Below, piece after piece: positions 1 to 64,000 of a DNA stretch of 64,000 nucleotides. Source of the DNA: Tribonema minus (Eukaryota > Sar > Xanthophyceae > Tribonematales > Tribonemataceae); NCBI GenBank assembly GCA_017506865.1, contig JAFCMP010000024.1:186001-250000 (forward strand), given 5' to 3'. The position numbers were made by a program, and so were the translations under genes. Position 1 is the stretch's first letter; each line of letters starts with the position of its first letter. The notes under the pieces were generated by a model. That model had not been told where the DNA came from, made no database searches, and saw only the letters and a program-made list of their open reading frames with translations.

Positions 1-63
1 GTCGGCGGCGGCAGCTGTGTCCAGCAGCTGGCAGTCCTTGGTGAGGCGCAGCAGCGGCGTGCC
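1..63 (-). CDS. Partial exon of an unidentified minus-strand gene, cut by the window edge
   Basis: Read on the minus strand, a GC-rich open segment follows a plausible acceptor (ccatcctcag before position 63) and encodes GTPLLRLTKDCQLLDTAAAA in phase 0, running off the window. The composition resembles the confirmed exons further right. I do not recognise the product. It may belong to the same gene as the candidate exon at 914-1057, but their phases do not close directly, so at least one more exon would lie between them. Weak call. Confidence 0.25.
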
Positions 64-913
64 CTGAGGATGGCGGCAAGGTTGTGGCAGCGTTGAAGGT
101 TAGTGTAGTCGCATTTGTGAGCAGAATTCAATCATCTTGAGAGTGTGCGGCCTTGAAGTTTGGCTGATCACCTACTCATTTCTCAATGCGTAATGCGGCA
201 GGCGCCAGTCGGCGCAATCAGGCAATCATTTGTTTGGCAGCAAATGGCAGCGTTGAAGATTTGTTGCGCTTGTGCGCTGATTTAAATTTAAATTGCTTAA
301 ATCACTTCAAATCTGCTTGCTCAGGCAAACCTTGAGCAACAGCTTTCAAAGATAATCAGCACTTCTCATGGCAACAGCCGCAAACGGCGGCCAGAATTTT
401 CTTCAAATAGGGCGTTGTTGTTGCTTGGGCGTGGGCCGTCAGCAGCTCTCTGACCTGCGGAGCTGCTGATCTGGAGCACATCATGTTTTGCAACAGGGTC
501 GCCTTTTTATTATTGTGGAGCAAAAGGAAACGCATTAACACTGTCGTCGTCGTGAACCAGGCTAAACAAAAAGACTACATAGAGCGCCGCGCGCACACGT
601 TGAGCACTGTCAATGAGTGCAGAGTCAGAGTCGGGTCTTGTGGGTCACCTGGGCATGCGTATCACGTGGTCATAAAGTGCCCTGAGGAGTCTCGTTGAAT
701 TGTCTCAGTTGTTTGCTGCTTGTAGGCGAGGGACCCTTCAGGGCGCGAGCCTTCTTAAGTATTTTGGCGCGCGCGCGATTCTCCACACTACCGATGCACC
801 TGCGTGATGCCACGCTTGCTGATTTTTGCGAGCGGGTATGCGTACGTGCGTACCGCTACAACCGTTCGCCAATCAGCGCGCTGGGGTCGAGTTGCCGCTC
901 CCCAGCGGGACAC
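64..913. other. Intergenic or intronic stretch, no supported gene
   Basis: AT-richer, with short ORFs on both strands that look random. A 61-codon minus-strand ORF at 356-541 has an internal CAG|GT but no recognisable protein. If 1-63 and 914-1057 belong to one gene, this is intron. Confidence 0.3.
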
Positions 914-1057
914 CTGGAAGCCTCCAGCTTATTCTGAAGCTGGCTCTCCAGCGCGTGGGATGTTGCTGCAGAGGCAGCGCTGAGCGCGTGCAGCGTATTG
1001 ACACTTGGCACGTGTCGTGCTGCAGTCTCAAGCCTGCGGCCACGCTCCACGGCCTGC
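914..1057 (-). CDS. Candidate internal exon, coiled-coil-like, unidentified gene
   Basis: Minus-strand open segment between a CTGCAG acceptor (top 1057) and a TCCAG|GTGTCC donor (bottom 914). It is 144 nt, starting with one completing base and ending in phase 2. The product is rich in Q, E, L, A and R (AVERGRRLETAARH ... SHALESQLQNKLEAS), a composition that favours coiled coil. No family is recognised. It sits left of the nicolin-like gene on the opposite strand and could be an exon of the gene that continues past position 1. Only reading frame, splice-like borders and GC support it. Confidence 0.3.
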
Positions 1058-1967
1058 CTGCAGGGCGCTCTCATCAAGGTCCCTTTCTCCCAGGAAGTGA
1101 AGTTGTGCGTAACGGCTTTGAAGTTGCTGCGAAGTGAATTTTTCGCGTCGTGGTGCTGTTGGATTTGCTTGACGTAGAAATAACACCGTCTCACAGGAAG
1201 GCAGATGCTCGCAACATGTACGTACTTTGATGCTCAAAGATTTATTGCAAAGAACCTTTTGCGCACGTTCAAAAAACCTTTGCTGAGGTGGGAGCGATGG
1301 TCTCTGACCCGCTTTGAGCGCAGCTTACCCCTTTGCTAGCCTCCTCTACACCATGGGTATGGGTCCCTCGCCCCCTACCTACGGAGGATTGAGGGAGGGC
1401 CTTCCTTGTCAAAACATTTGCTGTTGTTGGTGCGTCATTTCGCGCAACAGAGACACCACCTTGTTATTACGCGCCTGCACACGCCAGCAGCCTGTGTCTG
1501 CGTGCCTGCACACTGCAGAGTCTGCTGCTTGCAGGTAGTACACGGAGGTATATGATAAGCAAACCTGTTCGACGAGTCATTAGACCAGAACCTCGACCGC
1601 ATGCATAGGACTTTGTCGCCGTGTTCTTGACATGACTATACTAAAAACCTATTGCCCATATGGCGTTACTGCTACCGAATACAATCAACAATTACCAGCA
1701 GAGCGAGAAACAAACAAGCCTCGCTGCAGCAAACTATTGCCTCACCGAGAGGTGAAGTGGGTGCAGTGGGTTTCCGTGTATGGTGTAGAAGGTGAATATG
1801 TGCCACAGCTCCTGCTCCACCTCACGACCAGCATCGCTACCGCCTGCACCTTCCTCCACCACCACCTCCCTCTCCTCCATGTACGTTTGGTTCTTGGTTT
1901 TAGAACATGTTCAAACTTCAACCGTTATGTGAAGTCTTGAACCTGAGAGGGCGACAGTAGCAAAGCA
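1058..1967. promoter_or_regulatory. Presumed divergent upstream region between the left-edge gene and nicolin-1 gene
   Basis: About 0.9 kb without a supported coding segment. It lies upstream of the nicolin-like start codon at 1968 on the plus strand and upstream of the candidate minus-strand exon. I see no clear TATA box or other core element. Confidence 0.2.
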
Positions 1968-3414
1968 ATGGCTTTGGCTAACAGGAGCCCGGCAGGAAAG
2001 GCAGTGGAGTTGCCTATACTGCTGGGGCCGCTGGTGCAGACCCGCTCCCAGAGGCCCTGCCTGCTGTACTTCGAGGTCACTCTGTTGCAGCCCAAGCAGG
2101 TCAGCATTTGCCAAGTGCACAAATGCTGAACCTCCCCGTTATCGCCAGCTGAGGCTGACGAGCGTTCACTGCCAGGATCGCTTCAGCGTAGACTTTGTTG
2201 TGCATCCTCTTCTAATAGCATAGCAATGATTGCATCCATGAGATCTAAGACTCTGCCAAAACCTGTACTACGGGCTCAAGCCAGTACCCATGCTTGCTAT
2301 GGACGGAGACTGTGCAAATCAGTCGTATGTGAAAACCCAGATATCGACCTCAGACCTACTACGCCATGTACTGAACCCCCCCCCCCGCGCGCGCAGACAC
2401 CCCCCGGCGCGGTCTTCGTCTTCCAGAACTACTACGCGAGCCACGTGACCCTCAGGGTGCAGCGCGGCGGCGCGAGCGACGCCTTCGACTGGGAGACCGT
2501 GCTGGACCGCCACCCGCTGATGCGCGACCCGCACTACGAGGGCGATGCTCAGCACTGGCACGTGCTGCCGCTGCCGCAGCGCGTGGTGGAGTTGGCCAAT
2601 GGCAACGAAGGCGGCGGCGGCGAAGGCGACGGGGGCGTGCGCTGCGTGCGCGTCTGCCTGCACCAGAGCAGCCCTCTGTGGGAGCGGGTTGAGCTTCGGC
2701 ACTTCAAGCTCGCGGCGCTGCCGTCAACGCAGGAGTCGCAGGTGCAGATGCCTGACAGAAGCACTCTCTCATGGGAGTAATTGTGTTGACGTGCATGGAC
2801 GCTTGTACGTGCACTTCATATTTTTGTGTACATTGCAGCGTTCAGCTCTAACGTATCAAAATGCACATGTTGAAGGCATCGACGGCATCAGGCATCAATA
2901 CTCACATGCTGATGGCAATAAGTGAGAGGACCAGTGTGAGTTGAAGTACAATAAGATGCGATTCACCAAATCCGTATCTTGAGCGACAAGTATGAGCACC
3001 AGCTGCACAATCTACCACGTGTATAGTTTGATGTTGTAGTACTTGTTCAAGTACTAGACTTGTTCTCGTGGCCAACAAAATACATCAATAGCATGATGTT
3101 TGACCATCAGAGGGGTTATGCCAGATTGTGCGCCTCTGAAAGTTGGCACCAAAAGTGGGAAGAAATGGGCATTCGGAAACTCTCCAATAACCACTGTTGA
3201 GCTAGCTGGTGTGAATGCGTGGCTTTGAATGCACGGCAAGCTCCCTCGTTGTACTTGCCGTTGTGTACTGACTGCGTATTGATCAGCTGCTAATCGCTAC
3301 TTCTGTTGCACACTCTCTGCGCAGCCGCAGGCATCAGAAGGGGAAAGCCAGGGGGTGGAGCAGCTGAGCAGGGCGATGGCGGACGACTGGGAGGTCTTCA
3401 AAAGCGCATCTTGA
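1968..3414 (+). CDS. NICN1: Nicolin-1-like protein (tubulin polyglutamylase complex subunit)
   Basis: Three exons: 1968-2099, 2397-2741 and 3325-3414, all phase 0, giving 188 aa (human NICN1 is 213 aa). Exon 1 ends AAGCAG|gtcagc; exon 2 follows a C-run and gcgcag; exon 3 follows tctgcgcag and ends at TGA. Landmarks match NICN1 in order: the V-x-Y-F-E-V-T-L strand (about residues 33-40), F-Q-N-Y-Y with a hydrophobic R-V-Q strand (about 51-62), a W...L-M-x-D-P-H segment (about 70-85) and S-S-P-L-W before a final beta strand (about 140-150). In animals NICN1 belongs to the neuronal-type tubulin polyglutamylase complex, so a role at axonemal or cytoplasmic microtubules is inferred. The short last exon is the least certain part; reading through the exon 2 donor gives an alternative stop at 2780. 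Confidence 0.75.
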
Positions 3415-5658
3415 CTCACCTGACACGGATAATCATGCAGTTTCAGAAGTGCCTGTTTGAGAGCTGTCACAGTGAGGATGGAGTCACGTCAGGGCGTCCG
3501 TGGCGCGCACACAACAGTTCGTGCGGCGCTGTCACACTTGAAGTTTTCACTTGAAGTTTCAGGCTTGCTGACACTGTTCAGGTCAATCAAGCAACGGAGG
3601 CCCAAATCGGCAGCAATGGATGGCAAGCTCGATCATGGTGCTGTAGAGCTGCACAACTGTAGCTTGGTTGTTGAGAGACTTGGCGGGCCACAGTTACTGA
3701 GCACTGTGACGACGGAGACTCGACTCACCTGACTTGAGTAGAGTCATGTAGAGTCTCGCAGCCCCGTTGCACAAGGCCCCAGGTGTGCCACCTTTTCAGC
3801 AGACAGGTTCTGCTCGCGCAAATGCGATCAGCGCGGCACAGCAATTGCGCACTTGCACTCTAGGCACTAGACCCACGGGAACCAGAGATACCTGCATACC
3901 CGTTGACTCAGACTCAGACTCAGCGCCTTGGGTCGCAGTGGTGCCACCCTTGCCAGGCGGTACATACTGCTCACTTCTTGAAAGGTGCATGAGCATGGGT
4001 ACTCAAGGGCGTGCGCAACGTATTTCTGCGCATGATGTGTACACTTCCCAGACTATATGCACTTTGTGGCAGTACATACTTCAAGTACTTGAAGTATGAG
4101 AATCCCAAGGACAGGCCGCTGGTGCCACACACACCACGTGCGTCTCGGCACTCAGCAATCGAGATGTGCCAGCCTGTAGGGGTTTCCGGCACATGCATTG
4201 TCATATCAAGGGTAGTTCTGCAGACCTGTGTTTTCCGAGCCTTGGCAACGGCCAATATGTGGCATGTAGGCGCAGCCAGTATGCCTGGCAGCCATCTGCT
4301 CGTGTGCCAATGTACTTTTTATTAATTCGCGCTCAGGGCGCGAAAAAGCCCAGATGATGGTCTAACTTGATGCTGCTGTACGGAATCTGCATGTCGTGTG
4401 ACTTTTGAAAGTGTCCCAACGACAACCACTCAAACGCCGCCGCCGCCAAATGGCATCTCGGGATCCTCCCCTACGTCCTCCTCCATGTGCCCCCCCCCCC
4501 CATGTACTCAGAGTTGTACTCAGAGTTGTTCACCTCAGAATTGTCTATTCACTACCGTCACCTGTCGTGCTTTGTTTGTTGTCGAGCCATGCACTTGTTT
4601 ATTCTTGCGCAAAGTGCTTAGATGATGGAGGTCACGCTTGCTACACTACCAGAGCCCAAATGTACCGTTGTGACAAATGCCTCAGTGCTCATTGACACGC
4701 CGATGCCAATAAATCGCGCCGCATGGTTTGATGCATTTGCTGGCGACTGAAGAACTGCATCTGCGCCTGCATAACCTGTCTACGCCACTTGTTGCTGTCA
4801 GCAGTGCCAAAACATGTTCGCATTAGTGCCAGCAGATGCATTACGGGATGACAACACAGAGGTGTGAACACATTCTCTCAGGGACAATGGCGTTGAGCGT
4901 CAGTTCCCACTTTACTCGACAGTCCTTGACATGTTTCATGTTCATGAATTGCAAAGCGTGTAATTCATCAACGCGGCCTCAAAAAGCGGTGCATAGTCAC
5001 CTTCAGTGCCATGATCTGCGATCATACACATCAACTCACAGGACAGGTGCAGCCGCAAGCAGTGCACACCATGAAACACACATTCATCTGTAGCAAATCC
5101 GCATATCGTCACTGCAGTATGCATGGCATGCACATTGCAGCACCTTGCTCAAACGCACCTCGTTTGGCAAGTGCCCAAAGTACGTACGTGTTCAAGTGAA
5201 GCAATACCGTCCGGCACAGGAGAACAGAGAGTCGGAATGAGCCACCATCATTTACGCTGTACATTACCAGGTCGGCCGTGACAACGGCGCAGCCATGCTC
5301 CCGGCATCGGGGACCGCAACATGCGGACGCCAGGCGGTCTCAGCTGCTTTGCATGGCAGTGCGACACTCGCAGGGTCAGTGCAAACTGGCCCTTACAGAG
5401 GGGGCATGGCACGGGCGCCGCTCTTTTCTCTGAACAGCGCAAACTTCGTATGGAAGTTCATGTGGAAGTTGACGTTCAGCAAGAAACGTGCTGCCACGCC
5501 CGCCTGCCTCCGTGCTGTCGCTGCAATCATTCAGCGCCTGCACCGTGTGCCCCCCCCCCCGCCCCCCCCCCCTCCCCCCCCCTTCTTGAAAGGGCCTTTT
5601 CCTCAGCATCTATCGGCGGCAACCACATTGCCAGCAGCAGCAGCAGCAGCGCTCAGCC
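3415..5658. other. Intergenic region between convergent genes
   Basis: Lies between the 3' ends of the nicolin-like gene (+) and the ZIP transporter (-). ORFs here are short and unconvincing. It holds one copy of the dispersed repeat (4311-4403) and, near 5551-5582, long C-runs just past the ZIP stop codon. Both 3' untranslated regions probably lie here. Confidence 0.5.
4311..4403 (+). repeat. Dispersed repeat, copy A
   Basis: Two blocks recur elsewhere. Block 1, 4311-4353 (TTAATTCGCGCTCAGGGCGC followed by GAAAAAGCCCAG), also occurs at 17706-17748 and inverted at 20028-20070 and 46656-46683. Block 2, 4378-4402 (GTACGGAATCTGCATGTCGT), recurs at 18084-18108. In copies A and B the two blocks have the same order, 25 bp apart here and about 335 bp apart at 17.7-18.1 kb. 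Probably part of an interspersed mobile element; no coding capacity seen. Confidence 0.6.
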
Positions 5659-8600
5659 TCACGTGGCTCTGCCCTCCAGCAGCTCCGCCCATGACGTGAT
5701 GTACGCGATGAGGACGACGCCGCCGAGCAGCGCTGCAAACTTCTTCCACTTGTGATGCGGCGTCTCGAACTCGTCCGCGACGACCTCCGTGGCGCCCACG
5801 TAGACAAAGGTGCCCGCCGCCAGCGACACCAGGACGGCGTCGACCTGAGGAAAGAAGCAGTGCGTCGTGCGAATTTTAGCTATAGCGGTGGAAAGTGAGA
5901 ATCTACAAAAGGCAGCCAACCAATAAAAATTCCATGTGCTTAGATGAGCGTTGCATACAGTTGCAATTTGAAGTGTATGTGTTTTGTAGTGATGACGACG
6001 CCATGCTAGTGACCATCTCACGGCGTATACCAAGCGTTCATGAGGGAGAGGGTTGAAGTGTGAGATTGGTGTACTTGAAGTATAGGAATGTGTGCTTGGA
6101 TTGCGCATCATATCTCTGCTCACTATCTCAAACCTCACAATTGGAGATTGCCCTGCTTGGAAGCCTCGGTACAGGAGATGTCAGGAAACAACACAATGCC
6201 ACAGTACAGTATGATCATGAAGTTGCGTCAGAAAGCATTGCACTGGATATCACCACACTTTCAAGTGCAACATGAAGAAACAACGCATCCTTCAACCGCA
6301 AGTAGAGAGGTTAATGAGTTGTGTTCATGCAGCGTTCATTGATCTTGAAGTTACAATTTTGCAGCGCGAGTGACTCAGACTCACCAGATCCCCCGCGTAC
6401 TGCGCTGCCGCGACGCCGAGCCCCACCCCCAGGGGCCCCACGCAGCTGAACAGCGCGAGCATCTTTACAATCTTCCCCTGCGGCAGCCCCGTCTTGAGGA
6501 ACGAGACCAGCAGCGCGAGCGACTCCGCGGGCTGGTGCAGTCCGATGCTCATGGCGAGCAGCAGCGCGTTGAGACGGCTCGTGCTGAGCCCTAGCGCCAT
6601 CGTCTCAAAGAGGGAGTGGACGCTCAGCGCGAGCAGCAGCACCGTGGCGCTGCGGCCGCTCGCCGCCACCTGGCGCGAGGCATTACATAGGTAGGTGTAA
6701 GCACATGTTGGCATGCTTGCAGGCACTGACAGGCGTTGAAATTGTAGAGTTCAGATTCAGCACCGTGGCGCTGCGGCCGCTCGCCGCCACCTACGCAGGC
6801 AGGTGTAAGCGCGTGTTGGCGTGATTTGCAGGCATTTAAATGATACAGTTCAGATGCGAGCAGAAGCACCGTGGCACTACAGCCGCTCGCCGCCACCTGG
6901 CGCGAGGCATTGCGTAGGTAAGTAGGTATAAGCGCATGTGTTGACAGGATGACAGACGCTGCGAGATCCAAAGGGTCAAACGCCGCCGCGGCGCGGTGAG
7001 GCGGCTCGTGCTCAGGGTGGACGGGCTGTGCGGCCCGATGCGTGCGTCAAACTTCAACTTTGCACTTCAATCCACGCACCTGAGCGCTGTTGCTGCTGTC
7101 TATCGGCTTGATGGTGGACGGGCTGTGCGCGGCCCGTTGTCGTGCGCGTCGTGCAGCATCTCATTCGAGCGTGCGTCCAACTTCAACTATACACTTCAAC
7201 AACGCACCTGAGCGCTGTTGCTGCTGTCTATCGGCGCGATGGTGGACGGGCTGTGCGGCCCGTTGTCATGCGCGTCGTGCAGCATCTCGTGCGTGTCGAA
7301 TGCGATCTTCTCCACAAAGAAGATGAGGTACCCCGTGAGTGTCAAACTTCAACTATACACTTCAACAATGTACCTGAGCGCTGTTGCTGCTGTCTATCGG
7401 CTTGATGGTGGACGGGCTCTGCGGCCCGTTGTCGTGCGCGTCGTGCAGCATCTCGTGCGTGTCGAACGCGATCTTCTCCACAAAGAAGATGAGCAGGTAC
7501 CCCGTTAGCGTCAGGTAGAACGGCGTAGACTCCGGCAGGCCCGAGTTCTCAAAGCCGTGCGCCGCGTGCGGCAGCATGTGGCCGAAGGCAAGGCTCAGGA
7601 ATACGCCGCCGCTGAACGCGTTGGCCATGCTGATGCCCACCTTGGACTCCGTGAATCGCCGCATCTGTTGGTTGCCGTTGGTCATGGTGCACACACCAGG
7701 GGATTTTGTGCACACATGTAAGGTATGTGCTGTGAGATATGTACATACAAGGTGCATATATATACTTCTATATAGTTTTTGGCGATGCTGTTGATGCCCA
7801 CCTTGGACACCGTGAATCGCCGCGCCTGTCGCCGTTGGAAGCGATGCACGGACATTCTTCAGGGGATTTACTGATCCAATGTGACTGCGCATATATGTAA
7901 GGTATGCACTGCGAGATATGTATATACTTCAACTTTTGAGTACAAGGTATACATATAGCTATGGCAGAAAGCAAGGCTCTGGAACACGACGCCGCTGAAC
8001 GCGTTGGCCATGCTGATGCCTAACCTTGGACATGGTGAATCTCCGCGCCTGTCGCCGTTGGTTGTGACGCACGGACATTCTTCAGGGATTTTACTGATCC
8101 AATGTTACTGTGCATACAAGTAAGATTTGTACTGTGAGATATGTACATACAAAAATACCTCGAACTGCGTGAAATGCCGCGCCTGTCGCCATCGGCACAT
8201 GCACATGCGACCTTCAGGGAATGTGCATGCAAGGCGTGCACGTGCTGTCGACAAACCCTAACCCTAACCCTAACCCTAACCCTAAGATGCGCGCAGCAGC
8301 ATAGGTACTTTACTGATGATAATTCACATAATGCCAAGTACTGACTCAGGGTACGTATGCACATGCAAAGAGAGTGACACCGCCTTAGACTCCGTAAACC
8401 GCCATGCCTGTCACCACCGGCGCATGCACAAGCGCGGCCTGCAGCACATGATGCATGTGCGTGCTTGCAATCCGAGGCGCGCAGCATTGTGATGGGATTA
8501 TCAATAACTTGGCGCACGCACGAGGGCGACCTCTAGCGCGTGACGCAAGCTCTGCGCGTGCTTTCGGTCTGACGCACGCAGCATTGTCATGGCATTATAA

Positions 8601-10573
8601 TGACTTCATATACATTGCGGCTGTGCATATAAGGTACGTTCAGCATAAGTTTTTATGAGCTCTGCGTCTGACACAGGCGGCAGTATGGTAGATCTGATGC
8701 ATCTTCAGAGGTACGTATGATTCAGCGGAAGCAAAGTACTGCGCATGTACGGCATGTATTCTAGGCTCGAATAATCATATGAGTGTGCACCTTAGGTTCC
8801 GCGAGTCACCATGCGTGTCGATGTCAGTGCATGCACACGCATCTACTCGTAACATGCACACTTGCTTGCAAACAAGATTTGCATGCATTGTCACTGTGCC
8901 TTTACCTTGTGCCTGACTGAAGCTTGGGATTACATACTTCAAGTTCGCGATACTGATTCTGTTGATCTCTGCCTGCCCAGTTGTTGATTTGGAATCTCGA
9001 ATAACGGCAGCGCGGAAGCGAACACGACTACGTTCAAGTTTGCATCGACTTCCATCGACTTCAACTGTGCACCTCCAGCAGCCTATCAGCAGGCGCGAAA
9101 AGCTCGGCATTTATGAGACCGCGCAGTTTGTTTTTGCTTTCTAACAGCACTTCTTTTGCTTTCTCACAGGACGAGGTGTAACGCCACTGCCTACAAGCCA
9201 AGGCTGCGTACCCAAGCCTGACCAATGGCGTGCAGCATTGCTGCCCCATGGTTTCCAAGGGTCCAGCGCTGTCTTGAAACGTTTGCAGAAGGCCGCAAAG
9301 ACTAGATGTCTTCAAACAAACAGCACAAAGGCCGTGGCTGCAGTACTTTTTCCATCAGATCACACCATGCAGACTAACCACGCTCATATGCGTAAAGTAA
9401 CAAGTGAGGTTGCCTGACATCTGCAACAGGCAGCGCCCAACCTCAACAATGTGTAGGCCACTGCACGACAGTGCTGGTGCTGCTGGTGTCGGCACAGTGC
9501 TGGTGCTGCTGGTGTCGGCATACTTGCGCTATGCAGCGGTTCGAGGGCAGGTTTTTGGCGCAGCTGCAGGCACATCAACATCTACGGCTGCGTGTGGCAG
9601 CTGCCGTGCGTGTGCATGCTGCGGCGATCTGATTTCAGCTCCAGTGGTTCTCACAGAGCGCGCAACCCCAATATGTTGTTAATGTCTCGCTGTTGCAGTG
9701 CAACGCAACCTTCAACCTTCAATAATTCTAATGATCTCAGAGAGCCGCTTGAGGAGTTGAATATGGGATCGCCTGTGCTCTTGAGGTTCGTCGTCACAGC
9801 GCTAGGTTGTTACAATTGTATTGTTGAGAGTGCATGGAATGGTGTTACGCAGCACTGTGTGCAAAAGTTTTCTCAGCAGAGTAACACAAATCATTGCCAG
9901 ATCCTTCTGTCACTTCAACCTTTAGCCGTATCTTGTGACATCTTTCGAAATCATTCAACGGGGGCATTAATTCGCTCTGCCTGTAATACTGCTGTCTGAT
10001 GTTCAAAGTTGCTTGCAAACCAGAATGTCTCAACTTTGGCCAGTGCAATGCACCTGATGACAGGAAGGACAAACGCATCTTCGTCGCAACATCAATGACG
10101 TTCGCGCATCGCACCTTGAGAGGCAGCAGCCAGCACGCCACATTCAAAGTCGTGAGACACGCCGTCAGCAGCAGCTTCACCATGTTCAGCGGCATGCCCT
10201 CCTCCCCCCCCGCGCCGCCTCCGCCATGGCTGTGCCCCCCGTGGCCACCTCTAGATAGGGTCGCCACCTTCAAAGCTTTGCCTCCCTTGCCCGCCGCGGT
10301 GCACACGTCTGCGCTGCCAACCTTGCCCGCCTGAGCCAGGCACGCTCCCGGCATCTGCTTGACCTCCTCATTTCTACTGCCTCTACGCCACGACTTGAAC
10401 AGGCCGCCACCTCCAGATGCCTGCTGCTGGCTATTGCTGTGGGTGTGCTGTGCAGCCTTGGGGACGCTGGCGTACACGCTGAGGATCTCGCTGCTGCTGA
10501 GCAGCCAGAGCAGCAAGAGGGGCCTCAGGCGGCCCAGAAAGGAAGTGGCCATGCTGAGCCCACCGCTATGCAC
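5659..10573 (-). CDS. ZIP family zinc/iron transporter (SLC39, ZIP1-3-like)
   Basis: Four exons on the minus strand: 10573-10115, 7664-7374, 6669-6385 and 5844-5659, all introns phase 0, 406 aa. Residues 1-30 form a signal peptide; 31-125 is a variable luminal/extracellular stretch with a G-H-S-H-G-G histidine patch. The first transmembrane helix (about 130-151) ends exon 1; exon 2 continues with N-A-F-S-G-G-V-F-L and H-M-L-P-H-A. Exon 3 carries the metal-site helices: H268-S-L-F-E272 and H295-Q-P-A-E299, the ZIP signature for divalent metal transport toward the cytosol. Exon 4 has the last two helices. Start chosen at 10573; a second Met at 10552 is possible. Introns 1 and 2 hold tandem copies of exon 2 and exon 3 edges. 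Head-to-head with the next ZIP gene. Confidence 0.88.
5845..6384 (-). other. ZIP gene intron 3
   Basis: Donor GATCTG|gtgagt and acceptor ctttcctcag|GTCGAC. Unlike the neighbouring introns, I see no clear exon-edge copies in it. Confidence 0.6.
6670..7373 (-). repeat. ZIP intron 2: tandem copies of both flanking exon edges
   Basis: Beside exon 3 are two decayed copies of its first ~40 nt with acceptor (about 6758-6800 and 6864-6900). Beside exon 2 are two copies of its last 100-150 nt with the CAG|GT donor (about 7076-7190 and 7204-7335). The copies next to exon 2 still read D-T-H-E-M-L-H-D-A-H-D in frame for much of their length. The intron is therefore nearly all exon-derived sequence. Confidence 0.85.
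7780..8830 (-). repeat. ZIP intron 1: about five decayed copies of the exon 2 acceptor edge
   Basis: The first ~45 nt of exon 2 plus upstream intron recurs at about 7783-7840, 8008-8063, 8165-8200, 8385-8430 and 8785-8825 with growing divergence. A (CCCTAA)5 telomere-like run lies between copies at 8254-8285. TATA-like sequence and acttcaac boxes accompany several copies. Confidence 0.75.
8254..8285. repeat. Interstitial telomere-like (CCCTAA)5 run
   Basis: Five perfect CCCTAA units inside ZIP intron 1, between exon-edge copies. Similar short runs occur at 16303-16322, 24782-24820, 26557-26606, 26858-26880, 28805-28826, 29787-29813, 35427-35480, 41548-41590, 58928-58947, 61335-61378, 61437-61461 and 62354-62384, in both orientations. 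Confidence 0.9.
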
Positions 10574-10709
10574 ACCTCTTGGCTAGCTAGCTCTAGATTT
10601 GGCTCGAGTCTCATGTTCTCAGGTTCGGGCTAAATAGGCTAGGTTTGGAAAATCGTCAACGGCTTCCCATCTTCACAGCGCAGGAGCTGCAGCTGTGAGG
10701 GCGGGCAGC
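10574..10709. promoter_or_regulatory. 136-bp bidirectional promoter region of two ZIP transporter genes
   Basis: The start codons of the two ZIP genes are separated by only 136 bp, in divergent orientation. The interval is AT-richer than the flanking exons (cgggctaaataggctaggtt) and has no obvious TATA box. If both starts are right, the two metal transporters share regulatory sequence and may respond together to metal status. The plus-strand frame is open for about 36 nt upstream of its ATG after a possible acceptor (cttcacag), so a further 5' exon of the plus gene is not excluded. Confidence 0.6.
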
Positions 10710-13700
10710 ATGGCGAAGGAGCACTGGGATGAGGGCCAGGCGTGGCGCCATGCACTGGCGGCGACGGCGGCCATCAGCATCCTGCCCACCTTGGTGCTGC
10801 CCTTTATACCAGCAAGCGCCAGCAAGCCTGGCAGCGGGCCCCTCAAGGTGTGAACTCTGCTCCTTGCAGTGCTGTAGCTAAGATTTATGCTGCCGGTGCT
10901 GTGTTTAAGGCAAATTGGCCTTTGCCGGCGCACGACGACTTTTTTTGGAAGAAATTTTGTGATGGGTTCGCGCATAGTCATCATAATCAGGATCATGATC
11001 AGTAGAAGACCTGCTGAAAACCCATACGTGCTCATCGAGCGCTGAATGGTTTGCTGGCAGTAGGCAAGCATATGTGACGCGCAGTCCCAACGCAATTTGC
11101 TGCTGCAGTCCAGTAGATTTCGCATCTACTTCAAGTCTCAGCAACGAACACTCAAATCAACAGGCTGCTGATTGAAATAGATACATTGTGCCTGTGATAC
11201 TTATACTCATAATGATCCTGACATCATTACAGTATGTGCAGGCGTGCGCCAGTAGCTTCAGCATTGAGGTCATGTGTGCGACAGTGAAGTACGTGTTTAC
11301 TTTACGACTTACCACGACAATCCGCGCGTTCCCGCATCTTCAAGTCTCACAACAAAAAGTCACTTTGGAGTCATGCTGGGTCTTGCACGGGATGCACTGG
11401 TCATGCGATGACTGACTGCAGGAGGGAACCAAATGCCATTGTGCTCACCCTAGTTGTATTCGGCTGCTGCCCTCAAAGCTACTCGCACAGCCAAGTTTTA
11501 CTGAATGCAATGTACATCGTCCGTAAGCACACAAGAGCGGGCGAGATACAGTTCCGCTTGGACAGCTGGCCATCGTCCGCGCTGTTGCTGTTTGAAAGGG
11601 AGTCAACTCTGCTGGGTGCTATGCGGCATCAGAACCACCTCAGCAGCTGAAAGTTGTACATCCAGTACTGTTGGCAGAACGCTTGCATTCATGTCTCAGC
11701 TGAGTCTAAGTCTGAGTCTGATACGTGGTGTGAGAGCACTGCATGAACTTCGTTTAAAGCACTGATGCGGCTGCGATTCAATACCTCAAGTGGCACTTGT
11801 GTAACATGGTCGTCTTGCACAGAATGCAATCTGATTTCCAATGCAACGCGAAGTTCATGATTCGGGTTGCCGACCAGCGTATAATGGGATTTCCTAAATG
11901 GCGTATAACGTATAATTATAACGTATATATAATCTATACTGCGTATAGCAACGTATATTAATTTATTGGCCAAAATCTGAAGACAACCTCCGATTGAATT
12001 TTTTTTGCTTTATGCACAACAGCGTCAAACTTCAAGAGTCCAGAACACGCGTCGTATTCTACTAGTTCAAGCATACCTGGAAATTAGCGGCATTGCCAAT
12101 TGTTCAACTTTGCTGCCATACCAAACAACCAGCATTAATGTATGCACCCACGCATTCAGTGCATTCGCCTTTAGCTCCAGATTTTAACACAACGTCAGGC
12201 TTGTGAATAAATAATGCACAAACAGTGGTGCTGCACATGTCATGGCATAGCAATTGCCAATGCACACGTTCAGACTTAGGTGCATCACAGCCAGTCACCA
12301 GCAGCAGTTCAAACACCAAATTTGTGTCAGTCCATGCAATGCAGTGCATGCTCAACATGCTTTGATCCATCTCAACAGTACTGTTTATCAGGCACCAAGC
12401 GCGACATCAACAATTGATCCCTGCAAAATGACTGTAGTTACAACCAACTGAACTGTGAACGAATGTATCGCCTCGGTTCAACATCGGAAGTTGAAGTTAT
12501 GGGAAGTTCGGTTTGTCACTTGCACGACCTCAGCACACACGCCACAAACCATTATAGCTGCATAGCTGATGATGATCGTAGCCTTACATTCGTCACGCAT
12601 ACCATGCGCTGAGGAGGCGTTGTCGAGCAGCAAGCCAGGCTTGTGCTGGGAGGTCACGGCTGCAGCTGATTGAATGGACCAGTGAGTGCAGCTCACTGAC
12701 TCGGCGTGCAGGTATTGAGGTATCGAGATGTATCGACCCTTCAGATGCTTCGTCTAACGCAGGAGCGTGCGGCAGCAACTCTACGCTGCTTCCGCATCGC
12801 GGAAACACGCCGTATGCGGCGAAACAGGCATTATAATTCAAAGCGTATATCGAGATCGATATAACGATTATTATAACGTATATATACCTATAACGTATAA
12901 TATACGTTATACGCAGTTGGCAACCCTATTCATGATGTTGTAGTTTGGTGTAACATGGTCGTCCTGCGCACACTGCAATCTAACGTCGAGTTTAACGCAA
13001 ACATCATGCTGTTTCAGTTTGGCATTACATGATCGTCTTGCGCAAAATTCAATCTCATGTCAACTCCATCAAAAAGTTCATGGTTGTTATACTTTGGTGT
13101 TGAGGTTTCTATGCCCGTCTCCACCGAGTTGTTGGCAAAACATTGCAACTTCATGAGATGCTAGATTTAGAGGATTCTGCCTGCTACTCAGCCGCTTTTG
13201 GCTACCACTAACTGCATCAATGTATAGTTCTTCAGAGGTACGGATATGGTTGTTGTGTGGGCTTGCTTCAGTGTTCTGGTTCCAGTGACAGGCCATGTGC
13301 TCCTTATCGGACATCAGCTTTCCACAACTGTGCTTTCATGCTCTGTCGCACCAGCTGAACTGGCCAAATTGAGCTGACGTCCGCCATCTTCAAAAAGGGG
13401 GCAGCTTGCCACGTCACAGATGGTATGCTTCGCACAGCCGCCAGAACTTGTGTTGCCATGAAAATGTTGAAATAAGGCAGCAGTTCAAGCCTTTAGGGGT
13501 GCATTATTCGACAGGCGCAAATCGTTGCACAACGCTTGCAGGCGTGCACAATCACAGCGTACAGTGTGGCAGAGTTCTTGAACCAACATGTTTTGTGGAG
13601 GTACCATTCATTCACTGCGCCCAGCTGAGCATTCGTGTAGATGATGTGATCTCTCGTGGAAAGGCTGCAGCCTTAACGCGTGTACCAGTGGTGAAATGAC

Positions 13701-16700
13701 GCGCTGGTTGGTGTACTTCATACCTATGTGCATGTCCCTGCTCTGAAGCAGGTGCTTACGTACAGCTCAGAGCGGCTCACTGCTGCACTGTCTGCGTTTG
13801 ACCACAATGATGTCAACGCCTCTTGGAGCAACGGGCGGCAGTCATGCGTGCTCACCGCACCGCTTGCCGCACCAGGCCATTGCGTCACGTCATCATGCTA
13901 GGGTCCACAGTGCCAGCTTCAAGCACTTCATACATGTGAACAGCTTTAAATAAACGCACACAATCACACCTTTTTGTGCGCATTGATGTGAGTGGAATGC
14001 GTGTGTTACACACAGTATGTATGTATGCGTACGTACCGTGTAACACTTGCATACAAATTGAAACAAAATCATCGCACCGGCTCACCGCCACGCCGCTGCG
14101 CGCCATCGCCTGAGATCATGCTGGCGTTCGCAGTCGGCGGCAGGCTAGATGTGCATACATCCAAATTAGGTCATACGTCAGCGCACATGTAGAAATGTAA
14201 AGCATCACAGTGCCTCACTGTCGCACCTCTGTGTCACACCTCTGTGCCCTGTTGCTTCAGATCATGCTGGCGTTTGCCGTAGGCGGCATGCTGGGCGACG
14301 TGTTCCTGCACCTGCTGCCGCACCTGATGGCAGCGCACGCGCATGGAATTCATGAACATGATCATGAAATACATGATCATGATCATGGCCACGATCACGC
14401 GCATGAACACGGCCACTCCGACGGGGGTCACGCTCACGGCCACCACCATCATGACGACGCGCACGCGGCAGAGGGGTTTGGTGCGCAGGTGAAGTGAACG
14501 AGTCAATCATGAATGAATGATTGGTTCGATTTCATGTGTGGTTCATGCGCAGCGCTTCACGAACTTGCAGGTCTGCGTGCAAGGCAAGGGGGCGGACAGT
14601 GGGTGCAATTCACTTCAGAGTCCGCGTGTGCAGCTGACGTTGTCGCCCAGTTACCCTTGCCTTCCGTGCTGCTTGATTTCTTTGTGCATGTACTTCAAAG
14701 TATCATATATGGTGTTGACATTTCCGCCTGCATGACGTTAGTGGGCGCTCATGACGGTAAAACGGGTGCTAGTGCTCGTCGCTGCCAACGTCCACGTTGC
14801 GGTTTTGAGGCAACAAAGTGGGGCCGCTGCAACGCTTCCCGATCTGGTCCTTCTCTGCTGCCGTCCTGCAGAGCGTGGCGAGATTTTTTTCGCTTGCAGA
14901 TGGGAGCGTAGGTGTTGAAGTTGACAGTGCTCAAGTGCGTCCTCCTCAGTCACCACTGAAACGTTCACCTGCCATTGTGCCTCTGATAGAGATATGCTGC
15001 CCTACGTTATTGCAAGATTTTTTTTGCTGCTCGAAAGGCTTCTTGCCAGTTAGTGTACGATGTAGATTAAACGTTAAACAAACAGATCTTTTTAGACTTC
15101 TCCAATATGACATTGCAGTGCGTTCACCGAAGCACAGACGCTTCAGTAGGTAGCCTCAGATCACCATCAAGCACCTCCCCTCTCGTCATTCAGCACCTTT
15201 TGCACACACACATCCTGTGCACCCAGGTGATGGAATTACTGACAGTCACCTCTAATAGTTCAGCACGTTCTGTACAACCCCCCCCCACCCCTGCGCACCC
15301 CGGTGATGCAGCTGTTAAACAGTCACCTCTCATCATCCAACACGTGCTTGTACCCCCCCCCCCCCCCCCCCTACCGCACACCCCAGGTGATGGAGCTGTC
15401 AACTGTTAATAATCACATCTAAATTATCCAGCATGTTCTGTACCCCCCTCCCCCCCCCCCCCCCCCCCGCGCACCCAGGTGATTGCAGCTGTTGACCGTC
15501 ACCTTTCTTCGTTTTGCGTGTTCTGTACACCCCCCACGCCCCCACCTGCGCACCGGGGTGACGATTGACAGTCAGCTCTCATCATTTCGCATGTGCTGTT
15601 TCCCCCTCCCTTCCCCCCCAACGCGCACCCCAGGTGATGGAGCTGTTGACGGGGGAGCTGAGCGTTGGCATGACAGTGCTCGGCGGCTTCTTATTCTTCT
15701 TCCTTGCTGAGCGTCTGATACGCGCCGCCACCGGCTCTAGGGACGGTCACAGCCACGGCCACGATCACGCGGCACGGCACAAGAAGGACGACGACTTGAG
15801 CGATGGACAAGTATGTAAGTCATGAGTCATTGAGTACCGAGGTTGCGAGTAGGAACATGTGACCTCGCCGCACAAGAGGGACTACAGCTTGAGCGATGGA
15901 CAAGCATGTGAGTCACGAGTCATCGAGTAATGAGTCTGCAAGAAGGAACAACAAATCGCCGCGTGTGTCAGCAGGTACTGGGCACTTTGGAATCGAGCAT
16001 ACGAGTATGTGAGTAACAAGTCATTGAGTACTGAGTATGTGAGTGCCATGCGGCCACCGCGTGTGTGAACAAGCACCGAGCACATGAGATTTGAAGACAA
16101 GAAGGCTCTGTGTTCACAGCGTTGTGCTGGGCTACCCAGGCACTGCAGCAAAAGTCTGCCATCAGAACAGCAAGCGTGGGGACTCAGCATTCGTGCGGCG
16201 CGCCGCAAGGGCACTGGAGGCTTTGGTGCCGGCAGAAAGAAAACGTGCGTGATGACAACCTTTGTCACTGCAACCAAGAGAATTTGTGGAGCGCGAACGC
16301 CTAACCCAAACCCTAACCCTAAGGTGTGTCTTTCGGGGGACGCTCCAAGCGCCCATTGCCGGTCGCGCGACCATGTCTGCGGGCACACCTTGGGCAGCCT
16401 AGCACGCTAATCTAACCCCTATCCTAACCCTGCGGCATGCGACCGTAGCACTAAGCGTAATCCTAGCCCTAGCACCGCCGTAGTAAACTGCCGTGCTAGG
16501 GTTAGGGTTAGAGCTCCCGTCAACGCGTGCGCACGGCGTGCGGTGCTGGTGCAAATCGTAATACCGGACGCTCCATGGATGTAATAGGCTTGCGCGGAAA
16601 ATGCAAAAAAAAAAGGCAGAAGGGCCTCGATGATGCCGGTCCAGATCATTTGTGTGTGTGGGTGTGTGGAGAATCCGGCAATGGACCGGGCCTGCACACA

Positions 16701-19700
16701 AAAAGAGGTGGTATTCATGTAGTGATCATGTCAGAGTCAATTCATGACATGCCACGAGCTGCACGGTGCTTTTTTCGTTTCAAGTTTGAAGTGCAGGCGC
16801 AGCAGATGTTGACTAGTGGACTCACCAGGCACCTGGCACGTCGCAGGCACTGGTTGAATTTGAAGTTGGATCTTCCTACTGCATCATGGGGGATGACATC
16901 ATTAAGATGACCATGATACTTCCCCCGCCGCTGCCAAGCATGCATCTGTACTTCGAAGTACATATATGTTGTGCCTCAGCGATGCAGGTTTTTGAAAGAC
17001 ACGCACAAAAGTGAATCAACAAAATGTATGACATACCACACGCGTCAGACTTGATTTTCCTACCTGAACAGAGATTGCGACGTTTTTCGTCACTTGTTGC
17101 AATTGTTGTGTGTGTGTGATGATCAGGTGAAGAGCAGAACGGTGGGCTGAAAATTGGGGGGCTGCTTAACCTAGCAGCGGACTTCATGCATAATGTGAGA
17201 CAGTATGCAAGTATTCGTACAGTTATGCACTTTTTTTCCCCCTCTCATTTATTACTTGTGGAGACAAGTCAAAAGATCGTAGAGCTCTAGGTGACAAGGC
17301 GTGGTTAGCCGCCGATGCCTTCCATTGATAGCTGTGGCCCCCGCTGCTGCAGCAATTGAATTAAATGTCATATGTGTACACATGTGTGCTAGTGTTCATA
17401 CAAGTGCACCGGCCAATGTGTGTACTCCCAAGCACTTGGGTGGCTGGTAATTCAACATGCAGGCCTGCATGATTGATTGATTTACAATTGATAAATGTAA
17501 TTGTTGTCTATATGAGTTGGGGAGCTGCTTAAGCTAGCAGCGAACTTCACGCACAATTTGACTGCACCGCTTCTATGTAGTTGCAAGCATTCATAAAGTT
17601 ATGCTGGTCCAAGCGCGTACCTCCGAAGCGCTGAGGTGCCTCATAACCCAGTGCATGCCAACATGCGGGTTTGCATAAGTATTCAACGTTATGATAGAAG
17701 TAGCATGTGTACTTTATTCATTCTTGCTTAGGGCGCGAGAAAGCCCAGGTGAATGGTATGAAAGAAAATCATGCGTGCAGGCTAGCACGCCACACCGCAC
17801 CGATGCATAGCGCAGAGGCAGACGGAGGCAGCCACAAGGTGACAAACACACACTGGTGGTGAAGGGCTGAAGGAAGGTGAAGGAAGTGATATTACTATCA
17901 ATTGCAAACCCTCACGTGCCAGCTCAGGCTTGCTGAGTCACCTACACCATTGATCTGGAGCGGATCTCGAACAGCTCGCGAACAAAACTGCACTTCAACT
18001 ACAACCTGAAGTGCAAACCTCAACTAGGGCATCCAACCCTAATTGTGCAACAGCGCCATATTGTGACAGTATCTAAGCTTGCCGTACGGAATCTACATGT
18101 CGTGTGACAGCCTGAAAGCGTCTCAATGACAATCACATAGTGTGTACTTCAGACTAGCTATTATAATGACCACACTTATGCGCGCGGCTAATGCTGGTGA
18201 CAGCCGTGATGTAGCTCAGTACCATACATGCCCAAGTTAATGCCCCCCTGGGCCAGTGGATCTGTACCTTTGCACAGCACGTTACACGGAGGAGAGGCAT
18301 GCCCTTGGGGCGTTTGCAAAGGGGAGGGGCTTGCATGGGGGGGTGGAGGGGGGGGGTCCTTGGGCATTTACGTTGAACAAATGACCTTTAGCGCGCTCGC
18401 TCACCCGCAAGCAACACAATGAGGCAGAGCATGAGTTTTTTTCAAGTCTAAATTACCGTGTGCACAGGCATCAGGCGAGCTGGTGAATAGGCAGGTGCTG
18501 TGATGAATATCCTTTTATTTATAGAGGTGCATGTACTCTTTGGCACAGCACACTATCCGTGCCGGTGACTGATGGGCTGGCAATTGGCGCGGCACTTCCC
18601 CAGGGCGTGCACTATATATTTTGTCCGCAACAGGTGACAGGCGGGCTGGCAATTGGCGCGGCTTTCTCCACAGGCCACATTAGGGTTTGCCACCAAGTAG
18701 GGTTAGAGTTAGGCTCTACACAAGCTTGCAACTTAGCCAGGCGACGCACTTCCTCTACATCTCTGAATTTGCAATTGCGCTGCGCACGCAGGTGACAGAC
18801 GGGCTGGCAATCGGTGCTGCTATTTCCACGGTGTACTTGCTTCAACACGCTAGATTGCCTGGAGCATGATTAGGGTTGCAAAAAAAGTATTTGGCCACAC
18901 AAATACGGCGTGTTTGGGATGTAGTCGGCCACCAGGAATACGTCGTGAGCAAACTTCAACATGATATGATGCTGCGTGAAGGGCGTATTTGTGGGGCATG
19001 CGGCGAGTCTGCTCAATTCCGAGCATACAGTCTGCCGCAAAAGGGGCACTTGAACTCCACAGTAAACTTCAAATTGCGCTTTTTTGCAACCCCAAGCATG
19101 ATGAAACAAACACCCCATCAAAAATTTATCATCGAGAAGTCCTGCGTTGACGCATGTTCGCCCACATCGTGTGTGCAGGTAACGGACGGGCTGGCGATCG
19201 GCGCGGCATGTTCCACGGGCCACGCGCCTCAAGACGCTCATTTGCCAAACAATTGACAAAACCTCATCAAGAAATTCTCAACAAGAAGCTCTGCGTATGC
19301 ATGTTCAATCACATCATGTGTGCAGGTAACGGACGGGCTGGCGATCGGCGCGGCTTTCTCCACGGGCCACGCGCTGGGGTTTGCCACTACACTCAGCACG
19401 CTGCTACACGAGCTGCCGCACGAGATCGGCGACTTTGCCGTGCTCGTGCAGAGCGGCATGCGGCCGTGGAAGGTATGTATCATATCGTATCATGTAGGGT
19501 AGGTATCGTGTAGGGCCGTATACCCAAGATGATCAAAACAAGTCCAGTGCGCGCATCTTGTTCTTGCGGCAGTGCTCGTGCAGGCCGGCATGCGACCTTG
19601 GAAGTTGATGCAACGTAGGCAGCTGCTGCTCACTAATTTGGTAGTCCACATCAGAGGTAGACGCCTACAGGCAAGTGTAACTGCCGTAACCGCCAAGCGT

Positions 19701-20573
19701 GCAAACGGCACTGAGCATTGAACTGCCATATGCTCCAACAAAAGGTATACATCATGTAGGGTAGGTATCGTGTAGGGCCGTATACCCGAGGTGATTAAAA
19801 CTTGTCCGCATCTTCTGCTCTTGGGTGTACGGCATGCTACTGTTCCGGCTCAGCAAATGCCTCGAAGCGCCGTGCACAGATGTATACATACCGTATCGTG
19901 ACAGCCTCGTGCTGGCGTTCGCGCATGCGGCTCTGGGTTGCAGAGGCAGTACTGACGGCACCGCCGAAGCCATGGATATCCCATAAACGAAGTACATTCT
20001 GGTTGCAAGTCCATGGACATCCACCATCTGGGCTTTTTCGCGCCCTGAGCGAGAATTAACCGAAGTATACGCTGCCATCCTGCTTGCACAACGCAACGCG
20101 CGGGCGATCGCGGCGCAGTTCTGCACCGCCTTCGGCGCTGTCGACGGCACCCTGCTCAGCCTCAATTCCGCGGAGTGGGCGGGCAGCGCCGCCGCGTATG
20201 CATGAATATATATTTGACCCCATCGCGCGGCCTCACGTCAGAGTCGTATCTCACATGATGTGGCTGTTCCGCTCGCCCCCGCCGCCGTAACGCGCAGGCA
20301 ATCGCGGCGCAGTTCTGCACCGCCTTCGGCGCCCTCGCGGGCACGCTGCTCGGCCTCAAATCCGCAGAGTGGGCCGGCAGCGCCGCCGCGTCCGCGCTGC
20401 TCGGCTTCACGGCCGGCGGCTTCATCTACGTCTCGTGCGTGGCGGTGATGCCGGAGGTGCTCTCGTCGCGCTCGGGGCTGGCACAGACCGCGGGCGAGGC
20501 GCTTGCGCTCGCGGCGGGGGTGGGGCTCATGGTGACTGTGGCGGCGACGGAGAGTCACCACCATGCGCACTGA
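10710..20573 (+). CDS. ZIP transporter of the KE4/ZIP7 (SLC39A7, LIV-1) subfamily
   Basis: Six exons: 10710-10847, 14261-14488, 15634-15810, 17138-17194, 19326-19472 and 20298-20573, all phase 0, 340 aa. Helix 1 spans about residues 11-33; exon 2 gives helix 2 ([14 protein letters not shown]) and a histidine-rich loop (about 70-112, many H-D-H and H-G-H). Exon 3 gives helix 3 and a second G-H-S-H-G-H-D-H run. Exons 4 and 5 join into [18 protein letters not shown] (about 191-209), and H228-E-L-P-H-E-I-G-D236 is the KE4 metal-site signature. Exon 6 gives the last helices, ending in E-S-H-H-H-A-H. ZIP7/IAR1 relatives release zinc from ER/Golgi to cytosol; that location is inferred. Exon 4's acceptor could be 3 nt upstream. 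Confidence 0.9.
11854..12936. mobile_element. Non-autonomous hAT-like DNA transposon with 8-bp target duplication
   Basis: The element is 11862-12928. It starts TCGGGTTGCCGACCAGCGTA and its reverse end reads TAGGGTTGCCAACTGCGTAT, terminal inverted repeats of about 22 nt continuing into AT-rich cgtataacgtata arrays at both ends. It is flanked by identical 8-bp repeats TTCATGAT (11854-11861 and 12929-12936). TIRs opening with A/C-GGGTTGCC and 8-bp duplications fit the hAT superfamily. The ~1.07-kb interior has no long ORF, so it cannot encode a transposase. It sits in ZIP7-like intron 1 and interrupts a ~65-bp tandem repeat (units near 11801-11866, 12949-13010 and 13019-13084). Confidence 0.75.
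14085..14145 (+). repeat. Decayed copy of the exon 2 start in the KE4-type ZIP gene
   Basis: About 150 bp before exon 2 the sequence repeats its acceptor and first ten codons (ATCATGCTGGCGTTCGCAGT CGGCGGC) and then diverges. It gives a competing acceptor, but the frame soon departs from the ZIP protein. Confidence 0.75.
15190..15633 (+). repeat. Tandem ~70-120 bp repeats carrying acceptor + exon 3 start + poly-C
   Basis: Five copies precede the true exon 3 of the KE4-type ZIP. Each reads: C-run, gcgcacccCAG|GTGATGGAGCT, a divergent tail with gtcacctctcatcattcagc, then ctgtac and another C-run. Copies begin near 15225, 15297, 15383, 15473 and 15552; the authentic exon begins at 15634. C-runs reach more than 15 nt. 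Each copy keeps a polypyrimidine tract and AG, so each is a potential acceptor. Confidence 0.85.
15860..15950 (+). repeat. Copy of the exon 3 donor edge, KE4-type ZIP
   Basis: Just downstream of exon 3 the end of the exon (coding D-L-S-D-G-Q) and the donor-side intron recur with the donor altered to CAA|gcatgtgagt. Further copies of the intron part (gagtcattgagtac) follow at about 16015-16040. Confidence 0.75.
17513..17568 (+). repeat. Decayed copy of exon 4, KE4-type ZIP
   Basis: The sequence ggagctgcttaagctagcag cgaacttcacgcacaat repeats most of the 57-nt exon 4 (coding [11 protein letters not shown]) with several substitutions and a changed donor. It lies in intron 4. Confidence 0.75.
17706..18108 (+). 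repeat. Dispersed repeat, copy B (two blocks)
   Basis: Block 1 at 17706-17748 and block 2 at 18084-18108 match the element at 4311-4403 in the same order, separated here by extra sequence. Located in intron 4 of the KE4-type ZIP gene. Confidence 0.55.
18555..19250 (+). repeat. Four extra copies of the exon 5 acceptor edge, KE4-type ZIP
   Basis: Copies of CAG|GT(A/G)AC(G/A)GACGGGCTGGC with A-I-G-A-A following start near 18565, 18632, 18790 and 19179, before the authentic exon at 19326. The nearest copy (19179) is almost identical for 60 nt, then shifts frame. The metal-binding D-G-L-A-I-G-A motif is thus present five times but should be used once. Confidence 0.85.
20028..20070 (-). repeat. 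Dispersed repeat, copy C (inverted)
   Basis: The reverse complement reads TTAATTCTCGCTCAGGGCGC then GAAAAAGCCCAG, matching block 1 at 4311-4353. It lies in intron 5 of the KE4-type ZIP gene, just before the exon 6 edge copy. Confidence 0.6.
20095..20205 (+). repeat. Copy of the exon 6 acceptor edge, KE4-type ZIP
   Basis: About 200 bp before exon 6, roughly 100 nt of its start ([11 protein letters not shown]) recurs with high identity, then breaks into unrelated sequence. The AG of the acceptor has mutated to gcgcgg|gcg, so this copy is probably not spliced. Confidence 0.8.
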
Positions 20574-22808
20574 GCCGCCGCGATTGGGAAAGCGTCCGCG
20601 CAGCGCGGTGGCTCAAAGGCTGCGGAGCGACCGCGCACGGAAAGCGCCGCACCGTGCGGCTGCGCCGCGCTGCAATTGAAAGGCAGCGGGGCAGCACGAT
20701 GGCTCGATGCTGGGCTGCCGGGTTCCGTCTCTGCGCGCACTCAAACGCCGCGCACTAAGACGCCTTGAAGTTGCGCTGCGTTCGAGGGGCGGCGGGGCAG
20801 CGCGATGGCTCGATGCTGCGAAGCGATGCTGCGGAGCGGTTTCCGTTTCCCGGTCTTCGTCTCTGCTGCGCCTGCCGCTCGCCGCACGTGCGCCAATCGC
20901 GAGCCGCGGTGCTGCACGTGGCTCGCGTTATAGGTGCTTTAAACTAGAGACTATGCACATGCTGCGGGGGAGAGGTGGGTGAGTGGGGGGGAGGGGGGGG
21001 GGAGCAAATGTGCCGGTGAGGGGGGGGGGGCGGGGGCACAGCAAGTGTCCCCATGAAAGTGACAGCCGTTGCATGCGAAAACCGCCGGCGTGAGCGCGTG
21101 TATGAACATGTGGAAAAAAGACCTTTACAACCTGCTAATGAATGATGACGACCTCTGTTTTTATCACGATGGCATTTTTGACTATGTTGATGTTGATTGC
21201 GTGCCAGACTTCAAATTCTGAGATGTACACATTTTGTTCTCCGTTGCACGGTTGATGGACGGCTGCGTCAGCGCTCCACTGAAATCACGCGGGTGTCTCG
21301 GCGTATGAAGAGCGTCGCCATGTTTGCCTTTCCCATTGCACACAAAGCAGTATTTGACAGCAAGGCGCAACAGGTCACATCCCACCTGGGGTTAGCTCCG
21401 ATGCCTCGTCCCTCTATGTACTGGCAAGTATGGCCACGCTTACCTGCGCTGTCACACGCCTAGCATAGTGCATCGCCCTGTTCAACGATCAGAGCATGAT
21501 GTACGACGCGAATGTCTACTGCACCGCTGCCTTGATGTGTGTGTGGTGGGCATGCGAGTGTCAGCGGTGATGCGCAGCGCTTCTTGACTTCGCATTTGCG
21601 CATGCATGCGTATTGAACTGCATGCAGGTAAGAGCATGCAACAGCTTCGCTTATATAAGCATGGTCTCTGGAGACGGGCTGCGCAGCTTCACTACGCTCC
21701 CCGGGTGTACAAGAGTAATGTCGATTGGCCGACGTCAGGAAACACCAATATGTCTACCCGACAGCTGGCCTGAGAAATGCTATTGATGGTGCCGTTGTCA
21801 TCAAGACCTGACCGGATGGCATGTGACATCAAGGATTTGGCCAGTGGAGCCAGTGCAGCCGACTCTCAACACTGTGCGACCTTCTCACGACAGCTTTTCA
21901 AAATTGTACGTTGACATGGCGCAGCTGATGTAAATGACGCAGGTGCTCAGCACACTCTGGCTGGTGGTTTTGGTCACCGATTGCCTGTGCATGCTCACAA
22001 ACGTTTTGTGCAGCCCAGTGTAGACGTTCAGATGCATGGCATGATGTTCAGCGACAGTCCACCGCATGCAAGACAAAGCTCTGATCTACTTTATGGAAGT
22101 TTGCCACAACAGTGAAAGCATTCAGAGTTGACTTGTTGTGCCTGTGCTGAAGGATGAGCAATCAAGTGTCCTCGTGCGAAGAGTTAACTAAGGTGGACAG
22201 TTGTAGGGACATGCTGCTTGCCGGCGTAGTGCCAAGAGCTGACATGCCAAAGTGTGTCGTGCAGCACTGCAGATGCTTGTACCATGAATCACATTATTGA
22301 CCGCGCGCATGACCCAGCTTCCTCAAAGCCAGAGGGCCCTTGGAAACACGCAGAGTCCTGTGATTGACTGATGTTTACAACAAAACTATACTGTAGTAGA
22401 TGCAGTGCAAAAGTCAGTCGTGGCGGGCAGCACTGAGAGGTCCACGACAATGAATGCACTGAGTACACCAGTAGCGAAGCAGCTCAAATAAAGCACTGGC
22501 AGTTCATTACTGTCACAGCAGCCATCGTTAACAATGTTGGAACAAAACTGTGCCTGCGGCTGCGGGCTGCCGCCGACAGCGCAAGCCGCGAGAACCAGCG
22601 CGCTCGCTATGCTCCAGACGACCCCCACGCGCAAGAGAGGGTGACGTTGCAACACCCACGCAGCCAAGTCTCTACTTGTACAAAACAGATGTTGGTCCAT
22701 CCTGACCAGAGGAGAGCCGAGGCACCTCTATGGCCGCCGCGCCGCCCGAGGAATCTTCAACTTGAAGTTGACACTTCAATCTTGAAGTTGGCGCCGCACG
22801 CGCGTGTG
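20574..22808. other. Intergenic region between convergent genes
   Basis: Between the KE4-type ZIP (+) and transhydrogenase (-) 3' ends. 20580-20930 is very GC-rich with imperfect repeats of gcagcacgatggctcgatgc. 20980-21035 is a G-rich tract with runs of eight to ten G. The rest is mixed sequence. A 104-codon minus ORF at 22386-22700 has hydrophobic stretches but no family match. Confidence 0.5.
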
Positions 22809-22857
22809 CGCCTACAAGCTGATCTTGCGGAACGCGTCGTGCGCCGCCACATTGCAT
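22809..22857 (-). repeat. Duplicate of the transhydrogenase 3' coding end
   Basis: The last ~45 nt of the terminal exon, including stop codon (reverse of ctacaagctgatcttgcgga acgcgtcgtgcgccgc), is repeated immediately downstream of the real end. It shows that edge duplication also affects exon/3'-UTR borders. Confidence 0.85.
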
Positions 22858-22865
22858 GCGCGTGC

Positions 22866-25800
22866 CTACAAGCTGATCTTGCGGAACGCGTCGTGCGCCG
22901 CGACGTTGTACGCCTCCGCGAGCGTCGGGTAGTTGAAGACGGCGTTGCGGAAGTAGTCCACGGTTCCGCCCATGGCCATAACCACCTGTTCAACAATTGC
23001 AATGATGGCGCGCCATGCGGTGAGCAACGGGCAGAAATGGCGTAGAGAATGCGCTGGGGACGGTTCGTGGTCAATGCAAGAGGCTGTTGCGGGCACGCGT
23101 GACAGACTGGCACGGCATTGTATGGCAAACCTACGCATTCACCATACCACAGTCATCACCAGACCTGCCATGTCACAAAAACTGGTGCCGCTCATGGCCA
23201 TAAGCGCCTGTTGCGAGGCGGCGGCGACGGCGTGTCAGCGCTATGAGCCGCGCAGTGCAACACAGTCTTGAAACATACGGAAAAGCCTGCGAAGAGCAGT
23301 AAAGTGGCTGACATCGCGCATTCATGTTTCATCATGTAGGGATGGTCTAAGGTACGTACAACCCATGTGGGTATGTTCGATCAACTTCGTTTTGTATATC
23401 AGGAGCAATTGCAGAGGCACGAGTGTCGTGAATGATCCGGCACTTGCTTGTAATGGATATGGTGCAGGCATGCGACATAATGGAAAAAATGGCGCAACAG
23501 CCCAACTTCACACGGGACCTATTCAGTGTGCGAACACTGGACCTATTCAGTATTCGCACCTGTCCAATGTGGATGATCTCTGTGGCGCCCTCGCCAATGG
23601 CGTGCACGCCCAGCAGCTGGAGCGTCTCCCTGTGGAAGATAAGCTTGAGGAAGCCGTCCGCGCCACCCAGCATCTGCCCCTTGGCGAGCTCCTGCGGCGG
23701 CGGCAGCAGCGGCGGTGGAAGCGACGGCGGCAGCAGCAGCGACGTGTGAGACCATCATAATCTATACATACTGTTGCACAATTAACTATACTCGAAAAAA
23801 TGTTCTACTCGCAATCGAGTCAGTGCCCAGCGCCCCTCCCCCCCCCCTCTAGCGCTTCCTTCGTGATTGATACTTTGACATATGCTATGCTACAGAGAAG
23901 CATGCCTTTTCTTTTAACTTTTTTTGCGGTTCGTGTCAAAGAAACCACATCTAAGCTCGGAGACGTCGTTGACTCCGCTCCGACTCCGACTCCGCCCCGG
24001 CCGGAGCGGAGTCGGAGTCGTTAGGCATATCTCATGTTTTTGCTCTCTGGCCAGGGACTCCCCCCCCTCCTCTGTCAGCTGCAATACATACAAACTCCAT
24101 TTAGTAAATACTTGTAAGCAGCAGAAATTCACAGTGAAATTTGTCAGCTGCAACACACGACTCCATTTAGCCACTACTTTGAAATGGCAAAAACTCACTC
24201 TGTGACAACTGTCAGCTGCAATACAGGACTCCATGTAGCAAGCAACTGCTTAGCAGTAGCAAAAACTCACGGTGAAGTCGGCGACGCCGATCTCGTAGGG
24301 GACCCCTTCCTCCTTCAATTGCGCATCGGGTTTCCCCATCATGCTGATATCGGGTATGGTGTAAGTAAAACTGATTCAAACTTCAACACTGACATTGATC
24401 TGGTTTCAACCCTACAGGGGTCTGACTTACCCAGACTTGAAAATATACACACAACACTTCATAATCGACAACGTTAGTATTTAGCAAGGACTCACCGTAA
24501 AGTCCGCGACGCCAATCTCGTAGGGGACCCCTTCCTCCGTCAATTGCGCCTCGGGCTTGCCTATCATGCTGATCTCGGGTATGGTGTAGATGCCGTAGGG
24601 GAAGAGGTGCTCGCTGGAGCGGCCCAGGAAGCCGCCGTCCATGGGGCTCCGGATCTGTCAGCCAGAAGAGTGATATTAAGCATTGAGCTTTGACGCTGTC
24701 ATCCGACAAAACTCATGAGAGCGCAGGGAACAAAATCCGTCATCGATATGCGCCGATTAGCGCCATGGTGCGCATGAACCTGACCCTAACCCTAACCCTA
24801 ACCCCTACCCCTAACCCTAAGTGAGCACGAAGCGCAGACAGCGTCCACAACGTCGCCAGTACTGTTTTCTTCTGCGATCTCGATTGTGCGAATCATTCCT
24901 GTCAACTACTGTGAGAATTATGGCCGCTGCAAGCGCAACGCGCCCTCTCATCATGCTGTTGTCCGCAGTGGCGGCACCTTCGTCCAGCGCCATGGCGAGC
25001 GCTAGGCGCAGAAACCGCCCACAATTGTCAAAGCATCCCTGTTTACGAAACCCCCGCATTCCATGTGATTTTGTGTTTCAAGAAGTGTGATTTTTGTACT
25101 TCAAAAAGTGTCCATCGTGCGCGCAGCCCGCCCACTCACTCACCATGCTGTGGTCCGCAGCGGCAGCGCCGGCGGCGCCGTCGTCGAGCGCCATGGCCAG
25201 CGCCGCGGCGTGCTGCCCGTGCCACATGTGTTTGGAGGTGTTCTTATCTTCTGCCATCTCAATATTTTCGCCGAAGCTTTATGAATGTAAGCAATCTTGA
25301 GGAAAGTGCCCATTTTGTGCACAACGCGCCCTCTCACCATGCTGTGGTCCGCGGCAGCGGCGCCGTCGTCGAGCGCCATGGCCAGCACTATGCACACAAA
25401 GCGCCCACAACTTCAAAAGTATTATTATCTTCTGTGGGCGGGCGGTCCCACTGTTTCAAACTATTGTGTATCGTGAATACAATGGCCATCTTGCGCGCTC
25501 TCACCATGCTGTGGATTGCGGCGGCGGACCCCACGGCGCCGTCGTCGAGCGCCATGGCGAGCGCCGCGGCGTGCTGCCCGTGCCACTGCCATTCCTTTCT
25601 TCTGTGCCCCCAGATTTCCATGTATTTAAAAAAGTGTCCGATATGTGAGCGACGCGCCCTCTCACCATGCTGTGATCCGCGACGGCTGCTGCGGCGGCGC
25701 CGTCATCGACCGCCATTGCCAGTCCTACGCACAGAAAACGCCCCCCCCACCCCCCGTCTTCGGAAGCACTCTTTTCTTCCATGCTTTCGACTTTCCACGC

Positions 25801-28800
25801 TATTTTAGAAAGTACTCCCTGAGGAAAGTGGTGCTGAGTTCTCACCATGCTGTGGTCCGCTGTGGCGGCGGCGCCGGCGGCGCCATCATCCAGCGCCGTG
25901 GCGAGCGCTGCGGCGTGCTGCCCGTGCCACATGTGCAGCGCGGCACGCCGCCCCTGCTCCATGCCATTATTGTACTTCAAAAAGTGTCAATTTGGGCGCA
26001 GCCCGCCCGCTCTCTCACCATGCTGTGATCGGCGGGCGCAGCGCCGGCGGCGCCGTCATCCAGCGCCATGGCGAGCGCTGCGGCGTGCTGCCCGTGCCGC
26101 ATGTGCAGCGCGGCGCGGCGCCCCCGCTCCATGTGACTATCGTACTTCAAAAAGTGTGATTTTTGTACTTCAAAAAGTGTCCATCGTGCGCGCAGCCCAC
26201 CCACTCACTCACCATGCTGTGATCGGCGGGCGCAGCGCCGGCGGCGCCGTCATCCAGCGCCATGGCGAGCGCTGCCGCGTGCTGCCCGTGCCACATGTGC
26301 AGCGCGGCGCGGCGACCCTGCTCCATGGACGTGGAGGCGAGCGCGGGGTAGCCAATGACGTCGCCGCACGCGTACACGCGCGGGTTGGACGTCTGGTAGA
26401 AGTCGTTCACCTCCAGGAGGCCGCGGTTGTCCGTCTCGAGGCCCACGGAGCCGAGCGACAGGGAGTCGGTGTTGCCCTGCATGGGGGCGGCGCGCGCGCG
26501 GGACGGTCACTGGGTTCAGAATTGTGCAATGTTGCGACACGGGGCCGGCGTTACGGGGTAGGGTTAGGGTTAGGTTAGGGTTGGGGTTAGGGTTAGGCTA
26601 ACCCTGAGTTGCCCTTGCCCAGCGCGGACATGTATTGCACTTGATGCTGCTGTGGAACCGAGCGACAGGGAGTCAGTCGGTGTTGCCCTGCGCGAGGGCG
26701 GTGTGCGTGCAGAGCGGCCGCTGAGTTAGGACTGAGCAAGCTTGCGCCGTGGCACGATGCAGGAGCAACGATCAGGCGAGACGCCACGGATTTCATTGCG
26801 CTAGATGCAGGCTTTGTGGAGTTAACGCTGAGTGAGTCGGTGTTGCCCTGCACGGGGGGTTAGGGTTAGGGTTAGGGTTAGCGCGTGCGGCGCGGTGGCA
26901 GAGTCAGGACTGAGCACAATGTTGCGTCGTGGCGCGAGGCGGGGCCGTTGGACACGCCGCTAACCAGCATGGAATTCATTGCGCGTGATGTTGCTTATGC
27001 GGAGTCAATCCAACACTGAGCGAGTCTGTGTTGCCCTGCACGCGGCATCATGGCAAGGTCAGTAATGAGCACCATGTTGCGTCGTGGCATGATGCAGGGC
27101 TAATGATCAGGCGACACGCCATTGCCCAACACATAAGGTATGACGCTTGATGCTGCTGCGAAGCAGCGCAACAGGGAGCGAATGTTGCCCTGCGCGCAGC
27201 GGCGCGGTTGCGGAGTGAGAACTGTTCCTCCGTGCCAGCGATCCGGCGAGACGCCGCTGCTCAACACCTGAAATGTACTGCGATGTTCTGTGGACCACAA
27301 GCGACAGCGAGCCGGTGTTGCCCTGCGCAGGCGGCGCACGCGCAGCGCGGTTGCAGAGCTGAGACTGAGCAGTGTTGCGCCGTGTCATGATGCGCGGCCA
27401 ACGATCAGGTGAGGCGCCGGTTGCTCAGCACGGGCTTGATGCCAGTTTCGTTTCGTTGAGAACCAATGAGCGAGCTTGTGCGTGCGGCGCGGTGGCGGAG
27501 ACAGAGCTGAGCAGCGCTGCGCTGTCGCGCGTGACGCAATAACAAGAGTCCGTGCGGCGGAGGCTGGAGGCGAGCAGTGTCGCGCCGCTGTGTCAGCGAT
27601 CAGGCGAGTCGCCGCTGTCCAGCGCAGAATTGATGAAGTTGCTGCCGCACCGCGTACCTGCCATCCTGTGGTGTACAGCACGCCTAATTAGCGGACGCCC
27701 CTGGTATCAATCATTGATAAAAAGGTTTAGAAACTTTATCTGCCTCTGATGCTGCGGTTCTCGAGTATACCTGCCCATGATGTACACGTGAACGCCACCT
27801 GCCTCGCATTATGCGCATGTGCTGAGACCATCCCACTTACATGATGATATTGTGCCCGCGCGCATAAGCCTACCCATGGCACACACCATCACCTGCCCTA
27901 TCGTGCCGCAACGCCCCGTTACAGAGAGTGCGCCACCTCCAGAATTCAAATGTATTGCAGCTGACCCACTGCAGAAACCACACTGCTTCTAATAACGTGA
28001 CCACGCGGCATACCTGCCTACCCATGGCGTACAGCATCGCGTCGCCCACCACTTTCTTGCCGGAGCTGAGGTGCGCGACCACGCGCCCCCTGCCCCCTGA
28101 GCCCCCCGCATCCGTTTTCTCCACGCGTTCGACCTGAAAGCAGCAGGGCACAGGTGTGGTGGTGAGTGTTGCAGCGTAGAGAGCTGCGTAACCGTCAAGC
28201 GTGCAGACAGCACTGAGCATGTAAGTGCCATGTGCTCCAACAGTGAGCGATGTTGCGTGGTGTTAAGTGCTGTGACATTGTGGTGGCGCCTGCCCCAAGA
28301 GCCCCCTGCATCTGTATTCTCCACACGTTCAACCTGAGAGCAGCAGCCAAAGGTGCGGTTTTTGAAATATGTACCAAAACTGGGCTTAAAGCTACGGTCA
28401 TACTCTGAAGTACATGGAAGTTCATGGACATGTGAACTCGAAGTCTTGACCCACCGTGCGTGGAAGCACATGAGTGTGTCAACGTGGAAGCCCGAGGGTG
28501 CGTCAACATGGAGGCTTTGCATCAAATTTGAAGCCGGGCCTGAGCCTTGGCAAGCTGCTCGCTACAAAAAAAAACGGTGGCTGCAGGCAGATGTGGTCCA
28601 CCTCCTCCTAACCCTAGTTTAATCCACAACGAGTAACGAGACATGATGCGTTGACGCGGTGCCTCGCTCACCATCTAGCCCTGGACCCCTAGTTCAAACC
28701 CTAATGGTAGCAAAAGATGATCGTTCATGCGGTGCGTCGCTCACCTCTCATTCAGGAGGAAGCGCGCGTCCTTTGTACGCATGGAGTACATGAGCGCCTG

Positions 28801-31800
28801 GACAAACTTCCCCCTAACCCTAACCCTAGATCAAACTCTAACCAGCAGCAAGTGATAACCGCTGGCGCCTCGCTCACCTTCTCATTCAGGAGGAAGCGCG
28901 CGCCCTTTGTACGCATGGAGTACATGAGCGCCTGTACGACCTCCACATAATCCTAACCCTAATTCAAGCCCTAATTGAAGTAGCAAGTGATGACCGCTGG
29001 CGCCTGGCTCACCTTCTCATTCAGGAGGAAGCGCGCGCCCTTCGTGCGCATGGAGTACATGAGTGCCTGGACTACCTCCCTGCAGCCAAGCAACAGCGGC
29101 GCGCGCGCACAACAATGTGAGGTCAGTGGGAGGGCGAGCCTAATGATGAGAAACCGCCGAGTAAGCACTTACAGAAGTCACCTTTTGCTATGGGCTGAGG
29201 TTAAAGGGTGGTGGACGGAGTCGGTCGCCTCCTAAATAGTCACGGACGCGTGCAAGAGTAGTCTTTGAAGCTTTCAGTATCATGACACAAGCGTGTTTGA
29301 TGAAGCCGTGAAGCGCCACGCAGGATGAAGGGGATAATCATGTGAGGCGCTGACACTTAAAGTGAGGGTAAAGGTCAGGGTTAGGGTGAGTGTGCAGAGA
29401 GCAGGCTGGCGATGCACACACGGTCACACGAGTGGGGCGCGCATGGGCGTAGGGGCTAGGGTTAGGGTCAGCGTTAGGGTTAGTTGCGCGCGCCATCAAG
29501 ATCATCAGCAAATTGCAGCAGCTTCATCACCGAAATCCCGAGCCGCGCCGCATACGACGAGCTGGCGCGCGTCAGGCTGCCCTTAACCCTAACCCTGACC
29601 CTCAGTGTGCAGATGACTGCTGCCAGCGCGAGCGCACATGCGTGTCAGCCAGCCCCAGCATCCCGCCGCATGAGTCGGTGAGCTGACCCTCACCCTCATC
29701 AGCCCGGAGGTCAAAGCTTGCGCCACCCGATGTGGACGCACGCATCGAGGAGCTGCGCGCTGCTCACTAACCCTAACGCTGCTCACTAAACCTAACCCTA
29801 ACCCTAACCCTTACCGTAACCCCTGTGTCCTAACCTAACCCTGATCGATACCCTAACACCAGCACCTTGTCGCGCGGGGCCCATGACCGTGACGTTCATC
29901 TCTCGGGTATAGTGTTCACCGCGCTCAGCGCTGTCACCATGAATGAACAGCGCATGAATTACGGTTAGGGTTAGCCGCTGCGCACCGCGCTGCACTTGGC
30001 AACGGCGCAGCCCAGCATCGTGATGTGTATGTCCCCTGTCTGACATTCATCTGAGCGCTGCCACCATGAAATGAATGAATGAACGAATGGACGGTGAATG
30101 AGCGCGCCGCTCACATGTCCGCGAAGCCCGGCATCTTGTCGCGCGGGCCAACAGCAGCAGTACACACAAACGTGGCACCTAATGTTGATGGCGAGTCATG
30201 CAAGGCTCTCTGGAGTTCTGAGCAGTAGTACACACAGCACGGCATCTAATGCCAACAGCTTTGGCCCCAGCCTGAAAAGTGCCCTTCCTCTGCCTTCTCC
30301 TAGCTGCTGCCCTCGTCTTCTTCTTCCTCCACACCCTCAAGCTCCTGGCTGGCATCTCATCTTCAAGCCCATGCCAGGTACTGCAACCTAGCACTGTTGT
30401 CTGCTTAGCGCCATGAGCGGTGTAGATCCGCACGCCTGCTGGTGCCCTGGCGAGGGGCAGGGGCAGGCGTAGGGTGACGCCATCGTTCAAGGCGGTGGAG
30501 GCGCAAGAGTCTGTGCAAGCGATGTCCCTCTCTCGCAGCCCACCGCCGGCGCGCGCACAGACTCTTGCTTGCAAGGCGGTTGCAAGGCGGTAGAGGCGCA
30601 AGAGTCTGTGCGCACGCCGGCGGCGGGGTGCGAGAGAGGGACATCTCTTGCGCCTCCACCGCCTTGAACGATGGCGTCACACTACGCCTGCCCTGCCCCT
30701 CGCCAGGGCACCATGAGCGGTGTAGACCCGCACGCCTGCTGGTGCTAAGCAGATAACAGTGCTACTAGGTTGCAGTACCTCGCAGGGGGCTTGAAGGTGA
30801 GATGCCAGCCAAGACCTTGTGGGTGCAGTAGAAGAGGATGAAGAGGGCGGTAGCCAAGAGAAGGCAGGGGAAGAGCACTATACAGGCTGGGGCCAAAGCT
30901 GTTGGCATTAGGCGCCGTTTTGTGTATGATGTTCATGATGCTGAGCGCTGCCAACATGAAATGAATGAATGAATGAATGAACATTAACTGAATGTGCTAA
31001 CAAATTCACGTGTCCGCGAAGTCCAGCATCGTGTCGCGCAGGTCGATGTTGGTCCCGGGTATGATCTTCATCATGCCGATGAACAAGCAAACCCTAATCC
31101 TACCCTTACCCCTACCTCCAACCCTAACACTGAATGAATGCGCTACCTACTCACGTGTCGGCGAAGCCCAGCATCTTGTCGCGCGGGTCGATGACCGTGA
31201 CGTTCGTCCCAGGGATGATGTTCATCATGCTGGCGTACTCCATGCCGATGACGCCGGCGCCGACGACCATGAGCTCGCGCGGCACGTCGCGCACGCCACC
31301 CCACAGCAGCTGGTCCGAGTCAAAGACGCGCACGCCGTCGAAGGGGATGTGCGCGGGGCGCAGCGGGCGCGTGCCGCACGCAATGAGGACGTTCTCCGCG
31401 GACAGCGCCATCTTGGCCATGTTCGCGTCGAGATGCCTGGAAAAAAGCGGATGAATCACGTGTGTGAGTAAATGAGTCCAGTGCACGCAGCGGGCGCGTC
31501 CCGCACGCTTCTCAGCATCTTGGCCATGTTTGCATCGAGGTGCCTTTGCGGGCGGGGTGGGGGGTGGGGGGGGGGAAGCGCAGGTGAGATTGGCCGATCA
31601 CTCATGAATGATCATTCATGGATGATTTTCGTTGATAAATTAATTCATTAAAATGTGCGCGGGGCCCAGCGGGCGCGTGCCGTAAGCGATGAGGACATTC
31701 TCGGCGGAGAGCGCCATCTCGGCCATGTTCACGTCGAGGTGCCTGGAAGAGAACGGCAGCATTCATTCATCCATGAACGGTTCACTACTCATCCATGAAT

Positions 31801-34800
31801 GAATGAATGACCAGTATTCACAAATGAGTGAGTGTCAGATGCACGCAGCGGGCGCGTGCCGCTTGAGAATGTTCTCGGCGGACAGCGCCATCTTGGCGAC
31901 GATCGCGTCGAGGTGTGTTTGTGTGTGAGTGCGCGACATGTTCATCAGGAGCGACAGCACAACCCTCCATAATGAACTTCAGCTCTTGAGGTTGATGCAC
32001 GTGTACGCGGAAGCCGCGCTCTCGTGGCTCTTGTGGTTGGCGTCCGTCTTGCGAACCATTACGCCCTCCGCACGCGAAAAACCTTCAACACTTGAAGTTG
32101 ACACACCTGTACGCGGACGCCTCGCTCTCGTGGCTCGCGTCCGTCTTGAGCACCATGACGCGCACGGCGCCCTCCGACGTGGCGTCGCTCCACACACACA
32201 ATACCTTCCAGACGTGAAGTTGACGCACCATATGCGGACGCCGCGCTCTCGTGGCTCTTGCGATTGGCGTCCGCTTGGGCAAGAAAGAACCTTGACCCAC
32301 ATGCGCTACTTCAATTCAAAGCGACGCGCAACTGTACGCAGAGGCCGCGCTCTCGTGGCTCGCGTCCGTCTGGAGCACCGTGACGCGCACGGCGCCCTCC
32401 AACATGGCATCGCTCCCCACACCCAGAAATCTTCAACACTTGAAGTTGACGCACCTGTACGTGGTCGTTGCGCTATCATGGATCTTGTGGTTGGCGTCCG
32501 TCTTGAGGACCATGGCGCACCATGACACACGCAAACATAACTTCAAAGATTGAAGTTTGTGTTGAAGCTGACATACCTTTACGCGGACGCCGCGCTGTCA
32601 TGACTCGAGTCCGTCTTGAGCACCATGATGCGCAAGGCGCCCTCCGACATGGCATCGCTCCACACGTGAAGAACTTCAACACTTGAAGATGACGCACCTG
32701 TATGCAGAGGCCGCGCTCTCGTAGCTCGCGTCCGTCTTGAGCACCATGACGCGCACGGCGCCCTCCGACATGGCGTCGCTCCGCATGAGAAAAACTTCAA
32801 CACTAAAAGTTGACGCACCTGTATGCGGACGCCGCGCTCTCGTGGCTCGCGTCCGTCTTGAGCACCATGATGCGCACGGCGCCCTCCGACATGGCATCGC
32901 TCGACGTGAAGGCGTCGTCCTCGTCGGCCTCGGCGAAGCGCGCCGTGCCGGTGATGACTTCTACGCCCTCGCGCCGCATCTGGTCCACGACGATGTCCGT
33001 CTCCGTCTTCTCCACCTGGCGGCGCGCGCGCGCGCATCGAAAGCAGGGGGGGCTTCGGTCAAAAGTTCAGCGATGATCCACTTTCAGACGGTGTCTTGCG
33101 CCGTGAATCTCATGGCCAGGTAAAGCAGCGATGGAGTTTAAACACCAATGCCTGTGAATTGTACGCCAAGGCCTTATCCTGACCCCTCCCTGCCCTCGCG
33201 CCACATCTGATCTACCACAATGTCCGTCTCCGTCTTCGCCACCTGACAGGGCGCGCAGTGCGGAGCGCAGCCTCAGCCAACAGTTCACTGACGGTCCAAC
33301 TGACAACTCGCGCTTTCCCACGTGCATGGCAATCAGACAAGGGCATGCACGTGGTACACAGCCCTCGCCCTAGCCCCCCCTGCCCTTGCGCGCCGAATCT
33401 AGTCCATTACAATGTCCGTCTCCGTCTTCTCCACCCGTCGGAGCGCCCACGGCAGCGGGCACGGAGCGCAGCGTCACCCACATGTGGCGCGCCGCCGCCA
33501 CGCCCGCCTCTGCCTCTCATGCGCCGCGTTTCACGGCGCGCGCCCGCCTGCGCGTGGCCGTCAGCGCCCTTCTGCAAGTGTGACGCTCCACCGCGCCGAT
33601 GCTCGCCGCCCCCACGCCCAATGCCAGCCCCGCCTCTATCCGCCCAACCCCGCTGTAGCCTAGATGCGCAGTCCATAGGCCACTGCTGCTACGCACATTG
33701 ACCGTCAAGGACCAGGCACCGAGAATACCCCAGTCAATCAGCGGCTTCGCCTCTCTCCGCCGTGCGAGCGCGTGCATTGTAACTGCTCACGCCGCTCCGA
33801 AATAGAGAACACATGCCCCCCCCCCCCCCCCCCCCCCCTGTCTTCTGCACGCACAGCAGCGGGTCTGATGCAGGTGCTGACTCGGAGCTGTCCCACCATG
33901 CTGCCGCATGACGCGCCGTGTGACCATGAGCCAGCGACCCACGCAGCCACAGCAGGGTCGAAATTAAAAAGCAATACGACGGCAAGAGGTACAGCCTCCC
34001 CCCCCCCCCACGCGCATGCATGCGCTCTCGTTCTGCACGCGCAGCTGCGGCACTCTGGTGAATCGCATCACGGCTGGCGAGCTCCGCTGCGCGCTGCCGC
34101 TCACCTTCTGCACGCGCAGCTGCAGGTCGGGCACGCTGATGCGCTCGCGCCGCGGCTGACGCACGTTGCTGAGCGCTGTGAACACCACTGAGCGCTGCCG
34201 CCGCCCATGCTGCTCAACTTCTACACGCGCAGCAGCAGGTCCGGCACAGCCCCCCCCCCCCCCCCCCCCTCTCCCCCCACGCGCGCACGCACGCGCACAC
34301 GTTCTGCACAGCGGCGGCGCCGCTGGCGCGCTGATGCATCGCGTCACGGCTGACGAACTCTGCTGCGCGCTGCTGCCCGTGCGTCTCACCTTCTGCACGC
34401 GCAGCAGCAGGTCCGGCACGCTGATGCGCTCGCGCCACGGCTGGTACGCGCGCCCGTAGAACCCCTGGTGGCGGAACCCCGTGAGGTGCAGCACCGCCTC
34501 GCGGAACGTCTTGCTCGGTATCGTCCCCGTGTGCACGCACACGCCGCCAATCATGCCGAGCTTGTCGACGACGGCGACGCGCCGCCCGAGCTTCGCCGAG
34601 TCCACCGCGCACTTCTGCGCCGCCGGCCCGCTGCCGATGATGATCAGGTCGTAGTGGCTGCTGGAAGGGCGCTGCGCGCGGCTGGAGAGGCGCCGCCGCG
34701 CGCTGCCACCGCCGCTGCTGCTGCCGCCGCTGCAGCCGAGCGGCGCGCAGGGCAGCCGGCCCGCCGCGGCGACGGCGCTGCACGTGCGCGGCGAGTGTGA

Positions 34801-34824
34801 TGCTGTTGTTAAGCGGCTCATCAT
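22866..34824 (-). CDS. sthA: Soluble pyridine nucleotide transhydrogenase (SthA/UdhA-type flavoprotein)
   Basis: Nine exons: 34824-34390, 33015-32819, 31436-31155, 29079-29013, 28133-28014, 26476-26213, 24654-24496, 23691-23560 and 22985-22866; intron phases 0,2,2,0,0,0,0,0; 591 aa. Residues 1-56 are rich in S, R and A and look like an organellar (mitochondrial-type) presequence. The FAD Rossmann motif G64-S-G-P is followed by [13 protein letters not shown] (93-105), with Thr where lipoamide dehydrogenase and glutathione reductase have the second redox Cys; this marks SthA. The NAD(P) motif [11 protein letters not shown] lies near 270-280, then [33 protein letters not shown] and the dimerisation end [10 protein letters not shown]. 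It transfers hydride between NADH and NADPH. Only 15% of the span is coding; introns are full of exon-edge copies. Confidence 0.9.
24020..24365 (-). repeat. Copies of the transhydrogenase exon 7 donor edge
   Basis: 24268-24360 repeats ~95 nt of the end of exon 7 ([12 protein letters not shown]...) with a few substitutions. Left of it, a ~75-bp unit beginning gtcagctgcaatacaggactc and ending at a degenerate actcac/gtgaa donor boundary is repeated about three times (24075-24270). Confidence 0.8.
24940..26200 (-). repeat. Seven tandem copies of the transhydrogenase exon 6 donor edge
   Basis: Copies whose donor junction (CATG|gtgag, seen as ctcaccatgctgtgatc on the plus strand) falls near 24947, 25137, 25336, 25501, 25662, 25842 and 26015, before the authentic exon border at 26213. 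Spacing is 160-200 bp. Each carries up to ~90 nt of exon coding [17 protein letters not shown], plus an intron tail with cttcaaaaagtgt. Most keep the frame and the GT. Confidence 0.9.
26477..27700 (-). repeat. Copies of transhydrogenase exon 6 acceptor and exon 5 donor edges with telomere-like runs
   Basis: Motif GTTGCCCTGC preceded by a gcgacaggga-like stretch (exon 6 start, G-N-T-D-S-L) recurs near 26670, 26840, 27030, 27187 and 27318. TTAGGG runs sit between copies at 26557-26606 and 26858-26880. Toward exon 5, donor-edge copies (A-M-L-Y-A-M-G-R-Q) appear near 27650, 27770 and 27865. Confidence 0.75.
28134..28350 (-). repeat. Copy of the transhydrogenase exon 5 acceptor edge
   Basis: About 28285-28345 repeats the exon 5 start ([11 protein letters not shown]) and its acceptor side with changes, one per intron-repeat unit. 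The unit also includes a gcacaggtgtggtggtg-like linker. Confidence 0.75.
28735..29012 (-). repeat. Two near-identical copies of transhydrogenase exon 4
   Basis: The 67-nt exon 4 ([18 protein letters not shown]) recurs at about 28750-28801 and 28881-28941. Donors are kept (GAG/AAG|gtgagc), but the acceptors are broken: copy 2 reads tgtggag out of phase and copy 1 lacks a usable AG. CCCTAA repeats separate the copies (28805-28826 and 28950-28962). Confidence 0.85.
29840..31090 (-). repeat. Copies of the transhydrogenase exon 3 donor edge
   Basis: The end of exon 3 ([11 protein letters not shown]) with its donor recurs near 31010-31080, 30108-30150, 29990-30020 (partial) and 29860-29920, with gaatgaatgaatg and CCCTAA runs between them. 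Confidence 0.75.
30239..30921. repeat. ~680-bp foldback palindrome (two ~330-bp inverted arms)
   Basis: The left arm starts cggcatctaatgccaacagc tttggcc; the right arm ends ggccaaagctgttggcatta ggcgccg. Internal landmarks mirror each other: gcatctcatcttcaagccc, tagcactgttgtctgcttagc, catgagcggtgtag, atcgttcaaggcggtggagg and gatgtccctctctcgcagc. The spacer near 30575-30583 is very short. Arms are highly similar with small indels. It lies in intron 3 of the transhydrogenase gene and has no convincing ORF. Confidence 0.8.
31437..31925 (-). repeat. Three copies of the transhydrogenase exon 3 acceptor edge
   Basis: The exon 3 start ([18 protein letters not shown]) with acceptor recurs near 31480-31550, 31655-31750 and 31836-31920, separated by gaatgaatg repeats and a G-run. 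Confidence 0.85.
31975..32800 (-). repeat. Seven copies of the transhydrogenase exon 2 donor edge
   Basis: A ~115-130 bp unit with exon 2's last ~75 nt ([19 protein letters not shown]) and the TACAG|gtgcgtc donor, joined by an acttcaacacttgaagttg linker, recurs near 31985, 32100, 32220, 32330, 32450, 32575 and 32698 before the real border at 32819. Several copies keep an intact frame and donor. Confidence 0.9.
33016..33440 (-). repeat. Two copies of the transhydrogenase exon 2 acceptor edge
   Basis: Copies near 33190-33245 and 33375-33435 repeat the start of exon 2 ([11 protein letters not shown]) with point changes. The nearer one has a damaged acceptor. Confidence 0.8.
33810..34389 (-). 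repeat. Four copies of the transhydrogenase exon 1 donor edge with C-runs
   Basis: The end of exon 1 ([10 protein letters not shown]) recurs near 33843, 34035, 34105 and 34215, each next to a long C-run on the plus strand (for example 33815-33838 and 34251-34270). Confidence 0.8.
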
Positions 34825-37800
34825 ACGTATGTGCGGGAGGTCTGCATGCCCTTGGCTGGCGACGCTGCTGCCGCGGGGGGCCGCTGCGACAGCACCGCCG
34901 CGCGCGTGCCGTTAGTGATGGCAGGCTTTATTGATGAGTGGGGCTCGGCTCACCTGTGCGCGTTGTGACGTGGTGATGCCTGGCACAACCACCAGCGCGT
35001 GACTACAGTGGTTGGTCACGCGTGTGCAGTAGAGTCGCGCAATGGTCGCCGCAAAGTGGCTTTACAGCATGAGGGCGCAAGTCATTTCCTCCAACTGGCT
35101 GACATGAAGCGAGCATCCAGGTTCATGGCGAAAGCGCACTGCGCAATCGTGAAGCTCAGCGAGCCCCCCCACCCCCCCCTCTCCCCTTCTCCGCTCCGCC
35201 CCCCTAAGTGAGGCGGTGCATGCAGCATGCGTCTCATCTGTCCTGAACGTCTTCTTTGTGTGGAGATGAGCCATTCAGCCTGTGCGTTGATAGCAAAGCC
35301 GTTTCCTTCCCCATCCCGCCTCTCCCCGACACCATAATTGAGGTGATGCATGCGAAATGCAGTGCGCCGCCCGCCTGCGTTGACGCTGCGCGCTTGCAAG
35401 GAACGCACGGTGGTGGTCTATTGCAAGGGTAAGGGTTAGGGGTTAGGGTTAGGGTTAGGGTTAGGTTAGGGTTAGGGTTAGCCTGCACGAGACCTAAGCA
35501 TGCGTACAGTCAGCTGCAGTTCCGTCGTCTTGCTGACGGGTGGGCGCTTGGCGTTGATGCTATGGACACATGGTGGTGCCTGAAGCATCAGCATCAGCCA
35601 CAGGCGTCGAGAGAAGTGCAGCGCGCCTTCACCTACACGTGCTCAAGATCTTGCTTAGGCCGAGTCTTCTGCATGGCAGCAGGCTTCTCACCACCCGTTG
35701 AGCATCTTCAAGCGACATGGGGACATTCCATAAGGACGTCATGTACTTCAACTAGTACTTCAACGAGTACGACGTGCCGGGCTTGGCAGCAGGTGCTAGA
35801 AACAGATCTAATCTCCGCAATAATTGCAAATGACCTTTGAAGTGGTATGACCTAAAGCTGCCACTGACCAGCGGCACCTGACTGCAGGCTGCGACTTGTT
35901 GACTGCGAATAAATCCCATCCTGCTCAAGTGTAGGCGATGGCTGGCTACGGAATAGCCCACATCTATGGGCCTGCTGACAGAAGTCTGTAGGAAAATCTT
36001 GTGAAAGTGATTTTTTTTAAGAATGCATCAATCATGAATCGAATCAAACTATTTACTTGACAACATTTCAAAGCCACGTATCTGCCAATACTTCCGGAGA
36101 TGATCCGTTCCTCTGCTCCTCTTGTAGACCTGGCCACGGAAAGACACTAAACACAGAGCACCGACCTCAACATGAGGCAAATGGAAGCAATGTTGCCGAG
36201 GGAGATGGTTCCTCCTATGTTCTGCCTGGCTGAGACGGCAGCAACCTTATGAGGCGCAGGCGAAACCCGCTGTCAAGATCGCACCAACAACTACCACCGC
36301 ATGAGAGCACATGAATGTAATGCTATATGATGCGCTGCTCACCTATAATTGCCCAACGCCCGTTTTGCTGCTAGCCTCATGGTCCAAGGCGCCCTCGCTC
36401 ACAGCTCGGCAGCAGTAGAGCTCACGGAGAGACGAGGCACCTGCGAGCAGTGAGCGTCCGTTGATCACCGCCGTATGGAAAGCAGCAGCTGAAGCTGAGA
36501 GCTGCAATCCGAAGCACAAAGCTCTCGCCAGGATTGCACAAACTTTCTCTTGACGAGATGTTCACAAATGAAGTTGGTCCGGTTCAAGTTGACTCGCCTC
36601 CTCCCTCTGAACTGCCTACGGTAGTAGTGCCAGATGTGCTTGAGGCGTGTGCACACTGCAGCGGCGCCCGTGTCGCATGCCACGTTGCACACGCCCGCGA
36701 GCCCTAACCTAACTCTTGCTCGCCTGCTGAGGAACCAGCCCAGCAAGCTGCCCAGTCTACTATTTTGCACATGTGCAGTTAAACTCTGACTGATACAGAA
36801 CAGACACACATGCAAAACCACCATTGGGTAACATGTGGCACACCTGATCGTGCTGAGCATATGGTGTAATGAGTTTGTGCATCACATGTGACAATGGCGC
36901 ACATGCATGCCCATGCTGCGTGTTTCCTCACCGTTGTTGTCAAAGCATCTTGCAGATGTCACCATTTGATTTTAGTGGCGTCACTACTGCACAGGTAACT
37001 TGGAAGTAGATGCACCAGACTGTGACCCCGTTGCAACTGGGCGCGAATGCGCTCCCCTTTGCGTGCTGCTGGGGCACTTTCAGGAAGGCAAACATGTTGT
37101 ACGCATGGGCGAATCGGCGTTGATTCTTGCAGGCCCAGTCACGCTGGGCGCACATCGCATTGCTCAGCAACATGGTCACGTGCGGACACAGGCAAATTGC
37201 ATGAGTGCGAGGCGCGGCAGCGTCAGTAAACAGCTCGCGGGCAATGTCCATTTGTATCAAGTGATGGTGGCGCGTCCCTGTGCTTCATAATGGGCGTCCA
37301 GAGTCGGAAAGCAGGAGCGATGTGCAAGGGGATGGGCGCGCGGGGGCGGGCGAGCGGGAGGGCGCGGCGGCGCGCGGCGGCGGCGCTGCGCAACGGGCGC
37401 GCCCGCTGCAGCCACCTCTGCGGAGCGGGCGACGTGTCCCCGGCGCTGCAATCGGTGATTTTGCCCAACGAACAGGCGCGCTGCCGCCCCCCCCCTTCTC
37501 GCCCCCCCAGCCCTATAGCACCCCCCGTGATGCCGCGCGCCCACGCGCTTGTTTACAGTGCACCGATGGGTGCTACACGCCCGCAGGGCGCGTCGCGCGA
37601 AGTGCCTCGCTTTAATAAATGCGCACCCGCAGGCGTCGCGGCGCGGCGCAATCTGTGCGCGCGCTCGCAAAGCGCGCTCCACCCCCCCTCCCCCCCCCCC
37701 CTCCCCCCGCTGCCGCCGCCGCGCGTCAACAATTGCAGGCTACGAGAGCGGGCTGGACCCGAGCCGTGAGCCCGACCCCCAGTGAGCGCAGGCGGCGCGC

Positions 37801-37951
37801 GCGCGCGCAGAACTATCTTCTACAAGCGCACAAAAAGGCATCATCGGCGCGAAACACCACGGCGCGCGGGAAGACGCAGCGCCCTGTAACCGACATTGGC
37901 AACTGCACGAAGTGCGTTGCACCCAAGGGCCAGGCGGCGCTGGCGGGCTGA
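34825..37951. other. Intergenic region, tandem minus-strand genes
   Basis: Lies between the transcription-factor 3' end and the transhydrogenase start, so the transhydrogenase promoter and 5' UTR lie in its left part. TTAGGG-type repeats occupy 35427-35480. 37300-37950 is extremely GC-rich with C-runs and CpG-rich simple sequence. No ORF is convincing. Confidence 0.5.
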
Positions 37952-40900
37952 CTACGCCTGCAGCGCGGGCAGCTTGCCGTCCGCGCTGCCGCCGCCGCCG
38001 CTGCCGCCGCCGCCGCCACTGCTGCCGCCGCTGCCGGCGTCGCCCGGCGAGGGGCCCAGGATATCGGAGCCTACGCCCCAGTCGTGGAGCACGCCCATAA
38101 GCGCCTGGTCGTCTAGCAGCGCGAGCATTCCCTCTGACCCTGCGGAGTCAGGTCGCGGCAGCATGGCTGCCATGGAGGCGTCGCTGCTGCCGCCGCCGCC
38201 GCCGGCCGCAAACGCTGCCAGGGGATCGTTGCCGTCGCTCAACGCGAGCCCTGTGCAGCACAAGAGGGGTGTGTACATATGCATATATATGAGATGCACG
38301 TATGCATCACAATAAGTATGTTCTGTGAAGCATGTTGTCTATGCGTTCATGAATGAGGGAAACTGCTCAGCATGCATACATGTGAGATGTACATGCGCTA
38401 CGCACACGCACTCTGAAGTATACGGACTACATTTGCATAAAGTGCTCATGCAGAGTGGCAGTGCTCAGCGCGCAGCTGCACGCGCGCGCGCCTCACCCGC
38501 AAAAATGCCGTTGCCGTCGGTGTCCTCCAGCACGTTGCCGCCGTTTCCAAACAGCTCCATCAGCGTGCTGCTGAGCCGCCGGTGGTGCCCGCGCCCGCCG
38601 CTGCCGCCATCCGCGCTGCCGCCAGACGACGGCGGCCGCGGCGCAGCGGCGCCTGCCGCCGCCGCGTGCAGCTGTGCCGCGTACGACGAGGCGGAGTCGT
38701 TGTGCGCGGGCGCGTTTAGGTGCCCTAGATCTAGGTTGTTGTAGTTAAAGGTGTGCAGCTGCTGCTGCTGCTGTTGCCCATCCGCGCTGCCGCTGCGGGC
38801 AGGCAGCGGCAGCGGCTCCGCGGCAGCGCCGTCGTAGCTGCCGCCATTGTTGCCGCCGCCGCCGCCGCCAGCGATGCTGCTGCTCGCGCTGACGCTCTGT
38901 AGATACGCCGTCATGACTGCCTCTGCGTGCCGCCCCGCTGCGCCGGCGGCGTCCACGGCGCTGGCCGCCTGTGCAGAGCGCGGCAGTAGCAGAACGCGTC
39001 AGCGCACGTGTCGTGAGCACACCACACAGCTTCAAGAAGAGGTATAGGTATGCGCGTACAGTGCACTGAGCCTATTGGGATTGCATCATGGGTGGTATAG
39101 TCACCATCGGGGGCTGTGTCGCCGCCTACGCAGCAGCAGCGCGCCGCTGCTGCCGCAGCCGCAAGCGCCCGCGGCGCAGCGCAGGCGCTGAAGCAGACAG
39201 GGACAGCGACGCGGCGCAGCTGCTGTGCGGTCGAGCGCTGCTGCGCATAGCGCGAGGCTCGCGCGGCGACTGCGGTGTCGCAGCGCTGCCGCCCCCGTCC
39301 CTGGCCACATCTGTGTGGCGCGCCGCACGCCTCCCCCCCCCGCAAGCGGCCAAACGACTCAGCGCAGTTCTCGATGCAACGCGCGACGGCGCCGGCGCCA
39401 GGTAGCGACGCTGCACGCGGCTTGCGGTCTCCATCGCGCTTTCCACCGCCAGCGCTCTGCCAGCAAATCTGGGGGCTGAAGGACTGCTGCGCACTGCGCC
39501 GCCACCGCTGCTGCGAGGTTAATTCGTCCTTAAACGAGGCCTGTGTGTCCTGTGTGTCCCCGCTGCAGCGGTACAGACGCACAGGTGCTGCGTTCCGTAC
39601 CGACGCAGCGGTGCTGGGGTTAGGGTTAGGCGGAGCCGCGCGGCATCGCAATCACGGCCTCCAGTAGCGCACACGCCGCCGTGCATCACCGGCGCCCCCG
39701 CCTCTGACTCTCCGCATGCGCGAGGCGCGCAGCTGACGCCGCCAGAGACTGCGCCGTTCTTTTCACGACCGCGAGCTGCTGTCCGCTGCTGCTGCTGCTG
39801 CTGCTGCTGCGCATTATTCTACTGCACCGCACTGTACGCTCACCTGCGCGGCCGTCGGCGGTGCCGCCGCCGCGCCGCCGCCCGCTGGCGGCGGCAGGTG
39901 GTCAAACGCGAACGAGCCGTGCACCGAGTCCGGGCTCCCTGAGGAGCGCCGCTGCTGCTGCTGGTGCTGCTGCTGCTGCTGCGGCGGCGGCGGCATCCCC
40001 CCCGCCATCGGCGCAAACGGCGAGTGCGCGGTGGTGCCGCCGTACCGCCCCCGCGCTGCCGCCGCCTCCTGCGCCTGCGCCGCCGCCGCCGCCGCCGCGG
40101 CCGCCGCCGTCGCCGAGCCGCCGCCCGCCACCGCCGCCGCCGCTGCCGCCGCCGCCGCCGCCACAGCGCTCGCCATCGCGTCGCCGCCGTCCGGGGACAT
40201 GACCGACCTACTGCTGCCGTGCGCGGGGCTGACGTTGCCGACGGGCGATGTGCAGCGCGAGTTGCGCTGCCGCTTGGGCGTGAACGGCACGGGCGACGCC
40301 TGGTTGCCGTTGAGCAGCTGCGTGCCGCGCTCCGTGTCGTCATAGTCGGAGGCGCCAGCGACCTGCGCGGCGGTGGCGGCAGCAGCGGCGGCAGCAGCAC
40401 GCATGTTGGGAGGTGAGGGAGGCAATCACTTTGCAGTGAAGCGGCGGGCAGCAGCGCTGCGAGTGCGCGCGCCCGGCTGCGCAGCAGCGCTCAGTCAAAG
40501 AGTGACGCAGTGCTCAGCACAGCGAATGTGCGCGCGTGCCAGACGTGCAGCAGCGGTCAGCCACAGGCAGCGCTGGCGGCGCCGCCCGCGCCGCTGGTGC
40601 GGAGGGGCTCGCAATCTGCAAGTGCGAGCGGCGACGCACACGCCGCTGTCCGTCCGATGCGCCGCAGCGCGCAGCGCACTCTGCGGCAGTGGCAGCAGCG
40701 CTCCTCACCTCGCCGTGCCCCCGTCTCCCCTGCTGCTGCTGCTGGTGGTACTGCTGCTGCTGCTGCTGCTGGTGCTGATGCTGCTGCTGCTGCTGCAGGT
40801 GATGCTGGTGGTGCAGCGCCGTCTGCTGCGCGTGCGCCGGCATCTCGAACGCCGCCATCGACGACTGCGAGTACTGCCGCTGGTGCAGCCCGGGCTCGAG

Positions 40901-43900
40901 CTTGTACATGGGCTCCGGCTCCATCTTGTACAGCTGCGCGTCCGCGTCGTGCGGCGTGCGCAGCGGCGACAGCGGCGGCACCGCCGGCAGCGGCGGCAGC
41001 GCGTGCGGCGGCGACGGCAGCGGCGGCGACGGGCCCAGCGGCGGGATGGCGCCCTGGTAGAAGGAGTGCATGCCGCACTGCGTGTGGTGCCCGACCTGAG
41101 GGGGGGTGTAGGGGGCGGGTATGCAGTGCCGTCAGGTACGGTATGCGAGGGTATCTATCGATCGTCACGGGCCTTCATGACTCCTGTGCAGCCGCCAGTA
41201 CAGCGTGCGCAGCGGCGGTGGCGCCGAGGAAGCGCTGATATGCACGAACCGCGCGAGCGCGGCGCTGCGATGGCACGCCAGCGGACCCAGCGTAGGATCA
41301 CTCAGGGTCAGGTGCTTCTTGAAGCTTGAAGAGCCAGCAGGCACGCGCCTCCGATGCGCACCAGGCCCATGTGCAGGCGCGCACTGACTACCGACACGAC
41401 GCGCGCTACCGACGCGCGCCACGCCGCTACCGACGCGCGCCACGCCGCCGCCGCTGGTGCATGCTGCGCCGGACAGACGATGCAGCAAACTGCCGCCTGC
41501 GGATCAACGGCTCGTGTTGCGCTGACCCTGAGCCCAACGACGCCAAACCCTAACCCCCCTAACCCTAACCCTGACCCCAGCCCTAAAGCCAAACACCAAG
41601 CGCAAATGCGCTGCGACGCACCTTGCAGATGACGGAGCAGATGTTGGACGTGGAGCGGCACGCTTGGCCGAGGTACTGCGTATCCTAACGCTAACCCCAG
41701 CCCCAATTCTAACCCTAACTCCCTGAGCACTGCCACATATGCGCCGCCCGCACCTTGTTGGACGTGGAGCGGCACGCGTGGCCGAGGTACTGCGCGTCCT
41801 TACCCTAACTCTAACCCCAACCCTAATCCTAAATACCCTAACCCTAGCCCCCTGAGCGCTGCTGCTGCGCCGCGCCGCACCTTGCAGATGACGGAGCAGA
41901 TGTTGGACGTGGAGCGGCACGCGTGCCCGAGGTACTGCGCGGGCGGCGCGCCGGGCGCGGGCAGGCGGCACGTCCACTGCGTCGCGGCCGTCGCGTTCTG
42001 CGCGCGCTCGACCGCCGCGTGCAGCCGCGCGTACGTCGCCTCCAGCCGCAGCAGAAATGACAGCGTCGCCGCGATGAGCGCCGCGTCCCAGCTCAGCGGC
42101 AGCGCGCGCGGCGCGTCCGGGCACGCGTCGAGGACGTCGGGCACGCGGCTGAGCGCTGCCGCCGCGTCGGCGCGCCGCCCCAGCATGACGAGCAGGAAGG
42201 AGTGCAGCGCCGCGCAGAGGAGCGCGGGCAGGCCTGCGCCGGTGCCGAGCGCCGCGGAGCAGTCCGCGAGCTGCGCGCAGTAGGCGAGCGCCGGCGCGGG
42301 GCCCGCCGACGGCTCCATGAGGTCCTGCGCGCGCGCGCGTAAAGAGGGTAATTGTAGTGTTAGGGTTATTTGAGGCCGTAAGGAGGGTTATGATTAGGTG
42401 CCGAGCGCCGCGGAGCAGTCTGCGAGCGCCGGCGCCGGGCCCGCCTACGGCTCCATTAGGCCCTGCATGGGGGTGTGATGAGGGTTGGGGTTGTTACTTG
42501 GGGTTAGGGGTACACAGGGTAACTTGTGGGTTGAGAGTAGTTAGGGTGAGCTGCACGCAGTACGCGAGCGCCGGCCCGCCGACGGCTCCATGAGATCCTG
42601 TGGCCGTAACAAGCGTTAGAGTAGGGTTACGGCTAGGGTTATCTGAGTTGGGGAAGGTGCGCGTTGGGCAGGGCCTGCAGGAGGGTTGCAATCAGGGTTC
42701 ATGAGGGTCAGAGCCGCCATGTGCAGTCCACGCTGCTGTGTGACACGCGCCGTGCCGTCCGTGCGGTGCACGCAACCGTTGCCGTGTTGGCACCGCGCGC
42801 GGCCGCGCGGCGTCGCGCATCGGAGAGTCACCTCTTGCAGTCTGCGCTGCCGCGCGACGACATGGCGTACCGTCCGCGCGGCACTCAGGAGAATGGTGTG
42901 CGGCACTGTGCACGGCGCGTACGATACAATCGCTTTCCGCGCTGCACGTGATGCGCGCGATACTGTCCGCGCGCTGCACCCACATGTGCGCAAGAACGCA
43001 AGACACCGCCGTTGTACTAGCAGTTGCACGGGCGAGCTACTACGAGCTACTACACAGTGGACACGACACCACCGCATGTCCGCCAGCGCACGCGACACCC
43101 ACAGTTGCGCGCATGAGAGAGCCACTACTTGCAGTTCAGCAGCCACGCAATACGCACGCCATGCCCATGCGAGCGCTGATTGCCCCGGCGCACCTGTATG
43201 TCGGCCAGCACGCACGACACCATGTGCAGCGCGCGCAGGCGCGGCGGCAGCGCGCGCGCGTCACTACTTGAAGGTCAACAGCCATGCAATAATGCCATGC
43301 CCATGCGTGCGCGGCATCCGCGCTGCGCGCGCGCGCCGCAGCGGCGGCGCACCTGTATGTCGGCCAGCACGCACGAGACCGTGTGCAGCGCGCGCAGGCG
43401 CGGCGGCAGCGCGCGCGCGTCGCGCACGGGGCGCCCCGCCGTCTCGTAGTCCAGGTGCTCCATGCACAGCTGCAGCTCGAGCGGCGGCACGGCGCCGGCG
43501 CGGTCGAGCCCGAGGCGCGCGTGCCGCAGGTACACGCCCTTCTTGTCGTCGTCGCCGCGGTACTGCCAGTAGAAGGCGAGCATGCACAGGACGGACGCCG
43601 CCTCAGGCGACGGTGCGGAGAACAGCGCCTTGAGGTGCGCGCGCGCCGCCGCGTGGTACGCCTCCGCGACCCTGTCGCCGCGGATGAGCGCGCCGACGGC
43701 GAGCGCGCCCGCGAGCTGCGCCTGCGCGACGCTGGAGGCGACGCTCGCGGGCCCGCCGGGCGCGCGCGCGCGCGCCGCGAGCGCGTCCGCCAGCGGCAGC
43801 TCCACGCAGAACGGCAGCAGCGTGGAGACGGTGCTTAGGTACGTGCGCAGGAACACGCGCTCCAGCGCCACCTGCTCCGACGGCGCCATTGGCAGCGCGC

Positions 43901-45185
43901 CCACGCCGCCGCCGCCGCCGTGCTGCCGCGCCGCCGCCGCCGCCGCCTGCTGCTGCGCCTGCGCCTGCGCCGCGCCGGGCTCCGGCCGCAGCCGCACCGG
44001 GCTCGCGCGGCTGCGCGGCGGGTGGTGGTGCTGCTGTTGCTGCGGCGGCAGCGGCAGCGGCTGCTGCGGCTGGTGGTCATACATCCCGGGGGGCGGGGAC
44101 AGGGATGAGGTGGATTTGGGGGTGGGGGGTTGGGGGGCGGGGGGGCGCAACTGAGCGCTGCGCGCTCCCGGCGATGCAGATGACTGGCGCACGCCGCCGC
44201 CGCCGCCACCTGGTTCCTTGCCGCTGCGCGCAATCTTCGGCTTGGGCCCCGTTTTTTCTTTGTAACTGAACTTGCACTCGATGTTGCGGCGCACGCACTG
44301 CTGGCACCGGCCCCCCAGGGGCTCGGAGTCGTCCCTCTTGCACTTGATGCGCTTGGTGTGACACCAGTCGCATGCGGAGCGCAGCAGACGCGGGGACGTG
44401 CCTCCCTGCTGGCCAGGGGTGCAGCGCATGGGGAAGGGGTACGGCAGCAGTGCATGTTTGTCGGTCAGCGCCAGCATGGGACAAGAGCACGCGGCAGCAG
44501 GGTGAGCTGATAGCATATCAGTATGACACTGGGAGGAACCATGGCACTGGGTCCAAAGCACAGCGAAAATTCAAAAACGGCAGTGGTGACAGCAGCCTAG
44601 AGGCCAACGGATGCGACAGAGGTCAATGGAAATTTCCAAACTGTGATAAATGGCAAACTGCACCTCTTGCAGCATACGGTGGGCTTCACGCCTGCAGCAT
44701 TAGTCCACAGCACGCATACGCGCTGCAGGATTTGCTGTTAGGGACACGGGCACACCGCTCGCCTGATGCTCAGCTCGTCCGATACCCCCGCAACGAAGAG
44801 AGAAGCAATCGAGCAACTCTGTGGCAGAAAGTATTGGCCGTAGCGCGCGCCAGGCGCAAGCATCGAGTAAGGAGATGAACGACTAGCCGAAACACCAGTT
44901 CGCAACTAGTTTGCGTCGGTGTCGGAGCAGCACTGCGGGATACCAGCCTATGAACTCACTTTGTCATCGGCAGGGTGCTGCACGATCGGGCTCACCAAGT
45001 CCTGCCCATACATGGCAGCCGGCGCCCCTTGCGTATCTATGGCCAGGTGCTGACTCATAGACCTCACATGCTCTCCCGCCTGACCGCCGCCGGTGCCGCC
45101 TCCGCCGCTGTGGTGTGAGGCACCTTGATGCATCGACGCTTGCGCAGCCAAACAACCTCGCAGCTGGCTCACCCCCGCCCCCGAG
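37952..45185 (-). CDS. Zn(II)2Cys6 binuclear-cluster transcription factor
   Basis: Minus-strand exons: 44408-43353, 42324-41881, 41095-40709, 40362-39844, 38968-38497 and 38250-37952. A likely 5' exon ends at 44969 with K|gtgagt; its start is undetermined. Phases close (0,0,0,0,0,1). The exon at 44408 carries C-D-W-C-H-T-K-R-I-K-C, eleven residues, then C-Q-Q-C-V-R-R-N-I-E-C: C-x2-C-x6-C-x11-C-x2-C-x6-C, the Gal4-type DNA-binding cluster. A helical region follows (about 200-490 residues on), resembling the fungal middle homology region. Later exons are Q-, A-, G- and P-rich, typical of activation regions, ending D-G-K-L-P-A-L-Q-A. Nuclear and DNA-binding by inference; target genes unknown. 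If the 5' exon is wrong, translation could start at an in-frame Met between 44430 and 44561. Confidence 0.75.
41096..41880 (-). repeat. Transcription-factor intron: exon donor-edge copies fused to CCCTAA-type repeats
   Basis: The exon end (C-R-S-T-S-N-I-C-S-V-I-C-K) recurs at about 41615-41680 and 41750-41795. Each copy is followed by degenerate telomere-like repeats (41548-41590, 41690-41725, 41800-41850) and a ctgagcgctgctgctgcgcc linker. The telomere-like array is part of the tandem unit. Confidence 0.85.
42325..43350 (-). repeat. Transcription-factor intron: copies of both exon edges
   Basis: Copies of the acceptor edge (D-L-M-E-P-S-A-G-P-A) lie near 42404-42470 and 42550-42600, with TTAGGG-like runs. 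Copies of the donor edge (H-T-V-S-C-V-L-A-D-I-Q) lie near 43190-43260, 43068-43120 and 42940-42995, increasingly diverged. Confidence 0.8.
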
Positions 45186-48050
45186 GCACCATGATCACCT
45201 GCAGATTGATTTCACTGCCGCCAGGCCCAACTAGATCAGGAGAGCTTGATCTCCGCGTCGTTGCTTCGGTGCAGGACACACACACTTGGGATGTGACCCT
45301 GGCACCGACTGTGTAAATACTCGTTTCGAGCTTGAGTCAAGGCGGAAATTCAAGTGAGTCCGAGTCCCTATCCAGGAGATGTGCACGGACGTCAAGGAGT
45401 CGCTCTGACTCTGCAGATACTCGAACTCTAGCATGATGTTCATGGCTGAGCCTGACCGACGGGGCGAACACTACACATGCATCCTCATGCAGACGTACCC
45501 AATGCGCGTGATTGAGCACTGCAGCAAGGTGCTCCAGTTCTAAGCCAATGCCTGCCTCGTCCTTTAGTGTTGTGTCTTTAGTTGAAGCCTGGTGGCAATG
45601 TGCAATACTTGCAGAATGACAGCACACTAAAAACTGCGCTTACTGCATCATGATGCATCCTGCAGTCAGTGGACGCAATGTCCCTGGAAGCCATTGGCCC
45701 AGTGCCAAGCAGTGCAGCGCCGCCCCCTCTCTGCCAGCAACGTGTGCGTTGCAGGCCTACTCTAGTGAGGACAATGCAACGGGTTCTTCACACTGATGCG
45801 ACGGTTCTCGATGGAGTGGTGTCGCTTATCTGGAGCACTTTGAAGAATTCACAACTTAATTGGTGAAAGGCTGGAGTTGATACGGCTTGGGGGTAGAATG
45901 AGGACCAGTCATACCTCATAGTGAGGCCAGGTCATAGTCAGACCTGGCTGGTCATCTTAGACCTGAAATAGGTGCCTAGAGCTGCACTTGACCCCAGTTG
46001 AATCAGGTGCAAGTAGCTCAGGTCACATGCCAAAGGGCACATCAGTATAGTGTGCACAGCTTCAGAACCTAGGAACCTCTGCTGCAACAGCAGCAAGTAG
46101 CAGACAACAGCTGTACCAAGACATCCAGGCCCCGAGCCTCCTTCTCTCCGCATTGACAATAAGACATCCCCGGTGAGCTTTGCGTTTGCATCATTCAGAC
46201 ATTCAGACATCAACTTGTTCTCTGGAGCTTGTCTCCATGTTTTGCTCTTCCAGCTTGCTAGCCTGCATTTATGACAGCATCACATGGCAGCCTGTTTCAG
46301 AGTGGTTGGAGCGTGACGCGACGGCCAATGAATGTCGAGCGTTAGCAGGGGTAGTATGACTGCACATTCTGAGTCGGCTTTGGGGCATGCGCATGCTTCA
46401 TACCGTTGTCACGCTGCCACGTGTGTCACAATGATTACGTAGTCTCTCATTCCGTTGTGAGGAGGGTGCTCCGTTGACCGGCGGGTTTGTGCGCCCATGT
46501 GTTGTCGATACCTGATCTTACAACGCATCTCGGCACCAGATTGAGAACACTTGACGCACAGCTTTCGCAAGCTGACCAATGGTAGGGATGGCGCATCGTG
46601 GAGAGCTTGTGCACTGCCGTGGCGTGTATTGCCATGTGCTGTTCTGCTGAAAGTACCCTGAGCGAGAATTAATAAAAAGTACACTATGTCGGAAATGACG
46701 ACTCAGCTAGAGCTCTATGACAAGATGCCAAGCCAGGTAGCAAGGCAGCAGGGAGGAAGAGAGACTCCGGCTGTAGGACCGTGCTAAGGCGAAGTGAATA
46801 TTGAGTGTAATGTCGAGGTCGTGAATAGAGCTGGCACGATAGAGCCAGCTATGTAGTGAGCAGTCCAAGCGACGAGTCTTATGCTTGTCATGAGAAGGTG
46901 CAACCTGCTCGTGCAACCTGCTCAAGTAAGGGGCCAGCTAAGCCAGTCACGCCTCTGCCGTTACATGTCCTTGCAGTTACACGACTCTGCAGTTACATGA
47001 GAGCATGATATTCCGACACACTACACTAAAGGGTTAGCAGAGGATCATGGCGCAGGCTGATGTTATGTTCCCTCTGACCATCACATATCGGTGACCAAGA
47101 GAGACGGGTACTCGCAACAGTTGGCGGTCCCTATGTCCGCATGTTCTGGATCACCTGCTGATTCGTGAGCAGCCGTGACAGCAAGCTCAGCGCATGGGTC
47201 ACGACCAGGAAAATATCAGTAGTGCTTGACGGCACAGCCTCTCAGTGTCAACTCAGTGGAACGCCGTTCGTGTGACTGCAGCTGATGCTTTAGACCACCG
47301 AGATGCATTGTATCGACAACTTCTGGCGCACAGTACTGACAAGCAGCCGAGAGCTAGGAATACTCCAAATCCTTTAACGAATGTCGTTGGTGTCATTCGA
47401 CGGCACCCACTCAGCCAAAACATGACGCAACGCGGGCGTGTGAAGGTCTGCTACGCCTCTGCATTGTGTGCTGGACTCCGAAGTCGCAAGCATAGCTGTA
47501 CATGCAGCAGCAAAGCAGCACACACAGCATCTTGAAAATCAACTCCAGTCGTATTGATTGTATTGAAAGCGCTGAGCGCTGTGCGTGGCAGCTTTGAGGA
47601 GCTGCCCTCCGGCTGATGCCAGCACAAACACAGTGCTCTTATATGTATAGGTCAAAACTTTATTGTTGTAGATGTGCCTCCACACAGTTTCTTGGCTGGA
47701 TGTCTGTGATGACACACTGGAGCTTGCAGTCCTGCTTATTCTAGTGCTGCGAAGTTTATCTAGCTTACAAGATGTGTGCCAGAAGGGCAGAGCAAAGTAC
47801 AGTATCAAGTGCCTATGCGCTGGGCGGCAATGCCGTGCCCAATGGTGGCAACCAACGCGGGTGATTGATTCGTTGTTGCTGGGCATTTAGGTCACCTGCC
47901 TCGCGAGGCAATGTATGCTGATACTGCGGGTCGAGTGGCCGATGATGCCGATGTCGCTCTTGTCGCTGGCGCTTGCAGTTGTGAGGCGGCCCTTGCTGCC
48001 AGAGAGTAGGCGCCGCCACATCTGGCCATGCAAGCGTCGGCGCCATCTCA
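45186..48050. other. Stretch without a supported gene
   Basis: AT-richer sequence upstream of the transcription factor. It may hold further 5' exons and its promoter. One inverted copy of the dispersed repeat is at 46656-46683. ORFs are short and lack coding character. Confidence 0.4.
46656..46683 (-). repeat. Dispersed repeat, copy D (partial, inverted)
   Basis: The reverse complement reads ACTTTTTATTAATTCTCGCT CAGGG, matching the first half of block 1 at 4311-4353, including its preceding gtac. Confidence 0.5.
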
Positions 48051-48059
48051 TCGTGTACT

Positions 48060-48190
48060 TGAGGAGGCAACCAATGTGCCGAGCGCTGCTGTGCCGCTGG
48101 CATTGAGGCAGGCTGTCCAGTTGACTGGAGGAGATGCATCTCTGCCAGCTTGGCGAAAGCCATAAACGTAGAGGTGGCGGGCGGGCACGA
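48060..48190 (-). pseudogene. Diverged paralogous fragment of the 48.7-kb gene on the opposite strand
   Basis: Minus-strand translation gives P-P-A-T-S-T-F-M-A-F-A-K-L-A-E-M-H-L-L followed by a P/A/Q-rich stretch. The plus-strand protein at 48811-48900 reads P-T-A-T-A-T-F-M-A-F-R-T-L-A-E-Q-H-L-L. Many nucleotide differences are synonymous, so the two copies diverged while coding. The minus frame stays open from 48295 to 47813 but loses similarity after about 40 residues, so it may be a fragment or an exon of a second divergent gene. Confidence 0.5.
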
Positions 48191-48736
48191 GCTCGGCCTG
48201 CTGCCGGCGCAAGTGCTGTCCAAGGCTGCTGGGTTGATCCTAGGGAGAATCATCGCGTGGGTAGAAAAGTGTGCTGCATGCACCACTCTCTCCAATCGAC
48301 AGCTGCCTCGCGAACGTCAGCAAACGCGCTTCCAGATGTACGGCAACTCAGCTGCTGCACCCTCTGTTCCTTCAAGCGTTTCGAGTTTTTGAAACCGAAG
48401 AACAGGAGGCTCGCGCCGCAGCTGTCAAGCGCACTTTTCAGTTTGTGTGCGTACAGCGCTCCTGCCCTACTATGCACATGCGATCCGCCATCATTGCAGC
48501 ATGACGGAACACTGGTGTGTGCATCCTTGCTGGTTGACAAGTTGACCTTCAATTGCTGTCGTCTGTTGCACCTGCTCTTTTGGCTCCTTTGGCTTAGAAT
48601 AGCTGCTTGCCCAGCTGTCCCGGAAACATCACACTCTCTACAAGCTTACTTGATCATTGAACACCAGACGGACGACACACACTCACGGTACGCACAACGC
48701 ACCAGCCCCGACATCAGTGCGAAGGACACAATCGAG

Positions 48737-49531
48737 ATGGCGTACCAAGCCTTCCACAAAGCACAGCTGCCGCGACGCCTGGCTTTCATCGATGCCCGCA
48801 GACCCACCGCCACCGCTACTTTCATGGCGTTCCGCACTCTAGCAGAGCAGCACCTGCTCCGCCCGTCGCAGGATGCGCCCGCGTCACCCCCTGCGGAAGC
48901 ACGCGAGCAAGAGTTCCGCTCTACATGCCATCAAGTCGCATTCGTTGAGGGCACAGTGGCGGCAGGCCTCATCTACATCAATCACATCAAGCTCTTGGCA
49001 CAGCAGCTGGAGACCAGAAGCGGGGACCTCATCCGCTACGCGGTGCAGCGCGCTCTGCCTGTCTGCAGCTTCGACGACAGCCCGGCGGCGCCAGGGCAAC
49101 TTCCGCTGGCGCGGCGCCTCCCCCCCGCGCAGCACGTGTACCTGGTGATGGGGGCCGCCTCGCTGCTGCAGGTGCTGCCGGCCTCGCTCCTCCAATCAGG
49201 CAACGTGAGGGGGATGCGGGCGGCGCTACAGCAGATGGAGCGCCAGCTTCGCCAGCAAGCAACGGTCACGTTTGACGTGCCAGCGTGCGATCCGCAGCTG
49301 CGGTTGCCATCGCCGCGCCGCATCAGCTCGCGCCTTCCGCCGCAGCCGCGGCGCGCGGCAGTTGTCCTCGGCTCCATGTTCCAGAGCCGCGAGCAGCTGG
49401 AGCTGCCGCTCGACACGGTGGCCGAGTTGCGGCAGCGGCACGCCACTAGCAGCGGCGGCAGCCCCAGCTCGCCGCGTTACCTGCCGCCCCTGGAGGCGCC
49501 GGAGCGGGCGCAGCGCGTGAGCACGCGCTGA
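48737..49531 (+). CDS. Uncharacterised protein, 264 aa
   Basis: An uninterrupted plus-strand frame of high GC3 ends at TGA 49529-49531. The Met at 48737 is the most conservative start; the frame is open back to 48134, and a splice acceptor (ccgacatcag at about 48716) could join an upstream exon. Features: a T-F-M-A-F-R-T-L-A-E-Q-H-L-L helix (about 27-43), hydrophobic helices near 68-90 and 140-160, and a basic, proline-rich C-terminal third. No signal peptide or known domain is recognised. A related fragment on the opposite strand at 48.1 kb suggests a local inverted duplication. Confidence 0.5.
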   Translation: MAYQAFHKAQLPRRLAFIDARRPTATATFMAFRTLAEQHLLRPSQDAPASPPAEAREQEFRSTCHQVAFVEGTVAAGLIYINHIKLLAQQLETRSGDLIRYAVQRALPVCSFDDSPAAPGQLPLARRLPPAQHVYLVMGAASLLQVLPASLLQSGNVRGMRAALQQMERQLRQQATVTFDVPACDPQLRLPSPRRISSRLPPQPRRAAVVLGSMFQSREQLELPLDTVAELRQRHATSSGGSPSSPRYLPPLEAPERAQRVSTR

Positions 49532-51409
49532 TCATGCGCGATTGCTCTAGCAGCGGAAACCCACATTGATCTAAGCAGTGCTCAGCACGAGCTTGTGAAC
49601 AGTGCTTCGATGGGAGGGCAAGTGATCACATGCGGGGTAGGTAGGTGGGCATCACGGCGCCGCGGAGCATCATTGCGCGACGGCGCCGCCGCGCACGCAA
49701 CAGCGCGGGAGCTGCAGCAGCGGAGCGGAGCGCACGGAGACGACAGGACGCGGCGTCGTTGCATCGTGCTCAGCGGCTGGTGCGGATGGCGCGCGGGTGG
49801 GGAGTGACCGGCCAGCAGCAGTTGCGCACAGGCGGCGTCCGCGCGAAGGCAGCAAAGCTGCGGCGGCAGCCAGATAGTGCTGCTGACATCCACAGTTGGG
49901 TGGCTGTTGCCATTGCCCACTGTGCCCCGGAACGTCTTGCGCAGGCGGTCAGCGGTGCCGATCTCCCCTTAGCTCAGGTCCTGCAAGAGTAGTACAGCGC
50001 CGTTGACCAGGGCTGGCACGGCGTTTGCGCATAGGTACAGACAGCGGCAGTAGATGGCTGAACAATTTTGTCGTCAAGTGGTAGTTAGGCCCGCGCAGTG
50101 CAGCTGCGGCCTGCGCTGGTGCAGGTCCGCCTTAGCACACAACAAAAGCTTCAGCTTTTCGGGCCCTAGGCGAGTATAGGTTTACAATGAGCACATGTAA
50201 ATGCAAATGTGTTGTCACCGCGGCAGGCCAATGCCGTGCGTCACGAACATCGGTCACGTCTTTTGCGCTGTGCCCTGGTTGATATGCCTGCTGCCGAGGC
50301 CCTGCTGCTAATGGCCATGCCCAGTTTTGCTGCGTGTACTTAAAAGTATGTGCCAGTTGCGAAGACAGTTGTCGTCCCGCAGAGCCTCGCAGTGAAGGTC
50401 GGTGTCGCCCCGGCATGTGTGCGCTTGCTAGACCACATATGCTACGGTGACAGTTCGCCCATGGGCTCAATTATCGACAATATGGTATGTAAGGCATGCG
50501 CGCGGCTACACTTGAGCGCTACACCAGCCTGAGTAGTCTGTTCCATATGCGACTGTAGTATGTACACAAATGTTGCTACTGCAAATATGCTTCAACATGA
50601 TGACGCGCACGCATCAGACGCCCTTGGTGAGGCATCATTGACGCAAGCGCTGGTGGCTCGGGGTGCACTTCCATCAAGCTGCATTATATCTATACTTTCA
50701 CAAAAGACGGCGTGTGCCCGACCTCAATGATGACACGCACACAAAGCGCGGCGCGCCTTCAACCATTTCAACACTATCGCACGCCTTGCGTCAGCGCTCA
50801 TCCTCTGTCCTTATGGGCGTCTCACGCCGCGCATAGCTGGCCAAGAATCTTGCGTCGGCATCACAGGCGACCAAAGTTCAGGAGCCTTCGTTCCATTGTA
50901 ATCGCTGCGAGGCGCGCTTGCGTGAATTGCGCCACTTGCCCCTACAAGCACCGCGGTCACTGCATCCAGACAGAACAGCGCGCAACACGTGTGCCTCAAA
51001 ACGCGCGCACCATGCACGTGACCAGCAGCAATGTGCTGTCGCACGCAGGGCGCGTAGTGCTGCTGCCGCACCGGCGACGCACGCGCGCACACACTGCTGG
51101 CGCGTTCAGCGACGGCGATGGTTGTCAGTGCGCTGAGCGTTGATGGCAACTCTGCGCGGAGCACTGTTGCAGACAGCACGCCGAGCGCTGACGCCCGTGG
51201 CCACATGATGAGGACTGCCAATCATCGACGCGCAAGCGAAATCGACGCAGGGTTGCATCATCATACAATGTTCCTGCTGACCACGCCGCACGTGCATTAC
51301 AAAACACAGACGCAACTCAGCAAAGGTCAGAGACACTGCAAGCCGCGGCGTCCCTGGGTTCATCAATTCATCAGCAAGCCCCCCCCTCCCCCCCCTTCCC
51401 CCCCCCCCC
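49532..51409. other. Stretch without a supported gene
   Basis: Between the unknown ORF and the SEM1 3' end. An open plus frame at 49645-49992 is R/A-rich and GC-driven with no recognisable protein. 51379-51411 is C-rich, then SEM1 3'-edge repeats begin. Confidence 0.4.
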
Positions 51410-51554
51410 CATCATCAACGCAGCGGTGGCGATTCGTTGAAGCTCCTATAGCAGCTGATGAGGTCGATGTCAGTCACCGCTGCTCACGTGGCGGTGGTGA
51501 CATTTTGTTGAAGTTCCGACAGCAGCTGATCAGGTCTTTGCCAATCAGCACCGC
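51410..51554 (-). repeat. Two tandem copies of the SEM1 3' coding end
   Basis: A ~70-bp unit (cacgcggcggtggtggcatt ttgttgaagttcc plus tail cagctgatcaggtcttt) contains the SEM1 stop codon and last codons. It is repeated twice downstream of the real stop at 51555. Confidence 0.85.
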
Positions 51555-53013
51555 TCACGCGGCGGTGGTGGCATTTTGTTGAAGTTCCTGCCGTAACTGG
51601 CTGCAGAAGTCCTCGTCCAGCGCGTCGTCGTCCCAGTCCTCCTGCCACTGCGCGGCGTCCGCCGTGTCCTCCTGTGCCGCGCTCCAGTTCTCCTCCTCAA
51701 ACTCCTGCGCGGCGTGTGCGGGGCGACGCGCGTTCGTTCAATCAGTTGCATCAAGTCAGATGGTATGTGTATCAGTTACATGTCTCCACATGCGGATAGC
51801 AGTGTGTCCGCCGTGTCCTCCTGCGCCGTGCTCTAGTTCTCCTCCTCAAACTCCTGCGCGGCGCGTGAAGGGCAACACGCGTCGCTCGAACCCTCACAAC
51901 ACCTGCGCGTTCAGTCAGCCACGAGAGAGCTCAGATGCTACGTGTACTGAATACTGGAATGAAAGCAGCGTCCGCCACGACGTCTTCCTGCGGGACCGTC
52001 CCATTTCCATTTCCTCTCCCGCGCGGCGTGCGGGGGACAGCGTGCTGCGCGCGCCTCCAAGTGAGCGTCAATACCAGTTACACTCGCTACTGTACGTGCT
52101 GATGCTTGCACTTCAGCAGTGATTATATTTGGCTTCTGCGGCATCCTCCTGCGCCGCCGCCCAGCTCTCCTACTCAGGCTCCTGCGCAGAGCGCGTAGGG
52201 CGGCGCGCCGCGCGCGCTGTGCAGGCGCAGTCGCGCTTGTGGTAAATCACAGCTCGAACATGGTGGGGCGAGCGCCGGACGTCGTATGTAGTGTATGCTT
52301 TTACAATAAGCGCAAAGATGTGCTCACTCATCGCTGACCATGCATGGTTGAGTCTGCTGCATAACAGCACCCCATCTGCACCATGAGCCTTTATGCTGTC
52401 AACAGCGCATCTGACGCGTTGCAGGCGTTGATTGTTGTGCTATCAGCATGTACAGCAGCCAAGCGTGCGTGGCGTGGTCAGTTTCACACCAAGCGGAGTG
52501 CTGCACAGGAGCAATGTCCGGGGTTCAGTCTGCCATGAAAATGAGGCAACGCTGTCAGTTGTGCTGATTGCAACATGACAGCGCCATGGTGTGGCTCGGA
52601 TGCACTGCGCATACGAGTTTTATCACAAAAAGAGGAAAGTGCGAGGCCAAGTCTGTGCCGCTATTCGGCTTGCTGGTTGCAGTTTTCAGGTGCGTCCGCG
52701 TGCCGGACACAGTCTCTGTGATGTAGCGAAAACCTCAACAAACCGCTAACATTCATCCGCAAGTACACTTAGCCCTGCAAACTTAGTGTACGGATACACC
52801 GTATCATCAGCTTGTCAGCTTTCAGCTTTCATCAACTTCCATCACCTGTTCGACGCGCCTGGAGCTCGCCCTAGAAAGATCGTGCGAAATCACACCAACA
52901 GTGATCCTGCTGCTTGAGGAGGGCTAGTGTGCAGGCATCGTTCTCTTTACCTCAAATTCATCGTCTTCTTCCAATCCCTCCACCACCGGCACTTGCTCCT
53001 TCTTATCCGCCAT
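51555..53013 (-). CDS. SEM1: SEM1/DSS1, 26S proteasome lid and mRNA-export/BRCA2-binding acidic protein
   Basis: Two exons, 53013-52951 and 51704-51555, phase 0, encoding exactly 70 aa, the length of human DSS1. Exon 1: M-A-D-K-K-E-Q ... G-L-E-E-D-D-E-F-E. Exon 2 continues E-F-E-E-E-N-W (human L-E-E-D-D-E-F-E-E-F-P-A-E-D-W), then W-Q-E-D-W-D-D-D-A-L-D-E-D-F and the C-terminal helix L-R-Q-E-L-Q-Q. The two acidic, Trp-containing segments are the family's binding regions for lid subunits, Sac3/Thp1-type complexes and BRCA2. The 1.25-kb intron splits the first acidic motif. Its acceptor edge is duplicated at about 51805-51875 (with an in-frame stop) and 52138-52195, and its 3' end is duplicated downstream. 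It is divergent from the next gene, 268 bp between start codons. Confidence 0.92.
51800..52200 (-). repeat. Two copies of the SEM1 exon 2 acceptor edge
   Basis: Copies at about 51805-51875 and 52138-52195 repeat the exon 2 start (E-F-E-E-E-N-W-S-A-A-Q-E-D). The first has a stop in the third-last shared codon; the second is more diverged but keeps a CTGCGCAG-like acceptor context. Confidence 0.85.
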
Positions 53014-53281
53014 GGTTGATGTTGGTTCTTTGACCATTGTGTCCTCGATCAGCCGCCGGCTCTGTCTCTCTCGCTCGCCCTCTCTCTGCACCAGAAGATA
53101 TGTTTCTCGCCAATTGAATAGCAGCTCGATGCGCCACACACCTTCTGCGGTAATACAGCGGAAGCAGATCTTCATCTTCGTGACTTCCGCAGATCGCGCG
53201 CAAACTCGCCTTTCCTCGGTCATCAAAGTAACTGAAAGCCAGCCCCCCAGTTTCGTTCCTCCTCCTGAGGCTGGCGTAAGC
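53014..53281. promoter_or_regulatory. Bidirectional upstream region of SEM1 and the low-complexity gene
   Basis: 268 bp between two divergent start codons. It contains tctctctcgctcgccctctctc (53066-53090), a pyrimidine-rich initiator-like tract, and no TATA box. A plus-strand frame is open across it from 53012, so the right-hand protein could start earlier. Confidence 0.45.
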
Positions 53282-53863
53282 ATGGGTAGCGAGGCATGGT
53301 TCCAGAGCGAGGCGTTCGAGGAGTTCAAGCTGACAGCGCGGCCTGCGCCAGTGGCGTCTGTCGCGCAACAACCGGTGACGATGATGCCTTGGATGAAGGA
53401 GAGGGCGGCAGCAAACATGGGCACAGGCAAGATCGCAACGCCGAGGCCTGTTGTGAGCTTAGTGGAGGCTTTTGCGGCTGCATGTGTATTGAACTAACGA
53501 CAAGTGAGATCGGCAGCAGCATGTTAGTCTGATATTGCGGTCAAAGCGCGATATACCTGCTGGCATCACATCACTCGGCACTTTGTGCTGTACTTACTCA
53601 TGGATGTCGCTGCCGACAAGCGCTTGCGGAGCTTCACTGGAAACACCGTGTGTAATCACTGATCCTGCGCAGGAAAACTGGCTCCGTGTTACATCAAGCA
53701 GGAGCAGAAGCGGCTGCGGAGGTTGAGAGCAGTCAAATCAACGCTGAAGGGCAAAATGGGCGTCGGCAGGCGACACTCCCTGCCCGCACCGGCATCCCAA
53801 TCATGGCAACAGCCACAGCCTCCGCAGTTTTATCAGCACCAGCCAACACCGCCAAATGACCAG

Positions 53864-53922
<59 letters not shown>

Positions 53923-56900
53923 CAAGCAGCACCGCCGGGAGCGGCACACAGATATTCTAGCCCCAGCGCAGCTCCACGAAATCATCGCTAAGCAAGTCAG
54001 CGCCGGCCACGGCGCGCGCGACACCCGCGGCGATGTGGACATGGTGACGCTCAGCAGCAGCGGCCGGGCTGATGCTCGACAGCGGAGGCAGCAACAGCGC
54101 AGCGCTGCCGCAGACGTGGGCGCCGCTGCAGATGCCAGCGACGCATCCGGCGGCAGCGACGACGACGCGATGCAGGAGTTCATGCAGTACGACGCCTTCG
54201 CGCAGAGCATGCGGACCGCAGAGGCGGCGCGGACGCTGCGCAGGAGCAGCAGCGGCGCCGCCGCCGCTGCCGCCGCCGTAGCAGCAGCCGCAGCAGTCGA
54301 TCCAGGCGACGCCCCTCGCGCACCACCCCGGCGCAGCAGCCAGGGACCTACGAGCTCGCTCCACAACGCTCAGCTCCGCACAGCGCTCAGGCATGTTATG
54401 CGCGCCGACGACGATGACTACGTCGACAACGACGACGATGACGATGATGATGGCGATGATGGCATCAGCGCGGCGTACGTGTCGCGCAGCGGCTCGGCGC
54501 CGCTGCGCGCGTCCGGCGCGGCGCCCTCCGCGGCGGCGGTGGCGGCGGCGGCGGCAGCGGGCGCTCACGCGCCGCAGCACCTGCGCGCGGACTCCCCCCC
54601 CGCCGCCGCCGCGGCCACGTCGTTCAGCGCGCCGCACATGGGGCAGCGCTCCTCAGCGGCGCTCCAAGCGAGAAGGGGGCACCGCCCCCCTCAGGACCCC
54701 CCTGCGAACCCCCCCGATCCATCTGCCACCCCCTCCAATTCGGCGCGGCTGCTGCCGGGGGGGCGCGTGGCAAGGATGCCACAGCAGCAGCGCTCGGCGT
54801 CCATCGGCAGCAGCCTGCAGCAGCAGCGCAACGCAGCGGCTGCGGCGGAGGCGGCGGCGGCGGAGGCGGCGGCGGCGGCGACGGCGCAGCACCGGCGCGT
54901 GTCGGCGGCAGCGGAGGCGGCGGCGGCGGCGTCGCTGCGGCGGCGGCACGCACGCGCGCAGGTCGGCTGCCTCAAGCAAATGGGCATGCAGGTGGGCCTT
55001 ACGATGCAATTACACTGCGGACAGGATATGTGCACGCACCGGATTGAACATGCAGTGTGCATTGTGTAGTGCTACAAGTAGGGCCCAGTGAAGCTTGCCA
55101 CCTGAGAGATGTGCTTTCACCAGTGGTTGACAACCGTGCATTGAGGTTTGACATTGATAGTGGAGTGGATGCACAACGGGCGGTGCTGAGCAGTGCTGCA
55201 CGGCAATCTCATTCCCGTCGTTCTGATTTCAGACGCTGACGCGCCCCTGTGTCGTCTGCTCGGAGCCGACAGCAGCGCACCAGATGGTGTACCCTTCCCC
55301 TGTTATTGCTCAGCCCTGTTGTTGCTCAGTGGACGCTATCATTACTGCCAACAGTGATCAGATGTGTTGCACGCTCATGCGCTGCGCACTCAGCTGCCGC
55401 GTGCGGAGCAATGCTCTTGCAGTGACTCGCACACGACCACCCGCACGGGCGCCATCAAACGCATGTTGTATCTCCACAACGGCAGTGGCAGCGCTCTGCA
55501 CAACGCTCTCTACCTCTTCGAACCTACTCTGTGACATCTTCCAAGACACTGATCTGCTATGCTCAGAGCATGAACCACACGAGTGATTTACAGCAGCAAA
55601 CACATGAGATGACATCTCGAACACACCTGATTTCCGCGCTCGCAGACGCTGCTGGCAAAGCTCGCACAGGCGCTGGCGCTGCCGCAACACACTCACTGCT
55701 GCGCTCACAGCGTGAAACCCAGTCACACCTAAATTATGAAACACTTTTGGTGACGTTGCCTCGCAGGCGCTGGCGGCAGAGCACGCGGAAGCGCTAGCGC
55801 TGCTGCAAGACCTCAGCGAGTGCCCCCTGGGCACTCCCGCCGCCGCCGCCGATGCCCCCGACTCCCCCCCCATCATGTCCGCGCGCAGCGCCACTCAGGC
55901 GTGGGCGCCGCCGCCGCCGCCGCCGCCGCCAATGAGCCCGCCGCCGCTGCCGCCGCCCGCGTCGCCGAGCGGCGGCAGCAGCGGCACTGGCTGCGCGAAT
56001 GTTAGCGGCGGCAGCGACGCCAGCGGCGGTGGCAGCAGCAGCAGCGCCGGCGATGACGCCGCAGAGGGCGGCGGCGACGGCGGCGGCGGCGGCGAAGGCG
56101 GCAGCGGCGGCGACGGCGGTGGCGGCGGCGGCGGTGGCAACGGCGGCAGCGGTGGCGGCGGCGTCAATGGCGGCGGCGGCGGCGGCAACGGCGGCGGTGG
56201 CGGCGGCACTTTTAGCGGCACCGCCGCGGAGCTGGCGCTGCCCGACACGGAGGCGTCGCGGCAGCAGGCGGCGGCGCGCTCACAGTACCAGCGCTGGTGG
56301 CTGACGTCGCTCCACGGTGACAGCGCTCAGGGAGGCAGTGCTCAGGGGCGGCGCCAGCGCTCACCGCGGTGCGCTAGCGAGGTGAATGAGGTTGCGCTGA
56401 ATTCGCTGCCACGCAACGGCGGGGCGTGCGCGGGACTGCGCGTTGTCGTCAGCCATTGCGCACGCGCGTCGTTTGACGGCGGCACCTGCGGTGCGTTATG
56501 CAGCAGAGTCAGCGCTTCTAGCTGCCGTTCTGCAGCGAGCACTGGCAGCGGCAGTGGCGGAGCAGCAAACGTTGAGGCAGCCGCTGCAGCAGGGAGCCAA
56601 TCGCTGTATCCCGCTGCGGCTGCAGAGGACGCAATGGAGGCAGTCACTGCAGCCCTCAGCACTGACGGCCGCGACGCTGCAGATGAAAGCGAGGCTAGCA
56701 TCAGCGCTCAGCTAAGGACCGAGGCATGCTCCCCTCAATGTCGTCCAGAGGACTCTGAGTCACAAGAGTCTGCTGCTGCTGCTGCTGCTGCCAAGCAGCT
56801 GGCACCAGAAGCGCGAGTACCGCAAGTGGAGCCGGATGCAGCGCCGCTGTTGACGCTTGCGCCATGCGCGCCGCAGGCAGCGGCAGTGGCGACGGCAGCA

Positions 56901-56932
<32 letters not shown>

Positions 56933-58139
56933 AGCTGCGGCGGAGGCGCCAGTCAGCTCGCTGCCATCACCAAATGCGTTCGCGTCAGCAACACCAGCGG
57001 CGACCCCGCCATCGCCACTCCACTTAGACATTGGTGACGATGACTGTTGCACTGAAAATGGCAGGGCCACCGAGGCAGCAGATGCAGCAGCAGCAGTGGC
57101 GGCGGTGACGGCAGCACGCGGACGCGCTCCGCATCATGCGTGCTCGCTGACACGCTCAGCGGCTGAAGAAGCGGGCTCGCTGCTGCCGTCGCCGCCGCCG
57201 CCGCCGCTGCCAATTGATTCGCAGCAAGCGGCAGCGGCCGATGACTGCGAACCTTGTGCCAGCAGCTCTCAACTCCATGCGTCACGGGACTTCAGTGAGT
57301 TTGCGCAGGAGTCCGCCAGTTCCAATAGCACTCAAGCGCGTCCAATCAGTGCTACCGCGGATGCGCCGGCGGCGCCGCAACGCGCTGCGCTGCCGCCGCC
57401 GGCCGACTGCGCGCCCGTGTCGGCTGCAACGGGAGTGGCACCTTTGGGCTCAGCTTTTGAGGCCGCCGCCGCAGCAGCAGCAGCAGCACAGGCAACGCAG
57501 TGTGAGGCGGCACTGGCATTGCCCTTATTTTGTGCACCGGCTGTGACTGCAGCTGCAGCGGCAGCGCAAGCGGCGGCAGCGGCGCCGCCGAGAAGTGCAG
57601 CAGCGAACGCAGCAGCAGCAGCGCACGATGAGGCCGGCATCGTGGAGGCACGAGAGGCCATGCCGCATGCGCTGCTAGCAAAATACGATGTGGACATTGG
57701 CATTGGAGCGCATGACTTGCTCCTGCCGCAGGAGCCTCCGGCAATGTTGCGGCCGGCAGCCGCAGCGCCATCAACACCTCCAGCCGCAGCTTCACTGGCG
57801 GCAGCAGCTGTGGCGGCAGCAGCGGCGGCGGCGGCGGCGCGCAGTGCGCCAGAGCCATGGGCAGTGCCTGACGCTTCGTCGGCGGCACGAGCGACGCTGC
57901 ATGCTGAGGACGCCGATGTAGTGTCACAGGAGGAACTTGGGGCGGAACCTCAAGAGGAGGCTGTGTACGGGCGCATCTACGTCTGCGGGGAGGGTCAGTG
58001 CGGCAGGTATTACTCCAGTACCCTGGTGGGAAGCGTGGGGCCGGAGTCGCCGGCGCTGATGGGGGGGGCGGAGGGGGGGGACGGGGGGGGTAGCGAGGGG
58101 TACGCCGCCAGCGACTTTGAATCAGAGGAGGAGAGCTGA
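53282..58139 (+). CDS. Long low-complexity (Q-, A-, G-, D-rich) protein, unknown function
   Basis: Model: exons 53282-53452, about 53702-54961 and 55767-58139, phase 0, about 1267 aa. Exon 1: M-G-S-E-A-W-F-Q-S-E-A-F-E-E-F-K-L, acidic/aromatic. Exon 2 starts basic (E-Q-K-R-L-R-R-L-R-A-V-K), then an uninterrupted glutamine tract of about 20 (CAG repeats, about 53870-53922), an aspartate run, and Ala-rich stretches. Exon 3 is open for 2.37 kb: a proline run, glycine repeats (56050-56210), several polyalanine tracts and an acidic end E-S-E-E-E-S. No catalytic domain is recognised; transcription or RNA-related scaffolding is a guess. Exon 2's acceptor is uncertain (alternative after 53671 in another phase), and an unrecognised intron may lie within 56300-56760. 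CAG and GCN tracts may be unstable in length. Confidence 0.55.
53868..53922 (+). repeat. CAG trinucleotide array coding polyglutamine
   Basis: About 18 uninterrupted CAG codons after GAG, in frame within the low-complexity gene. Pure CAG runs are prone to length change. Confidence 0.9.
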
Positions 58140-59256
58140 TTCAATGGCTACAACCTGCGTTACTTTCTTTCTGAGCACTTTTCATGATGTGATGAATCAA
58201 TGCCCGCTCTTTCAGCGCTAAAGACGTGCGCCACGTAACTTCTCAGTATGGTGCAGCGCACGCGTTGAAGCGGCAGTTCATGCGTTGCAGCGAGCGCATG
58301 TGCTTTGTTTCGTTGTGCGCGCAAGTAGTGCCATGGACGTGCGCGCCTGCATTGCATCACAGTTTCGACGATTATTTCGTGACCGCGGCTAGCGTGCCGA
58401 GGGCCGAGAGGGCTGGACCTATGTAGTCCCTACTCCTGTGGATCGTTTCAGCAGGTACTTTGGTCTCCTTGTTGACCTAACGGTGACGGTCCTCATCCGC
58501 ATGGTTTCGCAGAGGCCCCTCTTTTGACTACCCTCAAAGACTTCATTAATGCTGACATCGACCCCACGCGCTGAGTAGTCATTCAAAGTAGTGTGCGCCT
58601 AGGTGTTGTTGATATGACGCATCTTGGTGCCGGTGCGACAGTTGTTGACGACACGTCGATACACGTGTCGTACAGGTGCCAAGATGTGTTGCATGACAGC
58701 GCGAGTGTTGTACAGGTACCGAAACGCGTTGTGTTGACAACACCCGGGTATGCAGAACACGCTGATGGCGTGCACAGGGCCTCTGCTCCAGCAGGGCCGA
58801 CACTGATGACGGCCAAAGCGGTTCACACACTGTAAACTTCAACTCTGAGGCAGCATCATTCTCTTGTACGGGTTAACGCACAGCGCGTGCAACGCAGCGA
58901 CTCAGCAGCTGCGTCCAGTGCTGCTCAGGGTTAGGGTTAGGGTTAGGTAAAGCGAGCAGGCCCTCAGTGATTATTCCAGGTTGCGCGACGACCAGGGGGC
59001 GGCCTGGAGGGACTCAGCGCAGCAGCATCAGCATTAGGCGCTGTGCTGGCAAGCTGAGCGTGCCTTCAGAGGAAAACAGCCACTGCACTACACAGCAGCT
59101 GCGTATCACCCACTTCACTTCACTCGTATTGCGCTCACTTGCCGCATCGAATCCCTCTTGGTTGGAGACATGCAAGTACCAGACAAGCAAGCAGCCCAAG
59201 CAAAAAGCGGGAGTCTGGGATCACGAAACTGGATGTTGAAGTTGAAGTAGTTGTCA
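58140..59256. other. Intergenic region between convergent genes
   Basis: Holds the 3' ends of the low-complexity gene (+) and ClpS (-). A hairpin-forming pair, gcatcttggtgccggtgcga (58619-58638) and its near reverse complement at about 58667-58690, lies here with further variants downstream. A short TTAGGG run is at 58928-58947. Confidence 0.45.
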
Positions 59257-62200
59257 TTATGAGCTGCCCCCTTCCGGGCCGCCGCCGTCCCCCCCCTCGT
59301 CCCCCCCCTTACCGAACTTGGAGTCCGGCGCAATGGACGCGGTGAGACCACATTGCTGCAGGCCGAGGCAGTATGTCTCCGCTTGGCTCTTCCATGCCTG
59401 CGTGACCGTAGCCTTGCCGGCCTTGTGCGTCTCCATGGTGATCTCGTACGCTATTTTCATCGTCAGCTTCTTGACCACCTGAGAGGGGTCGCGCAAAAGC
59501 TAACTTGTGAAGATTGAAAGAAAACGGTTGGGATCGGACGCAGTCACTCAACTCACTGAACGCTTCATGAATTCACATACGGATGCGCCCGCATGGTACC
59601 GGTACTGTGCGCTGAGGCCTTGACGACTGAAGTCGCGGGAATTCATTAATGCGCCTGCATGATCAAAAGCTGTGTATTAATGCACTTGCAGGACCAAAAG
59701 TGCGCACGCTTTTATCTAATTCGATGAAGGCAATCGTCTTCAGGCGCTTTGGAACAGACAAAAAGAGCAGCTTGCCATTGCGGGAGAAGTGTAGGTGCCT
59801 GCGGTGGCTCAGCGGTATGCCGCCTTACACGCCAAATCCACGGATTCTCAACCCTGACTGTCACGCGGTCAAATGCATGCGCTCGGATGCTGAGCGGGGC
59901 CTGCAGCACCTTTGACAGCATATAGGGCGTGGTGAGCAGACACACACTGCATGTGGAACTCTTGTTGATTCTTGCTCAGGGCACGAAAAGTGCAAGTGCC
60001 AATACTTCTTGCTCACGCAGAAATGAAGCCCATGCCAGGTGACTGATGTCAGGCTTGCCATCAGAAAACATACCGTTGTGACAGTCTCGTTTTGTGACAG
60101 TTTCAATGCTTGTTGACGATTGCTCATGCGTACTACATGTGTACTACGTTGACGGTCCTTAAAATTGCCAGGGACGCTGCCGCAACAGCTCCAAAAACTG
60201 TGCCACCGCGTCTAAAGTGACATCTACACCAGGGCTGATAGAGCTTTCAAGGCGCCGCTCCCCAGTTCAGGTCGGAGAAACAACGCCGCCAACACCAACG
60301 TTCATGGTACAGTTCTATACCTCAAAGTATGTTCATGTATGTGAGTCTGTCAGGAGTGTGCGCAATGTCCTTGCAGCGCAACATCAACATGCCGCACTGT
60401 CAACCCTAACCCTAGCCCCACCCCTGACCCTAACATAACCCTAGCCCTAACCCTTATCCAGGACCTCGTTGCGCCTCATCAGGTCAAGCCTACGCTCGCA
60501 GCACCGACATGCGCTTTGCGCGTGCGTTGTCGCAGTTCATCTGGCCGCTCGGCCCTTTCTGCACGCCTGCATCCTCTGCTCACCTCATCGGCAATGATGA
60601 TGATCGTACTTTGTGCTGACCTCTGCAGTCCGTAGTGCCTCCGTGCTGACTATGGTATGGTCCGATACCGTAACACATTGTTGTACCATGCATTGTTTTT
60701 ACCGGGTTCTTGTGTCGCACGTCTATGAAACACTAGGAGAAGAGGGGCACAAAAATAGGAATGGGGGGGGGAAGCCCTACCCCTACCCTCCACGTATAAC
60801 CTCCACCCATTCCCAGAGAATTCCTTTTTGTGACGTACCTTGGTGATGCTCAGCGTAACGTAGTCAAACGTGTGTATGTCGTCGTTGTGCAGTATGACTC
60901 GCCACCACTTCTCCTTGTCCAGCTGCTCCTTTCGCTGCACTTTGTCCTCAACCTTCTCCTTCACCCTGCAACCAAGAACCAGCAAGGGTTTGGACATTGT
61001 CATACAATTCAAATACCTCAAAATCCTCATTTACGCTTCCTTCAGCACCAGCGAGGGTTTAGACATTGTCATATAAGGTAACTCAACTTTCTCCTTCACC
61101 GTGCCGTCAAACCAGCAGTGTTTTAGGCATTGTCATACCATCCAAATACCTCAACTTTCTCCTTCACCGTGCCGTCAACACCAGCATTGTTGTAGGCATT
61201 ACCATACCATCGGATACCTTTCGTCACCACGTATCTGTAAGGTATCTTATCATTTTTAGAAGTGTTCAGATGGTCGATTTATTGTGCTACACAGTTGTCG
61301 GCCTGAAATGATTACTGTGATGATGTGCTGCGTTGTTAGGGTTAGGGTTAACCCTAGGGTTAGGGTCAGGGTTAGGGTTTGTTTTGGCATGAATTGCGAC
61401 TATGACGCAGCGGGGGGAAACACTCATGATGTCAAGGGTTAGGGTTAGGGTTAGGGTTAGCGTTAAGCTCATTGCACAGCACCATGCGCCAAGGAATCTG
61501 CATAGCCTGGTATGGCATGGCACCGATTTTAAGCTTGCGCAACCCGGTTACAACAACTCCGCGCCCGCAGATTACTGTTGCTGCAGCCCCTTGCCAGGCG
61601 CAGGCGCATATGTCAACCTTATTGCAATGTGGTGTACTTCAAGTTTGAGGCGCAAGCGCAGTGTCCGACCGTTGAGCATACCCAACATACCTCGTTGTTG
61701 TGCGCACATGGCTGGCATTGGTCTGATCATACCACAGGCCACAATCTTCGTGTTGTATGGCAACTAGGTCAGCAAACTATTGTGTTGCCCATCGGCGACT
61801 GGAACTGCATCTGTGTGAAAAACTGTTAGCTGTCCATCCTCAAACTTTCAACATTTACCATCCACCCTGCATTGACGTATTTCATAAATCTTGTAGTTTT
61901 TTGTTTTCTCAATTTTACATCTGGATTGGGCTCATGTTTCGTGAAGCATACCAACTCTAAGTGATGGTTTGTTTCGACTTCTTTGTGCTGGCCTCAACTC
62001 TATTCTTTGAGACAAAACAAACAGCATACCGCACAGACATGCTGTTTGAGAGCTGTGGCTTTGCTTCGTGTGCAGTGGGACTAGACCCCAACTTGACTGG
62101 TAACATCCAACTTCAACCTCAACCGTTCATCCACATTCACGTATCAGTTTACTGGTTTGGTGTGGCCTGCACGCAGCCACCATGATGAATGTCGTGAGAG

Positions 62201-63782
62201 TGGGTTGATGTTAATCACACGCTAGCCTTCTGCAACACGCAAAGCGCGACGTCAGAGCTTGCAAGATGCGCCGACTCAGCCAGTCAGGGCGATTGCTGCA
62301 GCTCACTCCTGCCATTGTACCGGCAGTGATTGAAGCGCTCCGTTACGCTTCAAAGTTAGGGTTAGGGTTAGGGTTAGGGTTAGGCGTCTCACAAGCAAAT
62401 CCTCGCCACAGTAGTTTCTCATGCGTTCGCACTTTGCAGTGTGCGTTTAAAGCTGATTGAATGCCCTGCTGCCAATTTGCAAGTAGATGACCCGATGTGA
62501 AATGCATTGAACGTTGAAATGCTTCAAGTTTATTCATCGAACAATGTCACCTGCGACGTTTCACTGCTCAGGCAGCCACGCCTCTACAATGAAAAACGCA
62601 ACAGCTGACACATGGGATGGTGCAGGTGTAAAATTTCCAACATGCATCGCAGGGGTTCAAGATTTCACATTACATAGACTTCAACGACCTTTTACAATAC
62701 AGTACAGATGCTCACCTGTCTTTCACCAGCACGCTAGTGCCCGTAGAGGGACTCCCTGTTTGCACATCCCCCTTTCCGGACCCCAGGTTCCCCGGCCCCT
62801 TCTTTCCAATGTCCGCCATCATGGCTGCCCGTGGTTTTAGTGCATGTAGCGCTGTGTCCGCACCTGTCGAAGAGCGTAGAAAACGGGTGAAGCGATGGCA
62901 CATCAGCTTTGAAGTTTTGAGTGCGGAGCGCCCGTCATTTTGTCCCATGGGCTTTGCAGGTTTGCGTGCGGAGCGCCCATCATTTTGGCTCATGATCTTT
63001 CCAGTTTTGGACGCGAAGCGCCGAAGTATCATTTTGTCTCACTGCACCCAGGTCCTTCTTTCAGCAAGGTGGCCTGCTTTCCTATGTGGTCATGACATGC
63101 ACTAGCAAAACGTTGGGTGAAGTTCGGTAGAGGAACAAGACCAAGGAGTCGTGCCGGCAGTGAGATGACAGCTGCATACACTAATTAGAGCTCGACCCTA
63201 CAGTTCTGGAGCCTGAGATGGCAGAACACACTCTCACCTTTGCTGAGAACCCACACTCATCAGCGCTGCTGGTGCGAACAGTGTGGGCTGCCAGAAGTAG
63301 TCAAGGAGCGTGCCTGTGCAGCATCCTTACCATGTTAAAATGGATTATTTAGCCATCTCACACGCACGTCTCTGTACTTCAACTTGAGAGGACAGCACTG
63401 CTGCCTTGCTGCCAGTGATGCGAATGATGCAAAAGCCACAACAATCGCTGCTACATCAGTTAAGAAACACTGTCGACGGCCGCTGAGCGATCAAGAGCAC
63501 TCTGTTGCGACCTGCAAACTCGTCTCGGATTGTGTTGAAGATGTGTGAAGCTCATACCGTGGCAGGGCAGAGGGCTACTGCAGTGCTGTGTGCCTTAAAA
63601 TAGAGGTCTGGGATATTGCAGAACAGATTATCACACAGCACATTGCACGCACCTCGTCGTTGTTGCAATGGCCTGCTGTATGAGTGTCGCTGATGTGATG
63701 ATAGTTGCGGTGCAGCGAAGAACGACAGAGCCGTCGAGATGATGCACGCCAACAGCAGCGCCAGTCTCAATAACGTTTGCAT
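59257..63782 (-). CDS. clpS: Plastid-targeted ClpS-type adaptor of the Clp protease
   Basis: Four exons: 63782-63653, 62824-62716, 60965-60839 and 59478-59257; phases 1,2,0; 195 aa, TAA at 59257. Residues 1-20 (M-Q-T-L-L-R-L-A-L-L-L-A) are a signal peptide ending A-L-S|F-F-A-A-P, the Phe-containing cleavage site of stramenopile plastid presequences, followed by a basic S/R/Q-rich transit peptide. Residues about 45-80 are a linker. Exon 3 contains the ClpS core W-R-V-I-L-H-N-D-D-I-H-T-F-D-Y-V; exon 4 has E-I-T-M-E-T-H-K-A-G-K-A and a C-terminal strand, then a G/D-rich tail. ClpS delivers N-degron substrates to the ClpC/P protease; here in the plastid stroma by inference. Introns contain exon-edge copies and TTAGGG runs. 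Confidence 0.88.
59790..59875 (+). other. tRNA-like fragment (box A-like, valine-type anticodon arm)
   Basis: Contains TGGCTCAGCGG, matching the tRNA box A, followed by CGCCTTACACGCC, like the tRNA-Val(TAC) anticodon arm. The T arm is degenerate (GGATTCTCAACCC) and the acceptor stem does not pair. Probably a decayed tRNA or a tRNA-derived SINE head, inside a ClpS intron. Confidence 0.25.
60966..61230 (-). repeat. Three tandem copies of the ClpS exon 3 acceptor edge
   Basis: A ~68-bp unit with the exon start (coding V-K-E-K-V-E, plus strand ctcaactttctccttcac) and the intron part cagcaagggtttggacattg recurs near 61013-61075, 61081-61145 and 61150-61210. Confidence 0.85.
61335..61461. repeat. 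Opposed telomere-like repeats in ClpS intron 2
   Basis: TTAGGG units meet CCCTA in head-to-head order at 61347-61357 (ttagggttaaccctagggtt), then more TTAGGG follow and a second run is at 61437-61461. The inverted junction would not arise by simple slippage of one array. Confidence 0.8.
62895..63060. repeat. ~46-bp minisatellite in ClpS intron 1
   Basis: Three units of gtgcggagcgcccgtcattt tgtcccatg with changes, near 62921, 62966 and 63011. No relation to the adjacent exon edges was found. Confidence 0.7.
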
Positions 63783-64000
63783 GCTCGCCTTTCCGGTCGC
63801 TGCGTGTCTAGACGTCTGGAGGAGTCTCTCTTGTCGTGTGTTCTCCTGCTACTTAGACGTGATGCCACGTGGCCAGAAGTTGACCCCCCCCGTTTACCCC
63901 CCCCGACAGCAGGCAGCAGGGCAGCGACTCAGCGCCAAGCGTCAACAAGCGGCTCTATCTCTGCCTGCCACTACAGCCGAAAATTTTCTGGATGCATGGC
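63783..64000 (-). promoter_or_regulatory. ClpS upstream region
   Basis: About 218 bp upstream of the ClpS start codon to the window end. Contains two C-runs (63884-63905) and no clear TATA box. Probably 5' UTR and promoter. Confidence 0.35.

Follow-up and report, generated by a model that had tools for sequence, protein, structure and literature searches.

The window analysed here, a stretch of 64,000 nucleotides, comes from the yellow-green alga Tribonema minus (Xanthophyceae) and includes five genes (ZIP-A, ZIP-B, sthA, SEM1 and ClpS) whose models draw on a T. minus protein from NCBI, a single T. minus transcript, homologues and Pfam. ZIP-A occupies 5662-7664 on the minus strand, with exons 7374-7664, 6385-6669 and 5662-5844 built from ORFs and in-frame GT-AG joins; the models of SEM1 and ClpS likewise consist of Pfam or ORF segments with such joins. 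The N-terminal exon or exons upstream in ZIP-A, together with a Zn2Cys6 gene, lie outside the modelled set. ZIP-B (SLC39A7-like), on the plus strand at 10710-20573, has exons 10710-10847, 14261-14488, 14872-14934, 15634-15814, 17127-17194, 19326-19472 and 20298-20573, and all 366/366 residues of T. minus protein P0001 were recovered from the window in these seven segments. The soluble transhydrogenase (sthA-like) gene runs along the minus strand from 34911 to 22866, with exons 34390-34911, 32819-33015, 31155-31436, 29013-29079, 28014-28133, 26213-26476, 24496-24654, 23560-23691 and 22866-22985; T. minus transcript P0132 supports seven of these, and exons 34390-34911 and 31155-31436 are modelled on homology only. 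Also on the minus strand are a SEM1/DSS1 exon at 51570-51704 (Pfam PF05160, acceptor at 51704) and a ClpS-like gene at 59257-60965 (exons 60839-60965 and 59257-59478; Pfam PF02617, the second exon just under the curated cut-off). Rfam at gathering thresholds gave no match within the window.

The introns of these genes contain copies of the edges of their neighbouring exons, and the presence of these copies is confirmed. Self-BLAST of the window returned 92 direct and 0 inverted local pairs (<3 kb), with 9 distant pairs, and TRF reports several of the local repeats as tandem arrays. The first-pass annotation had proposed that exon edge and splice site are repeated together inside the adjacent intron, one to seven extra times; this holds at 22 of the 37 splice edges of the five genes, where the match in the adjacent intron exceeds the best of 100 shuffles by at least 6 score units, and the other 15 edges have no copy there by this measure. 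Two of the 22 matches are just 20 bp long (ClpS acceptor 60965 and sthA acceptor 22985), and ClpS is weak at the edge. A second catalogue (score of at least 46, at most nine copies per edge) again identified 22 of the 37 edges, 20 of them common to both catalogues, and comprises 53 copies; those reaching the splice site number 51, in the same range per edge: one copy at nine edges, two at six, three at four, four at one and seven at two. The duplicated unit is the splice site with flanks on both sides, given that 51 of the 53 copies extend to the splice site and that mean identity over 30 bp is 0.83 on the exon side and 0.63 on the intron side, against 0.44 for random sequence. Exon and intron flank together reach about 140 bp in a copy. 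Steps are of 100-200 bp in 36 of 51 cases, and the first copy lies at a median distance of 155 bp (minimum 93). When each splice site is compared with its nearest copy, mean identity intronward is 0.69 over 0-20 bp (null 0.41) and 0.59 at 40-60 bp (null 0.52), and is close to the null farther in (22 edges, fewer with distance); homology over the full step between copies is clear at some of the 22 edges and lost at others, for example 24496 and 20298. Recognisable local duplicates make up about a third of the intron DNA in the gene models. The earlier proposal that introns are lengthened is supported, and the process acts by local direct duplication.

In ZIP-A, two donor-edge copies of exon 7374-7664 lie at 7040-7373, their exon part 92-95% identical, with two acceptor-edge copies of the same exon at 7779-8152 followed by more decayed pieces at 8164-8606, and two acceptor-edge copies of exon 6385-6669 at 6758-6939. 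In ZIP-B, single acceptor-edge copies belong to exon 14261-14488 (14089-14146) and exon 20298-20573 (20092-20197, exon part 89%), and single donor-edge copies to exon 15634-15814 (15870-15950) and exon 17127-17194 (17517-17561); exon 15634-15814 is also preceded by a decayed array of acceptor-edge copies at 15214-15600. Exon 19326-19472 has four acceptor-edge copies within 18559-19246 (18559-18594, 18631-18693, 18788-18859 and 19106-19246), interrupted at about 18867-19093 by a dispersed short element, so that at least one gap between copies contains a later insertion, and donor-edge copies at 19569-19807 (exon part 19569-19604, intron part 19751-19807). Two acceptor-edge copies of the SEM1 exon are found at 51806-52208 (51806-51882 and 52131-52208). 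Upstream of the ClpS acceptor, TRF and BLAST detect an array of 69-bp period at 60985-61219, although its copies are weak at the splice edge itself. For the Zn2Cys6 gene, whose introns lie outside the models, the local repeats found at 43123-43421, 42268-42600 and 41607-41941 are candidate edge copies.

The largest arrays are those of sthA. Donor-edge copies occur for exon 34390-34911 (34011-34247), exon 31155-31436 (29859-31076) and exon 24496-24654 (24073-24363, with 24257-24363 at 89% and older copies at 24073-24270), and acceptor-edge copies for exon 32819-33015 (two, 33184-33480), exon 31155-31436 (31482-31915), exon 28014-28133 (one, 28308-28359) and exon 26213-26476 (decayed, 26611-27513). 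The 67-bp exon 29013-29079 has two donor-edge copies at 28675-28944 that cover 65-67 of its 67 bp, homology stopping at the acceptor edge; copies of nearly a whole exon are found at this exon only. Seven donor-edge copies of exon 32819-33015 fill 31974-32800 in steps of 103-123 bp with two copy types alternating, and seven of exon 26213-26476 fill 24933-26150 in steps of 161-194 bp, where full and short types alternate. In both seven-copy arrays the alternating types have shared derived states, which is the mark of copies amplified from copies, as in a satellite-type tandem array. Decay had been described as generally growing with distance from the exon. This holds in part: of 13 edges with several copies, 10 have their most exon-like copy nearest to the exon, but the two seven-copy arrays are not monotonic, and copy order was rejected as a clock for that reason.

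Exon and copy agree at 2940 of 3354 positions, a difference of about 12%, and mismatches fall at codon positions 1, 2 and 3 in 8.8% (102/1157), 9.0% (103/1149) and 19.5% (225/1152) of cases respectively (position 3 against 1 and 2, p = 6e-19; position 1 against 2, p = 0.96). The copies are neutral relics: this is the pattern expected of a freely drifting copy set against an exon that varies at silent sites only. The exon acts as a frozen reference for its copies, an effect directly visible in these mismatches.

Outside the window, copies were found on the outward side of 25 of 111 predicted coding-segment ends and on the wrong side of 3 of 111, in 9 of 25 loci, with segments that were short, low-complexity or resembled decayed copies dropped from the count. 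Edge copies occur in 4 of the 9 CCT-gene loci examined, and in one CCT chaperonin gene the acceptor has about five of them. The process therefore reaches past the window, as the first-pass annotation had suggested; its description as the rule in this genome is too strong, given the 22 of 37 edges above, copies at 2 of 6 CCT last-exon acceptors and 5 loci, among the first 19 sampled, that lack any local direct pair. Markov-shuffled loci gave no pair. The window and the 25 loci together contain 416 direct and 94 inverted local pairs, to which the repeat-rich contigs L018/L019 contribute 96 and 83. In a shift test outside the window, 10 of 60 duplicate families touch a coding edge, against 6.4 +- 2.0 (maximum 13) after shifting, which is not clearly significant (L018 and L019 were excluded from one count of this test). 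Border enrichment is weaker outside the window. Local copies were also found for 37 of 337 random non-coding 80-bp tiles, and the spacing peak of 100-200 bp is seen both near coding segments (57/93) and away from them (56/112) and therefore points to one general process.

This raises the question of whether duplication is aimed at borders at all. For the placement of the copies on the intron side, tandem duplication followed by selection is sufficient and no special mechanism is needed. The enrichment at edges is a separate matter. Across the 20 introns of the five genes, 22 of 31 duplicate families touch an edge, where shifted positions give 9.9 +- 2.3 (a null that excludes the telomere-repeat family at 61335-62385), and among the 24 families also found with exons masked the figure is 15 against 8.3 +- 2.1 (p = 0.0025); of the remaining 9 of the 31 families, 4 have an edge match as well, with p at its floor of 0.005. 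It is possible that local tandem duplication proceeds uniformly throughout the non-coding DNA, and that edges are conspicuous since exons are a frozen reference: copies of exons could be recognised for about twice the time, duplications near exons would survive only if they spanned a border, and initially short introns may have lengthened through such duplication. The frozen-reference effect in the codon positions, the identical spacing peak far from coding segments, the copies of non-coding tiles and the weak shift test outside the window are all consistent with this. However, it is rather unlikely for two reasons. First, the 20 introns show an edge share of 0.71 and a coverage of 0.31, and uniform simulation gave an edge share of 0.37-0.43 with a coverage of 0.69 at present intron length; introns growing from 150 bp attained the observed share (0.56-0.75) at a coverage of 0.80-0.88, and unique-DNA insertions, over six settings, brought the share down to 0.26-0.38. 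Every uniform model tried, whether with present lengths, growth or insertions, misses one or more of the three measures (edge hits, edge share, coverage), so at the settings used the edge enrichment is not explained by tandem duplication and selection. A border rate 12-13x that of the interior matched the data, with a share of 0.70-0.74 and a coverage of 0.25-0.32; a 6x rate gave an edge share of 0.61, and border bias combined with unique-DNA insertions (two settings) matched too few edges. Second, the 3' ends of coding sequences also lie beside a frozen reference, yet no more than 1 of 11 has a copy, compared with 24 of 43 splice edges (p = 0.007); this comparison mixes criteria, with window ends taken from BLAST lists and BLAST pairs used for CCT ends and acceptors. 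A genuine border excess, beyond what the first-pass annotation could establish in suggesting templated or slippage duplication at exon-intron borders, is favoured by simulation, on the basis of 20 introns in five genes of one window and about 20 parameter settings.

Could the duplicates instead be functional, as alternative or mutually exclusive exons or as extra splice sites that aid splicing? GT or AG is present in 39 of 51 copies and, by eye, acceptor-like sequence precedes some of the short ones. This retention is nevertheless what neutral decay predicts (p = 0.26), and selection retaining the dinucleotides was rejected, there being no sign of it. Net frameshifts occur in 18 of the 53 copies, and codon positions 1 and 2 mismatch equally, at half the frequency of position 3, which is how a copy free to drift differs from an exon under constraint; on the codon-position and frame data functional exons were rejected. 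Nor are the multiplied splice sites put to use in transcript P0132 or the NCBI model P0001, both of which skip the copies. A functional role is therefore very improbable. An origin from mobile elements, with introners or MITEs carrying or creating these introns, would fit the dispersed element inside one ZIP-B array and a 13-fold enrichment of the short motif TTGAAGT, but is highly improbable: the copies resemble the exon of their own gene, local inverted pairs are absent from the window, and two sthA arrays match essentially their own gene alone in 158 Mb, with one weak 75% match elsewhere. In the ZIP-B array it is the inserted element alone that is dispersed. It is on the own-exon match and the two gene-private arrays that introners and MITEs were rejected. 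An assembly or haplotype artefact is scarcely credible, since the copies occur on many contigs and a difference of about 12% with this codon-position pattern is unlike sequencing or assembly error.

What is directly observed is where the copies lie, their direct orientation and spacing, that they cross the splice site and decay neutrally, how the arrays are built, and that such copies occur at other loci. From this it is suggested that the introns were probably shaped by recurrent direct tandem duplication, with a rate of occurrence or survival several-fold to about thirteen-fold higher across exon-intron borders than in intron interiors, the size of this bias being estimated by simulation. 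Small direct duplications would recur in the T. minus genome, mostly in steps of 100-200 bp at the modelled edges, presumably through DNA-level slippage or unequal exchange. Where the unit spans a donor or acceptor, one copy would stay joined to the exon under selection and the other would land in the intron and drift neutrally; exon definition may render such a copy, with its single splice site, harmless. Once two copies are present, copies of copies could enlarge the array, as the alternating types suggest. A candidate cause, in keeping with the first copy's median distance of 155 bp, is a hotspot of nicks or fork stalling at the base-composition step between exon and intron, or at an exon-positioned nucleosome. 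More tentatively, exon-bound chromatin, transcription or splicing may aim mutation at the borders, making duplication there about ten times as frequent as ordinary local duplication, and so renew and lengthen introns from their own exons; if so, the rest of the intron DNA may contain older duplicates.

We know of no genome described with such exon-edge arrays, which would hold even if the border bias reduced to uniform duplication made conspicuous by the frozen exons, and searches of an open-access collection, from which subscription journals are mostly absent, listed no report of them. They offer a visible, datable record of intron lengthening in which the exon is a fixed standard for the age of each copy, and make it testable in one organism whether mutation senses exon borders and how the spliceosome chooses one site among up to eight alike.

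A close likeness is the potato RNA-dependent RNA polymerase gene, with a tandem duplication over one intron-exon boundary (PMC4974935): there too, an intron end and the start of the next exon were copied directly in tandem and the copies have diverged. That case is one event in one gene and created a new intron, whereas T. minus has multi-copy arrays in several genes and at both edge types, and these lengthen introns already present. A model of intron gain in which an AGGT-containing exon segment is tandemly duplicated (Rogers 1989, Gao and Lynch 2009 and Hellsten 2011, cited in PMC4974935) similarly derives splice sites from duplication within the gene, and GT directly follows the acceptor in 9 of 20 T. 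minus exons; this model predicts the start of the downstream exon at the intron start and the end of the upstream exon at the intron end, whereas in T. minus an edge is repeated together with its own intron flank. The short repeats near splice sites described by Rogers and Bendich 2025 (PMC11782384) are likewise direct and at intron borders, but are of 4-30 bp and come from comparing the two borders of an intron, whereas the T. minus units comprise up to about 140 bp of exon and intron flank, up to seven times within one intron. Introners, finally, also shape introns genome-wide (PMC9860276, the examined part of which does not mention Tribonema), but they are dispersed, related elements, whereas the T. 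minus copies are private to each exon.

Exon models for five genes of the assembly of T. minus, a xanthophyte (554 contigs, 158.18 Mb; the genome was reportedly announced in 2021) comprise 22 exons and 37 splice edges, 17 donors and 20 acceptors. T. minus sequence evidence stands behind the gene ZIP-B on the + strand, where all 366 residues of the NCBI protein P0001 were found as seven segments, and behind seven of the nine exons of the sthA-like transhydrogenase; the ZIP-A, SEM1 and ClpS models were assembled from Pfam hits or ORFs with in-frame GT-AG joins. In the transhydrogenase transcript P0132, which lacks exon 31155-31436, exon 26213-26476 is spliced straight to 24496-24654 and the seven intervening copies are skipped. 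Residues 1-28 of this transcript come from the same spliced mRNA in antisense orientation, probably a transcriptome assembly artefact.

Self-BLAST of the window returned 92 direct pairs less than 3 kb apart, no inverted pairs within that distance and nine distant pairs. The first-pass annotation had described exon edges repeated inside the adjacent introns, and this is borne out: 22 of the 37 modelled edges have a match in the adjacent intron above shuffled controls, two of them being 20-bp matches only. A separate catalogue, sharing 20 edges with this set, lists 53 copies, spread over 11 of the 17 donors and 11 of the 20 acceptors (22 edges); 51 of these copies reach the splice site, with exon parts of 13-139 bp (probe limit 150 bp). 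Whole or nearly whole exon copies occur only at the 67-bp exon 29013-29079, where the homology stops at the acceptor. Nine of the 20 modelled exons with acceptors start with GT, and the duplication of such AG/GT acceptors would leave AG/GT sites within introns, a possible link to recursive splicing or to a duplicative origin of introns. Telomere-type repeats, (CCCTAA)n, occur interstitially in introns and elsewhere (8254-8285, 24779-24820, 26550-26597, 35426-35481, 60402-60454, 62355-62384) and, by eye, adjoin the breakpoint at an exon acceptor edge in the array 28675-28944.

Mismatch between exon and copy is equal at codon positions 1 and 2 (8.8% and 9.0%), indicating that the copy is not maintained as protein, and the doubled mismatch at position 3 (19.5%) is as silent changes in the exon itself would produce; the exon is therefore a nearly frozen reference, against which the copy acts as a neutral clock. 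A net frame shift is present in 18 of the 53 copies, and the GT/AG dinucleotides are kept in 39 of 51, not above the neutral-decay expectation (p = 0.26). Mean identity is 0.83 in the exon part and 0.63 in the intron flank (random 0.44), so that the flank is homologous, albeit more decayed. The array 24933-26150 alternates between full and short-type copies; by eye, the short ones follow T-rich...TAG acceptor-like sequence and so resemble small cryptic exons that have both splice sites.

DNA-level tandem duplication is the most likely origin, since the repeats lie close together in direct orientation, correspond to their own gene and contain unspliced sequence. Duplication of a unit spanning a splice site leaves one copy on the exon and drops the other into the intron, at either edge; the rule that donor copies lie downstream and acceptor copies upstream, noted at first pass, is expected from such duplication plus selection and hence provides no separate clue. 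Some first copies match the edge across most of the step and others just near the splice site: mean identity to the edge is 0.69 over the first 20 intron bases (null 0.41), 0.59 at 40-60 (null 0.52) and near null farther out. In two 7-copy arrays the copy types alternate and share derived states, which indicates that copies were made from copies. At modelled edges, 36 of 51 steps fall within 100-200 bp, and the first copy lies at a median of 155 bp; across all loci, 57 of 93 closest pairs in the vicinity of coding segments have a spacing in that range, and 56 of 112 farther from them. A copy with a single splice site would probably be harmless through exon definition, which long introns and short exons favour; the exons here are short and the modelled introns measure 383-3413 bp. 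At least one gap in homology is due to a later insertion, the ZIP-B array being interrupted by a dispersed element of ~225 bp (18867-19093). Of 268 candidate places for this element, 40 were scored, giving at least 39 additional copies with 87-93% identity; its ends resemble inverted repeats by eye (GGGTTGCAAAAAA...), giving it a MITE-like appearance. The 7-mer TTGAAGT/ACTTCAA occurs at 66 window sites, 13-fold above dinucleotide expectation, mainly in introns and unannotated DNA and sometimes as close inverted pairs; these are possibly remnants of short mobile elements.

Because copies can be identified for about twice as long when their reference is frozen, a border excess is expected under uniform duplication too. 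Duplicate families in the modelled introns (20 introns, 31 families) touch an edge in 22 cases, compared with 9.9 +- 2.3 when shifted, and 15 of the 24 families also supported with exons masked do so (8.3 +- 2.1 expected, p = 0.0025). Of the other nine families, four reach the p floor of 0.005 for an edge match, two show no match, and three give ambiguous results, with best p values of 0.015-0.02 from several comparisons each. The same introns were simulated with decay, small indels and deletions under the BLAST scoring used for the real data, for which 22 edge and nine non-edge families (plus one telomeric) give an edge share of 0.71 and an intron coverage of 0.31. Uniform growth from 150-bp introns reaches the share (0.56-0.75) but with a coverage of 0.80-0.88. 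Uniform rates with insertions of unique DNA give coverage of 0.04-0.25 and a share of 0.26-0.38; uniform rates at constant length miss both (share 0.37-0.43; coverage 0.69 in the one setting measured). A border rate 12-13x that of the interior yields 0.70-0.74 and 0.25-0.32, respectively, and a 6x rate a share of 0.61; border bias with insertions, in two settings, leaves too few edges with copies (7.8-13.4 of 37). Coding 3' ends likewise adjoin a frozen reference: at most one of 11 has outward copies, whereas 24 of 43 splice edges have copies (p = 0.007, Fisher test, with mixed criteria, the window's five ends being judged from BLAST lists and six chaperonin CCT exons from BLAST pairs). The sole candidate, the end of SEM1, may itself be a splice site; the 68-71 bp tandem repeat spanning it (51423-51588) represents either duplicated 3'UTR or a donor edge that escaped recognition. 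Based on three tests, few genes and the simulation assumptions, we lean towards the border bias being real. The GC difference between exons and introns (0.659 vs 0.536) and the near-nucleosome-size step would be hints only towards such a preference.

A first sample outside the window (19 loci, 174,520 bp) contained 240 local direct, three distant direct and 93 inverted pairs, and zero when shuffled; local direct pairs were absent from five of the 19 loci. Two small contigs packed with direct and inverted repeats (L018 and L019), unlike the other sampled loci and probably transposon- or satellite-rich, supplied 81 of the inverted pairs. Using coding segments predicted with a codon score (19 of the 22 modelled exons recovered), outward copies were found at 25 of 111 segment ends in 25 outside loci (229,520 bp), as opposed to three of 111 on the opposite side, and at 20 of 49 as opposed to one of 49 in the window. 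Nine of the 25 loci contribute these outside copies, and in four loci (L025, L016, L015, L004) repeats flank predicted exons on both sides. Nine CCT loci, with exons located by Pfam search blind to repeats, had edge copies in four: L027, with about five acceptor copies upstream of one exon at a step near 190 bp and a donor copy downstream, L029 (one donor copy, 37 bp), L032 and L035. The other five (L028, L030, L031, L033, L034) had no edge copy or no clear one, L028, L030, L031 and L034 containing local duplicates not assigned to edges. A circular-shift test of duplicate families against coding edges, taking in the loci before L022-L026, gave 27 of 100 against 14.4 +- 3.2 expected for window and outside together, but only 10 of 60 against 6.4 +- 2.0 outside, an excess that is not clearly significant and a point against border enrichment there. 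The genome-wide process initially proposed is thus upheld in part, by the outward copies and the CCT loci, and not clearly by this last test.

Tandem duplication across a single intron-exon boundary has been described in one potato gene (PMC4974935). Judged from the portions available, the work on introners (PMC9860276) and on short direct repeats found at splice sites (PMC11782384) differs in subject from the T. minus edge copies, and the Ectocarpus transposon paper (PMC12477816) contains a single mention of Tribonema and does not describe the pattern. The edge copies of T. minus can be regarded as a known type of duplication that is new in scale and perhaps in aim.
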